Made by a program: the position numbers and the translations under genes
The notes under the pieces: model-generated
The model's database searches: none
Told to the model about the DNA's origin: nothing
Seen by the model: only the letters and a program-made list of their open reading frames with translations
In this document: piece after piece, positions 1-64,000 of the stretch
Position numbering within the stretch: the first letter of the stretch is position 1
Layout: each line of letters starts with the position of its first letter
Assembly (NCBI GenBank): GCA_963920765.1
Contig: OY987249.1
Coordinates: 2,761,230-2,825,229 of the forward strand
Direction of reading: 5' to 3'
DNA length: 64,000 nt
DNA from: Ulota crispa
Lineage: Eukaryota > Streptophyta > Bryopsida > Orthotrichales > Orthotrichaceae

Positions 1-328
1 ATAATATACATAACTCCAATCAAGTTACGGCTTTTCAAAATCTCCTCTACAAATTTTTAAAATGAATTTGTAGTATAAAATTTTCTCCAAGGTCTAGTGT
101 ATTTGAGGCTCATTTCCAAGAGCTCCTAGCACTAAAAAAGTCAAAATTGCAATGGACATCCTCGCACAAAATCTTGAAAAGAAAAATCATAATCAATCAT
201 TTACAAAATCGGATTTGGAATGCTAAAACTAGACTTCAAAAAGAATAATTAAAAACTAAAATATATTAAAAATAGCAACTTAGTTAGGTTTTATAAAAGT
301 TCAAAGTACTATCTTGGACATTTAGGAG
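1..328. mobile_element. Partial repeat, right end of a TTAA-family element
   Basis: Matches 23885-24231 over its whole length (for example TATTTGAGGCTCATTT) and ends ACATTTAGGAG just before TTAA (329-332), the same end as the other copy. The left end lies outside the window. It shares its TTAA with the next element. Confidence 0.6.
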
Positions 329-332
329 TTAA

Positions 333-1053
333 CCCCTAAAGGACCAAGCCCCCTTTTTGGGGACAAATGGGACTTTGGGCACATACCTATGACTAAACTA
401 CTTTGCGTAATTTTTTGAAACTTTAATGGGAGATAGGGAATTCAAAGATCTGTATAGGCATCTAATTTTTTCGTCATTCCGACATTTATTGAAGAAATTA
501 AAAATGAATATATGAGAATTTTAGTTTGGCGGGTAGCCCAAAAACTTCTTTAAAAATTGCATTTTTAACAAATAAAAATTTGAGGTTAGTTCTTTAGACT
601 TGCGTATATGTGGGAAGCTTTGAATCATTCAATTCTAATTGATGAGAAGAAAGTTATGAGAGGTTCCACTTTGCAAGTAGGTGTGGAGAATCTCAAAACA
701 CTACCTACACGCAAACTAAAACTTCCCATAACTTTCATCTCATTAATTAGAATTGAATGGTTCAAAGCTTCCCACATATACATAAGTCTAAAGAACTAAC
801 CTCAAATTTTTATTTGTTAAAAATGCAAATTTTAAAAAAGCTTCTGGGCTGCCCACCAAACTTAAATTCTCATAATTTTCATTTGTAACTTCTTCAATAA
901 ATGTTGGAATGAGGAAAAAATTTAGTGCTTACACAAATCTTTGAATTCCCCATCTCCCATAAAAGTTTCAAAAAATCACGCAAAGTAGTTTAGCCATAGA
1001 TACATGCCCAAAATCCCATTTGTCCCCGAAAAGGGGGCTTGGTCCTTCAGCGG
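333..1053. mobile_element. TTAA-flanked foldback element (piggyBac-like termini), 721 bp
   Basis: TTAA stands on both sides (329-332, 1054-1057). The ends are CCCCTAAAGGACCAAGCCCC and its inverted match, and the two arms pair for about 320 bp each around a spacer of about 85 bp, so nearly the whole element is one hairpin. No transposase. Confidence 0.8.
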
Positions 1054-1119
1054 TTAATGTTAAAAATGCCAATCATACAGCAACACATCTTCTATGCACA
1101 TGGGACTTGTAAGGGTTAA

Positions 1120-3292
1120 GGAATTGAACTGAAAAAGCCTTGGGTAAGAAAAGAGGATGAATCTGTCAACTTATTCTCAATGAAACAATAAATCCGCCAG
1201 ACTTCAGATCAAAGCAACTGAATTCGTGGATGAACGTTCAAATATAGATGGTCTTATCCAATGGTTTCCCTTACATGCATGTATTCTAGGGTACGTGTCG
1301 CTTGCCCATTGGCCGAACAAAACAAACTTCCACGGTGGAGCAAATTCCCATGCTGGCATGAAGTGAGAAAATAATGGGCAAAACCTTATTTTTTTTTAAA
1401 AAGAAAAAGTCTCCATGCACCCAGTCGGGCCAGTACTAGAATCAAAACCAAAAAAATACACAAATGTTCATTGATTAAGATTAAAATTTAAAAAGAGCGT
1501 GATGGGCACTTTCCACGAGTGCCACGAGGACCTGAGATGACATAGCAGACTGAGATATTTTGAAAAAAAGCAAAGCTACGCCATTATCAGCATCAGCACA
1601 CTTTCAGTCCCCTGTCGACATTCTGCACAAAAAATCAACTTCAAAAACAACATTCAAAAGTAAAGTTTTGGTTTTTAATAGCATAGTTCGAGAAGATTGC
1701 GGCAGGGCTTTCGGGGACACAAGCTCACAGCAGTCTCACATGGACAGTACAAGGAATCACAGGCCACCGACCAGCAAAAAGAGAGAAAAAACTCCGATAT
1801 ATCTGAGACTACAATCCAAAAAGATCGCAAAGCAAACGACATTGTAGGAACGAGAAGCAGGAAAAACTGTGCATTACGTCAAAAGCAACAATAAACAAAA
1901 CTAAATAAACTTCACATCCACAGACCATTTCTAGCCAACCTCAAAACTTTTCATCAATTAGAAACTCATGTTTCGTATAACCATTGACAAGTCTCCTTGC
2001 AGATTTATTCTCCAACATTGGGTATTCAAACCAAGAAGTACGGAAGAAAAAAGGTAGTACTTCAAGGTGTTGCAACGCAGAGAAAAATTACAAATTTTGC
2101 AGTGGGAAGGAAAATACGTTGGCAGGTCTATGCATCAATTGCTCACTTTTCATCTATAAGCTTCTCCAGCCTGTTGTTTTCAACGCAAACACAAAAGCAA
2201 GATTTGCTCTAATTCTATGACACATAAGGGCCAGGTAAAAGGGAGGGAAAGCTTGACACGTGAAAAGACTGCAAAATTGCGTTCATTAGCATAATGACTT
2301 TTCCAACATCTGAAACTACAAGTTTACTGGATTTTCAATCCAAGAATGAAAATAATCTACAAGCACAGCATGAAATGCAGGGGAAGGGGGGTTTCAAAAA
2401 TGCTGAGGAGACATGTGCACCTTATTTCCTTGAGAAGTGCAATGTCATCACCAACATAGAAATCTGCAAGAGAGACTAACGGCGATCATGTTTACAAACT
2501 CCGCTTTCTTGTCTTTTTTTTCTGTTTCCTCCAACTTTTTTTCCACTATTGACACAAATTTGAGCTTAATGACTTCTCTTTTTGCGTAACTGCCGAAAAA
2601 TAGTAAGGTAAAGGTAAATTTTGATAGCCATCACCACGTCTGTCTTAAGATCTCCTCCCCTTTCCCCTTCCCTCCCCCCTCCGGATTCTACTGAAAAAAA
2701 AAAACTCCAAACTGGATTGGCAGCGACCGGAACCACCGTTGTTAATAAAGCCTAAGAAGCCACATTATCTGGTCAATCTTTGCTGTAAGTGCAGGAATTA
2801 CACTGACACGGCAGTAGCACCACCCCCAGGCTCTCTTCTTCTTCTTCTTCTTCTTCTTCGCCTTCTTCCACCATCTCGATGCCTCAAAACTCTTCAGCTT
2901 CAAATCCAACCGACTAGAGAGGGGTTCAATTTAACACCTGTTCAAAACCTTAACCACAATGTCTAGATAATCATCACCTTTACAATCCACTTTGTTACAG
3001 AGCTTGCACCCACTTCCACTCTTGCCAGCTTTCCAAAGCCTGTTTCAGCCAAAGGAACCAGTTCAGAAGTCTCTCACAGCAACAACAATCCTTGAATGAC
3101 CAATACTTGACTGCTCGCATTGTGCAGGCATAGATTCAAAAGGCCAGCTTTTATATAATCATGTTTGCAAGAATTTGGCAAAAAAGGTATAATATCAGAT
3201 ACATAGAGAGTCACATTCTCAAAACAGCGAGAAATGAGTCCAACTTTGAGCCTTTAAGGGTTAACAGGAACCTTAGTACTAACGTCTTACCA
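1120..3292. other. Sequence 3' of the PIF gene, with a (TTC)n run
   Basis: Mostly single-copy looking DNA without a gene. A TTC microsatellite lies at about 2837-2860. CCTTTAAGGG followed by TTAA at 3251-3264, just beyond the PIF stop, is an orphan TTAA-family end within the probable 3' untranslated region. Confidence 0.45.
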
Positions 3293-3804
3293 CTAATGAG
3301 GAGGGCCGCCGTTCATATTAGCAGCCTGTTGCTGATGTGTGTGCTGTGGGTGCGATTGCGGCGGGTGCTGCTGGTGTTGTTGCTGATGTGGCTGGTGTTG
3401 TTGCTGATGTGGCTGATGTTGTTGCTGATTTGGCAGATGTTGCTGGAGCTGCTGGTGTTGTTGCTGATGTGGCTGGTGTTGTTGCTGATTTAGCTGGTGC
3501 TGTTGCTGATTTGGCTGATGTTGTTGCTGGTGCTGCTGGTGTTGTTGCTGATGTGGTTGGAGTTGGAGTTGTTGCTGGTGTTGTTGCTGCTGCTGCTGCA
3601 TTTGGTGCTGCATCAAGTAAGCATTGTACTTGTCCATTCCTAAAGCCTGCACATCGCACTAAACAAGTCCTTCAGACCAAGAAGGCCAAATTCACGGTAT
3701 ACAAGCACACAACCTGGGTAGGCAAAAGGGTTTATATCTACAAAAAATTCATAACTGTGTAAAAGGGAGGTTTAAGAGATCTAACCGGATTCATCTGCAT
3801 AGGC

Positions 3805-3836
<32 letters not shown>

Positions 3837-6376
3837 AAGGCGAGCCATATAAGCACCGTAAGAATCCATGACACCACCAGGAGTTTGATAGCGGAAGTCA
3901 TGCACGTCAACCATGTTAGGTGCACTGGTCATGTTGCCATTCATGGACGGCCCTGCATGAGATGGCATGGGCATCACCGCCCGCCCTTGTGCAGAAACGC
4001 CCATGTCCATCATTCCCATCCCCAGCCCCATTGGCATCATGCCCATGCCCATGCCCATCGACGGCATGGCTGCCATTTGCGACATCTGCATGTGCTGCTG
4101 CATCCCAGACGGCACAACCATTGGAGGCAAGGTCCCTGTCCTCATGGACATCATCTGCTTGAACAAAACATGTAGAATTAGCATTTTCACAGTTAAACTG
4201 ACGGTTGAGAAAAAATAACCAAATTGGTCCAAAATAGTTTCTGGCGAGCAAGTACCTGCAGCTGGACCTGGAGCAATTTCAGGTACTCAATTGCCTCGTC
4301 CAGCATGGATGCCTTGTCGGTCTAAAACACATACACCATTAGGCACACTTAGAACAGCATGAAGGAGAAAGTGACCATAACAATCCAACCAATGAAATAG
4401 TTAACCTCCAGAACATGGCAGCGTCAATACAAAAAACTAAGCCCTGAATGAAGATACTACGCACACCTTGTTAGAGTTCGGAATAAGCTCTTGCAAAGCT
4501 TTCATCTTCTCATTGATTCTGTCTCTTCGCCGCTGCAGAGAGCAAAAACCCAGGAGACAAACAAATGAACAAACATTCACAGAAAACTTCTCCCATCTCA
4601 AAAATTCCTAGACATAGACGAAAAAGGTTGCTTACTCTTTCTGACTGGTTGTGAACTTCGGCAGCTCTACTTCGTTTGGTTGTGCCACCACGACCAGTCG
4701 CAGGCTTCTTTGTATCTACCGACTCGTCTTCTCCGTCCTGCCAATGCAGACACACAACGAGATACAAATCAGGAAACCATGAAAAGTTGAGAACTCTGAG
4801 AATTTCATTTGGTATTACAGTTTCCAATTTTGGCTAAAGTCTTACTTCGCTTTGACATTCGGTTTCTTCCCTCTCGCTTGACTTCCTTTTAATGCTGGCA
4901 GAGGCCTCTTTAGGTCTTTCAGCACCTGTTCCATACCGGCCAGATGAGGATGTGATGGAAGGCTCCTGTATATCAGGGTGCTGCGTGACATGAGACACTC
5001 CTTTCCCCGACGACGTCGCAAGAGATACCTGAGAGCGGCAAGCTTCCTTCTCAGGAGGTGACATACTTTTACATTCACCTCCGGGAGCGAGATCCTTCAC
5101 CGGGGACATCTGAGGAGCAGTTTGCCATCTCAAATCCTCCAAGCCATTGCTCTGTTCCCTCTCTGTGGCTTCAAGTTGCACCTTCTCCTCTTGCCTGGCA
5201 GTGGCGGACTCTACAATAGAAGACCCGGAGGAAGTACATGCCTCCACATTAGGTCTCCCCACCTGCGGCTTAAACCGAGCATTATTAGGAGGTGGTGGTG
5301 GAGGGATAGGATGCAAGGATCCAGCCAGGCTATGCAAATTCGCTTTCACGATTGCAGCAGGCCTGGAGAAGTGGGAGAAGTTCATGGAGCCTGGTCGGTT
5401 ACCAGGTGGAGACTGGTGAGGCGCTACAGGCTGCTGCATTTTGGGAGGCAGCATAGGATTCGTGGGAGAAACCGAGGGAGATGTTTTCGACGTGGGCGCG
5501 ACCATGTTGGAGCCATTCATAGGTTGGTTCCATTTTTTGAGAGTAGACGGTTGCATGGAGTGCAGAGTTCGCACTTTGCTGAACGCATCAGCTCCAGCTT
5601 GCGGTAGAATGCCGGCAGCACGACCCGCGCCAAGCATCATGGCCGCATCTGCAGCTGCAATTCTGGAGTCAGCAGCTCCTGGTGATCCTCCTGAATGCGG
5701 AGGGCGCATTGTCCTGGTGACGCCATGGGCGAAAGACTCCTTCAACAACTGAGTGTTGGACTCTGGAGGATTTCCGAAGAACTCCGAGCAGTAGCTCCGC
5801 TCCAAGGTAGCATCCAGGGGATATTGCAACCACGACACCATCTCGTCATCGGCGGCATCGATGTTGTTGCTGTTGCTGTTGCTGTTGTTGTTGTTATGTG
5901 CCACATGCTGGGATTCTGTGGTGGTGTCATTTACCACGTCTTCCAAGGAGGCGTGGGACTTCAAAATGGCGGGCTTGCTTGGAGTCACTCCATCTTCAAT
6001 TCCCTGTTCATTGTTCCATCCGCTGTACTGCCACTGTGACTTGCTACATTTGCTACTTTGACCCTGCATGTCTAAATGTCCATTATCGATCCAGTCCAAT
6101 CCCAACGTGTCCTGATCAGGCCTGTCACAGATGCCGATCTCGAGTGTGTGAGAAGCAAAGTAAAAGAGAAGTGGACAAGATCTCAAAAGATGAGGACAAG
6201 CCATGTCATCACATGAAAAAATCATTCAAATTTTATACTTACACTTCGGAATAGTGACTCTTCCTGGACCTCACAAAATCCACTTTCCCGCCCACGTGTC
6301 CCTGTAAGCCTTTTGAAGGGATCAAAGAATCAAGCATACCGCCACTCCTATCTCGCTCTGGCACACAGAGGCTCAT
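3293..6376 (-). CDS. PIF: PIF-type bHLH transcription factor, seven coding exons, 792 aa
   Basis: Nuclear regulator expected to bind G-box/E-box DNA as a dimer and to interact with phytochrome. Coding exons in transcript order are 6376-6243, 6121-4846, 4737-4636, 4532-4467, 4321-4256, 4154-3786 and 3658-3293; phases agree throughout and introns are 101-145 bp with GT-AG ends (first donor GTAAGTAT). The start is the first ATG after an in-frame stop. Residues 487-545 form the bHLH ([18 protein letters not shown], then [33 protein letters not shown]), preceded by the usual PIF lead-in REETECQSE and [10 protein letters not shown] second PIF motif, [11 protein letters not shown], lies in exon 2. 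The phytochrome-B-binding site near residues 50-62 reads [19 protein letters not shown] and lacks the conserved Glu and Gln of ELxxxxGQ. Asn/Ser repeats, Met/Gly repeats and a Gln/His-rich tail (about residues 685-785) are low complexity. The family call is secure; exon ends are read by eye. Confidence 0.93.
6293..6298. promoter_or_regulatory. G-box CACGTG within PIF exon 1
   Basis: The palindrome CACGTG (context CCCACGTGTC) is the preferred target of PIF proteins. It lies about 80 bases inside the coding sequence of this PIF gene. Confidence 0.4.
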
Positions 6377-6415
6377 AGTATGACAACTGCATCACGAGTA
6401 GAATTTCTCAGATTC

Positions 6416-6499
6416 TCAGATTCTCAGTTCTCTACATACATGACTGGATGATTCGAAGAGATGTTGTTCGGCATGCAAGTCCCGAAAAAAGCACTGCAT
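6416..6499 (-). promoter_or_regulatory. Possible upstream ORF in the PIF 5' leader (27 codons)
   Basis: An ATG at 6499 opens a 27-codon frame (starting MQCFFRDLHAEQH) that ends 39 bases before the PIF start at 6376. If the transcript includes it, it could reduce or condition PIF translation. The transcript start is unknown, so this is only a candidate. Confidence 0.3.
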
Positions 6500-8247
6500 C
6501 GTGAGATAAGAAAGAGTCGCTATGAAAGCTAGCGCAAGAAGCGGCTATCACAGAAACTACGGCTTCGTCAAGTCGCTTTGCAAATCAGTGGGGGAGGTCA
6601 ATATAGAAGTACCGAAATGCAAAAACTCGTGTTCATCTTCGAGGAAGACAGCGGAATGCACCAAAAAGGATATGGTCTGTTTCAATGACCCCTTTTCAGC
6701 TGTGCTGGAGCCAGCAGTCACGCAACCTAAAATACCAACCTCAGACAAGCCTTGCCAGAGAAACAGGCGAGGCTGTCAGCCGCTACCCTCTCTCTTCCCC
6801 CGCTGACAACTCAAAACGCCCATAAATTTTTGACAAGGCATAAACAGAATTCACACCTCTCACAAAAGCAGCAGCACGGAGTGACCACTGTCCTGCTCCC
6901 TTCTTCTTCTTCCTCAAAGGCTTCCTTACAACACACCCGACGCTAGTTTCGCACCGTCGTCGTCACCACCTCGACAAATCCAGCGACACCACTCTCGCAT
7001 TCACGCATTCGCCACTCCAAATCCCACTCCACTACTGGATTACTCTACACCGCCAGGATTGCTGCTACTGCCACTGCTCACTACCCACCCACCCACTCAC
7101 TCACTCACGCAACTCCAGTCTGTCTCTTCTTCCAAGATCACGGTCTCAGCTGAACCCCACCTTATTCTCCACGCATTTCGATCCTCCGCACACACCCTCC
7201 CAAACCTCAAACACACACTCTCTCTCACGCACACACACCCAATCTCTTTCTAAACCAAACAACACCCGTCACGCACAACCCCCGCTCACACATTGAAGAG
7301 CACCTCCAGCTCCCCCACCCCCAACAAAGCCACTGACAACAACCGGCAAGAAAGCAGCGAGGTTCGAAAGCTACAAGAAAGAAGGAGAGATTGGACGATG
7401 CGGGGAGAGGCCAGGAGGCATCATCTCATCATCATCCGCATCTCCATAATCTCCTCCGCTATTCCTGTGCATGCGCAGATGTGGGACGGATTGGGCAACT
7501 GAAGTGACACAACACACGTCCAAGCCCACGCAGTGGAATCTCTGGCAATCACAAGCGAGGCTGGGTGCTGGGGGCGGGCATCCTGGCATCCAGGCTCTTT
7601 TCTGCGAGCTCTCTCGCGCACCAAAGCGCGGATGGGAACACCAACGGCGAGCTGGAAGAGGCGGACGAGGAGGGAGGAAGGGCTGGAGCGAGCGAGCAAG
7701 AGAGAGAGAGAGCCAGAGTGGGTGGGGGCGAAATCCTTCCAGCAGTGCAGCGAGAGCCCGGCCCCACGGGGATCCAATCATGCGGCAGCCGCGCTCCCAA
7801 GCCAAGGGGTGCGATATCGCTACTACACCGCCCCCGCTTCGATCACCGCTTCATTTAGCCGCCCGCTCGCCCGCCTCAGCCGCGCGGTTGCGGTACTGCC
7901 CGCGCTGCGCTGCCCCGACTTGCCAGGGTTTCGTCAGAGTCTCCCGGCGCCCCGTTGCCTTTCGTGCGCGCCTCAAAATCTACGCAACCAACTAAGCTCG
8001 ATTCCCCTCTCGGTTTTTTTCATTACCCGGGCAAAATTGCCCGCTGCCCTGCTGCCCTGCTGCCCGTTCTGGACACTGTCTTGCACTTTAATTTTGACTC
8101 TTGGTGGGGTGCCACATTGACCGTTGTAGCCCTTTAATTTCAGAAGGGACAAAGAACGGGAAACTTTTTTGTATGAATATGTTTTGTATATGCACACCCT
8201 GCACATGCTGCTTCTTGGAGTAGGGACAAGCTAAAGAAATTGGGGTG
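6500..8247 (-). promoter_or_regulatory. PIF 5' leader and probable promoter region
   Basis: No coding gene is seen here. From about 6895 to 7330 the minus strand is GA-rich (the plus strand carries CCACC, CACTCACT and CTCTCTC runs), typical of a plant 5' untranslated leader. From about 7500 to 7990 the base composition turns strongly GC-rich, unlike the AT-rich surroundings, as expected for a promoter or CpG-rich first region. The large reading frames on both strands here look like products of GC content. Confidence 0.45.
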
Positions 8248-8588
8248 CACTGAATATTGCGTTTAGGTTGCCCCAGACTAATTTCTTGACATTTTGTGAA
8301 ATGTAAATATTTACAGCTGTTACCATAGTTTTCATCAATAATTATTGTAATATAAATCATTTTTAAAGGTCTTGGCAACAACAATGATGGTGCAGAAAAA
8401 TGAATTAGCGGGCAACAACAATGATGGTGCAGAAAAATGAATTAGCGGCATCCATGTTGTAAACCATGTGAAATCGTTGAATTGAGAGAGTTGCATGAGT
8501 CTCCAATTGGCCAAACAATGAAATATGAGGTAACTTTATAGGATAAGGCAACCGAATCGTGATGGCAACCTAATTGCGATGTTCAGTG
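8248..8588. mobile_element. TA-target MITE with GCGTTTAGGTTGCC ends
   Basis: Ends CACTGAATATTGCGTTTAGG and GGCAACCTAATTGCGATGTT...CAGTG are inverted copies; TA follows the right end and TG (probably a changed TA) precedes the left. A 37-bp direct duplication lies inside at 8374-8410 and 8411-8447. Non-autonomous; same family as 38180, 43625 and 47791-48685. Confidence 0.8.
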
Positions 8589-9544
8589 TAGAAATGGTTT
8601 GGTTTCATGAAACTTCTTGGTTGTTTGGAGACATGACTTTGGGAAAACCAACAATTGTGGGTTTGAAATGAACTTGGAAAGTTGAATTGTAGAAATCTAA
8701 CATTTTGCAGTTTATTTATTTTTTTAATACTTGTAGAAATTGCCACCTATTTTTGTAAGAGAAAAGGATTGCAAAACTCGTTATGCAGAAACTCCGCGTG
8801 CAAAACCGCAAGGGGTTTTAATCAAGTAAATAGGGACACAATTTTCATGTTGAAAAGAGAAAAATTAGGTGGGAAAATATAAAATTGTTCTGTTGAGCTA
8901 GATTGTGATTGAAGATTGCGTAGTAAAGATGCGACAAGTTAAAAGAAACATAAAAAAAATTGACTTTGTTTTTTGAGCTTTTAAAGGTGACTCAAACCAA
9001 ACATACAATTGTACTCAATAGCATGATTTATTGTGTGGTCATGAGTGGGTTTACTACATCAACAAGTTCTAGAATAACTGACCACAAAATTACTTGAGCA
9101 TTTACCATTTACAGAATGAAATGATTTACGTTTGAAGCGATTGAAAGGAAGAAGCAATTTTGAAATAATTGTGTTCAGTACATCAAAAGAAGATGCTCTA
9201 TGCTTGAGAGAATCTGCACCCGAGAATGTCCAGTACTTGGATGATAAGTGCTTCAAAACCTCAAAATGTTCTCTTCACACTCAAACCAAGTATGTCAAGC
9301 AATGGCCCTTGAAATCACTATTCAACCTAAGTTTAGTGAAATTTATCCTATTCTCCACTTGGTGATTGATCAATTGACTATTTGAGGGACACGCATGAAG
9401 AGCAAGGGTGCGGGACAAAAATATTAGGATTTTTCAAAAATAAATGTAAAAATCTTAGTAAATCAAATTTATTGTGTAAGGGTGTGAATGCTCTTAGGAG
9501 ATTTATCATTTGCTTCACATCAAGCAAATAATGCATAAGATTTA

Positions 9545-10120
9545 GGGGAAATTATAAATAGGGGCACAAAAATGAAAAACATTACAAATAAGGGCACAAT
9601 ATCAAAATAATTACAAATAGGGGCGCAATTGCAAAAGAATTTATAATTTTTTGTAATTTTTTTTGGTTTGGACATTGGTTGATATAGATACATCATATTA
9701 AATGTTAGTTGACTTCCAAAAAACTTAAAAGCCTCTCCAAATCAAGCTTGAAAAAATAAATTTTAGTAGAGGGGATGGCAATTTTTGGAAAGACCACTAG
9801 CAAAAAACTGCATTGGAACCCACCTTTTTAGATAAGGTAATTCTTGTTGAGTTCCTTGTTTCCAACGCTAAGTTTTGCGCTATTCAGCAAGATTTTGCAT
9901 TGGAAACAAGGAACTCAACATGAACTACCTTAAATAAAAAGGTGGGTTCCAACGCAGTTTTCTACTAGAAGCCTTTGAATTTTTTGGAAGTAAAATGTGA
10001 TGTATCTAAATCAATTATTTTCCAAACCAAAAAAAATTCCAAAAAAAACAAAATATTTTGAAATTGTGCCCCTATTTATAATTTTTATTTTATTTTCACG
10101 CTCCTATTTGTAATTTCCCC
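9545..10120. mobile_element. Mutator-like foldback MITE, 576 bp, 9-bp target duplication
   Basis: Perfect 9-bp direct repeats TAAGATTTA at 9536-9544 and 10121-10129 flank inverted ends GGGGAAATTATAAATAGG and its partner. An inner inverted pair (near 9810-9950, AAGGAACTCAACA) extends the hairpin. Nine-base duplications are diagnostic of Mutator-like elements. Confidence 0.85.
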
Positions 10121-11027
10121 TAAGATTTATCTTAAGGATTGTATTTTTTTTGTAATATTAAATACAATTCTCAATCATTTCAAAGGGCACTTGCAAAGAT
10201 TGGGATTGCTCTAAGTTTCTATAAGTTTTTGGAAAAAGTCACATGTTACAGCCAAAATTCTAAAGACATGTTGAGGAACAATGGTTGCAAAATATTGTAG
10301 AGATTGTTTGGTTCTTGACCTAGTATGAAATAATTTTTGGATGTTTTGAAAAAAAAATTAAGGGAACAAATATTTACATATACAACAAAATCAAGTACAT
10401 GAGAGCTAGATCAAAAAGGAAAATCAAATTGCTCAAAATCTCAAAACGGAGAATTTTAATTGTTTCTGTTGAAATAAAATCATAGAGTAATCAAAATACA
10501 AAAGTTGCTCTCGGTAAGTTTTTGAAGATGGATATGCACCAAAAAACAACCAAAATAAACAAAATTCTCCAAGAATGTATGTAAGAAACAGATTCTTGAT
10601 ATCTATACAGTACCGAAATTTTTATTTTTTTATTTTGTATTTATTTCAGTTATTAATTGCAAGTCTACGAAATCGCATTTCTTTGAATTTTAATCTAAAT
10701 CCTTAATAATCATAAGTAGCAACTTTTTTCTTGTTATATCATTTCAATTTCTTTGAGGATAAACACTATGAATTCCACCGTCACAAATTTCATTTAAATG
10801 TAATCATTATGTTTGTAGTCATGCAATATAATTTGCTATTAACACCATAACTTCGAAATTCTATATTCTAAAACAACCTTTGGGTCTCTAGTAGTCTTCC
10901 AAAATCTAATGCACCTTTGTCACCCAAATTTGAGATACAAAAAAGAGAGAGGGAGAGGAAAAGGTGGGGAAAGGAGGGTGAAAAGTCACCTCCCAAGTCA
11001 TCAAAATTTAAGGGAGAAGAAAACGTA

Positions 11028-11076
11028 TGAATATACATATACATACATGTACATATACATATACATGTACATATAC

Positions 11077-11128
<52 letters not shown>
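11028..11128. repeat. (AT)n / (ACAT)n microsatellite
   Basis: About 55 bp of mixed ATAC/ACAT repeats are followed by 19 pure AT units at 11083-11120. Confidence 0.95.
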
Positions 11129-11129
<1 letters not shown>

Positions 11130-11253
11130 GTATTGTTTCATTTAAATTGCCTTGCTCTATTAGCATTACTGTTGTCTTCTACCATCTTCAAAGTTTTTGA
11201 AAAGACTTGTCATGTGAAATTGTGTTTTCCTAACAAGGTTAATGTTTTCTTAA

Positions 11254-11487
11254 CCCTTAAAGGATGAGGCTACTATTGTACATACTATGTACGCTGTTGT
11301 ACAACTGGCATTTACTACCAACAAAAAGTTTTAATTTGGGATCTTAATTACCTCACTAGAACAACATTGATTTGTATTCTAACTTCTTTGTTGATCTCAA
11401 ATGTAATAAAGGTGTGGATGCACTCCAAATACAAGAAAAGTACACCGTATTATACTGGTTGCAAAGGGCTGCCTTATCTTTTAGGGG
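11254..11487. mobile_element. TTAA-flanked MITE (piggyBac-like termini), 234 bp
   Basis: TTAA at 11250-11253 and 11488-11491; ends CCCTTAAAGGATGAGGC and, inverted, CCCCTAAAAGATAAGGC. Confidence 0.75.
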
Positions 11488-12539
11488 TTAATAACCCTAA
11501 CCACACAATTTTTTCATCCTTTTACATTTAAATTATGATATATTTTTCTTGATGAAGATTGAATCTGGAATTTTTTGGTTTTTTTATTTTATTCTTTTTG
11601 TTCTTATGGATGGCAAACATGTGGCTTCTTGTAGTATAATGGTTGGTAATCAGTGTTCCTTTGCTATTATTAATTCTTGAATCCATTTGCTTATAGTATT
11701 GATAGCTTATATATGTTTTTTGTCTTGAACTTCAAAAACAACAATGTATTTAAGATTTTTGATTTTGTGCCTAATTTTCTATTGTTGTGTGTCTAAAAGT
11801 GGTATTTTTGCTTTTGTAGAAACACATGTTGGTTAGTAATCAAACATTAGTAGATCTTATACAAATGAATATCCAAAGATAGCTGGATATATATAAATGA
11901 ACATGAGTCAATTAGCTTTGTGACAATTTTGTGCACCCAAAATTCTGAAACTTTATATTTGTTTTTATAAGGATCTTTACAATTGCTTATTTGGTACACA
12001 TGCTATATTTAGTATTGAATATTGCTTTTTGTGCTTTTATAATGAAATTTTTTTGTACAAAAAAAATCTTTTGTCTTGTAATATTACTGATATTTGCTAT
12101 ATATTGCTCTTTGGTTGAGAACGCAAAAAAATTGAACTATCAATTTAGCAAAAAGATACAAGAAAACCTACATTATTTGTGTGTCAACATTGATTTTGAC
12201 CAAGAATGTTTACATGATTGTGCAACTATATTGATATTCAATATCATGCATTTTGTGAATGGTAGGTGTAAAGAAATTGCAGAAAACTAGGATCTAACAT
12301 ATGCAAAATAATCATTTACTGTTTGAGTTTGAACTCAAGTAATGATATGGATAGTGCACCCAAACCTAAAATCTTAAATGTCATGTCACATAAGCATTAT
12401 CCAAGGATTTTCAAAACAATTTGTGTTTTTAAGCAATAATAACTTGGAACACAAGTTGCATGAATTAGAATATGTGGATTTCTCTCCAATTGATTTTACA
12501 AACAATTTAAAAAGGAGGTGATACAAAAGCTAACTTAAA

Positions 12540-13660
12540 TTTTTGTCATCAATCTACTCAGTAACAACGTTCCATAAATGCAAAGATCTCATCCAGATGT
12601 GCGGTGAAGGACACAAACCTCACATTGTGGCGTCAGATCCAACTGTGCAAACACCTCATCAAATTGAGGGTATGCCTATAGAACCACCACCAATCCGCAG
12701 CGCAGGCAGTGAAACACGAGCAAGAAATGCATCCATAGCTCTTGCAAGAGAATCCTGCCTTCCAACATGCAACTAAGCCAAACGGTAGTCATGGCACTCA
12801 CTTGCAATTCCATTCTGCGGATCTTGCACACTAGACAACTATAGGTTGTAACTCTTAGACACTGCACGCACATTTGTGGCGACTTTGGAATTGGGCATAC
12901 ATGCTACCACCTAAACCAACACGACAAATGTGCTAGTCATTACAACAACTATTCACACTTGCAACGCAAGCTAGCCACATAAAACATCTACACACACACA
13001 CACACACACAAACACACCTGTCTGATGTGGCCTTGTGGCAAGTACACCACAAGGCTATCCAACGGCGGCAGCGACGTCAAAGGTCAGGCGCAGGCGTGCC
13101 ACAACTCGTAGTACATCTCATCTCCTCCATCGGAGTCCATCTCGAACTACATCTTTGGTGGCCATTCTAGCTTAATGACCTTTCGGCACTCTCTCGTGTC
13201 TTGTGCGCATCCTCCACCGGGAAGGCTTTGTAGATACTTAGCCACAATACCCTAACATTTTGCAACAAAACCCCACCACAAGCTGAAAACCTCAAATTTC
13301 ACGCATTATACTCACACCTGTGCCTGCTTAGGTACCTTTCCATGGGGAGCTAGAGGTCCAGCGGCGGCTTAGTCTACTGCGTAGACGATATAGCCACCCT
13401 GCGAGCCTTTTTCCCATCCGCCTTTTTTCTCGTGGCTTTCCTTCTCCCTATTGGTAGGGCTTGCCAGCCCGAGTAGCCAAGTTTCACTCCGAGGTCCCAA
13501 GTCTCATATCACCACACCTCATTTGTTTTTCATCCATTGTGAGCACTGTTCACTTCTTGTAGTCGCTGTAACCGCCTCACTTGCTCCTCGTCACGCGCCG
13601 CCCAACGTCTTTTTTCTTGGCAAATTTTTGCCAATTGTGCAAATGTATAAATTAAAAATT
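12540..13660. other. GC-richer block without a recognisable gene
   Basis: Base composition rises against the surrounding AT-rich DNA, and short frames occur on both strands, but none has splice sites or motifs I can defend. A (CA)n run lies at about 12989-13012. It could be a decayed captured gene or an old exon cluster. Confidence 0.3.
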
Positions 13661-14014
13661 AAAAATTAACATAAAAATAACTTAATCACAAGTAGGATTA
13701 CAATATAAAAAATCCATTGTCTTATTATTTAATAAACCAAAAGATCAAAAACACCTTTTTAGGATAATAAAAAATTGCAATAAATATCAAATGGATTGAA
13801 AAAAAGTTAAACAATAAAATAAATAATGCTTGTATAAGTAGTAGCATGTAATTAGGCAATCATTAATTGATGCTGAAGAGCTGATAAACATTTGCTAGTA
13901 ATGGTTTTAAAAAGATATTGATTTACAAAAGGTCATAACTAAGTTGAATGAAAGATAATGATTTGAGAAATAGGTAATACTTGAACAAATGTAGTAGTTG
14001 TATCATAGACAAAG

Positions 14015-14310
14015 GCAATTATTGATTGTTACATTGAAAACAAAGTGCAATTGCTAAATTGTGAACAAAGGACAATAATTACATTAAGAGCAAAAAATGA
14101 CAACTATATTGTGAGTAAAAAACAACAACCACATTGTGAGCAATTGGAAACAATTACATTGTGAACAAACATCAACAACAACTACATTGTAACCAAAAGA
14201 CAACAACTACATTATGAGTAAAGGATCAACCACATTGAGAGCAAAGGGTAGCAACTTCATTGTGAGCAAAGGGCAAAATTACGTTGTCACCAAAGGGCAA
14301 CAACTACATT
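14015..14310. repeat. Degenerate 25-bp minisatellite, left block
   Basis: Tandem units close to ACATTGTGAGCAAAGGGCAA plus CAACT, with many base changes. The same array resumes at 16899 on the other side of an inserted element. Confidence 0.85.
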
Positions 14311-16898
14311 CACCAGTAGAAAACTCCGTCCAAAACAACAGAAAACCAACTGATTTGGGCACTTGCCCACACTAATTGACTAATTTAATAGTTTTTTGTA
14401 AAAAAACTAAATATGTTCTGTTGATTTGGACACCATTATCTAAATTAATAGAATTTTGGAATCTTTTGGGAATCTTTTGGGAATTTTTTGTGAGTCTTTA
14501 AGAATCTTTAACAATCTTTTGGAAATCATTGAGAATCTTTTCAAGATTTTTAAGAATATTTAAGAATCTTTTCAAGATTTTAGAATCTTTGAAAATCTTC
14601 TTGGAATCTTTGAGAATCTTTTTAAAATCTTTATGAAATTTGTTAAAGTACTTCAAATTATTTATAGAAATAGAATCTCTTAGACTGAATTAGAGTCCTT
14701 TAGGAATCTTTTTGTAATTCATCAAAATAATTTAAAATAATTTTAATAAAAAAGCTATTATTGTAGTTTAGGTTTGTTTTTGAAATCTTTCTAAAATCTT
14801 TTTGGACCTCATTAAAATGTTTTGAAGTATTAAAAGAAAAAAAAAGTTTTAAAAAAAAAAAAGAATATTTTAGAATTTTGAGTGTACATTGACTGGTTTT
14901 ATTTTCTTTATTTTTCACAATTTGGTTAGATTTAAAATTAGTAGCCTTTAAAGTCAAGTAAAAACATGATCATAATAACAAAAAAATCAATAGTTTTCTA
15001 TTGATCTAGACACTTTTGGACACAACTTCACTAATTCAACAAAATTTTATATAAAAAATATAACATTTTGTTGTTTTAAATACCAAAATTTCTTTACAAA
15101 CATATATAAAAGATGCTCTTCAATTCTTTGAAAAAATCATACATGTCCCTCAAGGATTAAAAGTACCAAAAGTATCTTTCTTTTTTGTAAAAATATCAAC
15201 AATGCTTTTAATATATTGGGAAAATATTAAAAATGCTCCTCAACTATTTTAAATTATTTATATCTTTGTGTTATATGATAACCAAGTGTATAGTTTAATG
15301 CAAATTCTTACAAGAAACTAAAGGTGATTTTTACATTTCAAATAACAGAAGGATATATTTAACATTTCAAAATAGAAGAAATTTTTTATTATTTTTCCAA
15401 AATAATAGGAGTATAATTGATATTCCTACAAAAAATAAGGAATATTTTTTATGTTTCAAATATTTTTGGCGTAAACTTGATATTTTGAAAGACTTACAGG
15501 GTATTTTTAGTACTTTTCCTTCTACTACTAACCAAATGAATTAAAAAAAATTAATCTTATAAAATATTTTTATAAGCTTTAAAAGATGGGAATTGATATG
15601 TGTACAACACCCTTCCAATTACAATACCACACTTTGGGGTAAATTTTAGATTTCTACCATCAAAAAGCTGAATTTGAAAATTTTGAATTCAGATTTGGAC
15701 TTAGAGACCATGGTATTGTCTAGAACTATAAAAAAAGGTTGCAGTTCAACAACACCCAATGAAAAAGTTTAGTTAGGGAGAAAATTGTTAATTTTTTATT
15801 TTTGTTTGTAAAAAAAGATAAGCTTTTTCATTGGGTGTTGTTGAATTGCAACTTTTTTTATGGTCCTAGACAATATCATGGTCTCTAAGTCCAAATTGGA
15901 ATTCAAAATTCTCAAACTCAAAGTTTTGATGGTAGAAATCTAAAATTTACCCCAGGGGTGTGGTACAGTAGTTCAAAGGGTGTGGTTCACATATTGATGC
16001 CCTTAAAAAATATCCGAAACTATTCAAAAATCTATAGAATTTGGATTTTATAATTGCAAAGTTTTAATTCCGTAACTTTTCACGATTTCATGTTATTTGA
16101 AGCTATCAAACTATGGAGGCTATTTTAACAGAATAAAGGTTTTTTTTACAAAAAAACTAGCACTAAATAATAACTATTAATGAATCCAACCTTGGCTTGC
16201 AACAATCCTTTTGAAATTTGTGAATTCCAATAAAAATTTATAAATAAAATCAAAAGGATGGAAAATAACAATGTTTTTAAAATTTCTAAACACTTTCTCT
16301 GATTTTAGCTCATAACTTTTGATATAAAGATTGAAATCCAAAAAAAATTGTTGGAAGTGAAAGTAAAATACGTTTATCAACTTTTCTTGGTTCTAAGTTT
16401 TTTGAAAAAAAGTCCTTTAATGGGCGGAAATAGCCTCCAAAGTCTATTGGATTACTAAAGACATGAACATTTAATGTACAAATAGAATCATGATTCTATT
16501 GTGCACATGTGTGTGTGCACGTGCACTTATGGTTGTGAGTAATGTGGTAGAGTTGTGGAGTGTGAGCCTGGAGGTGGGGGGTTCAAATCCCACTGCCAAT
16601 AACCCTGCCCAGTGGTGTGGATAACTGCCCGACGATATAGGCAATTGCCCGGCCCCTAAAAATGTCACTTTTTTCTATTAAAAAAAATTCTATGAAAAAA
16701 ATAATAATTAAAGTTTAAAAAAAATAGAATTGAACAACATAAAATACGTGAAAATCAACAGAAAATCAACAAAAAATCAACAGAAAATCAACATACTCTT
16801 GTTGAAAAGTACCCAAATCAACTTGACCAAATCCATAGAAAAAATCAACAGTTTTTGATTGAAATTTTGTTGATTTTGTGCTAAATTTTCTACTAGTG
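14311..16898. mobile_element. CACTA-like element, 2.6 kb, inserted in the minisatellite
   Basis: Ends CACCAGTAGAAAACT and, inverted, CACTAGTAGAAAATT, with a 3-bp target duplication ATT (14308-14310, 16899-16901). Short direct repeats such as GAATCTTT fill 14455-14700. No transposase is visible; it carries a nested Mutator-like MITE at 15588. Confidence 0.8.
15588..16002. mobile_element. GGGAATTG-family Mutator-like foldback MITE, 415 bp
   Basis: Ends GGGAATTGATATGTG and, inverted, GGGCATCAATATGTG; flanks TTAAAAGAT and TTAAAAAAT are a 9-bp duplication with one change. The two halves pair along nearly the whole element. Confidence 0.82.
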
Positions 16899-17420
16899 AT
16901 TGTAACAAATTGGTAATGACTACATTGTAACCAAACGGCAACAACTACATTATGAGCAAATAACAACAACTACATTGTGAACAAAGGGCAATGACGACAT
17001 TGTCACCAAAGGGCAACAATCACATTGTAACCAAAGAGCAACAATCACGTTGTGAGCAAATGACAACAATTACATTGTAACCAAAGGACAACAATTAAAT
17101 TGTGAGCAAAAAGTGAAAACTACATTGAGAGCAAAAGACAAGGATTACATTGTGAACATGGCGCAACAATTGCATTGAGAACAAAGAGCAATGACTACAT
17201 TGCATGTGAATAAAGAGCAATAATTATATTGTGAGCAAAACAAAATAACAATGTTGAAAATAAAAGATAATAGTTATATTGTTAATATGTAACTACGGAT
17301 GTATAAAATACAAAAATTATGTTGTACATAAAATGTGAAACTTGTGTTGTAGAGAAACAAGTATTTATATTGTGAACAAATGGCAATAGTTGCAATGTGA
17401 ACAAAAAGAACATGTGAGAA
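16899..17420. repeat. Degenerate 25-bp minisatellite, right block
   Basis: Continuation of the array at 14015-14310 with the same unit (ACATTGTGAACAAAGGGCAA and variants), at least 18 recognisable units before it fades. Confidence 0.85.
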
Positions 17421-17459
17421 CAACTCTTTAGTAAACAAAAGCAACAAAAGATACAATCA

Positions 17460-18989
17460 TATTATTAAGAATGGACACTTTCTTTGTTGTGAATATTTAA
17501 AAATATATATATTGTAAAGAAAAAAATTCTTTATGAATTACAAAAAAAATTACATTATAAATATGCCTTAGCTTATATTCAATTTTGCATTGTATCATTT
17601 TTGTAATGCTTGTTTTGATTTTATACACTCATTTGTAGATTTCCTACATAATTGTATTGATATTTTGCAAAAATATTTAGCATTGGTTTCATGTATTGAA
17701 TAGCACTTATTTTGTTTTTTTATTGGTTTTAAACAATGGTAACTACAATCACATTTATAATGTACCCTGCATTATTGTCAAAATATTAAAAATACTTAAT
17801 TGCAAGTCATGGATCTTTTCCAAAATGCTTCTAGAGTCAATGTTTCTAACCATTGTAAAACATTATTTTTTTGTTTAAATTGTTCATATTTTGTTTGATG
17901 TGCCATATTAAAACTAAACTCTAAATTTGATCTACCATTTAGTTGATTTTTCAAATGCAAATACTAAAAATTAAGCATTACAGGTTTAAAGTATTTATAT
18001 AAATGTATAGAAGTTTAAAAACTTGAAATCAATTATGTGATTCAATTATTTTTTGTAACTTTTGTTTGGATATGTGCAAATTTAATATTATTCAGGAATA
18101 TTTAAAATATTATAAAATAAAATAGAGGATTAGTTTGAAATAATATAAATTCAAAGAACATTTTCAATGTGATAATATTTATGCTAATGCATTGATGAAC
18201 ATCCAACTTTTTCCATCTAAACAAATTTGATAATGCTTTGTAACTTTAAGACATGTAAATTATCCCTAAATGGATTCAAATGACATAAATTTTGCTTGGA
18301 TTTTTGGATTTGACATTTATGTTCCTCTTTTGTGATATTTGAACATTTTCTCTACTTCATTTGTATGCACACTTGTGGCATATTGGATTACTAAAAATCC
18401 AAAAAATTAGTGGCGGTATTTGAAATTCTTATGTTGTCTATGATAGAAGGAGAATACTCAAAGTTCCAATTCTATTGTGGGATTTGAATATGAAGTGATT
18501 TTTTAGGTTTTGTAAAATATATCTATGATCATAAACTATACTTCCATAGTTGTGAGCCTTTGGTTCAGTACCAAGGTCTCAAAACTATTTTTTTGGGATT
18601 TTAATTATTTTGAAGAGCAATTTTCATCAGAAAACCACTAAAAATGAGATTATGAGCAAAACAACAAACAGTTAGATGCACCCAGTTTACCCCAGCTTAT
18701 TTTATACCAAAGTTCACTAATTTAGCCCAAAATAGGAGATTCTAGGACTTTCAAGGCATGACCTATAATTGAACCCTAAATCCATATTCTATCAAGTAGG
18801 CAATGGAAACTGACCTACTGAGCCTCAAGAGTAGTAAGAAAAGAGAATTTGGAAAAGCAACACCAGATTCTAAAAACAAACCTATTAAGCCCTAAGAGTT
18901 AGTTAGGAAGAGGGATCGATGAATCGCAAAACCAGATCTAAATCTAGTTTCCCTTAATTTAGCATGTTCACTTTTTGGCATGATGATCC
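17460..18989. other. AT-rich intergenic DNA, nothing recognised
   Basis: No frame with coding character, no paired ends of a known element seen. Confidence 0.5.
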
Positions 18990-19500
18990 ATCGAGAAAAG
19001 ATATGGCAAAGCTGGCTTAACGCCTTTGACCATTGTCATGATGTAAATCATGACATATGATAAAAAGAAGTAAAGTCATTAGTTTCTAGTATATGTGAGG
19101 TGTTATACTTTTTTTCCTTCATCCACGGTTTTATCCTTGATTAGTAAGGTTTTCTCGGATAAGGTTTTGATGAGGCAACAACTGTACAAGAGTGTTAGTT
19201 GACTAGAGTTCATTGGAGTTTATGATGGTAAAAAGATTCCATGGACTAATAAAAGAGAGTGACTTTTACCTTAGAGTTATTTTTATTTAAAGTAACTCAA
19301 GGACTAATAGTAGAGAAAGACCTTTACTTTATGTCTTCTTTCTTTAGTATATAGGTGGAAATCTACTTGGGAAAAGATGAGATGTTCTTCATAATATATA
19401 TTACATACTCTATATCTCACTTCTCTCTTCTTCTTGCATATTTTTGTTTTTTATCTTCTTATAGCTTTGTTTTAAAAGCAAAATTGTATTACATCATGTC
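18990..19500 (+). mobile_element. Fragment resembling the 3' end of a Copia-type element
   Basis: The stretch around 19075-19200 (TATGTGAGGTGTTATAC, then TTTTCCTTCATC, GGATAAGGTTTTGATGAGGC) matches the pattern I know from the 3' end/LTR of plant Copia elements. No second LTR or coding part is visible, so it is an old fragment. Confidence 0.4.
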
Positions 19501-20119
19501 TTTCCGTCTGTTGATTTGAGAAAAGTTGCAGCTAGACACCCTGCGTGTTTCCCATGTAAACTCCTCTCTATCCGACACCGCACCCCACACGGACAAGATA
19601 TGGTGAACCAACCCTCTCCTTTTTCCCTACTTTTTTTCCCACTTTGACAAACTAAACTCTACTTGCAAAATATCCACTTGAGTATGTTTTACTTCTCCCT
19701 TCTATCTAGTTAAGTTTAAAAACAAACAAACAAAAACCAAAAACATAAAAAGATATTCATTGCTTGGAAGGCATTTTAGATTGGATTTACTACAACGCAT
19801 TTTTTCCCCTTTCTTTCTTGTACTCCTAGAACCTAGTTGTGTTTTGCACTTACTCTAGGAGGGATTTTGGAGCACTTACAATGGTTTAAAAAGATAGTTG
19901 CGATCATAATCATTAAATATGGTCACATTTCCAATCAGCTAAGGGCCCTCTAACTTTTATCTTCAAAAGTTCAATTTCTCTTTACTTTCTAGTTTATTTT
20001 TACTTCTTCAAACTTGAGTTTGAACAGTCTAAAACTTTGAACTTTTTTATTCACAACTTCCATCTCTCTTGAGTCACACTTTGAAAAGTTTGACCTTTAA
20101 TGACCTAAAACTTCTTTAT

Positions 20120-20281
20120 TATTACAAGAAAATAGTGTCCAAATCAATATGTCCAAATTGATCAAAACATCCCAATTGACAAAATTTTGACAAAAAAATG
20201 TCCAAATTAACATAAATATGTTATAATCAAGTAGTCCTAACTGACTAGAAAAGTCCAAATTGACACAGCTCCCTTGTAGTG
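20120..20281. mobile_element. Small CACTA-like MITE, 162 bp
   Basis: Ends TATTACAAGAAAATAGTGTCC-like and, inverted, CACTACAAGGGAGC, the classic CACTACAAG terminus; the interior repeats GTCCAAATTGAC. The target duplication is not clear. Confidence 0.65.
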
Positions 20282-20284
20282 TTA

Positions 20285-21727
20285 GGGACAAAATGGACTT
20301 GGATAGGCTTGTACTTTTGGGAATTTTGAACAAATTAAGGAAAAAAACATGGTCAAGAGTTTTGCAAAGGGTTTTTTGGAATATAATTTTTTGTTGAGAT
20401 CAATTTTACAATTCAAAATTCATGGGGAATTTGGAGAAATTACACATGAAGGGACAAGTTAGACATGTCAATTGCCCTTAACTTTCTCCAAGGGCAAGCT
20501 AAGAAGGCAAATCTGCCATTAGAAGGGGCGGAGGGTGAAGTTCTTCTATTCCCTATGTATATTTAGGACTTTATGGAGTCACATATTGAATAGGAGAACA
20601 TTGATGCCATAGGAAGCTATTTCAATGTGCATTAGTCTAATAAGAATTGATTGCATTCATAAAGCATTGAATAATAGAAAAAAAAGAATTAGATATTCAA
20701 GGCTGGGCCACACTGACCTTAACCATTGTTTCAAAACATCAATTTGTGAAAAACATGCATTTATTGCCTAGTGTAAAAGCATATTCTTTGAATTTTTATG
20801 CTTGCATTTTTGGTCTATTCAAACTGACGTTTTTGAAAATTTGCAAACCAATGTCTCAAACCTCATGCCCTAGAATGGTGGAAAGGTTATTTTTAGTAGA
20901 ACATTATTAGATGAAACCTTGGAAAAATTATTATCTCCAAATTTTTCCAAATTTTTCCAAATTTTTCAAAAATACAAGTTACTTTTTCATCCGTTTCAAA
21001 CCGGTTGTTTTGGCATGTGTAGCCCCGGCACTAATGATAGGAATAAACTTGAAAACATTTTGCAAACTGATAAAGCCATATTGAGTCCCTTCATTTGAGT
21101 ATGCCAAAGCATTGGTACATTAGATAAATATATTAGCCTTTGAAGCGATAATCATTAGATGTTTATTTTTTATTTATTTTTTCTTCAATGGTTGTCAATA
21201 AAGCAAAAAAAAATCATTATACCGTTTGAATTTGTATTTTCAAACATATGCCTTGGAATTTTAGTTCTTTTAAATCTCACATTACATGAATTCCTAGCAC
21301 ATGCTTGAAATACAATGCCGTAAAGAGTGTGTTTCATGTTTTTGTTGGCTATGAAAATTTGTGGAGGTATTTCTAATGTGCTACAAAGTTCGTTGGATCA
21401 GTAAATTTAGTACAAAAAGTGTCCACAACAAGCGGTCAAAGAAACCTTAAATTTTTAGGCAGAAGCCTTTTTTTTATTTTTTATAATAGCTTCAAATAAT
21501 CATATCTCTTGATCCATATTGTCAAATGTCACAAATTTTTTATTGTGTCTTTCTATGTAAATTTTATGCAGGATTCTATGATTAGATCTCTAAAACAAAA
21601 TATAAAAATTGTTCTTAAGATGAAAGGATTAGATATAGAAACTATAAGTACTTTATGAGAAAAAAAAATGAGCTTGGTCATCTAAGGGTTAAGCTTCCAT
21701 CTTCAAATTCCAAAGGATCAATCTTCC
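20285..21727. other. AT-rich intergenic DNA with one orphan TTAA-family end
   Basis: No gene seen. CATCTAAGGG followed by TTAA at 21689-21692 looks like the right end of another piggyBac-like element whose left end I could not find. Confidence 0.4.
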
Positions 21728-22027
21728 TATTACAAGGGATTTGGGCCCAAGAAAGGGTTGTGAGTTTGGATGTTCCCAATGCTGGGAACTAGCTACTTCT
21801 AGTCATTTAAAAAAAAAATTTAAAAAAAAAAATTAAAAAAAAAAGTAAAAAAAAAGTTATTTTTTTTTTCCAAAAATAATAATTAAATAATAACGTTTAA
21901 CGTCGTTGCCCTAATGCCATGTCATACTGCTGCAGATTGCCTATGTGGAAGTGTTGTGGAAGTGTTCCCAAAGTTCCCATAGTTTTGGGGGAAGGGGCCC
22001 ATTCTTGGGTCCAAATCCCTTGTAATG
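21728..22027. mobile_element. CATTACAAGGG-family MITE, 300 bp
   Basis: Inverted ends TATTACAAGGGATTTGGGCC and its partner (right end ...CCAAATCCCTTGTAATG), an A-rich core, and a close relative at 27991-28281. The terminus resembles CACTA elements. Confidence 0.75.
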
Positions 22028-23884
22028 TTGTCATCCTTTCTTCAACAAGCTCCAAACTTTCATCAATCTAGCAAATTTGAGATTCCAAGCTTTCTTGCAA
22101 CATCTTTAATATGACCAAGAACAATAATGCATAAATAATGGGATAAACACTTATATTGATAATAATTACAAATGCATGATGAATTTCTTTATAAGCTTTA
22201 AAAATCTCTAATTTTAATGTTGGACTTCACCCATACAATTATATGAAAAATACTAACGTGATGATACCACGGGGCGCAAATCTAGGACAAAAGCCTCAAT
22301 CCATATACAATGATGCTTGGATAAGATCAATTGTTGTAAGATAAATGTTTGAATAGTGTCAAGGTCTCCACCCTTTTTTGTGTTCTATGTTAGTTGAATC
22401 GATTGTTTTTTTAAAGTCAGTGCTTAGATATGATCAACATTTTTTGCTCTCCCAAAGCGTTGGCCTTATCTAAGCACCAATGTAATGAGTTGATTATCAT
22501 CATTGATTGAATAGAGTGCTATTACAATAATGAATAACTATTTCTTTAAAGTGAATTTCTTGAGCACCAATGTTTGCTCTTTGTCATGATCATTTGTTAC
22601 CGTATCCATCAAAAATTGGTTCAATCTACCCAATCAATGTACAAGCATTCTTGCTATTCAATGTTCTTGGCCACTATTGATTTTGTTTTCTAAACAATGA
22701 ATTGGTTTAAACCATCATTTTGTCTCCTAAAATTCAATCTTATTGTGTATCAAGTAGACTATCTTGAAATCCTTCTTATAAAGTTGATAATTCAATTATT
22801 CTCTAGCATATATTGGAATAATATAGTATGTACAAAACCAGTCAACATTGATTTAGCCACTTGGTCTAGAAATCAACTAATATTAATTCCCATGCTTTGA
22901 ATTCAATTGATGTTTCTAATACATGGCATAGAAATAATTGATACTGACTTCAGCCAACTGATATAACTTTTGTTGATACTAGTTGTCACTTGGTTTGTGA
23001 TTAGTAGAATAAGTTCATAGCTACTAACACCTAGTCTAGAATCAATTGATCAAATTCATTCAATGTCATGTAACATAAGAATTATGTCTTAATAACATTC
23101 TAAAAATAAATAAATAATCAATATTGATATTATTTTCATAGTTTGGGTAATTAAATCAAATTGATTGGTAAACTTCCATCACAAGTCTTTTCAAGAAACA
23201 CATTCATCAAGCACTTTCACTCATCATCTTTAGGCCCTTAAAATTATTTTTGTTTCAACAAAGTTCAAAAATTTGAACATGTAAGATTTGCATTATCATC
23301 TTTTTTATTGTTAAGAATATCTCACTAGTGTAGATTTCAATGTCATTATGTAATTTGTACATTTCAAAAATTTAAAGTAGTCTTTTTCAAAATTAGGAGT
23401 GCACAATTTAAACAATAACTAAATTCAAACAAATCCATGGCACTCTCATTCATCTATATGTTTTTCAAGATCTTATATTAATAGATTTTTATCATTTCTA
23501 CAACACAAATTTTCAAAACTAAATCGTGCATGTGTTCTACAGTTTATAGTATACTACAACTCAAGCCTTTCTAAAGGAGGTGCTTACCCTAAATGCCCAA
23601 GGCCTTTTTTGAGCTTCTAGGAATTTGCTCTAAATTGAACAATAAATCAACATTTTGATAAGTTGTATCAATTTCTTTATAATTGTAACCCTACAAATTC
23701 AAACTAGATACGTTAGACATCACACAAGAACACAAAACACAACAATACCACTTATGGATTGAAAGATTATGATGTTTGATCAAGAGGGTGTTAAAACTGC
23801 AAAAGTGACTTCAAGTCTTTCAGTCCTCTTTTCACATGTCAAATCTAAAATGTTGGTCACCAAAAAAATATGAGGTTGAAGGAA
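22028..23884. other. AT-rich intergenic DNA, nothing recognised
   Basis: Only short frames of no coding character are present. Confidence 0.5.
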
Positions 23885-24231
23885 AAAACATACATAACTT
23901 CAATCCACTTACGGCTTTTCAAAATCTCTTTCACATTTTTTAAAATGAATTTCTAGTGTGAAATTTTCTCCAAGATCTAGTATATTTGAGGCTCATTTTC
24001 ATGAGCTCTTGATACTAAAAAAAGTCAAGATTGCAACTGACACCCTTACACAAAATCTTGAATAGAAAATTTAAAATCAATAATTTTCAAAATTGGGGTT
24101 GTGATGCTAAAACTAGATTTCAAAAATAATAATTCTAAAATACTAAATACTAAAAATAGCATCTTAGTTAGGTTTTATTGAACTTCAAAATATTGTCAGC
24201 ACCAAAATGTGGTGCCTTGGGCATTTAGGGG
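23885..24231. mobile_element. Partial TTAA-family element, second copy of the 1-328 repeat
   Basis: Aligns with 1-328 and ends GGGCATTTAGGGG directly before TTAA (24232-24235). The left end was not found. Confidence 0.6.
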
Positions 24232-24690
24232 TTAATGCCAAATTGCATCTATCAAATAACCAATCACAAAAAAAAGTATGAGTGCTAAAACAAACTTCCA
24301 TTTTGACAAAGTACGTGATTAAATGGTCAAATTGAGATTTTATAAAATCTACAACATATAAACAAGCTACCATTCTATATCCAAGGTATACATGAATGTA
24401 AATATACATGTCTTTGTTGTAATAATTAGTTTTTTAGCACTTTTTATAACCATAGTTTTTTTTCCATGTTTTTTCATTAGTTAAGCAACACACCCTCGAA
24501 TGAACATTAGAGAAAATATGAGCCCTCTACTAGGCCCCTAAGAACCCCTCTCAAGGGGTCTCCTTAATTGTTTTAATTTGTACTTTGGGATAAAATAAAT
24601 TCCTTACACCCTACTATGCCTTTGAGTACAATCATGGCTCACTTTAGCATGTCCAATTTTCATTGGGCGTCACAATTACATGTACATATT

Positions 24691-24839
24691 ATAGAGGTAA
24701 AAAACGGGTCCACAATGACTAAGTGACAATAACGGCAATGACTAAACAACAACTAAAAAATGACTGTAAAATGACTGTACAATCATGGTTTAGTCATTGT
24801 CACTTAGTCATTGTGGACCTATTTTTTTTTTTACTTGTG
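24691..24839. mobile_element. Small palindromic MITE (GGTCCACAATGACTAAG arms)
   Basis: GGTCCACAATGACTAAGTGAC near the left end is inverted at the right end, with A/T runs outside both; termini AGAGGTAAAAAA and, inverted, CACAAGTAAAAAA are CACTA-like. A relative is at 38765-38896. Confidence 0.65.
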
Positions 24840-25530
24840 TTACCATGGTCCTTTTTCTCTATATTAAAACCTTTAACCTAGTACTTGTGAGGGGAACATT
24901 AGTTATGATTGTGTACAATAGTAGGAGAATAATTAAGAAATTGTGACATGGTACTAGATTGCCATTTTCTATTCATAGTTTTAGTGATGTATGTCGTACA
25001 AGGTAGAGACACTTCATACACACTTCTAATGTACCCACTCAGGCCCAATAAATGTTAGAGTGTCAACTCTTAAGGGCCTTGTGGAGGGTTCATATTTTTT
25101 CTAATGATGCATATAAGGAAAATAAAGATAGAAACGTGTAGAAGTGCAGATTCACCCACAAAAAGTTGCTATTCTTAGTAGTTTTCATCCATATAATATC
25201 AAAGTAAACGTTTCTTTGAGAGGAATTTATCAACATTGTCAAAAAAATTCATTCACTACTTTTAGTGCTATGGTAGTTACACTATTAATTGCATATACGT
25301 TGCTTCACACTAATTTCTAAACATTTTGCACCATATTATTATTTATTGATACTATTATCATCAACAATCATTGCAATCAAACAAATTTTAACATCAACAA
25401 AGACTAGGCAACAACAACTACATTGTGAAAAATAAACTAGCATTGTTCAAATGGAAACTATTTGTAACCCCAAAACTTAGAAAGTTGTGTGTGCCTCTTA
25501 GTTGTTATGGCAACCTAAATGCAATATTTA

Positions 25531-26226
25531 GGGCCGCTTCACACTATGGTTGACTAAGTGGAGAGGCCATTGGATTGAGTGGCCAAATTTTGTTGAGAGT
25601 CCCAAGAAATTTGTTGAAAATAGGTAATAAAATATTGTTTTTGACACCTTTGGCCGCCCTTAGTTCGAGGCCTCCAAAGGCCAAGTCCAAAGGCCAAACT
25701 CTTGGCAATGAACTTCCACGGCCTCTCAACTTGAATGGCCATAGTGTGAAGCCTCCAAAGGCCAAATCCAAAGTCCAAAGTTATAACATTTATTAAACCT
25801 TCCAAATCTAATGGCGAACATTTTGTAGACTTTTGATTATACTACAAGAAACGACATTTCCGAATTGACTAATTGTGTCCAAAATGACAAAAATACTATC
25901 AAATTGGACAATTTTTGTAGATTAGCCATGTTGATTTGGACGTGTTTTTGTCATTTTGGACAGTTTTCCTTGTAGTGTTATTTTATGAAAAAAATTGATG
26001 GCCTCTTAACCATAGTTTGGGTCTCCATTTTTGCTTAACCCAAACTTTTCTTGAGAGGCTGTTGCTTTAGATGATAAAATGCTGCCATGTAGGTATTTGA
26101 AGGATGATGGCCTTTGGACTCTGGCCTCTAATTTGAAGGGCCGCAAGGCCAAACTCTTGATTTCTTGCAATCTAATTGGTGAAAATCGACATCCTCTTGA
26201 CCTTTGGCCATAGTGTGAAGTGGCCC
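25531..26226. mobile_element. Harbinger-like element, 696 bp, TTA target duplication
   Basis: Inverted ends GGGCCGCTTCACACTATGG and CCATAGTGTGAAGTGGCCC with TTA on both sides (25528-25530, 26227-26229). GGG-type ends with a 3-bp TWA duplication are typical of PIF/Harbinger. No transposase; a CACTA-like MITE sits inside. Confidence 0.85.
25840..25977. mobile_element. CACTA-like MITE nested in the Harbinger-like element, 138 bp
   Basis: Ends TACTACAAGAAACGACA and, inverted, CACTACAAGGAAAACTG, with TTA duplicated at 25837-25839 and 25978-25980. Confidence 0.82.
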
Positions 26227-26251
26227 TTAGTGTAGTGTTGAAAAAGTAATA

Positions 26252-26671
26252 CTCCCTCTTTCCCTCTAAAAATGTCTAAAAAGCTTCCTTGCAAAGGATT
26301 AATTGTGTTTTTAGTCTTTGTGCTAGTGACACATGCATTCTAGAATCAATATACCTTCTACCAAGTGTATGCAAAATCTCCAGCTTAGATGTTGCCATTT
26401 GGGCACCCAAATTCCATGCAAAAAGTACCATATTTGAGCATGTTGTGAGCTCTTCATTATTGATAATTTAAAGATTAGAAGCAACAATAGTACTTCATAT
26501 GTGCAAAGTCAAGCTTGCTAGGAGAGGAATGCTCCCTAATCACTTAATTTGCCCCCATGAGATCATTGAACATGACAAACGCTTTCTCAGCATTTGAAAT
26601 CAGCAAAAGGGAGCTTTTTAGTGGTACAAGAAATGTAACTGATTCGGACGTTTTTAGAGGGACAGAGGGAG
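26252..26671. mobile_element. Stowaway-like MITE, 420 bp
   Basis: Ends CTCCCTCTTTCCCTCTAAAAA and TTTTTAGAGGGACAGAGGGAG, flanked by TA on both sides. CTCCCTC with TA is the Stowaway (Tc1/mariner) signature. Confidence 0.85.
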
Positions 26672-26673
26672 TA

Positions 26674-27201
26674 AGATTTTAACAAAATTTCGCGTGAACA
26701 AGTTTGACTGAACAAACTCCCTTGCTCCGAAACATGAAAAGTCAAGGTTGTTTGCGATAAGATGGTTCCATTACATATGATTTTTTTTGGTAAAGGATCG
26801 TCTTTCCCAATCATCGTCCTCGGAGTTTCCAACGAGTTTAAACTTTAAACGTTTACCCTGATTTCCATGAATATATATAAATATAAAGTTTGAGGGCGTA
26901 CCTTATCAAGGAGCAGTGTGGGGCCCTGGGCACGAAAGGTCTCCCGAGTGTCTCTGCCGGCTCAGGAATTGCGAGGCTCCCGCAGTTTACGTTGAAGCAG
27001 AATTTTATAGTATAAAATTTCTGTGGCCACCAGGCGAGTGCGGAGCTGTGTGTAGCGTTTGTGGTGAGCGTCGATTTCAATGGCTGCGGTGCAGGGGTGC
27101 TCCAGTACTCAACAGTGAAAGTTCTAGGGTTTTTTCTGTTTTTTTTAAGAGTATTTTCATAGTTGCTGGTGAGAACTAGGAGTAAAACCAGGGGGAAGTA
27201 A
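26674..27201. other. Intergenic stretch with a GC-richer island, possible lost exon
   Basis: The GC content rises at 26900-27170. The minus strand has an open 60-70-codon run ending at a donor-like AAGGTACGCC, but neither strand has a motif or partner exon. Not called as a gene. Confidence 0.3.
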
Positions 27202-27227
27202 GGGCATCCTCAATCCGGCTATGTTAA

Positions 27228-28442
27228 CCCCTCAAGGACTGAGCCATTTTTTCAGTGAAAATCACTCAAAACTGTCATTTTTGGGGGTTAGTAAGAAGGT
27301 AATTTTTTTTGAAAATTTGTAAAATCCAAAAGTAGGATCTTGCCCTAGACTGGATTAGGTACTTGTGAAAAAAAAATCAAGTCATTCCGGATGGACATGA
27401 GTGAGTTATTTACATCTAAAGTGAAAAGAAATTTTTTTTTCATGTTGCTGCAAATTTTCAAAAGCCTTTGGCCATTCTTACATGAAAATAATCGCTCTAC
27501 GCAACTTTGCGCTTTATTTGTCCCATGTAGGAGATCAAGTTAGCTATGTGTGGGAGAATTTTCAAATCAATTGGAACTACACAACACATAGGAAAAATCA
27601 GTAAGTAAAAAGAAGTAGAGAATGAGTCAAATCACTAAATTGTTAAGAATTTAAATATTAAAATGAAAAATAAAAATCCCAACAGTCATAATGTTGTGAT
27701 AAACAATTTACATCCTTTGGTTTTATTTTTTTCCAAAATTGTAAAAATTAAGTAAAATAAAGGACTTCAAAGTTTATTTTAGAGTAGAGAATCCATCACT
27801 GCTTGCAAACAGAAGCTCCTCATAACTTTCATATCATTGATTGAAATTGAATGATTCAAAGCTTATCACCTATAAAAAAATCTAAAGAACCAATTTCAAA
27901 TTTTAATTTAAAAAAATAAAATTTAAAGAAGTTTTTGGGCTGCCCAAGCGGGCAGTCCTCCCTTGCTTTTCAGATTTTCATGCATAACTTCATTACAAGG
28001 GATTTGGACCCAAGAAAGGGCAGTGAGTTTGGATGTTCCCAATGCCATTGCTGGTCATTAGAAAAAAAATTATAAAAAAATAAAAAAAAATAAAAGTCAA
28101 AAAATAAAAGTCAATTTTTGTTTCCAAAAATAATAATTAAATAATAATGTTTGATGTGGTGGCACTAATGCCATGTCATACTGCTGCAAATTGCTTATGT
28201 GGAAGTGTTGTGGAATTGTTCCCAAAGTTCCCATAGTTTTGGGGGAAGGGGCCCATTCTTGGGTCCAAATCCCTTGTAATGCTTCAATAATTGTCGGAAT
28301 GAGGAAAAACTTAGATGCCCGCGTAGATCTTTGAATTCCCCACCTTCAATAATAGTTTCAGAAAATCACACAAAGTAGTTTATCTAAAGGTACATGCCCT
28401 AACTCCCACCTGTCCCTCGAAGGGAAAACAGTCCTTTAGGGG
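27228..28442. mobile_element. TTAA-flanked element (piggyBac-like termini), 1.2 kb
   Basis: TTAA at 27224-27227 and 28443-28446; ends CCCCTCAAGGACTG and, inverted, CCCCTAAAGGACTG. Its right half is related to 333-1053 (GGAATGAGGAAAAA, ATCTTTGAATTCCCC). A CACTA-like MITE is inserted in it. Confidence 0.72.
27991..28281. mobile_element. CATTACAAGGG-family MITE nested in the TTAA element, 291 bp
   Basis: Inverted ends CATTACAAGGGATTTGGACC and GGTCCAAATCCCTTGTAATG, flanked by CTT on both sides. The surrounding sequence matches the uninterrupted relative at about 885-905, which fixes the insertion point. Close relative of 21728-22027. Confidence 0.82.
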
Positions 28443-29040
28443 TTAACACCCCTCCATTGGTATTGTAACGGTGAAGAACTCATAACATTGTTAAGCCGGT
28501 TTGATTCCTCCCCCTAGCTGTGGAGGAATATGCCTCCCATATACATGGGGGGAGGTTTTAGTTATAGTTTCTCAAAGCTCATTGGTCCTGGGACAAAGCT
28601 GACGAATGACACTGGTTGGGGGATCCTCATTTTTGGGGAGCTAGAGGGAACCTCCCACTGAAGGTTAACAATGTTATGCTGCAAACCTGCACCAATGCAT
28701 CTAAGAAGTGGCACGTGATTTTGGAGGGGACATCAAAACCTAGTCCACACCTATTACATTCAGCATTCTTAGAGAGGCCTTGAAACTCATCCCTATATTG
28801 CTATCAAAGCAATGATGACTACTTTACAAGCCAAAAATAGATTTTCAAGCTGGAAATAGAGATTATGCCAGAAACACCTAACAAAAGTTTGATAAAAACA
28901 ACATTTAGAGTCTTGCTACTTGTATGCAAGTTGGATAAGAGGAGCCAATATGCAGCCCACTTCGGACGAGGCCACGCGATGAAGGTCGCTAATTGTCATT
29001 AAGTGAGCCTGATGCCGGCTCTGGACTGAGGATGCCCTAA

Positions 29041-29448
29041 GGGCATCTTCAATCTAGAGGCGACAAACAGCCTTGAGCAGGTACGTAGAGAGCTCCATTG
29101 CAGAGCTTTCACCAAAGGTAGGCAAAACAGAGGTTGGAGTGACACAACGTAGATTTGGTAGCTAGAACTCTTTGACTAAATCTCGCCCACTATCAACATG
29201 AAATATTGGATTCTTTTGTGAAAACTGGTGTCTAGACATGTAGATGCTCTGACAAGCAGCATAGAGAGCGAGTTGACGGCCTCGCAAAGAACGTTGAAAC
29301 TAACGGGCGTGGCCAAGTTTTCGGTGACCCCTCCATCTCAATAGGGAACATGCCGGATGCATTAGATTGCGGTTACTATCAAAAAAACTAGACCCCATTG
29401 TGAAAGTACCAGTAGAGGCCTCTTAACCCACCTAGACTAAGGATGCTC
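29041..29448. mobile_element. Harbinger-like element adjoining the previous one, 408 bp
   Basis: Ends GGGCATCTTCAATCTAG and, inverted, GAGCATCCTTAGTCTAG. It starts directly after the TAA that closes 27202-29037; the base triplet on its right is TAC, perhaps a changed TAA. Confidence 0.65.
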
Positions 29449-29534
29449 TACAAGAAGGAAAAGGAATGGGCTTAGTTTAGTGCACATATGTCAATGTGGA
29501 ACCAGGGTTGAAAAGCTCGTGTTTTTTCAAACAA

Positions 29535-29687
29535 GGGTAATAGTTATAATTTGCCCCTTATTTTGTTGTTGTTCAATTGTATCCTCTTCCCCTCTCCCAG
29601 ATTGAAACAGGGTCTCTGAATCCAAATAGGAATTCAAAATGCTCAAAAATCAATCTCTCGATGATATATATCCAAAATCTCACATTA
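29535..29687. mobile_element. Partial GGGAATTG-family arm
   Basis: GTTGTTCAATTGTATCC, GGTCTCTGAATCCAAAT and GGAATTCAAAATGCTCAAA follow the right arm of 15588-16002 in order. The right terminus is missing; the next element starts at the break. Confidence 0.5.
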
Positions 29688-30016
29688 GGGGGTTTCAAAC
29701 ATAAAATCCGGCCTTTGAACTTCTCACCTCACAAGATCTCTGCTCATTAATTAGTGAATTGTTTTTGTTCCCTCGCACGCGCAAAGTCTGAGACACCCAT
29801 GAGTTTGTAGAAGTTTATGCAAAAGAAGTTTCGAGGTTTGAGGAAGTAGGTGAATGAGCCTTGCGAAGTCACAAAATTGAGTTTTTAAAATTCACTCCTT
29901 ACGTGGATCACGTTAGGAGTGAAGTCCAGAGGTGAGTCACCTTGTGGTGCATTAATAAATTCACAGTGGTGAATCGGGATGTGAGTCACTTGAAAAAGTT
30001 TAAGTTTGAAACCCCC
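29688..30016. mobile_element. GGGGGTTTCAAAC inverted-repeat element, 329 bp
   Basis: Ends GGGGGTTTCAAACATAAA and TTTAAGTTTGAAACCCCC, with TA on both sides. No relative was seen in this window. Confidence 0.6.
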
Positions 30017-31195
30017 TATTTTCTGGTGGGTGAATTCCACCCTCACTGACCCCACATCGACGTATGTGCAGTAAACTGAGCCAAAGGAAAGGGGGAAAAT
30101 AAAAGGTCTGCCTGGCTCCGGCTTTTGCGAGTAGGTTATCCTGTCCTGCAGTAGGAGCGGAGATCCGGAAAAGAGGATAGCCTCCTTCTGCTTCTAGGCC
30201 AGGCTAGGTCAGGCTAGGTCATGAGTCTGGATTTGAGGGAGGAGTGCTCGTGGACCGCTGATGCAGCGTCGTAACAGCAAAATCAAGGAGAGCGATTACG
30301 TACCGGATTTAGTAAGTGGGCTCCACCTAAGACCCCAAGTGGAAGCTCAAGCAAGTTTTAACCCGTGGACATCTGTTGTGGTGGTTTTCTGGAGCAAAAG
30401 CGCAGGGGGGGACGTCTAGCTCTGACGTCACGGGGGGGGGGGCTTTTTTTCAGATGGGGGCTAGTTCCGTGCTTGGCTGTGAATTCTGTGATGGTTCTTT
30501 TCTCTCCATCTTTCGTCCAGCGCTCTCGGATCCTTGTGACGTCGAGACAAACAACTTTCCGAGGTGGGCTCCTACGATTCCACGATCCGACGATCCAAAT
30601 GCGGACCTGTACTTTGGAATCTGCAAGTGGGTGGGTAGGCGATTTACGGACGAGGGTCTCTTGTAGGCGTGAATATTCTTAACCTACTTGCACGCCAGGC
30701 TAAGCTGACGATGCCGGCGCTTCTTTCTGATGCTGAGGCAGATTAATAAGTTAAGCCTATTCAACAGCACCGTGGCAGCTTGCCGGGGAACACCATCCTC
30801 ACTATCTGGCTTCTTCTCTCGTCTTTTCATCTTGCTGAGCAAGCATCGCCACCGCAAACGCAACAACAATCGTCTGTTGCGGGAAGGGAGAACTTCTGAG
30901 CTCCACAACATCCATGTCAAACTCTTTCACGATTTCTTGGGCAACATTACAAGCTTCCGTCCACGCCATTTTCAAGTTTGTTTCCGTCCCAGCTCTTGCA
31001 ATAACTTTATCCTTTGATAATGGAGGAAGTATTCTCCTTCATGACATCATTGATGATGTAAAAGCGATTAGACAAGGCTTTACAAAGGAGTATTGCACGG
31101 ATTGGAGTGGGACGGAAAGGCAACATTCTCGCAACTACACTCTGGAAAACCCTTTTTCTATTCCTGGTCACGTTGGTGCGGTGACAATGCTCATA
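30017..31195. other. GC-richer intergenic block
   Basis: No defensible gene. A G-run lies at 30431-30441. The stretch 30838-30990 (GCCACCGCAAACGCAACAAC) is related to the left part of the Harbinger-like element at 58836, so an eroded copy lies here. Confidence 0.4.
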
Positions 31196-31409
31196 GGATA
31201 CCTTTCCATGGGAAATCAGAACAAGAGGCCCATCCAAGTTGACCATGGGCAAAATTGAGAATTTTTTCTAAAATCTTCACAACAAGTAGAGCTTAGAAAG
31301 CAACCTCCAATTTTGGATTCAGGCCCTATACATATGTAGTTTGACTTTTACAGATTCGAAGGTTGGACGCCCAGGCCAGACCCCTCTAGCCCCCCATGGA
31401 AAGGTATCC
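31196..31409. mobile_element. Small inverted-repeat element, 214 bp
   Basis: Ends GGATACCTTTCCATGGG and CCCATGGAAAGGTATCC are perfect inverses; flanks ATA and TTA do not match exactly. Confidence 0.65.
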
Positions 31410-31463
31410 TTAGTGCTCCCTCTATTATAACATTCTAATTTCTGAACCCCACAAAATCCTTAA

Positions 31464-31770
31464 GGTAGGAACACCCATAAGCATTAGTGTCCCCATAACC
31501 GTCGCCTCTAAAATCTTGAAAAATTTGTGGAAGTAAATATATGTAATTACAAGGATGTACAACATGTGAACATGAAACCTTAGTGTTGGTTATGGATGCA
31601 ATGGCAGTTTGCTCTTTAAAAATTCACAACTTATTCTCTCAGTATCCAAATAATACATTTAAAAGTACCAACTCATTATTTGTTTGTTCCTAATAAGATC
31701 CTATACTAAATGTTTATTAATAGCCATCATGTTCAAAACCCTTAAACTCACGCTTATAGGTGCTCCTACC
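31464..31770. mobile_element. GGTAGG-family MITE with TTAA flanks, 307 bp
   Basis: Ends GGTAGGAACACCCATAAGC and GCTTATAGGTGCTCCTACC, with TTAA on both sides (31460-31463, 31771-31774). An inverted-orientation relative is at 49026-49337, sharing ATCTTG.AAAATTTGTGG and GATGTACAACATGTGAAC. Confidence 0.78.
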
Positions 31771-31774
31771 TTAA

Positions 31775-33778
31775 TTTAGCTATGGGCCATGCGGCAAGAT
31801 AGCAAAGCCACCAAAAGAAACATAAGATAATGATTTCCGAAAACCTGGTTCAGATTCTTGTGCGTTCGCCACTGGGAAGAAGAATGTTAGGTTTGTTGCC
31901 GCTGCAGAGTCATCCGTTCTTCACCGCCGACTGAGATCATCAGAGCCCATTTACAACGTTCCCAGCCATTCTTTTTAAAATTGGTGGCTCCAAAATTTGG
32001 CATGCCGGGCTGAAAGATCCCAGTACAAAACCCCAGCATGCAAAAATAGAAGATTCTACAGTATCCGGGGATATGAATAGGTTGAATCGACCAATTCTGG
32101 CAAGTTGTACTTAATGTGTTTGGTGTTATTTCAGTAGCTGCAGTACGGTTTTTAGCAGATACATATCATAGATTCAACAATTTTTTTAAAAAGTTGACTA
32201 AATATCACACTTCTTCAATCTCGTATAGGCTTGTAGACCGAAGCATAAGTTTACTAGATTTGTCAAAACCTGGCAATGTTTATCCTAAAGAAGAAGGGTA
32301 GTGGGAACGCACCTACTCACCCTGGCCTCCAACAGACGGCGTAATCCTAACTGAATATGTCAGAGCGGTGCAGAAGGGAAGTCATGTGCCCGGCAGTAGA
32401 TATTGCCTGCTTTGACTCCGACTGACGGTCATAGCGTGAAAATTCATGGTGGATTGAGATATTGCAATATCAGAGGTGGGAGTGGTTCAAATGCTTTAAA
32501 AACTTACTGCTAAGCTTAATTCTGCTGTCATGACTCATGAGTATTAAGCAGAGGCGTCATAAACTCAGATAGTTGCTGGATGCAGATCACTGACAGGTTT
32601 CTCGTAATTGACGGATTAAAGCAGGCACGCAAACGCAGAAGAGGGCGAACAGACAGCTGCATTTACTTACAGGTGCGGCCCCCAAAGCAGTATGCCAGGC
32701 TCCCTTGATTTCTCGTGCCCATGTTCGTACAACTGCTACCATGAACTCACTCTGCGTTACTGCAGTAGTAGCAGCGGCAGTCTCAGCCACACGAATTTTC
32801 TGCAATTAATTGAGCATTTCCGGGGTGAGTAGACTGTGAGTTCGGTTCGGCACTAGCTAGGGGTTGTGAATGCATCTGCAGAATCCAGTGACCTCGATCA
32901 GGACACTACTGACACAAGAAGTTTGAAAGAGGCATCAAGTTAAACAAGACTTATTATGATGATCCATTTCTACGTTCATTCATTGAATCTGTCCTTGCTT
33001 CCGCAAAAGAAGCAACTTGCAGAGCGTCCATACGGTTAGTGCAGGAGCCGTTCGCAGATGCCAAGTGGAGACTTTGCAGTGGCTGATTGAGAATCTGATA
33101 GATTGCAAAGGCAGCTAGTGGTGAAAAGGACAACAGTAAGTGCGTTCAAAACAGTTACACGTACAGTTGTAGATCTATTGCGTGAAAGAAAGCACATTGT
33201 GCGTCAAACTGAAGAAAGAACCAATTCGCTGGACTAACTAAAGTGGCAGGGATTAAAGTGCGCAATCATAGCAACATGTGGCTCTTCATGGCGACAATAT
33301 CTGGAGACTAATGATTCTTCCATACATGGTTGTAGTTGCATATGTGGAAGAACAAGCGTACCGGCCGTGAACCAAGAGAGATGCATGGGCGAAGAAACGA
33401 AGTTTGCAAACTAGAGTCAATTGTTCCTCAAACCATAGCGCTGGCTGCAGGGGTGGAGATTGGGTTCATTGATGTCATCGTACGCCATGACTCATTTGCT
33501 ACCACCCATGTCCAATCATGTTAAAGATAATAAGATTCGCCCCCATCTACATCAATACTAGCACGGCCAGTTGGAACAAGGCTGACCTTGCAGGCGATGA
33601 AGACTGGGTACCAGTCTACCAGCGAAAAAGAAAAAGAACAAAGCTACAGGGGTGATAATGAAAAAGGAGCAACTAGTATTGAGATAAAGAATTATGTGCA
33701 CTGAATCTGGTGTAGGCTACCATTTTTTTTAATGTATTATTTACAGGCACTCACCATGGTAACCTACGAAATAACAGT
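31775..33778. other. Intergenic DNA 3' of the glycosyltransferase
   Basis: Moderate GC content and, apart from the exon candidate at 32671-32799, no coding signal. The 3' untranslated region of the glycosyltransferase probably begins at its right edge. Confidence 0.4.
32671..32799 (-). CDS. Candidate internal exon (43 codons), gene not identified
   Basis: The minus strand shows an acceptor TTAATTGCAG, 43 open codons (KIRVAETAAATTAVTQSEF, then MVAVVRTWAREIKGAWHTA) and a good donor GTAAGTAA. The peptide looks like an amphipathic helix-rich protein segment, but I recognise no family and could not place neighbouring exons. It lies 3' of the glycosyltransferase stop, so it could instead be a spliced exon of that gene's 3' untranslated region. 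Confidence 0.35.
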
Positions 33779-36700
33779 CTAAGATACTCTTCCAAATGAG
33801 AGAAGGCATTGTCTAGGAGCTCGCCAGTACACTCTCTGGTGACGCTTTAATTGAGGTGATAAGAGAGTAAATCGTTTCCAATCCTGCATTGTGAGGCGTA
33901 AGTCATGTAGCTTACGCTGAAGCCCTGTACAGCAATTGGCATGCATTGTACATACCTGCTCCAAGTCCTTGCTAACCTGGTGACAGAGCAACCTACATGT
34001 TAGAATTTCACAGAGAAAAGGGTTACCGAACTTCTTACACAAGACATTCTTGTCCGGGAAAACAAAGCCTTCAAACCACTTTATGAACAAGTAGGGGCTG
34101 AACTCACAGCGTTGAGGTTTGGATGGTGCACGTTCACCAGACACCAACAAACGAGATCAGGAGATTACAGCAGAACTAGACTCGGCAAGCTAAAGTGCTA
34201 GAAACAAAAATGTTCACTCTATATAATTGTTCACAGCAACCTCAACTACGGTGAAATCTAAATCAAAGAGTTCAGAGGTGTTCGTACCTGACAAAATCCA
34301 CTAAAGAAAAGTGTGTCCAGGAAACGAAACTGTAGACCGATGTCCAGAAAGTCTTGATCGGTCTTGATCAGATTAAGAACATCCTGGTCATGCAAACCTG
34401 GATAGTCTAGCCTGGACATGTACCAGTATTTGTAAAAATCAATGGTACGTTTGTTGGACCGTGCAAACAGAAAACCTCCGTTTGGCAGATTATTTAAGTC
34501 TTCAGGCGCGCCTGTGTAAACGTCGCTTGCTATTTGAAAGTCCGCAGTTTTATCGAATCGAGGAAAGGGATCACGGAACCACATCACATCTGCATCCTGC
34601 GAAAAGACAAACTGCTGTTCAGCTAAGGAAGTAACACTGTTACATGAAAAGCTTAGGTTGGCTTCATGAATCATGCGTTATTATTATACAATTTCTAAAG
34701 TCTATGGCACCTGGAGTTGAATGACAAAGAAATCAAAACGCAATGACCCTCAGGACCACGGGTTTGTGCAGAATTTTAAAGAGAAAAACTTGAAGGTCCG
34801 GGGAAAGGAGCAATCAGGACAAACAGAAAATTCTAGAAATCCCTATTGTAGATAAAGCAGAACCCATGGTCCTTGATTCTGTTCCTCATTTGTAAGCCAA
34901 ATAAATGTCTACTAAAACCATACGGATGGATTTGGAAAAGTGTGATTTATCAACCGTGGTTGCTCAAATACTGACAAAATGAGGACAGTCAATTCTCAAA
35001 ACCTTGCATCCACGTAAACAAGGCAGACAGGAAAATCGGTAACCCTTACAATTCCAAGCTATGCAAAGCATCTCTCAAGCTACAATGAAGAATCACACAA
35101 ATGTGAGTACAGCGCTGAAGTCCAATACCGTAAATAAAAAGCTGTACCCCATCTCGAGAATGTGTTTGAGAAAATAGATCCTCCTCCACATCATTCTCAA
35201 GTAATCCTTGGTCATGAAAAACTTCTCTCCAGAAAAGTCAACACCTTCGGTCTTCAACATGTAGCAGAGAGTATGCAATTCCCTACACCGATCATAAGCA
35301 ACTTGATCCAATACAACAACCACCAGATGGTCGAGAAGATGAATGATATCTTCTCCATTACGAAAACTTTCCATGAACAGATCTATCATAGTGTTAGGTT
35401 GCGCCCATGCTTGATTTAACGTTGTCACAATTATTGTCTTGTTAGGCATGGAAGCTCTCTTTAGAATGTCCTCCAAGCCTGGAAATTCAACATTATCCTG
35501 TAGCCAGAACCAAGCGGGGTGTCAGTAGTGAATGGCACGGAAGTCGGACCCCCTGCATTGTCATATTTCTTGTTTCCCTAGGGTATCCTGACTTCACTGT
35601 TGCTGCAGGAATTTCAAAATAATCTGTAGGTGCAGTCCAATGAGATGTTTCTCGAGAATCTTTAAACCTCAACAACAGTACGTCGACTTAAATTACAAAG
35701 CAGAGCTTCTTCGCGAGTCCTTAAAAGCTGCCCTTTTAAACACCTTGTCAATTACCCGGGCCAAAATGCAACACCGAGTTCGGTATTCGGTCTAAAGCCC
35801 CGATCCCCGAACAGCACATCAATAGGCAACTGGAGTAAGTCCCATTTCTTCCCGGCATGCATCACTACCGGAAAAAAAAAAAAAAAAAAAAAAACGACAG
35901 GCAGTGCAAAAAAAACCGACACTTTCCGTGGAAGGATCAGTGTGACACAAATCCATGCAAGGATGGAAAGAGCGATTCTCTACCATACTTTATTCTACTC
36001 AACAAGGAGCAAACCAGGAGATTGCAGTACTAAATCTCAACTCCATAATTTACAACCAATTCATCACAAAAGTTTCTCCCCAATCGATTTTCAACCAATT
36101 GAAGCAGTGGCGCATTTCAATACCAAAAAGGCATTCAATTACTATTAAAAAGACATTAAAGCATTGCCATTACAGTCTTAATCCGTTGATCAATTGAAGC
36201 AGCACCGAAACAGAGAATAACCAGCAGGCAAGCACTTCTTGATAAAAAATCACCAAAACGAGAACAATTTTTTCTCAAACACTATTAGATCTCTCAATTC
36301 TGATTCCATTTCACAAAATAAGTCTCAAAATCGCATGATTACTGCGTCTACAATATCAAATTAAAAGAATATCGACCTCAGGCATTCCCGACAGCAATAC
36401 CGATCAGCAATACCGATCAGCAATCACAAATTAAAGAAAACAAGAAGAAAAACGATATTAAAAAGACATTAAAGCATTGCCATTGCCATTACAGTGTTAA
36501 TCCATCGATCATTTGAAGCAGCACCGAAACAGAGAATAACCAGCAGGCAAGCACTTATTGATGAAAAATCACCAAAACGAGGGCAATTTTTTCTCAAACA
36601 CTCTTAAATCCCTCAATTCCGGTCCATTTCACAAAATAAATCTCAAAATCGCATCATCCCTGCGTCTACAATATCAAATTACCAGAATATCGACCTCAGG

Positions 36701-36977
36701 CATTCCCGACAGCAATACCGATCAGCAATCACATATTAAAGAAAAACGATCAGCTATGACTTACATTGTCACCAAGGTCGTCTCTCGTCCTCCACGGCGG
36801 AACATGCCGAACGCGACCTTCAACCGACTTACTCTTACCGACAAGAGAAGAATCCAATCCGCGCATAATATTGCTCTGAAACCACGGTGCGAAGGCCACG
36901 AGCATCACGGCGGAGCACGCGAGCGACGCGATCGTACACCAAGCTATATTTGCCCTCCTCATCTTCGCCAATCGCAT
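33779..36977 (-). CDS. GT77/DUF271-type glycosyltransferase (nucleotide-diphospho-sugar transferase), 362 aa
   Basis: Predicted Golgi type II membrane enzyme that moves a sugar from a nucleotide donor onto a wall glycan or glycoprotein. Coding exons in transcript order are 36977-36765, 35497-35129, 34596-34288 and 33976-33779; all junctions are phase 0 with GT-AG introns of 1267, 532 and 311 bp. Residues 1-8 are basic and about 9-30 hydrophobic, giving a signal anchor. The catalytic domain runs from about residue 72 (EFPGLEDILKRASMPNKTII, TTLNQAWAQPNTM) through FFMTKDYLRMMWRRIYFLKH to DADVMWFRDPF at residues 195-205, whose D-A-D is the metal/nucleotide-binding DxD motif. Then come the DVYTGAPEDLNNLPNGGF and VCTMHANCCTGLQRKLHDL segments and a terminal YWRAPRQC, all family-typical. 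The start is the first ATG after an in-frame stop. Family membership is confident; the exact substrate is not readable. It resembles the At4g15970-like clade. Confidence 0.9.
36144..36764. repeat. Tandem duplication (about 313 bp unit) in intron 1 of the glycosyltransferase
   Basis: Two adjacent copies, 36144-36456 and 36457-36764, share long segments (for example AGCAGCACCGAAACAGAG and ATCGACCTCAGGCATTCC) with scattered differences and small indels. The second copy runs up to the first 5' splice site. The first copy also repeats a short CAATACCGATCAG unit. Confidence 0.9.
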
Positions 36978-37467
36978 GTCATCACTGGCTGGATCATCTA
37001 CTCTCTCCTAAACCCTAAGACGTCAAAGTCCTCCATCCTGGTGTCAATTGACTGCTAATAAGCTTAATCCATAGCTGTTTCTTCTAATCCATAGCTGTAG
37101 TTTCTTCTCGATGCATCTACAAGGAGGTAATCTTGCGAACGGGGAAAGTTTGCTGGTCATGGCCTGCTGTCTCCGACACCTCCGCCATCGCTGCAGCCTC
37201 ATGCGCTCTAAAAGCTTACTCAAACATCGCCATGGAGCAGCAGAACGGGAAGGTTTCCAGGATGGATGAATATATTTGTTCATCCATGTGGATGATAAAG
37301 TACATTCTTGGTTCAGATAAATCTGTTCGTCGTGTGTATTTTCTGCTTGGCCACAAGTCGGACAGCTTTGCTATTGGATACGGGAACTGGGCATTCGTGT
37401 TTCCAAATTAAGGAGTAAGTATTGCTATATAAACCTTCTTGGATTGGATAAGGACTTATTTTAATAA

Positions 37468-38161
37468 GGGAAAAATTCATGGATAACCCTGAAGTTTGCA
37501 AATAATTTCACAGATAAGGTAACCGCACCCATACCTGAGCGTTTAAGGGTTTAGGGTACTCCAGAGTCTTGGAAAATTCAGGAATTTTTTTTGTAGGGTT
37601 AGCCTTTCAACAAGCTATTTTGAAATGTAATTTTTGTGGAAAAAAGTATTGTAGATTATTTTATATTAAAGGGCAAAGTGCAGCTTGTAGGGTCCCTATT
37701 AGCAGCTCTAGAGTATCCTTGAAACTACTTGGATGTGTTCCTATACATGTGCTTGGTGGTCTCAATCCCAACCATCTCACATCAACTTAGCAAGTGACAT
37801 TCACTGCTCCACTTTGGGTTCACAGTGAGTGGTGAACACCTCAAAAGTAGGGCTCCACTTTAGGGGCTGACCATGTATGGGTGCTGTTACCTTATTCTTG
37901 CTTTTTAAGAAATTTCACAGATACCCTTGGACCAAATTTTCAAGCAATTTTTTTTGTTGTGCATGTCACTTTCCTTGTTCCTTGTGCACTTGCGTAATAA
38001 GAAAGAAGTAATGTGTGCACAAAAGAAGAAGGGAAGTGACATGCACAACAACAAAAAAAAGTTTGAAAATTTTGGTCCAAGGGTATTTGTGAAATTTCTG
38101 AAAAATCAAGGGTAAAATTGAAATCATTGCAAACTTCAGGGATATCCATGAAATTTTTCCG
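37468..38161. mobile_element. Foldback element with 8-bp target duplication, 694 bp
   Basis: Flanks TTTAATAA (37460-37467, 38162-38169); ends GGGAAAAATTCATGGATA and, inverted, CGGAAAAATTTCATGGATA. The central part is a second strong palindrome (ACCAAATTTTCAA, GTGCATGTCACTTCC arms). An 8-bp duplication suits hAT or Mutator-like elements. Confidence 0.78.
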
Positions 38162-38179
38162 TTTAATAATATGATCTTA

Positions 38180-38460
38180 CAATGAATATTGCATTTAGGT
38201 TGCTTTGATAATTAGGTTGCCTTACCTTGGTAAAGTACCTCATGATTCATCACTTGGTCAATTGGAGATACATGTAATTCTCTAAATATTTGGATTTCAA
38301 GCTGTTGTTTTGTTTGTTTGCAGCTTCATTGTTGTTGACAAGTTCTTTAAAAGTTGTTTTTTGAGTAATTTTGAATGAAAATTGTAGGATTAGTAAATAT
38401 TTATATAGTGTAAATTGTTGAGAAATTAGTGTGGGGCAACCCTAAACGCAATATTAAATG
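38180..38460. mobile_element. TA-target MITE (GCATTTAGGTTGC ends), 281 bp
   Basis: Starts CAATGAATATTGCATTTAGG, ends CCTAAACGCAATATTAAATG, TA on both sides (38178-38179, 38461-38462). Confidence 0.8.
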
Positions 38461-38764
38461 TACAACCAAGGCCAATGATAGCCATGCAATTTTTTGGAGA
38501 GTGCCATGTAATGGGCTTGTATTTTTTTGCACAAAATATCTCCTGCACCAAGATACAAATGTAAGGGATGTTATTACAACAATTTTTTGATGGTAATTTA
38601 TTTGCAACATCTATTTTCACGTTCATTGTCTCTCATTATGTCTTTGTTGTTTTTGGTGTTGGTGGATTTGTGTAATGGAAGTACAACACTAGGAACAAAC
38701 ATGTTCTATTGTGTCATTTTCCATTGATAGTTATTTGCCCAAATGTCCAAGTTGCACTTGATTA

Positions 38765-38896
38765 CACTAACAAAAAAAGTTAGTCCACGATGACTATAGA
38801 AATTGTCCAATATGACTGAAGATTATCCGCTACGACTCAATTTTAGTCATTGTGGACATGGTTCACAACCGTTGTAAACATTTTTTTCTACTAGTG
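38765..38896. mobile_element. Small CACTA-like MITE, 132 bp
   Basis: Ends CACTAACAAAAAAAG and, inverted, CACTAGTAGAAAAAAA, with inner inverted GTCCACGATGACTA / TAGTCATTGTGGAC. Confidence 0.65.
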
Positions 38897-40501
38897 GCAT
38901 ATGGATTTTTTGGGGTTGTGATAACAATAAATAACATGAAAACATAATTTTATAGAGGCATTTGAGGTTGCTTGGATTAGGAAGGTGACCTAAAAGTTAT
39001 TTTATACTTATCAGACTTTTTGTTAATAAATTTGGTGCAACTTATTATACCAAGAAAAACTATGCTCACAATGACTAGGAAAGTAAGTTACAACTTAATT
39101 GTTGTTTGATTGCAAATAAGGTTTTTCTTCTAGTGTTAAGACAAAATAGAAATCAGCATCTGGTCCTTGTTATAAAGTAATTGCTCTATTCAAACGAACT
39201 TACTACAGTATATGCTTTTGTACCAAATCTCTCTACAATTGAGAAAATTATGTCCTTTTTTCTTTTTTCATAACTTCAACGGAATCACTTTTAATTAAAT
39301 GAATCCTACCTTGATGGATGTAGTCGTTTGAAATGTTTCAAAAATTTGTCATAAAACATTTTTATTGTCATGAATCGTAGTAATGAAGCCATTTTATATA
39401 TAAATTCCAAAAGCATTGTTGAAAATCAGTCACTATATAGGCCAAAATGAAGTTTGCAAATATACTGTAGTTTACAATGCTTTATTTCAGTATATTACTT
39501 TAGAGTGCCATCGTGTAACTTTATGTTGTAAGCCTTCTTTTTATTGTTATGCATATAGTTTATTTTTATTTTTTGGAGTTTTAAAGTGTGGTGTCAAACT
39601 AAAATATATTGGAGAATAAATGCAATTGCAAGTTTGATTTGTACCATGAATTTAAGTTAAAAGAACAAAATATTGAATATCACTGTAGCAATTGCAAATT
39701 TCATAGTATAAATTTACTTTCTCTAACACAAAGTCAAGAATTTTATATCTGGGCCAATCATTTGTTGTAAATAATTGCCTTGGTAAAAAACAAGGCCCTA
39801 CTCAAGTTGTCTTTGTTAACACAATCCGTCCTAATCAACACATTTGTGTTAAAAATGTCCAAACCAATACGTTTAAATCAATAGTATTATACTAATTTTG
39901 GTCTCTTATTTTCTAGAAGTGATGATGGGATAATAATTTCCCTCTCCCTCTCATCTATACTACTAAGTGGGAGGATTACCCTAAGTGCACCCTTTTCCAA
40001 AACTTTTTAGAAGTTTTGGTATAAGTTGAAGCAACAAAGGACGCCTTATATATAGAACACCAAGTGTCCTCCAACCATGTTCGTTTCCAAAATTTTGTAG
40101 AACTTTTTGGTGGAACAATAGAAACAATAATGGATGCCCCAAATATAAAACACCAAACGCCCTCTAGCCATGTGCTAGAAATTAATAAAACGCCAAGCAC
40201 CTCCTTGCAAATATAAAAGAGTAGCATTGTGATGACAGCAATTGGTATTCTTGGTCTCAAAAAAGGACCAAAATGATGGTGCATGTGGATTAGATTCTAG
40301 ACCAATAGTGAGATATTGATTTTTTGTATAGTACATCAAGATTAGATTTAGACCAATTGATTTATGAGACATAAATTTGAATGTTGTAGTAGTCATCCAT
40401 GTCCTACTCACGCAAAGCATGTGCCTCTATACTAGTATTTCATATAAATATAAGTGTTGCCAATTTGGTTTCAAATCCACACAAATTTATCCCCTTACCA
40501 C
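38897..40501. other. AT-rich intergenic DNA
   Basis: No gene seen. CCAAGAAAAACTATGC (about 39049) faces AAGGTTTTTCTTCTAGTG (about 39118-39135), perhaps one more small CACTA-like MITE. Confidence 0.4.
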
Positions 40502-41517
40502 CACTAGGAAATGCTATTTTGTGAGCGTAACTTTGTGAGCCGTCAGCCTTCAACAAGAAATCTTGGCAGAAACTTCAGAAAACCTATGACCGTGGAAAAA
40601 TATCCCAAGACCGTGCGCATATTTTCTTGCAAATGAGTCCCATTTATAAGTAAAAAAGCAAGAGCAAACTTTAACTTGACTAAATAAAATGAAAGAAATG
40701 AAGGAAATAAAATTACTAAAAATACACAAAGATCACAAAACATAACAAATTTTGGTATATGGATATCTGTGATTTAGAAATGAATTGGGGAATAATAAAA
40801 AAACCAAATTTACAATATGGAGTAGGGATACAATGAAGTCATATATTCAAATATTGAAATCTATTAAGTGACAAGGCAAAACAGAGTGATAGGGAGATTA
40901 TATATAAATGTGCTAGAAAGAAAAAAATCATTGGTAGGAATTGTGGCAAACACCAAAAAAGATGAAACTAAACACAATAAGTAAGCAACCAAGAAAGTAA
41001 TAAAAAACAGCCTACATTCATGGATATCTAGGAACCACACTTGGAATGTTTGCGGTACTCTCCAAATTCATGATGTACTCTTTTGAATAAATTGAAGTAA
41101 AAGAGGAGTTGCTGAAATACTATTAGTAAAATTCAAAGATGATCTGGAAAATCTGCAACAACCAAGTCAACACCAGCAGCATCACTTGAAAACGTTCTCT
41201 TTTGGTCTCTTGAAATTTGCATACAAGAATGCAAAACTTAAAATTGAAACCAAAGAATATAATGCAAAGGGTAGACTACATTTAAAAATAAATGTAATTA
41301 ACGAATTGAGCTTACAGTAGAGATAAACAAGAGGACTTTGTCCCACTCCTTTGCAAACTTGGAGAATCTATTAAAGTACTCATTTATGGAGACAAGGGAA
41401 TCCTAATAGAAAAACTCGTGAGAGGAGGAAGGTTTAGCTTTACTAGCAAAGAAAGAGGGTTGAAAATGCAATTCCAAAGTTGAATTTGTTGCATCAAAAA
41501 CATAAGGACAGTGTTTC

Positions 41518-42420
41518 CTAGGCTGTGATGCAAAGAGAACAGATCTTGGAGAGGATGCATGTGCAAAAGTGGAGGAGTTTTGAGCTATGGCGGACACTTG
41601 TGCACTCCTTTGAGAAGGCTGATTTGAAAGACTCAAGGCCTTCTACTGTGCTTTGAAAACCTTGACTACAGTTGTGGCTTGATGCTTTGCTGCAGCAATT
41701 GCTTCTTTTTGCTGATTGCTGCCGCAATAATGCCTTCTTCATAATCTTTGCCCTCTTTGCTAGAACCTTCTTAGCAGCTTTTGGGTCAAGGTTAGAGAGG
41801 TCTTTACGCATAATATTAGTTCCCTCTATACCGTTGATTGACACAATCCCACCGCGTCGCTCAACTTCTTCAATTGGTGCCTTCTTCTTCTTCTCTTCAT
41901 CTGGTACATTAGTCATTGGACAATCAAGATACCACCCACAACATTGAGATGGGAAGTGGACCAAGTTCAATTTTTTCCCTTGATATACATGCAACCCTTA
42001 GATTGAGGGTCTGCCCAAGCACTCAAAAAGAATGGCAAGTTATTCTTCTTGATGGCATTCTTTGAGAGTAGCTCATACTTAAAATGTCTACATATAAAAA
42101 TAACAGAACAATGGAATTAGTATAAACTATCACAAAACAATATTAAATGGTTCAGGATTAAGAAATTGGACAAAGTGAAGATCTAGACCTAAAGACAATC
42201 CGCTTGACTGGGATGTTAGTATTGATCTACAGCTTCTCAAAAGGAGAAGACTTGACATAAGTTGTAATCCCTGTGAAGTGGAAAAGAAAGCCAAACTCCC
42301 ATATTGTAATTCACCAAGCTTTAATGTATTTAGCAACATTCAGAGGCTTCTCTGGGACATTGAAATCAATGTCAATGTTGTCCTCTAAAACAACTGCTGT
42401 AAACAGCTCCATTGCACCAT
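41518..42420 (-). pseudogene. Coding-like remnant, unrecognised, inside the CACTA-like element
   Basis: The minus strand carries a 158-codon open stretch at 41518-41994 containing KKKAPIEEVERRGGIVSING and KDLSNLDPKAAKKVLAKRAK, and a further open piece near 42310-42420 with DGAMELFTAVVLEDNIDIDF and NVPEKPLNVAKYIKAW. The pieces are in different frames with stops between. They look like exons of one old gene, perhaps carried by the surrounding transposon, but I recognise no family. Confidence 0.4.
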
Positions 42421-43624
42421 CCTGCAGCTGCAAGCATCAAAATAAACCACCAAAGATAAGAAATATCAAAATAACCAAATTAGCAATACATACAACATTC
42501 ACACAAAAAGAAATCATTAAAGCATGAAATCCCAAACTAATGTGAAGGGATTATTAAAAATAGGTAAATTTGGCATTGGCCAAGAGAGTTGGAAGCCTAA
42601 AGTCGGCACTGAGTGCCAAAATAGAGAACGCAATAAAAAGAAAAAGACAAGTCTAACAAGTAGAATACATTGGAATTCCGAATGAACACCAGTGCCCCAA
42701 TCCATGGAAAGCAAAAACCCAAGGCCGAGAAGCTGTTGCGCATGGCATTGGCAGCCCTCTTCGTAACCGGCCAAGAAGCAAAGATTGCGTCACCTTGCAC
42801 GCGATCTTCGGCACCAAAGGGAGCAGGACCCTACCAGAATCTGTTGACTTCTAAGGCAAAGTTTGACATTCTCATCTACTCATGACCACAACAACAAGGT
42901 CAAAAAGCAATGACACTTGGGTACGGTCACGGCGGCTGTCTTTGGGTCAAGACATCTAGAGCAAGGTGAAGCAGCTTCTATTCAACATTTGGCACCAAAG
43001 GCTATAGACCCTGGCTCAAAATCATCATGTCAGAGATCTTTGATCTACCAGCAAATCCAGGCCGAACAGCTGCAGACCCATTTGACCAACATAGATTTCG
43101 AGGCACGTTCCATGCATCCATGTCTGGGTCCGGCCCTGCGGTGTCCGTTGTGACTGAACATGGGCGGCCTTTGACTCCAAAGCCTTGGAACCCATCAAGT
43201 TTTAAATCATAATGCGGGAAATACCAGCGGCTAGTTCATTGTTAGCCGGTGGAATTGGGAAAAAAAATGGTTGCATTTTGAAAATGCCGGCAAAAAAACC
43301 GTTACATTTTACTAAAAATCCTAAATATAGTACATTGCTACTTTAGAAAAATATCCGGCACAATCAAGCAGAAAACCGGTTGAACACGGAAAATGCCGGT
43401 TTTTGGCTGGTGAAGTCCAAATTTTTTTCCGAACACTGGTTTTAATTCCTGCGTCCCTGCTGCTTGCTGGTCCTTCGGCACCGAAGGTTAAGCTCGGGAT
43501 TCATCTTATCCTAGTTTTTATCCTGGTTTTTTTCAAAAAATTTCATCATTCGGCACCGAAGCTCTGCCTTGGTCAGGCAGTAATGTTGAATTCTCTACAA
43601 ATCCGAGCTGTTTCATGGTCTCTA

Positions 43625-43926
43625 CACTGAATATTGCGTTTAGGTTGCCCCACACTAATTTCTTGACATATCACACTATATAAATACTTACTGTTGCTAC
43701 AGTAATTTTCATCAAAAATTATTGTAATAATTAGTTTTTCAAGAGTTTGTCAACAACAATGAAGCTACAATAAGACAAATTAACAACTTCCAAGTCATAA
43801 ACCATGTGAAATTCAAGTATTTAAAGAGTTGCATGCACCTCAAAGTGACAAAGTGATGAGTCATGAGGTAACTTACCGTGGTAAGGCAACCTAATTGTCA
43901 AGGCAACCTAAATGCAATATCCAGTG
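43625..43926. mobile_element. TA-target MITE nested in the CACTA-like element, 302 bp
   Basis: Ends CACTGAATATTGCGTTTAGG and CCTAAATGCAATATCCAGTG with TA on both sides. Confidence 0.85.
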
Positions 43927-44229
43927 TAGTGACTGATTTGATTAAACTCTCGAAGGTCCTAATATAAGCTTGTCACCGTGTTCCCTGGCTTGTTGCTTCT
44001 AGTCCAGCTAGATCAATTTTTGTCCAATGTTCTTCATGAACTTTTCTTAACTTTTGTTGCCGAATGTTGAAAATATGTGCACAAGATCATGAATAGCTGT
44101 GATGGTTTGAAGTCTATTTGGATTATTCAATCTATATATTTGCAAGATTTGGTTTCAATCTATACTTTTATGTCAATGTAGTATATACCGAGTTTTATTA
44201 GTCAAGTTTATATTATTTTATCTCTTTTT

Positions 44230-45680
44230 GTTTTAAAAGCTAAGCAACAATGAAAAAGCTGAGATGCCATCTTGCAATTTGGCCGAATCAACAATTGGGA
44301 GAAACAATCTAGAATGGTGGCGGTGATCTGTATGTTGCCACCATCAATAACTTTGTCACAGAATTTATGCAGGTGGTCCAATATCACCACTTTTTGCAAG
44401 GTGATCATGGTGGCCATGGTCCTAGTAAGAAGGAACTTCAAATAAGACTTGCTCATCAAACTACTGTGCGCACAGGTGACCCGTCCAAGTTAGCAAGGAC
44501 TATGAATGAAGTTTCAGGTGTGGATGAATTTTGTATTCAGACACCTCATTTTGAAAGAGAGGAGATTTTTGGATCCCTTAAGCGGAAGGCAGGGGTGCCT
44601 CTTTGTTCTGAATGTGAGTCACATTGGCTTGACAAGGTGAAATTTTCATGTCCTAAAATTGAGCTTAGAAGTGCTTTTTGTTTCAATCAAGCAAGCAACT
44701 TTCAATTTGTATCGGTAGAGTCACCAAACCTCATCCCTGATTTTACAATTGTTTTGCCTTTAAAGCCTACTCCAAACCGCTCACCCGGCTCTTCTATAAC
44801 ACATGTCACCAGCGTTTAGGAGAGTGTTTGTGTTGGGACCAAGTGGCACATTGCTTGGTTGCCCAACAATTCTGCAAAAGCATGCTTTGCTCAACATGCA
44901 AATACTAAGAAGAAATGTGCAGCAAGGATTATTCAAGATAATCAAAGCACAACAGCTCTTACCTACACTGGTGGCATGCATAATTACAAGATAAATACAA
45001 TTGATACTATGCAGTTCTTTTTCTGCAATGATGACATCAATCGTTGCTTGATGGGCACCAAGTGCAAGTGGGTTATCTCCCGCCCACCTCCGCCACAAGT
45101 GTGGCCAGCCAAGCCAAATACAAGTTTTATGGCAAAGGAAATCGTGGCCCTAGAGGATGCAAGCTTTCAACTTCCTCAATGACAGGCAATATCTCCTCGT
45201 TGTCTATTTGGTGATAGCTCCTTATTTGTGAACTTATTATTAGTTCCCACTCTAGATTTGCCTGATGAATATCCTAAAGTTTGCTTTGGTGAGGCTCTGT
45301 GGCGCAGTATGAAAGGGCCATCGACCAAACAATCTACAATTGTGTTTCAGCTCACATTGTACTTGGTCACATCCGTCAAGTTGTTGTGGTTCCACATCCA
45401 AGATTTGGATGCATTATGTCATTTGATTTAGAATTTGGATATGGGATTCAAAATTACATACTTACAATTGGATCATTTCCACATTGCTCTTGTTCTTATT
45501 TCACAAAGATGCTTCCAAAGGCATTTGTAAGGCAGTGGTAGTTTGCATACTGCAAGCACTTGTACTTCTTGTTCCTAGTTGTTTGCAAACTAGATCTAGA
45601 TGTGGACCTCTTCATCCATGCTCCATCATTCATTTTTTTTGAAGTCAAGTGTGTGCTACTATGCCCAAGACTTTTTCAAT
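44230..45680 (+). pseudogene. Decayed SWIM zinc-finger protein gene inside the CACTA-like element
   Basis: Coding-like sequence continues through this stretch in more than one frame: 44367-44819 (GDPSKLARTMNEVSGVDEF, PLCSECESHW), then about 44816-45182 (GGMHNYKINTIDTMQFFFC), then 45299-45680 (HIRQVVVVPHPRFG, TIGSFPHCSCSYFTKM). The last part has the CxC of a SWIM zinc finger; a CKH further on supplies the C-x-H half, but an in-frame stop lies between them. At least two frame changes and that stop show it is dead. SWIM fingers are common in Mutator-like transposases and FAR1-type proteins, so a transposon-related origin is likely; a captured host gene is the alternative. Confidence 0.5.
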
Positions 45681-47216
45681 GATGGCGACCTTAAACTTAG
45701 TCAAGCCCTCAACAGATTTTGTAGAATTTTCATGAACTTTCTAGTTTAGCCAAGTGCACAAATCTGGTTTGCACAAAGACCTTATGTGAAACCATGGTTT
45801 TAAATAAATTACTTTTTTGTTGTATTGCAATTCAAAGTTGAGCAATCTTATAGTTATTCTATGCACATTAGTACATCTTACTTTTGCATGTCAATTTCGG
45901 GACCATTTATATATCTGAATATTGAATGTCATCCAACATTACAACGTTCATTTTGTGGAGCACTTCAAGTTTGATCATTTTTGTTTTCTAAATATGTTCA
46001 ACTATTGACCAAATGAATGTTTCAATTCATGCATTTGATGGTGGTTTTTATTCGATGAACTTGCATTATTGCATGGTCATTTGGTATCCCTAGTTCTGCA
46101 TTTTAAAGCTCACAATTGTGTCTTCCAATTTGGTTGAAATTTTTTTGTCCTAATAAGACTTTCAATTTTGTCCAAATTGGCTGGCATTCCATTAGTCTTA
46201 ATAAAACTTTCATTTTTGCAATTACAATCGCTTTGTTCCTTGCATGCAATGAACTCTTCAATCTCCCTAAGCATTACTCTTATCATCAGTTGTAGGTAGT
46301 ACAATTTATCAAACTTCTTCCACTTTGAAGAATATCCCACATTCCCCCCTTGGTCATAGGCCCAATACTTACATGGTCTTAGGGGACTCAGATTTTAGAA
46401 TTCAAATTCCAAAATTTTAGTGACCCTTTTCCTTATCTATTGCTTTCTAAAAAAAACAATGATTTTTTGTAGAACTTTTCTCACTGCTCACAAAATCTAG
46501 GCTCACTGCTCACAGCTCATAAAGTTACGCTCACAAAATAGCACCTCCCTACCACCACCAAATAGTACAACTAGTTCAACTTGAATGTTTATATTGGAGT
46601 TAGAATTCAGGTCATTAAAAGAGCTTTTTAATCTAAATAAACGACATTATTAGTGGCTTTGAAAAGAATATGAGATAACGGGGACATTGGAACTTTCAAA
46701 ATGTTGAAGGAAAGTTGAAGACAATGGATTCATCACATATTTCAAGAAGATGGTATTAAATTTATTTCAATGAGTGCAAGAATAAGAATAGTGTCACATA
46801 CTTTCACCCTAAATTGGATGAGTTTTGCCTAATTAGTGTGGAAGGATGACATGCCTCATGCCCTTGTTCTCCAAGGAAGTTCTTGATAGCAGTCATTTAG
46901 TGTCCCTCAAGTAGCAACTTGGTGGCAAAACTTCCATAATGTGACATCCTTCACATCCTTATATTTGAGTTATGTGCTAATAAAATGGCCTTGGAGTTTT
47001 GGCTACTTGAATCACACTCTTTGAGATACTGTTCAAATATTGTAATCCATAATAAATTGATTGGCCTATATTACTATGAATTACTTTGTCAATGCTCCTT
47101 GCAGACTCACCTTTTTCTTAAATCAGTGCAAGTTAGCGCTATTAGTACAAGATGCATTATTTGAAACAAAATATGTAGTTTTAAACTCACAAAAGTCTTG
47201 AATCCCCATTAATTTA

Positions 47217-47627
47217 GGGAATTGATATGTGCACACCCGGGGTTTCATATATACACACCCCCATGGGGAAAATTTTAGATTTTTACCATCAAAAATTTGA
47301 ATTTGAAAATTTTGAATTTAGATTTGGGCTTAGAGACCTTGATTTTGTGTAGAACCATAAAGGAAGTTAGAATTGAACAACACCAATGAAAAAGCTTAGG
47401 TAGGATGCAAAACTATTACTTTTACCTTTGTTTGTAAAAAATTAAACTTTTTCATTAGATGTTGTTCAATTGCAACCTCAGGTGTAGTTTTAGACTAAAT
47501 CAAGGTCTCTACGTCCAAATCTGAATTCAATATTTCAAATTCAACTTTTGATGGTAAATATCTAAAATTTATCCTATGAGGGGGGGTGTGCATATATCAA
47601 ACCTTGGATGTGCACATATCAATTCCC
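47217..47627. mobile_element. GGGAATTG-family Mutator-like foldback MITE, 411 bp
   Basis: Perfect inverted ends GGGAATTGATATGTGCACA and TGTGCACATATCAATTCCC; TTAATTTA flanks both sides (47209-47216, 47628-47635). Arms match 15588-16002. Confidence 0.85.
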
Positions 47628-47790
47628 TTAATTTATTGCTCACACTAAATCTAACACCTACACTTTTGTAGTTTTCTAGGCACACTAATTTGACACTCAC
47701 ATTACACATGAAAAATGGTGGATAACTTAAAATTAAATCCTTTACATTAGCTAAGACTTTTTTTTTTTTTTTTTGTAGGTGAAAATGGTA

Positions 47791-48083
47791 CACTAAAAAG
47801 TCTATGTGTTTAGGTTGCCTTAACGATTAGGTTGCCTTACCCTAAAAACTTACCTCATGACTCATTGCTTGGGGCACTTGGAGATGCATGCAACTCTCTA
47901 AATACAATGATTTTACATGCTTTACAACATAAACAATGTTGTTGTTGTTGCTAAGCCCTTATCGTTGATAATTTTCTTCACCACAATAATTATTGATGAA
48001 AATTACTATAATGTTGGTAGGTACTTAAATAGTGTAATATGTGAAGAAATTAGTGTGGGGCAACCTAAATGCATTATTTAGTG
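47791..48083. mobile_element. TA-target MITE, array copy 1
   Basis: Starts CACTAAAAAGTC, carries GTTTAGGTTGCCTTAACGAT, ends GGGGCAACCTAAATGCATTA...TAGTG; TA at 47789-47790 and 48084-48085. Confidence 0.82.
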
Positions 48084-48085
48084 TA

Positions 48086-48397
48086 CACCAAATAGTGCAT
48101 TTAGGTTGCCTTAACCATTAGGTTGCCTTATCTTGGCAAAGTTACCTCATGACTCACCCTTATCCACATGGAATTGCATGAAACTCTTTTCATGCTATAA
48201 TGATTCTTGATTTTGTCAAACGTTCTAGCTTTTTTGCTCCTTGGTTTTAATGCTTGTTGTTACGCCCAACCTTTGCTTGCTTCCTCTATTTTTTATCACA
48301 ATAATTATTGAAAAAAAAATTCTAATCTTGATAAATATTTAAATAGTGTAAAATGTCAAGAAATTATTGTGGGGCAACCTAAATGCAATATTTAGTG
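48086..48397. mobile_element. TA-target MITE, array copy 2
   Basis: Starts CACCAAATAGTGCATTTAGG directly after the TA that closes copy 1; same orientation; ends at 48397 before TA 48398-48399. Confidence 0.85.
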
Positions 48398-48399
48398 TA

Positions 48400-48685
48400 C
48401 ACCGTATAGTGCATTTAGGTTACCTTACCATGGAAAGTTATCTCATGACTCATGGCTTGGCCACTTGAAGGCACATGTAACTCTTTAGATATTAGGGTTT
48501 CACATGGTTTACAACATAGACACCGCTAATTTGTCTTTCTAGAACTATATTGTTATTGCCAAGACCTTTAAAAGTTGCTTGTCACAATAATTATTGCTGA
48601 AAATTATTGTAGCAACAACTAATATTTAAATAATGCAAAATGTTGAGAAATTAGTATGGGGCAACCTAAATGCAATAATTCAGTG
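48400..48685. mobile_element. TA-target MITE, array copy 3
   Basis: Starts CACCGTATAGTGCATTTAGG directly after the TA that closes copy 2; same orientation; ends CAGTG at 48685 before TA. Confidence 0.85.
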
Positions 48686-48693
48686 TATTGTAG

Positions 48694-49017
48694 GGTAGGA
48701 GGCTCATAAATGGAGCATCTAAGGGCTAAAACTGAATTTTTGGTAAGTGAAACTTCTTCAAATATTTTCACTAAATTTTCTTTGAAAGACAAGAAGAATT
48801 GACATTTAATCCAAGTTGTTTCATGTTTTTTGCAGCTATACAAAATTAGTTATGAAAATTTGAAGTGGAAAGACCATATGGCTCTAAAATGGAGCACCTC
48901 CTCAAATGCAAATCTCACATACATTGTTGAAGGGCTATGAAAAATAACATGTACAAATTGAGTATATTTGAGGAGGTGCTCCATTTTAGAGCCTGCTCCA
49001 AATTAGAGCCTCCTACC
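48694..49017. mobile_element. GGTAGGAGGCTC inverted-repeat element, 324 bp
   Basis: Ends GGTAGGAGGCTCATAAATGG and, inverted, GGTAGGAGGCTCTAATTTGG, with further inner GGAGCA / TGCTCC pairs. The first bases resemble the GGTAGG family at 31464, but the interior differs. Confidence 0.72.
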
Positions 49018-49025
49018 TTACGTAA

Positions 49026-49337
49026 GGTATGTACACCCATAAGCGTCAAACTGAGGGTTTTGAACATGATGAGTACCAATAAACAACTAGCAATTATAGG
49101 ATCCTATTAGGAACAGAAAAATAATGAGTTTGCACTTTTGAATGTATTATTTGGATACTGTGAGAATAAGTTGTGAATTTTTAAAGAGCAAACTGCCATT
49201 GCACCCATAACCACTATTAAGATTTCATGTTCACATGTTGTACATCCTTGTCATTACATCTATTTACTTCCACAAATTTTCCAAGATTTTTAGAGGTGAC
49301 AGTTATGTGGACAATGACGCTTACGGGTGTACATACC
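49026..49337. mobile_element. GGTA-family MITE, 312 bp, relative of 31464-31770
   Basis: Ends GGTATGTACACCCATAAGCG and, inverted, GGTATGTACACCCGTAAGCG; right flank TTAA, left flank GTAA. The interior matches 31464-31770 on the opposite strand. Confidence 0.8.
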
Positions 49338-49341
49338 TTAA

Positions 49342-49701
49342 CCCCTAACAGTCCAAGAGGACAAAAATTGTCCTTTCAATGCTGAAAACATACCCCGAGG
49401 GTGGAAAAAGATTTGTTTTCAAATTTTTTTTCTTGAAAGTGGTCAGAGAGATGTGCCACATCACTGAATGCCAAAAATAACTGCTTTCAATGCCTCCATA
49501 TTTTTTAAAACACCAATTTGTAAAGAGATGTACAAGGTCCCTGCTGCCCTTTTTGTGAGGGTAGAATACACTATTGACTTTTCCTTTTTTTGAGGAGAAT
49601 ATTATCTCTCTTAGACACATGCTATAGACTGTTCACTACCCATGAACAATGCACTCTTAGACCCAGGTTGGCCACAGGTTCAGAGTCAGTCCTTTTAAGG
49701 G
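49342..49701. mobile_element. TTAA-flanked MITE (piggyBac-like termini), 360 bp
   Basis: TTAA at 49338-49341 (shared with the preceding element) and 49702-49705; ends CCCCTAACAGTCC and, inverted, CCCTTAAAAGGACTG. It ends about 155 bp before the ATG of the secreted-protein gene. Confidence 0.65.
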
Positions 49702-49858
49702 TTAACCTGAAATCCACCGACTCACGGGAAGCTTCGTGGAGTTTCAACCGTTTCAATCCATCTCACAGGAAACAAGGACACGGTGGGACGACCACGGCCA
49801 GTTCCCTCGATCAACGCCCAACCCTCATATTTCCAAGTGTCCGAATGCTTACATCAGA

Positions 49859-51461
49859 ATGTTCAACTACCCTACGAGATTCGCAGCAGCAAGCTTAATC
49901 CTGGTGCTGCTGGCCGTTATGGGAGTGGCTGTAGGGAGTAAAGAGGAAGAAGGCAACAACAACGACACATTCCTGAGCAATCGAAGCATGCGGAATCTCA
50001 TAGCAACAGTGCGCTTCGACAACGGATCCGACGCACACATTCCACATTACTCCGACATCGTCCTCGGCCCTCGCCGCTACGGTTAGGGTTGCGTTGCCCA
50101 ACGAATTTGAATTTATCATACAAAGAAGGGAATTGCTAATGCGACACCCTAAATTGTTAATGTGATACTCTAAATTGCTAATACGACACCCAAAATTGCT
50201 AACGCGACAGCACTTGTGAGGGCTAAATTTTGCGGGATTGTTAACAAAATTTTCTTGCACTTAAAAGAAATGTGAACTTTTCAACATTAAATTTGAAAAA
50301 TTTAGCTTTTTAGCAATGTTTTTAGCCACTTGTGTTAAAAGTAAAAATCATATTTGGGATGATTGCTTGTGAGCATGAAATGAGATTTTTAATGCTAATT
50401 TTCTTAAATTTGGATCAAAGATTTTTTTCGCCTTTATCATTCTAAGGCTATACTCAAAAAAATAAAATAGGTGTGCTCAAATTTGAAACTAAAAAAATAG
50501 GGCTTTTGAGTTACTTAAAGCAAAAATACATCAAAAAATAGTATAGGTGCAAATAATATTTCAACAAAAAAATTATATTTGTCCTGTTTCTTTCAAGGAA
50601 GTGGTAATGCTGTGATTGAATGAATGATGAACCACCTTTAATAAATCAAAATCAGCATGAAAAATCACATTTCATGCTTAGAGGCTTGAAGATGACAAAA
50701 AGAAGCGAAAAGATTTTGTAGCTTACTATATTTTTAGGTACTCTACTAGAGAATCCACAGAAATAAGAAGAACTAACAATCTTCTATGATAAATTTTTCT
50801 TCCCTTTTTGTATGGATCGCAACAATCTTTGCTCAATTAAGAGGTTCTTTTCAGAGAGCCCTGGGCTCCCGAGAAGTAGATAATTAGTACAAGTAAGCTC
50901 AACAAGAGCCGTAAGCCTTGTTTCACACTTCACAAATCAAAATTGGCATTAAAAATCACATTTCATGTTCACAGGCTTGGATAAATAAAAATGAGCTTTA
51001 AATAAACACATTTCATGCTCACATGCTTGAATAAATCAAAATTAGTATTAAAAATTGCATTTCATGCTCAGAGGCTTGAATAAATCAAAATCAACATTAA
51101 AAATCACATTTCATGCTCACATGGGGTGGGGTGTCCATTAGCAATTTAAGGTGTCCCGTTAGCAATTCCCTTTAAAGAATCTCTGCCTAATTATCTGTAT
51201 TTTGTTTTTTAATGATGATGCCTCCCACGGTACTGTAGTGCAGCGAGCATCGAGAACAACATAGAAGTGGGCAAGGTGTTGGTGGAGATGAGCGTGCAAG
51301 GTGCCAAGGAACGCCAGACGTTCGTTCTCAACATCGGCACTGAGCGCGGCCTTGTGGCCATGGACAACCAAGATCGCTGGGGAGTCGATATCTTTCAGAG
51401 CGTGTACAAGTCTGCTAACGTTCCTAAAGGGAATGCGCTTGCTACCATCTATCCTCCATAG
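49859..51461 (+). CDS. Small secreted protein, unrecognised family, two exons, 146 aa
   Basis: Function unknown. Coding exons are 49859-50081 and 51244-51461; the first ends in phase 1 at a GTTAGG donor and the second starts after TGTAGTGCAG, giving one continuous 146-residue frame ending at TAG. Residues 1-27 form a clear signal peptide (start MFNYPTRFAAAS, hydrophobic core LILVLLAVMGVAVG). An acidic, Asn-rich linker (KEEEGNNNDT) follows, then a basic/polar body with SNRSMRNLIATVRFDNGSD and a second-exon domain containing NIEVGKVLVEMSVQGAKE, TERGLVAMDNQDRWGVD and KGNALATIYPP. There are two N-glycosylation sequons (NDT, NGS) and no cysteine after the signal peptide. The intron (50082-51243) is almost wholly a Mutator-like insertion. 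Both exons are far GC-richer than their surroundings, which supports real coding. I do not recognise a domain. Confidence 0.7.
50128..51170. mobile_element. GGGAATTG-family Mutator-like element inside an intron, 1043 bp
   Basis: Ends GGGAATTGCTAATGCGACACC and, inverted, GGGAATTGCTAACGGGACACC. Flanks TACAAAGAA (50119-50127) and TTTAAAGAA (51171-51179) agree at 7 of 9. Within it a repeat of about 58 bp (AAAAATCACATTTCATGCTC) recurs four or more times at about 50640-51120. Without it the intron would be only about 110 bp. Confidence 0.8.
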
Positions 51462-51856
51462 CTGCAACCAACACCTCTGCACTTAATTCACGAAAGCTTG
51501 AACTCTATTTTGAACAGATATTCATGTGACGAATATGAGTTATTGAGTGCTTAGTAAAATATGTACGGTCACAAATCTCTTTAATTTGAAATTAGAAGTC
51601 AGTCTTTGTCGCGTATTCTCTTCGTGTTTCACCAGCCGTTGTCGTCGTTATTCTCCGAACCTCCATTGAATCCCTCGGCAAACATTTGATTATTAGGGGT
51701 AGTGACGGCTTCTCGGAGAATGAAAAGAGAATGGAGATTGAGAAGTTGTGCAGAGAAAAGTGGAGTCAATAGGAGCTCATTTTTTGTGAAGATGGTGTGA
51801 CACATCCCATTTGTTTGTTTTGGAGAATGAGAATGGGGAATGATTACATGCTTTAA

Positions 51857-52758
51857 CCCTTTAAGGACCACACCCATTTTCACAAAATCCATTGAAAACA
51901 GGGGATGTAAGCTTAGATTTGCAATTGACTCAAATATGGACCCATTTTCAATAATCCAACCATACAAATGAGGACACCTTGTTTACTGTAAATCACCAAA
52001 ATTTCAGCTAGATCTATCGTTGGAGGTGAATCATTATAATGATTGAGTGAGCCGTATGCTAAAAATCTCTAGTGTTTCATGCTTGTGTGGTTTTGAATGT
52101 TAACACTTTGTGCCGGCTTTGATTAAAAAGAGCCTTACATTTCTAGAAAGTAGGGTTTCCCACCTTCACAATAAAACTGGTTTCACACAGAATAGACAAA
52201 ATAGCAATCACAAGGTGTAGCTAAGTGGACAAAAAGGGTCAAAATCCCATTTTCTTTGCTACCCTAAAGCAATTCTACAAGAAAATTGATAATTATTTTG
52301 GAAAATCCAATTGGTGAAAAAAATCAAGAATTGGCCTTTAATGTTGGAAGACAAACTTTAAAGCCAACATGACAACACCATTTTAGTAGATCTTCAAATA
52401 CTACAATTATACCACTACTGTATAGGAAAACAATACAAGCATATTTTTTAAGCAATTTGAATTTTTTTAGAATTGTGCAATTGAAATTTGACATTCTTCT
52501 TGCATACTTGATGTATCGTGTTGTTGCTTTGATCCATCTTTGACAAAAAATGGATATGTATTTTGACACCATGCCGTATAAACACCATTATTTATCAACT
52601 CACATACTTGATTGCATTGTTATTTTTTTAGATGGATGCAAAATTCTTGTGATCACATGCATTCTTCAAGATCAAATTCCAAGTTATTGAGCGATTTCAA
52701 CCTACAGGCCAAAAACCATTCCCAATGACCAAAATATGGTCTTGTGGTCCTTAAAAGG
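51857..52758. mobile_element. TTAA-flanked element (piggyBac-like termini), 902 bp
   Basis: TTAA at 51853-51856 and 52759-52762; ends CCCTTTAAGGACCACACCC and, inverted, CCTTTTAAGGACCACAAGACC. No transposase. Confidence 0.75.
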
Positions 52759-52820
52759 TTAAGAAGATGCAATAATTACTGCACTCTCCACCAACAAGAT
52801 TAGTCATTTGACGATAAAAA

Positions 52821-53030
52821 TGTAGGAACAGTACACAAAATTACTAATACTGCACTAGACCAGATGACTGGTGAGAGGAGACTGAGCCACCTTATATGCA
52901 TATTGGCGCCGTCTCCACTACCTACGTATTAATTAATCACACTAATTACCTGTACCTATGCTAATTAGGTAGCTGCTGGGAGTAACTAAACCCTAACAGT
53001 TCACTGGTGTCAGAGGCACTAGTTACAACA
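52821..53030 (-). repeat. Copia 3' LTR
   Basis: 210 bp, TG...CA ends, about 94% identical to the other LTR. It is the 3' LTR because the element reads leftwards. Confidence 0.93.
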
Positions 53031-53139
53031 CCCCTCCTTGCACGGGATGGATCTTATCTAGTGCGCTTTTGTTCTTGCAGTCATAGTTCATCCTAGTCGG
53101 GAAACAATTGGTCGCTGCTGTAGTTATCTCTCCAAAGAA

Positions 53140-53796
53140 TTGACTGTGTGGCAGTTGTTCCTCTTTGTTCTGTGGTTGTTGGCTGTGCTGGTTGGGAAAA
53201 TTGCAAAGGTGGCCTTGACTTATCTTCTGACGTGCTTTTTGGATTCATTCGAGGAGGATGGAAGCAATTCCTGCAAAGAATCAGTGGCCAGTTTTGGGAC
53301 TGTTGAGGAATTGGTGCCGTTGTCCTCTGATTCGGAGGTGGACACTATTGAGTTAGAAGATTTGCTCCCGCAAATTGACTTCTCTGAATTCAAAGAGGTG
53401 CTATTGCCGTTATCGGCTGGTGTCGTAGAGACTGGGGTTTCCTTGACTTGGTTAGGTTCTCCATCGTTGCCTCTTTTACTTCGTCTTCATACCATCAATC
53501 ATCCTTGGAGTATGTTGGAGACTTCTTTGATTGAGTGGAATGCTAGGGTGTTTGTCAGATTGGACTTTGCTGGCTATTCTAGGGCTTTTCCTCCTGGTTC
53601 CCAAGGTTATTTGTCTGTAGAGCAGCGTTTTTGTATTGAGATTGAGTATTTTTGGAGATTGATTTATGAGAATATGAACATGTTTTCGGGTGATTTTAGG
53701 TTAAGTACGTTCAGGAGTTGGCCTGTTCCATCCTATGTTTCCTTGGAGGGTTGCCCTCCATTTGTAATGCGGTGCCCAGAGTATTATGGGATATGA
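53140..53796 (+). CDS. Antisense open reading frame (218 codons) inside the Copia element
   Basis: This uninterrupted frame runs opposite to gag-pol in the roughly 930-bp space between the RNase H part and the 3' LTR. Its first 35 residues are strongly hydrophobic (MTVWQLFLFVLWLLAVLVGK), then an acidic segment (SDSEVDTIELEDLLPQIDF) and a Trp/aromatic-rich body. Antisense accessory frames between pol and the 3' LTR are known in several plant LTR-element lineages, where their roles are unclear. I recognise no domain. It may be a chance frame, but it is long for this AT-rich DNA and lies in the usual position. Confidence 0.45.
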   Translation: MTVWQLFLFVLWLLAVLVGKIAKVALTYLLTCFLDSFEEDGSNSCKESVASFGTVEELVPLSSDSEVDTIELEDLLPQIDFSEFKEVLLPLSAGVVETGVSLTWLGSPSLPLLLRLHTINHPWSMLETSLIEWNARVFVRLDFAGYSRAFPPGSQGYLSVEQRFCIEIEYFWRLIYENMNMFSGDFRLSTFRSWPVPSYVSLEGCPPFVMRCPEYYGI

Positions 53797-56700
53797 ATAA
53801 ATTGCTGTTGGGAGATACCAAGTTCATGTTTCTCTTTGGCCAATTTCACTAACCCTAGTTTGTTTTTGAGTCTTTCGAAGGCTGTTCTCCCTAGGGCTTT
53901 GGTGAATATATTGGCTGTCTGTTCATTGGTTGGTATGTACTCCAATTCGATTTCTCTGCTTTATATTTTTTCCCTGATGAAATGGTGTCTTACTTCTATG
54001 TATTTTGTGGATTTATGGTAGATGGGGTTGTGGGCCAAATTTAGGCTCCCTTGATTGTCTTCATAGATGATTGTGGGTTTCTCGCTATTGTGCACTTGGA
54101 GTTCTCCAAGTAGTCTGCGTAGCCATACTCCTTCTTTGGTTCCCTCTGTGATGACCATGTATTCAAATTTCGTTGAAGATAGTGCTACTGTTGGTTGCTT
54201 TTTGCTGTTCCAGGTGATTGGAGTTTTTCCTAGCATGAATATATATCCAGTGGTGGATTTTCTGCCATGAGTGTCACCTGCCCAGTCGGCATCTGTGAAT
54301 CCATATAGGTCACTTTCCTCCCTTTGCCGATATAGTAATGTAAAATCAGTAGTACCTTGTAAGTAGCAATAGATCCGTTTTACTGCTTGAAGGTGGGTGT
54401 CCTATGGCTGAGACATGAACCGGCTGACAATGTTGACGGCATAGCCAATGTCGGGTCTTGTGTAAGAGAGGAATATCAATTTGCCAACCATGCGCTGATA
54501 AGTGGTTGTGTCTGATAGGGGCGCTTGCATGTCTGGTTGGAGTTGAAGTTTTTCAAGCATGGGGGTGCTAGCAAGGCGACAATCTTGGAGTCCAAATTCA
54601 CCCAAAAGCGAGCAAATGTACTGCCGTTGAGTGACTGCAATCCCTTCATCAAGAAAGAGAAATTTGAGGCTAAGGGAAAAAGTTAAGAGGCCTAGGTCCG
54701 TCATCTCGAATTCTTCCTGGATGTGTTTTTGGATTGAGGCAATATGGAGCGTGTCATCTCTTGTGAGATAGATATCATTCATATAGAGGTTAAGAAGTGT
54801 CAGTTTGCCCTCTCAATGTGTGTAGTACATGTTCAAGTTAGCTTGAGACTTCTGGAGTCCTTGAGTCTGTAAGTAAGTATCAACCTTGTTGTACCAAGTT
54901 CTGGGAGTCTGCTTTAGGCCGTAGAATGCCTTTCTAAGTTTGCATACTTGTGTGCTAGGGCTGGAAGGCTAAAATCCGGGTGGTGGTGAGACGTATATGT
55001 CTTTGTCAAGAAGGCTGTCTTAACGTCAAGGTGGTGGATTTGCCACCCTCGGTGTCCTGCTAGGGTGAGTATGCTATGGAGCATGTTCCATTTTACCACT
55101 GGTGCAAAGGTTTCTGCATAATCCTCCCCTACTTTTTGTTTGAATCCGGGTACCACAAGCCTGGCTTTCAGCTTAGCTAGAGTGCCATCAACGTGGGTTT
55201 TAACTCGGAATATCTACTTTGTGGTGAGGGCCTTTTTCTATGCAGGAAGTGGGACTAAGTCCTGTGTGTGGTTTTTGTGAATAGATACTAGTTCACTGTC
55301 CATTGCCTCTTTCCAGCCAAGATGGAAGTGGGACTAAATCCCATGTGTGGTTTTTGTGAATAGATACTAGTTCACTGTCCATTGCCTCTTTCCAGCCAAG
55401 AGTGTCCTTGTGATCTGTAGGTAGACATATGGACGGGTGGAAGATTTTTGCGGCGTGAAGATGAAAATCATCTAAGTAGGTTGGGATTCTACTTATGCGG
55501 CCACTCCAAGTGATGCAAGGTATGTGGGGGGGGGGGGTCTGAGAGTAGGTATGACATGATCAAGTGAGGCTAGAGGTGAAGAGCTGAGGGCTGACTTGAT
55601 TGGGCTGGGAAGAAGTTCGTCTTCCGATGCCATTGGCGCTGGCAATTGTAATGCTGGTGCTAGTGGGGCCTCCATTCCGTCTTTGTGTTGGTCCGCCTCT
55701 TGTGTGATTGGGGGAGGCAGCATAGCTGGGGTGCCCAACTCGAGGAGTGTTGGAGGTGCACCTTTTGTGTTGATTGGATAGTTGAAGTAGTTGTCAGGTG
55801 ATCTAGCCTTTGCAGCAGTGCGTGGGTCTCGTGTGACTTTGGGATTGGGATAGTTGATGTGTCCAATTCCAATGCTGTCCCGTAGGGAAAACAGTGTCTT
55901 GTCAAATTGCACATCTTTTGATATGAGAAATTTCCTTGTGTGGCAGCAATAGTTTCTGTAACCCCTAGATTTGTTGTCATAGCCCAGGAAGATGCAGCTA
56001 ATGGCGCGAGTTGCCCATTTCTTCTGGAAAGGGGATGTATCCAAGATATAAGATTGACAGCCGAAGATGCAAATGTGGTGGACAAAGGGAATTTTTCCAA
56101 AGAGGCGGTGATATGGAGATTCACCTGAGTTTGCTCTTGTGGATGTTCTATTGATGATATAGTTTGCAGTAGAGACCGCTTTTGTCCACAGATGCGCTGG
56201 TAGTTTGGAGTCGTGAGCCATGCTGCGCACTTTTTTGAGGAGACTCTTGTTCTTCCTCTCGGCTACACCATTTTGATGCAATGTGTGGACTTATGTATAT
56301 TCCTGTATAATACCAGTGTCACCACAGAACTTGGTGAAGTTGCGTGACATGTACTCCCTTCCTTTGTCTGAACAAATGGCTTTTATTTTGGAGTTGTATT
56401 GCAGTTCAGCAAGGAGTCTGAATTTCTTGAACTGGTCAAGCATTTTGCTTTTGTGTTTCAAAAAATATAGCCAAATATACCTGCTAAAGTTGTTTGTCAA
56501 TATCATGATGTATCTTGAGCCGGAGTTGGAGGATGGTGTGATTGGGCCACAAAGATCCGTATGGATCAGGGCAAATGGACTTGCGTCTCGAAGGGAGCGG
56601 CTAGAGCACTTCAGAGCTTGCGGGTCCTGGTCTTGGCTTGCAGTTTTGGTTGTTTTGTTGGATCTTGTGTCTCCCCAAGGGATCCATATTTGTGCTTGCT

Positions 56701-58304
56701 TCCCAACTTGATACCACATACGTGAGTGTTGATTGCTAGTGGGGGGAGGCCTGTAGCTTTGCCTATGGAGGCCTTATGTACTAGTGTTCTGAGGTTTGCA
56801 TGTGCCATTCGCCTATGCCATAGTAGTAAGGTGTCCTTCATGGAGCTTGAGACAACCGTATGGGCCATGAGATCAGGAGGCTTGAACCTATATAGGCCAT
56901 TCTTGGTATTCCTGGTTCCTCTTGCAACTACTTGGTAGTGTTTTGGAAGTGAGAAGTGTTTCAAAAGTAATTCTTGGTTTGAGTCAAACAAAACATGGAG
57001 TGATTCTGATGTATCAGTGATTGATTCTACTGAGAGGAGGTTTTTTGTTATCCTTGGCACATAAAGAACATCACCAAATTCTATTTCCCAAGAATAGGTT
57101 GGAACATTGGTGTTGCCTATGCTTGCAACAGGGAGGGAGTCGCCCTTGGCGGTTCTAACCTTTGTATTGCTACCTAAAGCTAGGTCCTCTAGTGAATCTG
57201 GCTAACCGGTAACATGCTTGGTGGCACCACTGTCGAGGTACCACTCGTCGTGGGGCCTAGATTTTGCGATGTTTACCTCGGTAAAGTGGGCGGCTAGTTC
57301 TTCCTCAGAGTCAGAGGAGTCATCGCCCCCAAGGTCGCCGCCGCTCATGTTGTCAATGAGGTTGACGTTGGGGCACTCAGGGCGTTTCTAGAGCTCTTGA
57401 CGATCGTTCCGGCAGCGCTTCAGTTCCGGGGCAAGTTCAAGGCAGGTCTTGATCCAATGCTCCTTACTCCTACAGTAATGACAGTCCCCAGCCGGTTTCT
57501 TCTTCTTCTGCCAGCTGCTAGATGAGGTTTTCCTCCCAAGCGCCTTGGTTAAGAGAGCCTCGTTGTCCAACCGGTTGTTGAAGAGCTCCCGCCGTGTATC
57601 TTCTTTGAGCAGAATGTTGGAGAGTTCAGCAATGGTGGGAAGCACTGCCTGGTACGTCAATGTGTTGACCATATCCTGATAGCTCTTGGGAAGCGCCATG
57701 AGGACATGTTGGACAACCTTTGAGTTAGAGATCTTCTTGCCAACACGCCGAGTTCCTTGAGAATTTGTTGAACTGACTGCAGAAACTCCAACATTGGTTG
57801 TCCTTCGGCGTGCTTCAGGGTGGTGAGTTTCCTCCAAAGGAGGATCTTGCGAGAATTAGTTGTCCCTGCATACAAGTTCTTGAGTACGTTCCAACACTCT
57901 GCAGGGTTGGAGATGTCGGAAATGTAAGGGATGATGTGGTCCCAAACAGCCAACGCAATGAGCCCCAAGGCTCGTTCCTTCAATTCTTTGAGGGCTGCAA
58001 CGGCGGCTGGTTTAGCTGGAGCAACCACACCTGCAGGGGGAGACACAAGTTTCCAAGTACCGTCACGTCGCATCAGATGCTGCATCTTATAGCTCCATGC
58101 ACTATAGTTTGTGGTGCCTTCCAGCTTGGAAGCTTCACTCACAGTGGTATCTCCATGCGCCATGCTAACATACTCAGAAAGTGTGGTGGGCTCCGTAGGT
58201 CTAAAGGTCCTTACGACTGGATCTGTCTTGATGCCTAGCTCTACTATTCTGCAAGAACACTTAGGATGAGGGAGTCTGAGGGCGGAACGGAGCTTCTGAT
58301 ACCA

Positions 58305-58514
58305 TGTAGGAACAATACACAAAATTACTAAAACTGCACTAGACCAGATGACTAGTGAGAGGAGACTGAGCCACCTTATACGCATACTGGCGCCGTCTCC
58401 ACTACCTACGTATTAATTAACCACACTAATTACTTGTACCTATGCTAATTAGGTAGCTGTTGGGAGTAACTAAACCCTAACGGTTCACTAGTGTCAAAAG
58501 CACTAGTTACAACA
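58305..58514 (-). repeat. Copia 5' LTR
   Basis: 210 bp, TG...CA ends; the tRNA-Met primer site lies directly inside it at about 58280-58304. Confidence 0.93.
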
Positions 58515-58570
58515 GAAAACCAGCACAACAAGGTGCAACGTGGGTTGCAAGAGGTGAAACTTCTCCTGCT

Positions 58571-58626
58571 AAACTTCTCATTGCCCCATTCTTCATCTCC
58601 AGAGAAGAATGGGGCGGTGAGAAGTT
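58571..58626. repeat. Short hairpin next to the Copia element
   Basis: AACTTCTCATTGCCCCATTC and its inverse pair over about 23 bases (two mismatches) around a 9-base loop. Function unknown. Confidence 0.7.
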
Positions 58627-58835
58627 CAACACGCTAACCAAAACAAAAGCTCCAGCAACCAACAACAAAGCGACATGTTTGCGTTCTCATCCACCACAGC
58701 CGGCCAAGAAAGTGCTGTGACTACCCCTATTTATTTGTTGTTGTGGACAAATGTTGGACGATTGGATGAGTTTGGTAATCTACAATCGTTGTCGAAGGTG
58801 ATGATTGCAGCGCCTTATTCTATCTTTGAGGTTTA

Positions 58836-59207
58836 GAGCATCTCCACCGCAAACGCAACAACAAATGTAAATGCAACTGTCGCGGGAAGGAAGAACTTTT
58901 GAGCTCCACTGCATCCATGCCAAAGCCTTTCCCGATCTATTCGGCAATGCTATAAGCTCCCATCCATGCCACTCTCCAGGTCTTTTGCATTCACATTATA
59001 ACTCACTCAAGGACTCAAATAGGTTGAGGCTTGTTCTTGCTCGTTTCCTCTTGCGGCACAAGAGAGAAGAAACGACAAAGTAGCATGAGTGCACGGTGGA
59101 AGAGCTCCCAAAAAGGCAGAACTGGTACTTGTAGTGGCCCGACGTGGTAGCCCTTGGATCTATTCTCTAGTCGCGTTTGATGTTGCAGAAATGCAATGGA
59201 CATGCCC
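58836..59207. mobile_element. Harbinger-like element, 372 bp, TTA target duplication
   Basis: Ends GAGCATCTCCACCGCAAACG and, inverted, GGGCATGTCCATTGCA, with TTA at 58833-58835 and 59208-59210. The left part recurs at 30838-30990. Confidence 0.7.
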
Positions 59208-59728
59208 TTAGTGCGACATTCAAGCTCCACTTTTGTCAACAACAAATGTCTTTTTCGAATCCGTCTTTCATGGAATAGTCCAATTTTTGCGTATTTTGCG
59301 TTCTAAGCTCGCTATTGAAGAGTTGTTTGCGATTCGCACTTCGTAGAATTGTAGATTGTTCATTTTATTATTTTGCAGCTCATATCGCTTATTACTGAAC
59401 GTTTCTGTGTCGCATCTGGGGAGTGTATGTGTAAGTTTGGAAAACCAGGTGAGTGACATACCATAGCTCGTTAGGTTTTTCCTCCAAATGTTTGATAGGT
59501 ATTGAAACGCAATTAAATCTTACTGTGGAGAATTCTGTTTTTTCATCCCAGTAACAGGATTGTCTGCTTAGTTATCTCTTCGTGCAAAGCAGGAGCGACT
59601 TGTCATTGAGTGAAACCAAGGATGATGGGCAGCAAGTGTGAAAGTACTTTCACTCGATGCTTGGTTTCTTAAGGCAATTAGATTTGTGGAATATTTCTAG
59701 CTGAAGTAAAAAAGACATGACTCTTTTA

Positions 59729-60090
59729 CCCTTAAACGTTGAAGAGGACGTTTTTTTTGGTCCTCCCGCTTTAAAAAAAGATTTTGTACTATAAAAAACT
59801 TGTTTTTTGTTTGTTTTTTTTTCAAAAGCGATTGTAAACACATGATCCATCTTGGAATGCAAAATATTATCTCATTAGGTGCACTTATATTTTTCGGTAA
59901 CCCAAATTGTGAGAAGATTCAGAGACACAATGTTAGATCTCAAGCTGCCCATCTTGCAATTTTCATGAGGGCACCATGCAATGTTCACTTTGCAACCTCA
60001 AGAAATAATATATAATTGTTGGGCACTTGCTACTACTGTAGAGAGTATTGTAGCCGGGCTAGTCATAATGACCAATCTGGTGTTTGAGGG
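59729..60090. mobile_element. TTAA-type element (piggyBac-like termini), degenerate, 362 bp
   Basis: Ends CCCTTAAACG and, inverted, CCCTCAAACA; right flank TTAA (60091-60094), left flank TTTA. Confidence 0.5.
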
Positions 60091-60631
60091 TTAAGATATG
60101 TGTTGAGAGGTTTTATAAAAACTTAACTAGAGCATGTTCTTGCCAATAGGTTTACCCTCTTTCTTTTGCATAATCAACAAATGATTTGATAGTTGCAATT
60201 AAAAAATCATGCTCATTTGTAAAATTGTGGTCATAGATTTGGAAGGGGGTCATCAATTTTGAAGAAACAACTATCAATACCTTAAATGAAGTTGTTTTTT
60301 TTGTTTGTTTGTTTGTTTGTTTGTCACATTAAGATCTCCCAAACCGTATGCCCTTGTTGTATGCTTGGTACCATCGAAAAGCTCTCAGCAAGGAGGAGTG
60401 CACAATTTTGTGACATTTGGGCATATGGTGGAAAAGTTATTGAATTTATAAGTTTTTTATGGATTAAAAATTTAGGAAATCACTTTTACTTTTATTTTGG
60501 TGGTGTTCTTGGTATTGTCGGAAAGCTCTCGCTCAGGAGGGGTGCATAGGCTTGGTTTTGTGGCTTTTGGAATTACTTCCATGATACTTACATTAGAAGT
60601 TTTGGGCATCTCCAAGATAATTAATTTTTTT
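60091..60631. other. AT-rich DNA with (TTTG)n and an imperfect duplication
   Basis: A TTTG microsatellite lies at about 60298-60323. GAAAAGCTCTCAGCAAGGAGG near 60376 is repeated in diverged form (GGAAAGCTCTCGCTCAGGAGG) near 60519. No gene seen. Confidence 0.5.
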
Positions 60632-61060
60632 GCGAGCAACTAGGGGACACCTCCAATTGCTATGCGAGCACTCCATAGCCTAGCTTATTAAATTTGAGAT
60701 TACTATTACATTGAAATACAAAATAAAATAAAAATAACACTATGGCGTACATTTGCATCTACAAGTGTTGCAAACATACAACAAATATGTCTAATTTGCA
60801 TACAACAAATATGTCTCATTTGTGACATAGTCAAGAGTTAAACTATATGCTTCTTTCATTTACAAGTTTAACTCTTGACCATGTCACAAATGAGACATGT
60901 TTGTTATACATTTGTAACTCTTGTAGATGCAAATGTATGCTAAAGTATTGCTTTTATTTTATTTTGTATTTCAACGTAATAATAATCTCAAATTTAATAT
61001 GTTGGGTTATAGGGGTGTCCACATAGCAATTGGGGGGGGGGTGTCCATCTAGTTGCTCCC
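60632..61060. mobile_element. Foldback element, 429 bp
   Basis: Ends GCGAGCAACTAGGGGACACC and, inverted, GGGAGCAACTAGATGGACACC; the arms continue through AATTGCTATG and AAATTTGAG to a central palindrome (GACATAGTCAAGAGTTAAAC region). The target duplication was not resolved. Confidence 0.75.
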
Positions 61061-61565
61061 AAAAACTTATACTCCATAATAAATCACAATAATATCTTAA
61101 GATCTCCATGGTTTTTTTGGAATCTTTTTGACACACCATTCAAAGGCCTTGAAGTTCAAGATCCTACAATTACAATTTTGTTTTTGATGGTTCAAAATGA
61201 TCTTACAATAACAATTCCAAAACTTCAAAACTACCTTCCAAAAACCAAAAAAGTACCCTTGGGCATATAAGGGTTAAACCCTATGTGGCACTTGAAATTT
61301 TAAAAACTACGTCACAAGAATGCTCACATGCCACACTATCAAAAAAGTTCCCATGGGGAAAAAACCGAAGCGTCTGGAGACAATTCCATAACATTTAGTA
61401 GCACTCAACAGGCATGCCCTCCTTCCAATTGAAGAGTGTGGAATATTCCACACCCGTCAGTAGCTAAGAGGACACTTGGCTGAATTTGTTAGAGAGTTTA
61501 TGAAAGAGAGGCTCAACTTAGTGCACATATGTCAATATGGAGACCAGCCATGTCAACAACATTAT

Positions 61566-61594
61566 TATATAATAATAATAATAATAATAATAAT
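61566..61594. repeat. (AAT)n microsatellite
   Basis: About nine AAT units. Confidence 0.95.
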
Positions 61595-61799
61595 TTGTCA
61601 TGATGAAGTTCGTGGATGATACTTGAAGAGAGGGAAAGACAGCCTCTCTTCAGGCTATTGAATGTTATGTCTCTGTTTCCTTTTATATTACTCGTGAGAA
61701 ACGCATGAAGATTACAGAGTATTCATGGATCAGTGATCAAATTGCTTTGCTGCACAGGTGCTTGCAAAGATTGGTCAGAGACCTATAAAGCTAAGTGAT

Positions 61800-62309
61800 G
61801 GGAATTGCTAAATCCACCATGCTTTTTGCTACAACCATCATGTTTTTTGCTGAATCCACCAAAGTATCTCACCACAGGTTTTGCACTATTCACAAGCTTT
61901 ACAACAGGGGTAGATTTTAGATATTTACCATTAATAAGCTAAATTTGGAAAGTTTGAATTCAAATTTGGATTTAAAGACCTTGCTTTAGTCTAGATCCTT
62001 GAATGAGGTTACAATTGAACAATGCCCAATGGAAAAGCTTAGCTAAGGGGCAAATTATTACTTTTACTCTTGTTTGTAAAAGAAGCTAAGCTTTCCACTG
62101 GGAGTTGTTCAATTACAACCTCCTTCAAAGTTCCAGACTAAAGCAAGGAACTTAAATCCAAATCTGAATTCAAACTTTCCAAATTTAGCTTGCTAATGGT
62201 AAATATCTAAAATTTACCCCCTATGATAAAGCGTGTGAATAGTGCAGGACCCCCGTGGTGAGATACTGTGGTGAATTTAGCAAAAAGCGTGGTGGATTCA
62301 GCAATTCCC
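61800..62309. mobile_element. GGGAATTG-family foldback MITE, 510 bp
   Basis: Ends GGGAATTGCTAAATCCACC and, inverted, GGGAATTGCTGAATCCACC; the inner arms (AAAGCTTAGCTAAG, AGACCTTGCTTTAGTC) follow the 15588 and 47217 copies. The target duplication is eroded. Confidence 0.8.
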
Positions 62310-63198
62310 GAAATGATACCAAAGGATGAGGCGGCTTTCTAAGATAGCTAGAAAGCTGCGTAGGCAGGTTCATGAACTGGAATAGCGAGAGGTGTGCATC
62401 GATGTGGTTCACCCTACTGCAAGCTAGACTTGGTTCGGGAGAGAACTAAATTTGAAATCGAAATGTGGTGTTCAGCTGCTGCACACATGCCACACTATCA
62501 CAGACTCCAGGTGCTACAATTTAAGAGGATTGAAAATAAACTTTCCACGCATCACACCATTGAACTAAAATCCTCCCATTACCACAAACCAAAGCCAACC
62601 TCCAATGCATTCAAACACAAAATTTGCAAAAAGAGGATTATTCTATGATAAATAGATATTTTCGAAAATTTTGTTATTGAAGAAGCTGGATTCCATGTTT
62701 CCTAATTATTGCATAACTTTCTCATAGACAACAATCTAGATTGGAAAAACGCAAAAAATCTGCAAACAGAAATCCATTATTCTCATATCAAGCATGTATA
62801 TTTCATTTTTCAAGAAATGGTCCATTTTTGGCAAAGTTCACGTTACATAAAAGTATGCGCAAAATCAGAAAAATATTTATCACAAAACAAAGCAAGAAGC
62901 ACGTACAGACCGGAACTCCAATGTCGTCGGTAGATCCTAGCTTTTCCTTTGCCATCTTCGAGTTTTCTGTAAGATGTAGGGCTACAGACATATATGCAAA
63001 CTTGTGTCCAGTAAGTATCAACAGACCTGGCTTTATGAGCAAATAATGCATGCATAGAGAGTTCAAAAGACATAAGAATTTTTTATAAATCTAAGAACCC
63101 GGTATGATTATCACTGGGTTGCTGCTACTACTGCACCTACATCAAGGCTTTGCTTGAAGAGAACCAGACCTTTTGTGTATACACTAGGACTGTTTTTT
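62310..63198. other. Right-hand intergenic DNA, nothing certain
   Basis: Short frames only. A possible acceptor (CATCTTACAG on the minus strand, near 62972) followed by an open run was judged too weak to call. Confidence 0.35.
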
Positions 63199-63312
63199 TC
63201 AAGTATCTCGTAGAATCTCCTCTGCAGCTCGTTTCTCTCCAAGCGCCTTCTCTGCATCTCGTTTCATGGCAAGTGCAGCTTGTACCACGTTGCCTCTTGT
63301 TAGAAGTCCCAC
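63199..63312 (-). CDS. Candidate terminal exon (37 codons plus stop), gene not identified
   Basis: After an acceptor GATGCTACAG the minus strand encodes VGLLTRGNVVQAALAMKR followed by DAEKALGEKRAAEEILRDT and a TGA. The peptide is charged and heptad-like, as in a coiled coil. The rest of the gene would lie to the right, towards or beyond the window end, but no convincing upstream exon was found in 63313-64000. A processed or broken gene end is an alternative. Confidence 0.4.
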   Translation of the reverse strand: MGLLTRGNVVQAALAMKRDAEKALGEKRAAEEILRDT

Positions 63313-64000
63313 CTGTAGCATCCATGCAAAAAGGTCTCCATGAACAGGACTAAATTGAACATTGTTCTTTTATTTCAAGCAACTTCATCATACCAGTGCT
63401 ACTAAGAATTATATCGGAAGTGGTGAAAAGGCCAACAATGGTTGCGTTTTTTATTTACAGTAGTTCAAACGTATTCATAGAAAAAGAAGGAATGATGCAC
63501 ATTTTTAGAATTAGCTCTTGTAAGTCTCTTTAAATGACTACTAGTTTTCAAATTAGACCGTTCATTTGCGGTTAAAATGGTCAACTAAATGGGAGGATGT
63601 CAATGCTAAGGGGTGGGTTAAATTAAATCCCAAGTCTCACTAAATTCTCAAAATTTGATAGGTCAAGAGCTGAAAATTGGGACTTAAAGCTTCACACTGT
63701 GTCCCAACTTCCAAGTTGTTGTCTTAAAAATCGGGACTTTACTTCAAAAGTTTAGACTACCCAAAATGGAAACCCAATCCAGTGTTAAAACCCAGAACCA
63801 AGCGCTCCTGCTAAAATAGTCATAGGAAAACCTAGAAAATAGATCATACAATACTGCAAATGCCGTAGCTATGAGAAGCACACAGAAGAGGAACGGAACC
63901 CTACAGTAACCGTGTGCCCCTGTGCAGAGGAGAAAAATTCCAACAGTTCATTTGCATACAACATTTAAGTATATTGAAATACTAATTTTTGCCCTTTTCA

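Follow-up and report, generated by a model that had tools for sequence, protein, structure and literature searches.

The short TTAA-flanked repeats in the 64,000-nucleotide stretch of DNA analysed here (the window) are, with a probability of roughly 0.93, MITE-like, non-autonomous elements derived from transposons of the piggyBac superfamily that reside in the same genome. An earlier note, made from the letters alone, had proposed a piggyBac interpretation of these repeats, and our analysis supports it. The short repeats are most likely cut-down piggyBac copies in a genome that still has many elements carrying the enzyme gene, so that a transposon type associated with animals would have multiplied into thousands of copies in a plant. 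The superfamily itself is already known; it is the host that is unexpected and the scale that is large.

Six elements that had been placed in the window were confirmed on the letters, coordinates included, with TTAA on both sides of five and TTTA to the left of the sixth. The features are as follows.

1..328, no strand assigned: right-hand portion of a member of the 23587-24231 family, truncated at the window edge
333..1053, no strand assigned: element 1, 721 bp, almost wholly self-inverted, non-autonomous piggyBac-type; TTAA at 329-332 and 1054-1057; ends CCCCTAAAGGACC / CCGCTGAAGGACC
11254..11487, no strand assigned: element 2, 234 bp; TTAA both sides; ends CCCTTAAAGGAT / CCCCTAAAAGAT
21296..21688, + strand: fragment with homology to the right end of XL011 (contig C7), a transposase-bearing element; stops at TTAA 21689-21692
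23587..24231, no strand assigned: seventh element, 645 bp; left end TTA-CCCTAAATGCCC (degraded), right end CCCCTAAATGCCC followed by TTAA
27228..28442, + strand: element 3, a member of the ~0.92-kb family with a nested insert
27992..28281, no strand assigned: insertion in element 3, ~290 bp, with 31-bp inverted ends (CATTACAAGGG...)
49342..49701, no strand assigned: element 4, 360 bp; TTAA both sides; ends CCCCTAACAGTCC / CCCTTAAAAGGAC
51857..52758, no strand assigned: element 5, 902 bp; TTAA both sides; ends CCCTTTAAGGACC / CCTTTTAAGGACC
59729..60090, no strand assigned: element 6, 362 bp; TTTA left, TTAA right; ends CCCTTAAACGTT / CCCTCAAACACC

The end sequences quoted for the six elements fared less well than their flanks: the 12-mers are exact at two of the 12 ends (element 1 left, element 3 right) and one to several bases off at the other ten, and two right ends start with CCG (element 1) and CCT (element 5) rather than CCC. 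The pattern TTAACCCYTAAAGGAC is found 17 times in the window at <=3 mismatches, where 100 shuffles averaged 1.18 and never exceeded 5; TTAACCCYT is found 13 times, with 1.86 expected and 6 at most. At least six further ends had been reported as orphans, six of them with positions. That at 24231 has a degraded mate and so closes the seventh element, which aligns from 23587 onward with locus L051 (77% over 579 columns) and with L052 (75%). Two more were placed by homology, the end at 328 through the match of positions 1-263 to L050 (80% over 264 columns), and that at 21688 through the XL011 right end (64.5% over 409 columns, E=2e-11); the former has TTAA 329-332 in common with element 1. The ends at 1115, 3260 and 61273 stay orphan.

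Other elements of the window also have relatives. A self-inverted repeat at 530-1255 of L033 matches element 1 in both orientations (77.5 and 78.8%), L048 and L075 contain part of the element 2 interior, a second copy of element 4 adjoins the C9 transposase element (85% over 375-381 columns), L077 and L036 carry near full-length copies of element 5 (81-82%), and parts of element 6 are found again in L005, L006, L029 and L077. For elements 2, 4, 5 and 6 the tie to piggyBac consists of TTAA and the termini only. The 1,215 bp of element 3 comprise a ~923-bp copy and an interruption of ~290 bp, which is skipped by the 39 other best-scoring genome copies; over the first 768 bp of element 3, its best-scoring 39 other relatives are 91-93% identical.

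Across the 274.8-Mb genome, exact TTAACCCYTAAAGGAC occurs 12,001 times and exact 16-mer ends 3,614 times, with zero occurrences of the reversed pattern in either case. Among 30 genome ends sampled without regard to flank, TTAA stands directly before 23 and is missing at seven; 26 have NTAA, and N is T in 23 of these. The main ~0.92-kb family is a MITE family, being short, present in high copy and sharing its ends with a transposase-bearing element; ~0.92 kb is long by the usual MITE yardstick. Nine of its copies, chosen beforehand for TTAA at both ends, resemble one another only between the TTAAs, their flanks being unrelated, and the 5,029 bp that two transposase-bearing copies have in common (90.5%) are bounded by end sites to within a base. 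As the earlier note had it, the ends lie at the CCC, in short and long elements alike.

The empty sites bear out a single TTAA in part. At L064 all 10 empty relatives read have a single site (nine TTAA, one TTAG), but at L053, where the site is likewise single in 10 of 10, it is TCAA-like with TTAA in 0 of 10, so that this locus shows a single target and not TTAA. The repeats behave as piggyBac elements do, with a TTAA target that is duplicated on insertion and single in empties, and with CCC termini on six complete transposase-bearing elements as well as on the short ones, the CCG and CCT ends of the window being exceptions.

The window was said to lack a transposase, and tblastn with four piggyBac protein pieces from the genome indeed gave no match in it at E<=1e-3. 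The relatives that were found carry the piggyBac domain PF13843, the profile that the genome transposase search covered and on which their superfamily was judged. There are 120 PF13843 stretches among the matches listed for the genome (best E=1.3e-73), and 0 in 14 control genomes; each of contigs C1-C11 carries such stretches, and stops lie inside 110 of the 120, while the transposase frames of L030, L031 and L032 are open. Matches to solved structures include piggyBat (9c0f, E=2.6e-24) and T. ni piggyBac (6x67, 7.6e-20). The DDD catalytic triad of piggyBac is complete in 15 loci out of 23 (the 20 with the best scores plus three more, counting that of the query itself) and substituted at one or more positions in the other eight. 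A cysteine-rich zinc finger, also typical of piggyBac, is seen at the C-terminus of L026 as CxxC...CxxC...C...C...H; L011 has a homologous tail (47%), as does L025 (43%, most cysteines lost), and several other copies give weaker short matches, the strict cysteine pattern being present in only two of the 23. These 23 copies fall into nine lineages with <50% amino-acid identity.

Flanks of 1.5 kb around 20 transposase loci held few ends, namely a TTAACCC end downstream in three, a CCCCTAAAGGAC-type end in none and, with a script requiring TTAA and 11 of 14 end bases, one pair among joined and single loci, so wider flanks were needed. With these, nine of 11 transposases have their own downstream TTAA-CCC end and six have both ends, which gives elements of 5.0-8.0 kb; an own left end was not found in five, nor an own downstream end in two (L030 and L032). 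The sole end of L030 (C8), a CCCTTAAAGGACC right end, belongs to a separate, complete ~960-bp MITE downstream, and the left end at 2629 of L031 to another MITE; both loci were therefore taken off the list of complete elements. Ends of the form CCCCTAAA[A/G]G are confined to one clade (L011, L025 and L026), the inner end bases differing in other transposase lineages (CCCTTGCA, CCCCTCATCGCC, CCCTTTA). The transposase elements of C5 and C9 have CCCCTAAAAGACC / CCCCTAAAGGATT as their terminal sequences. Similarly placed in the two, the final 0.35-0.52 kb aligns with the beginning of the ~0.92-kb family (71-79%); element 3 aligns with XL025 at 75% over 358 columns and with XL026 at 71% over 343. 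Only the C7 element matches both ends of ~0.92-kb copies, the left-end stretch in common being about 49 bp, to which element 3 of the window gives no match at E<=1e-4. A PF13843 transposase therefore lies between MITE-type ends, both of them in C7 and the right one only in C5 and C9.

Could this link be due to chance, MITEs lying everywhere and hence near piggyBac genes as well? Such coincidences did occur, as the right end of L030 and the left end of L031 illustrate, but the C5 and C9 elements hold only the first part of a MITE, which stops at TTAA and is located in each about 1.7 kb beyond the transposase domain; the two elements are homologous to each other across this 3' part (71% over 528 columns). 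We consider chance very improbable on these grounds, and give no greater weight to the short elements being members of another superfamily that merely coexists with piggyBac. Sola3 and Kolobok also target TTAA. Sola is counted among plant superfamilies, with Sola1 given for Physcomitrella. Against both stand the homology, partial in some cases and at two ends in another, that ties the ~0.92-kb family to elements with PF13843, the transposase profile searched for, and the CCC termini common to the short elements and the six complete piggyBac elements.

Slightly less probable still are Tc1/mariner or PIF/Harbinger MITEs, with TA or TTA/TAA duplications, a TIR starting with A and a preference for TTAA. 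Because TTAA is a palindrome, TA + ACCCC...GGGGT + TA reads identically at such a target, and the L064 empties fit both readings. A free outer base, however, would not give T before TAA in 23 of the 26 NTAA ends, so that these ends lack the free outer bases that a TA or TWA duplication would leave, and the linked transposase is PF13843. The faintest of the alternatives is that DNA of animals, fungi or protists, the hosts from which piggyBac is mostly described, contaminates a plant assembly; against it, PF13843 is present on each of C1-C11, and C4 bears both PF13843 stretches and a LEAFY SAM exon. The LEAFY gene of this genome upholds the land-plant host assumed in the earlier note as far as streptophyte.

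If the short repeats are piggyBac derivatives, the DDD transposase whose gene the 5-8 kb elements carry would recognise CCC[C/T]T... termini, on shortened copies too, excise copies, insert them at TTAA and duplicate the TTAA. The ~0.92-kb family, made up of two related subgroups, one with element 3, keeps 0.35-0.52 kb like the long element's 3' end, and some copies also retain a stretch of about 49 bp similar to its 5' end. We infer that these transposases moved the short copies in trans; excision was probably seamless, and the main burst is probably over.

The long elements resemble T. ni piggyBac and Myotis piggyBat in the PF13843 domain with equivalents of D268/D346/D447, the TTAA target, the CCC termini and, in some copies, a Cys/His-rich C-terminus. 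They differ in their plant host, their nine lineages and their inner TIR bases. Insects have piggyBac-derived MITEs, which are likewise non-autonomous and TTAA-flanked; here the host is a streptophyte and the main family is ~0.92 kb long. T. ni piggyBac measures 2,472 bp, whereas the complete elements here span 5-8 kb. The plant MITEs of a 207-genome survey are similarly numerous short inverted-repeat elements that use a DNA transposase made elsewhere, but the TTAA target with a piggyBac transposase is a class absent from the available survey text. RepeatMasker-type 'PiggyBac' labels have been given to 1,230 pieces (122 kb) in Ceratopteris and to one piece of 75 bp in Stipa; the Ceratopteris pieces average ~100 bp, in table rows that give no ends, target or transposase, in contrast to the complete elements here.

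That piggyBac is not generally recognised in land plants, as the earlier note had put it, agrees with the accessible text of a land-plant transposon review and of the 207-genome survey, from both of which the word is absent, but other papers briefly mention 'plants' or 'red algae' among the hosts. In the title of one paper, the piggyBac employed to excise markers in plants is described as animal-derived. Our results place in a plant genome, in very many copies and with complete elements, target and empty sites, a superfamily otherwise known chiefly from animals, fungi and protists. They suggest that a large class of repeats can escape plant annotation schemes that have no TTAA/piggyBac class. 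On balance we favour the broader reading that piggyBac is long-standing and diversified in a land-plant, probably moss, lineage, that it is parent to a MITE class of at least 6,000 copies, and that plant surveys with five or six superfamilies left such elements unnamed or misfiled. Vertical descent and horizontal transfer of piggyBac become testable alternatives, and the genome may supply a piggyBac transposase native to a plant.

Some smaller observations concern the window and the arrangement of ends. Pfam matches on five window open reading frames were of Copia type only, in two of the five, and Rfam and ARAGORN gave 0 matches. A CACTA-like reading of the element 3 insert, from its CATTAC ends, was not adopted, there being no settled target duplication. 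End-to-end neighbours on one TTAA account for 384 pattern matches, about 3% of the 12,001 ends, palindromic junctions matching both strands and so being counted twice, and GGG, GAG or AGG precedes the TTAA at two of the 23 TTAA-flanked sampled ends; by our estimate this looks like ordinary reuse of flanking TTAAs rather than a special mode of insertion.

The six elements that the earlier note had assigned to piggyBac (elements 1 to 6: 333-1053, 11254-11487, 27228-28442, 49342-49701, 51857-52758 and 59729-60090) were all located where it had placed them, five with TTAA on both sides and the sixth with TTTA on the left. The 12-mer ends it had read are exact at two of the 12 termini and are near variants at the remainder, and the right-end exceptions to CCC are CCG in element 1 and CCT in element 5. 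Allowing up to three mismatches, TTAACCCYTAAAGGAC occurs at 17 window sites, where 100 shuffles averaged 1.18 and never exceeded 5, and TTAACCCYT occurs 13 times against 1.86 expected. Two ends described as orphans proved otherwise: that at 24231 belongs to a seventh element of 645 bp (23587-24231) whose left end is degraded, and that at 21688 has homology with the right end of an element that carries a transposase. Those at 1115, 3260 and 61273 keep their orphan status. The end at 328 has one TTAA in common with element 1, and the sequence inside it (window 1-263) belongs to the family of the seventh element. Element 1 and the seventh element have sequence in common with other TTAA-flanked copies; elements 2, 4, 5 and 6 are tied to piggyBac by target and termini only. 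The family of element 1 is itself a single long inverted repeat along its whole ~720 bp (96% self-complementary in the copy L033, 530-1255), a transcript of which would be predicted to fold as a long hairpin and might give rise to small RNAs.

An insert splits element 3, whose own length is ~923 bp. In a genome search with the best 40 of 8,608 candidates scored, the 39 other copies align from position 1 to about 768, at 91-93% identity, and again from about 1059 to 1223, leaving the insert out.

Insert within element 3.
27992-28281: ~290 bp, 31-bp inverted ends CATTACAAGGG..., absent from the other 39 best copies

No transposase had been noted in the window, and four protein queries likewise hit no piece of one there at E<=1e-3. 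A profile search of the genome for the piggyBac transposase domain, PF13843, gave at least 120 stretches (best E=1.3e-73), present on each of contigs C1-C11; this is a lower bound, the best 116 of 528 candidates having been scored, and in a few cases a single copy contributes two stretches. The same domain was found in none of 14 control genomes. Internal stops interrupt 110 of the 120 stretches, and three loci retain long open frames.

Stop-free piggyBac transposase frames.
L030, 2451-3866: 472 aa
L031, 2428-3855: 476 aa
L032, 2814-3980, minus strand: 389 aa

PF13843 is matched by frames of 389 aa (E=4e-67), 472 aa (1e-47), 476 aa (8e-60) and 309 aa (1e-25), and a fifth, unrelated frame matched no family. 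The 389-aa frame aligns with piggyBat (9c0f, E=2.6e-24) and with Trichoplusia ni piggyBac (6x67, E=7.6e-20). The catalytic aspartates of the latter are given as D268, D346 and D447 in PMC7351741, and all three are present in 15 of 23 loci (the 20 best-scoring and three others, the query's own locus included). In L026 the domain is followed by a Cys/His-rich tail, to which L011 has a homologue; the L025 tail is homologous too, with most cysteines lost, several further loci have weak short matches, and a strict Cys/His pattern is found in only two of the 23. The median amino-acid identity between pairs of the 23 loci is 35%, and clustering by single linkage with a 50% cut-off separates nine lineages, which suggests long residence or several entries and not one recent invasion.

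Wider flanks were examined for 11 transposases, of which L009, L018 and L014 were chosen with right ends already known. The remaining eight were taken without prior knowledge of their ends, two of them (L025 and L026) because they are related to L011. Nine of the 11 have their own TTAA-CCC end 1.36-2.10 kb downstream of the domain, including six of the eight with previously unknown ends, and six have both ends.

Complete transposase-bearing elements, by contig (lengths include both flanking sites).
C3: 5,027 bp
C10: 5,026 bp, left site TTCA
C2: 5,102 bp
C8: 5,586 bp
C1: 7,495 bp
C7: 8,033 bp

Homology between the C3 and C10 copies extends for 5,029 bp (90.5%), with limits that coincide with the end sites within a base. 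No own end was found in the wider flanks of L030 and L032. An apparent end at L030 was rejected as a whole separate MITE, and MITEs beside transposases can mislead the assignment of ends. L032, which has no recognised transposon ends within the 7 kb examined, could be a young, decaying or domesticated copy. The C7 element carries a tandem array of 52-bp units (L011 3030-3629) about 0.4 kb downstream of its transposase domain. Further inverted repeats, about 880 bp long and 92-95% self-complementary, lie near piggyBac copies at XL026 3385-4259 (the L026/L091 join) and L036 1555-2429, and are apparently a separate hairpin-type repeat family.

The short and long elements are linked through their ends. 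The C7 element terminates in CCCCTAAAAGCCCACTTGTCCC and CCCCTAAAGGCCCAAGCCCATTTTTT. Copies of the ~0.92-kb family, which includes element 3, resemble it crosswise: about 49 bp of its left end align with the right end of these copies (82-84%; 90% for the related copy L064), and 53-58 bp of its right end with the left end of the copies (79-83%). Element 3 itself has no match to the C7 element at E<=1e-4. The transposases on C5 (L025) and C9 (L026) fall in the same clade as L011, with amino-acid identities of 57% (L011-L025) and 63% (L025-L026), and their elements have the 3' ends CCCCTAAAAGACCAAGCC and CCCCTAAAGGATTGAGG, respectively. The 0.35 kb beside these ends resembles the subgroup of element 3, at 75% over 358 columns for C5 and 71% over 343 for C9, and a related subgroup is matched over as much as 0.52 kb. 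Could a MITE simply have inserted at each locus? Independent insertion would not give what is seen, namely a piece that terminates at TTAA without the rest of the short element, that lies about 1.7 kb past the transposase domain in both C5 and C9, and that is mutually homologous (71% over 528 columns), and it is strongly disfavoured. The short family therefore derives from, or has common descent with, this piggyBac clade. The left ends of C5 and C9 were not found within about 5.2 kb upstream.

The exact 16-mer TTAACCCYTAAAGGAC occurs 12,001 times in the 274.8-Mb genome (reversed pattern, 0) and, because an element has at most two ends, there are at least about 6,000 elements, in several related families. 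The 16-mer CCCCTAAAGGACCAAG was also searched alone, so that the flank played no part in the choice, and has 3,614 sites (reversed pattern, 0). In the first 30, all on C1 and with a few duplicates or paired ends of the same element among them, TTAA directly precedes 23; the others have ATAA (2), AAAG (2, mutual repeats), TTTA, CTAG and CTAA. In a rough search for mates, 13 of the 30 had TTAA at each side and five had no mate. Nine aligned ~0.92-kb copies, all preselected with TTAA at both ends and so no independent evidence for the target, agree with the majority at 98% of the first 16 and 88% of the last 16 element bases, but agreement drops to 47% and 44% in the flanking 30 bases, so that the similarity stops at TTAA. 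Abutting elements with one common TTAA (YAGRGGTTAACCCCTAAAGG) give 384 matches genome-wide, palindromic junctions being counted on both strands (reversed pattern, 0), with examples at window 317-344, L050, L051 and L052; by our estimate this is about the rate expected if flanking TTAAs are ordinary targets.

Empty sites with a single TTAA, which had been proposed as a check, were sought at two copies that sit within other repeats. The flanks of L064 (occupied locus TTAA-element-TTAA), joined at one TTAA, match at least 39 further places in the genome across that junction (40 matches listed, one being L064 itself), and each of the first ten has just one site, which is TTAA in nine and TTAG in the tenth. 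For L053, 38 of the 40 listed matches are other places, all across the junction; ten from near the top again have one site each, but it is TCAA, TAAA or shorter and never TTAA, so the host copy, a repeat related to the C7 piggyBac element, probably had TTAA through mutation.

Both the original observation and its interpretation, a piggyBac identity of the TTAA-flanked elements, are upheld, and we put the probability of this reading at roughly 0.93, lowered from 0.94 because the nine aligned copies were preselected and element 3 is unmatched to C7. According to PMC7351741, the piggyBac transposase brings the ends together in a synapse, cuts the element out via a TTAA hairpin and inserts it at TTAA; by analogy the plant enzyme would act in the same way, and would move the short elements in trans. 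Two features, the 91-93% identity between element 3 and its best relatives and the abundance of stops, suggest a main burst that is already over; L030, L031 and L032 still have open frames.

This is a known superfamily in an unexpected host and on an unusual scale. A land-plant transposon review treats Tc1-Mariner, hAT, Sola, MULE, PIF-Harbinger and CACTA, with no occurrence of 'piggyBac' in the portion available (PMC9033089), and the main text, as far as accessible, of a MITE survey of 207 plant genomes, four bryophytes among them, has neither 'piggyBac' nor 'TTAA' (PMC12550479). Plants or red algae are named in passing as hosts in five papers (PMC10813416, PMC10140906, PMC8086355, PMC12732532, PMC10794571), and tables list 'PiggyBac' pieces averaging about 100 bp in Ceratopteris and 75 bp in Stipa (PMC6890710, PMC8319324). 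In a moss genome paper the word occurs twice, one of the two being 'piggybacking' (PMC10619864). Titles and abstract starts among the matches listed, mostly outside the subscription literature, describe no native piggyBac in a moss or other land plant; an earlier report is possible.

The assembly contains a LEAFY SAM exon on C4 (PF01698, E=1.2e-27; Ginkgo LFY 4ude, E=3e-20), a gene not known from outside the land plants and streptophyte algae. Elsewhere in the window, a 463-aa open frame (4834-6225, minus strand) has no Pfam match and an N-terminal part that we take to be like plant phytochrome-interacting factors, and 55493-58385 (minus strand) holds the remains of a Copia-type retrotransposon, with gag PF14223 and SH3-like PF25597 matches.
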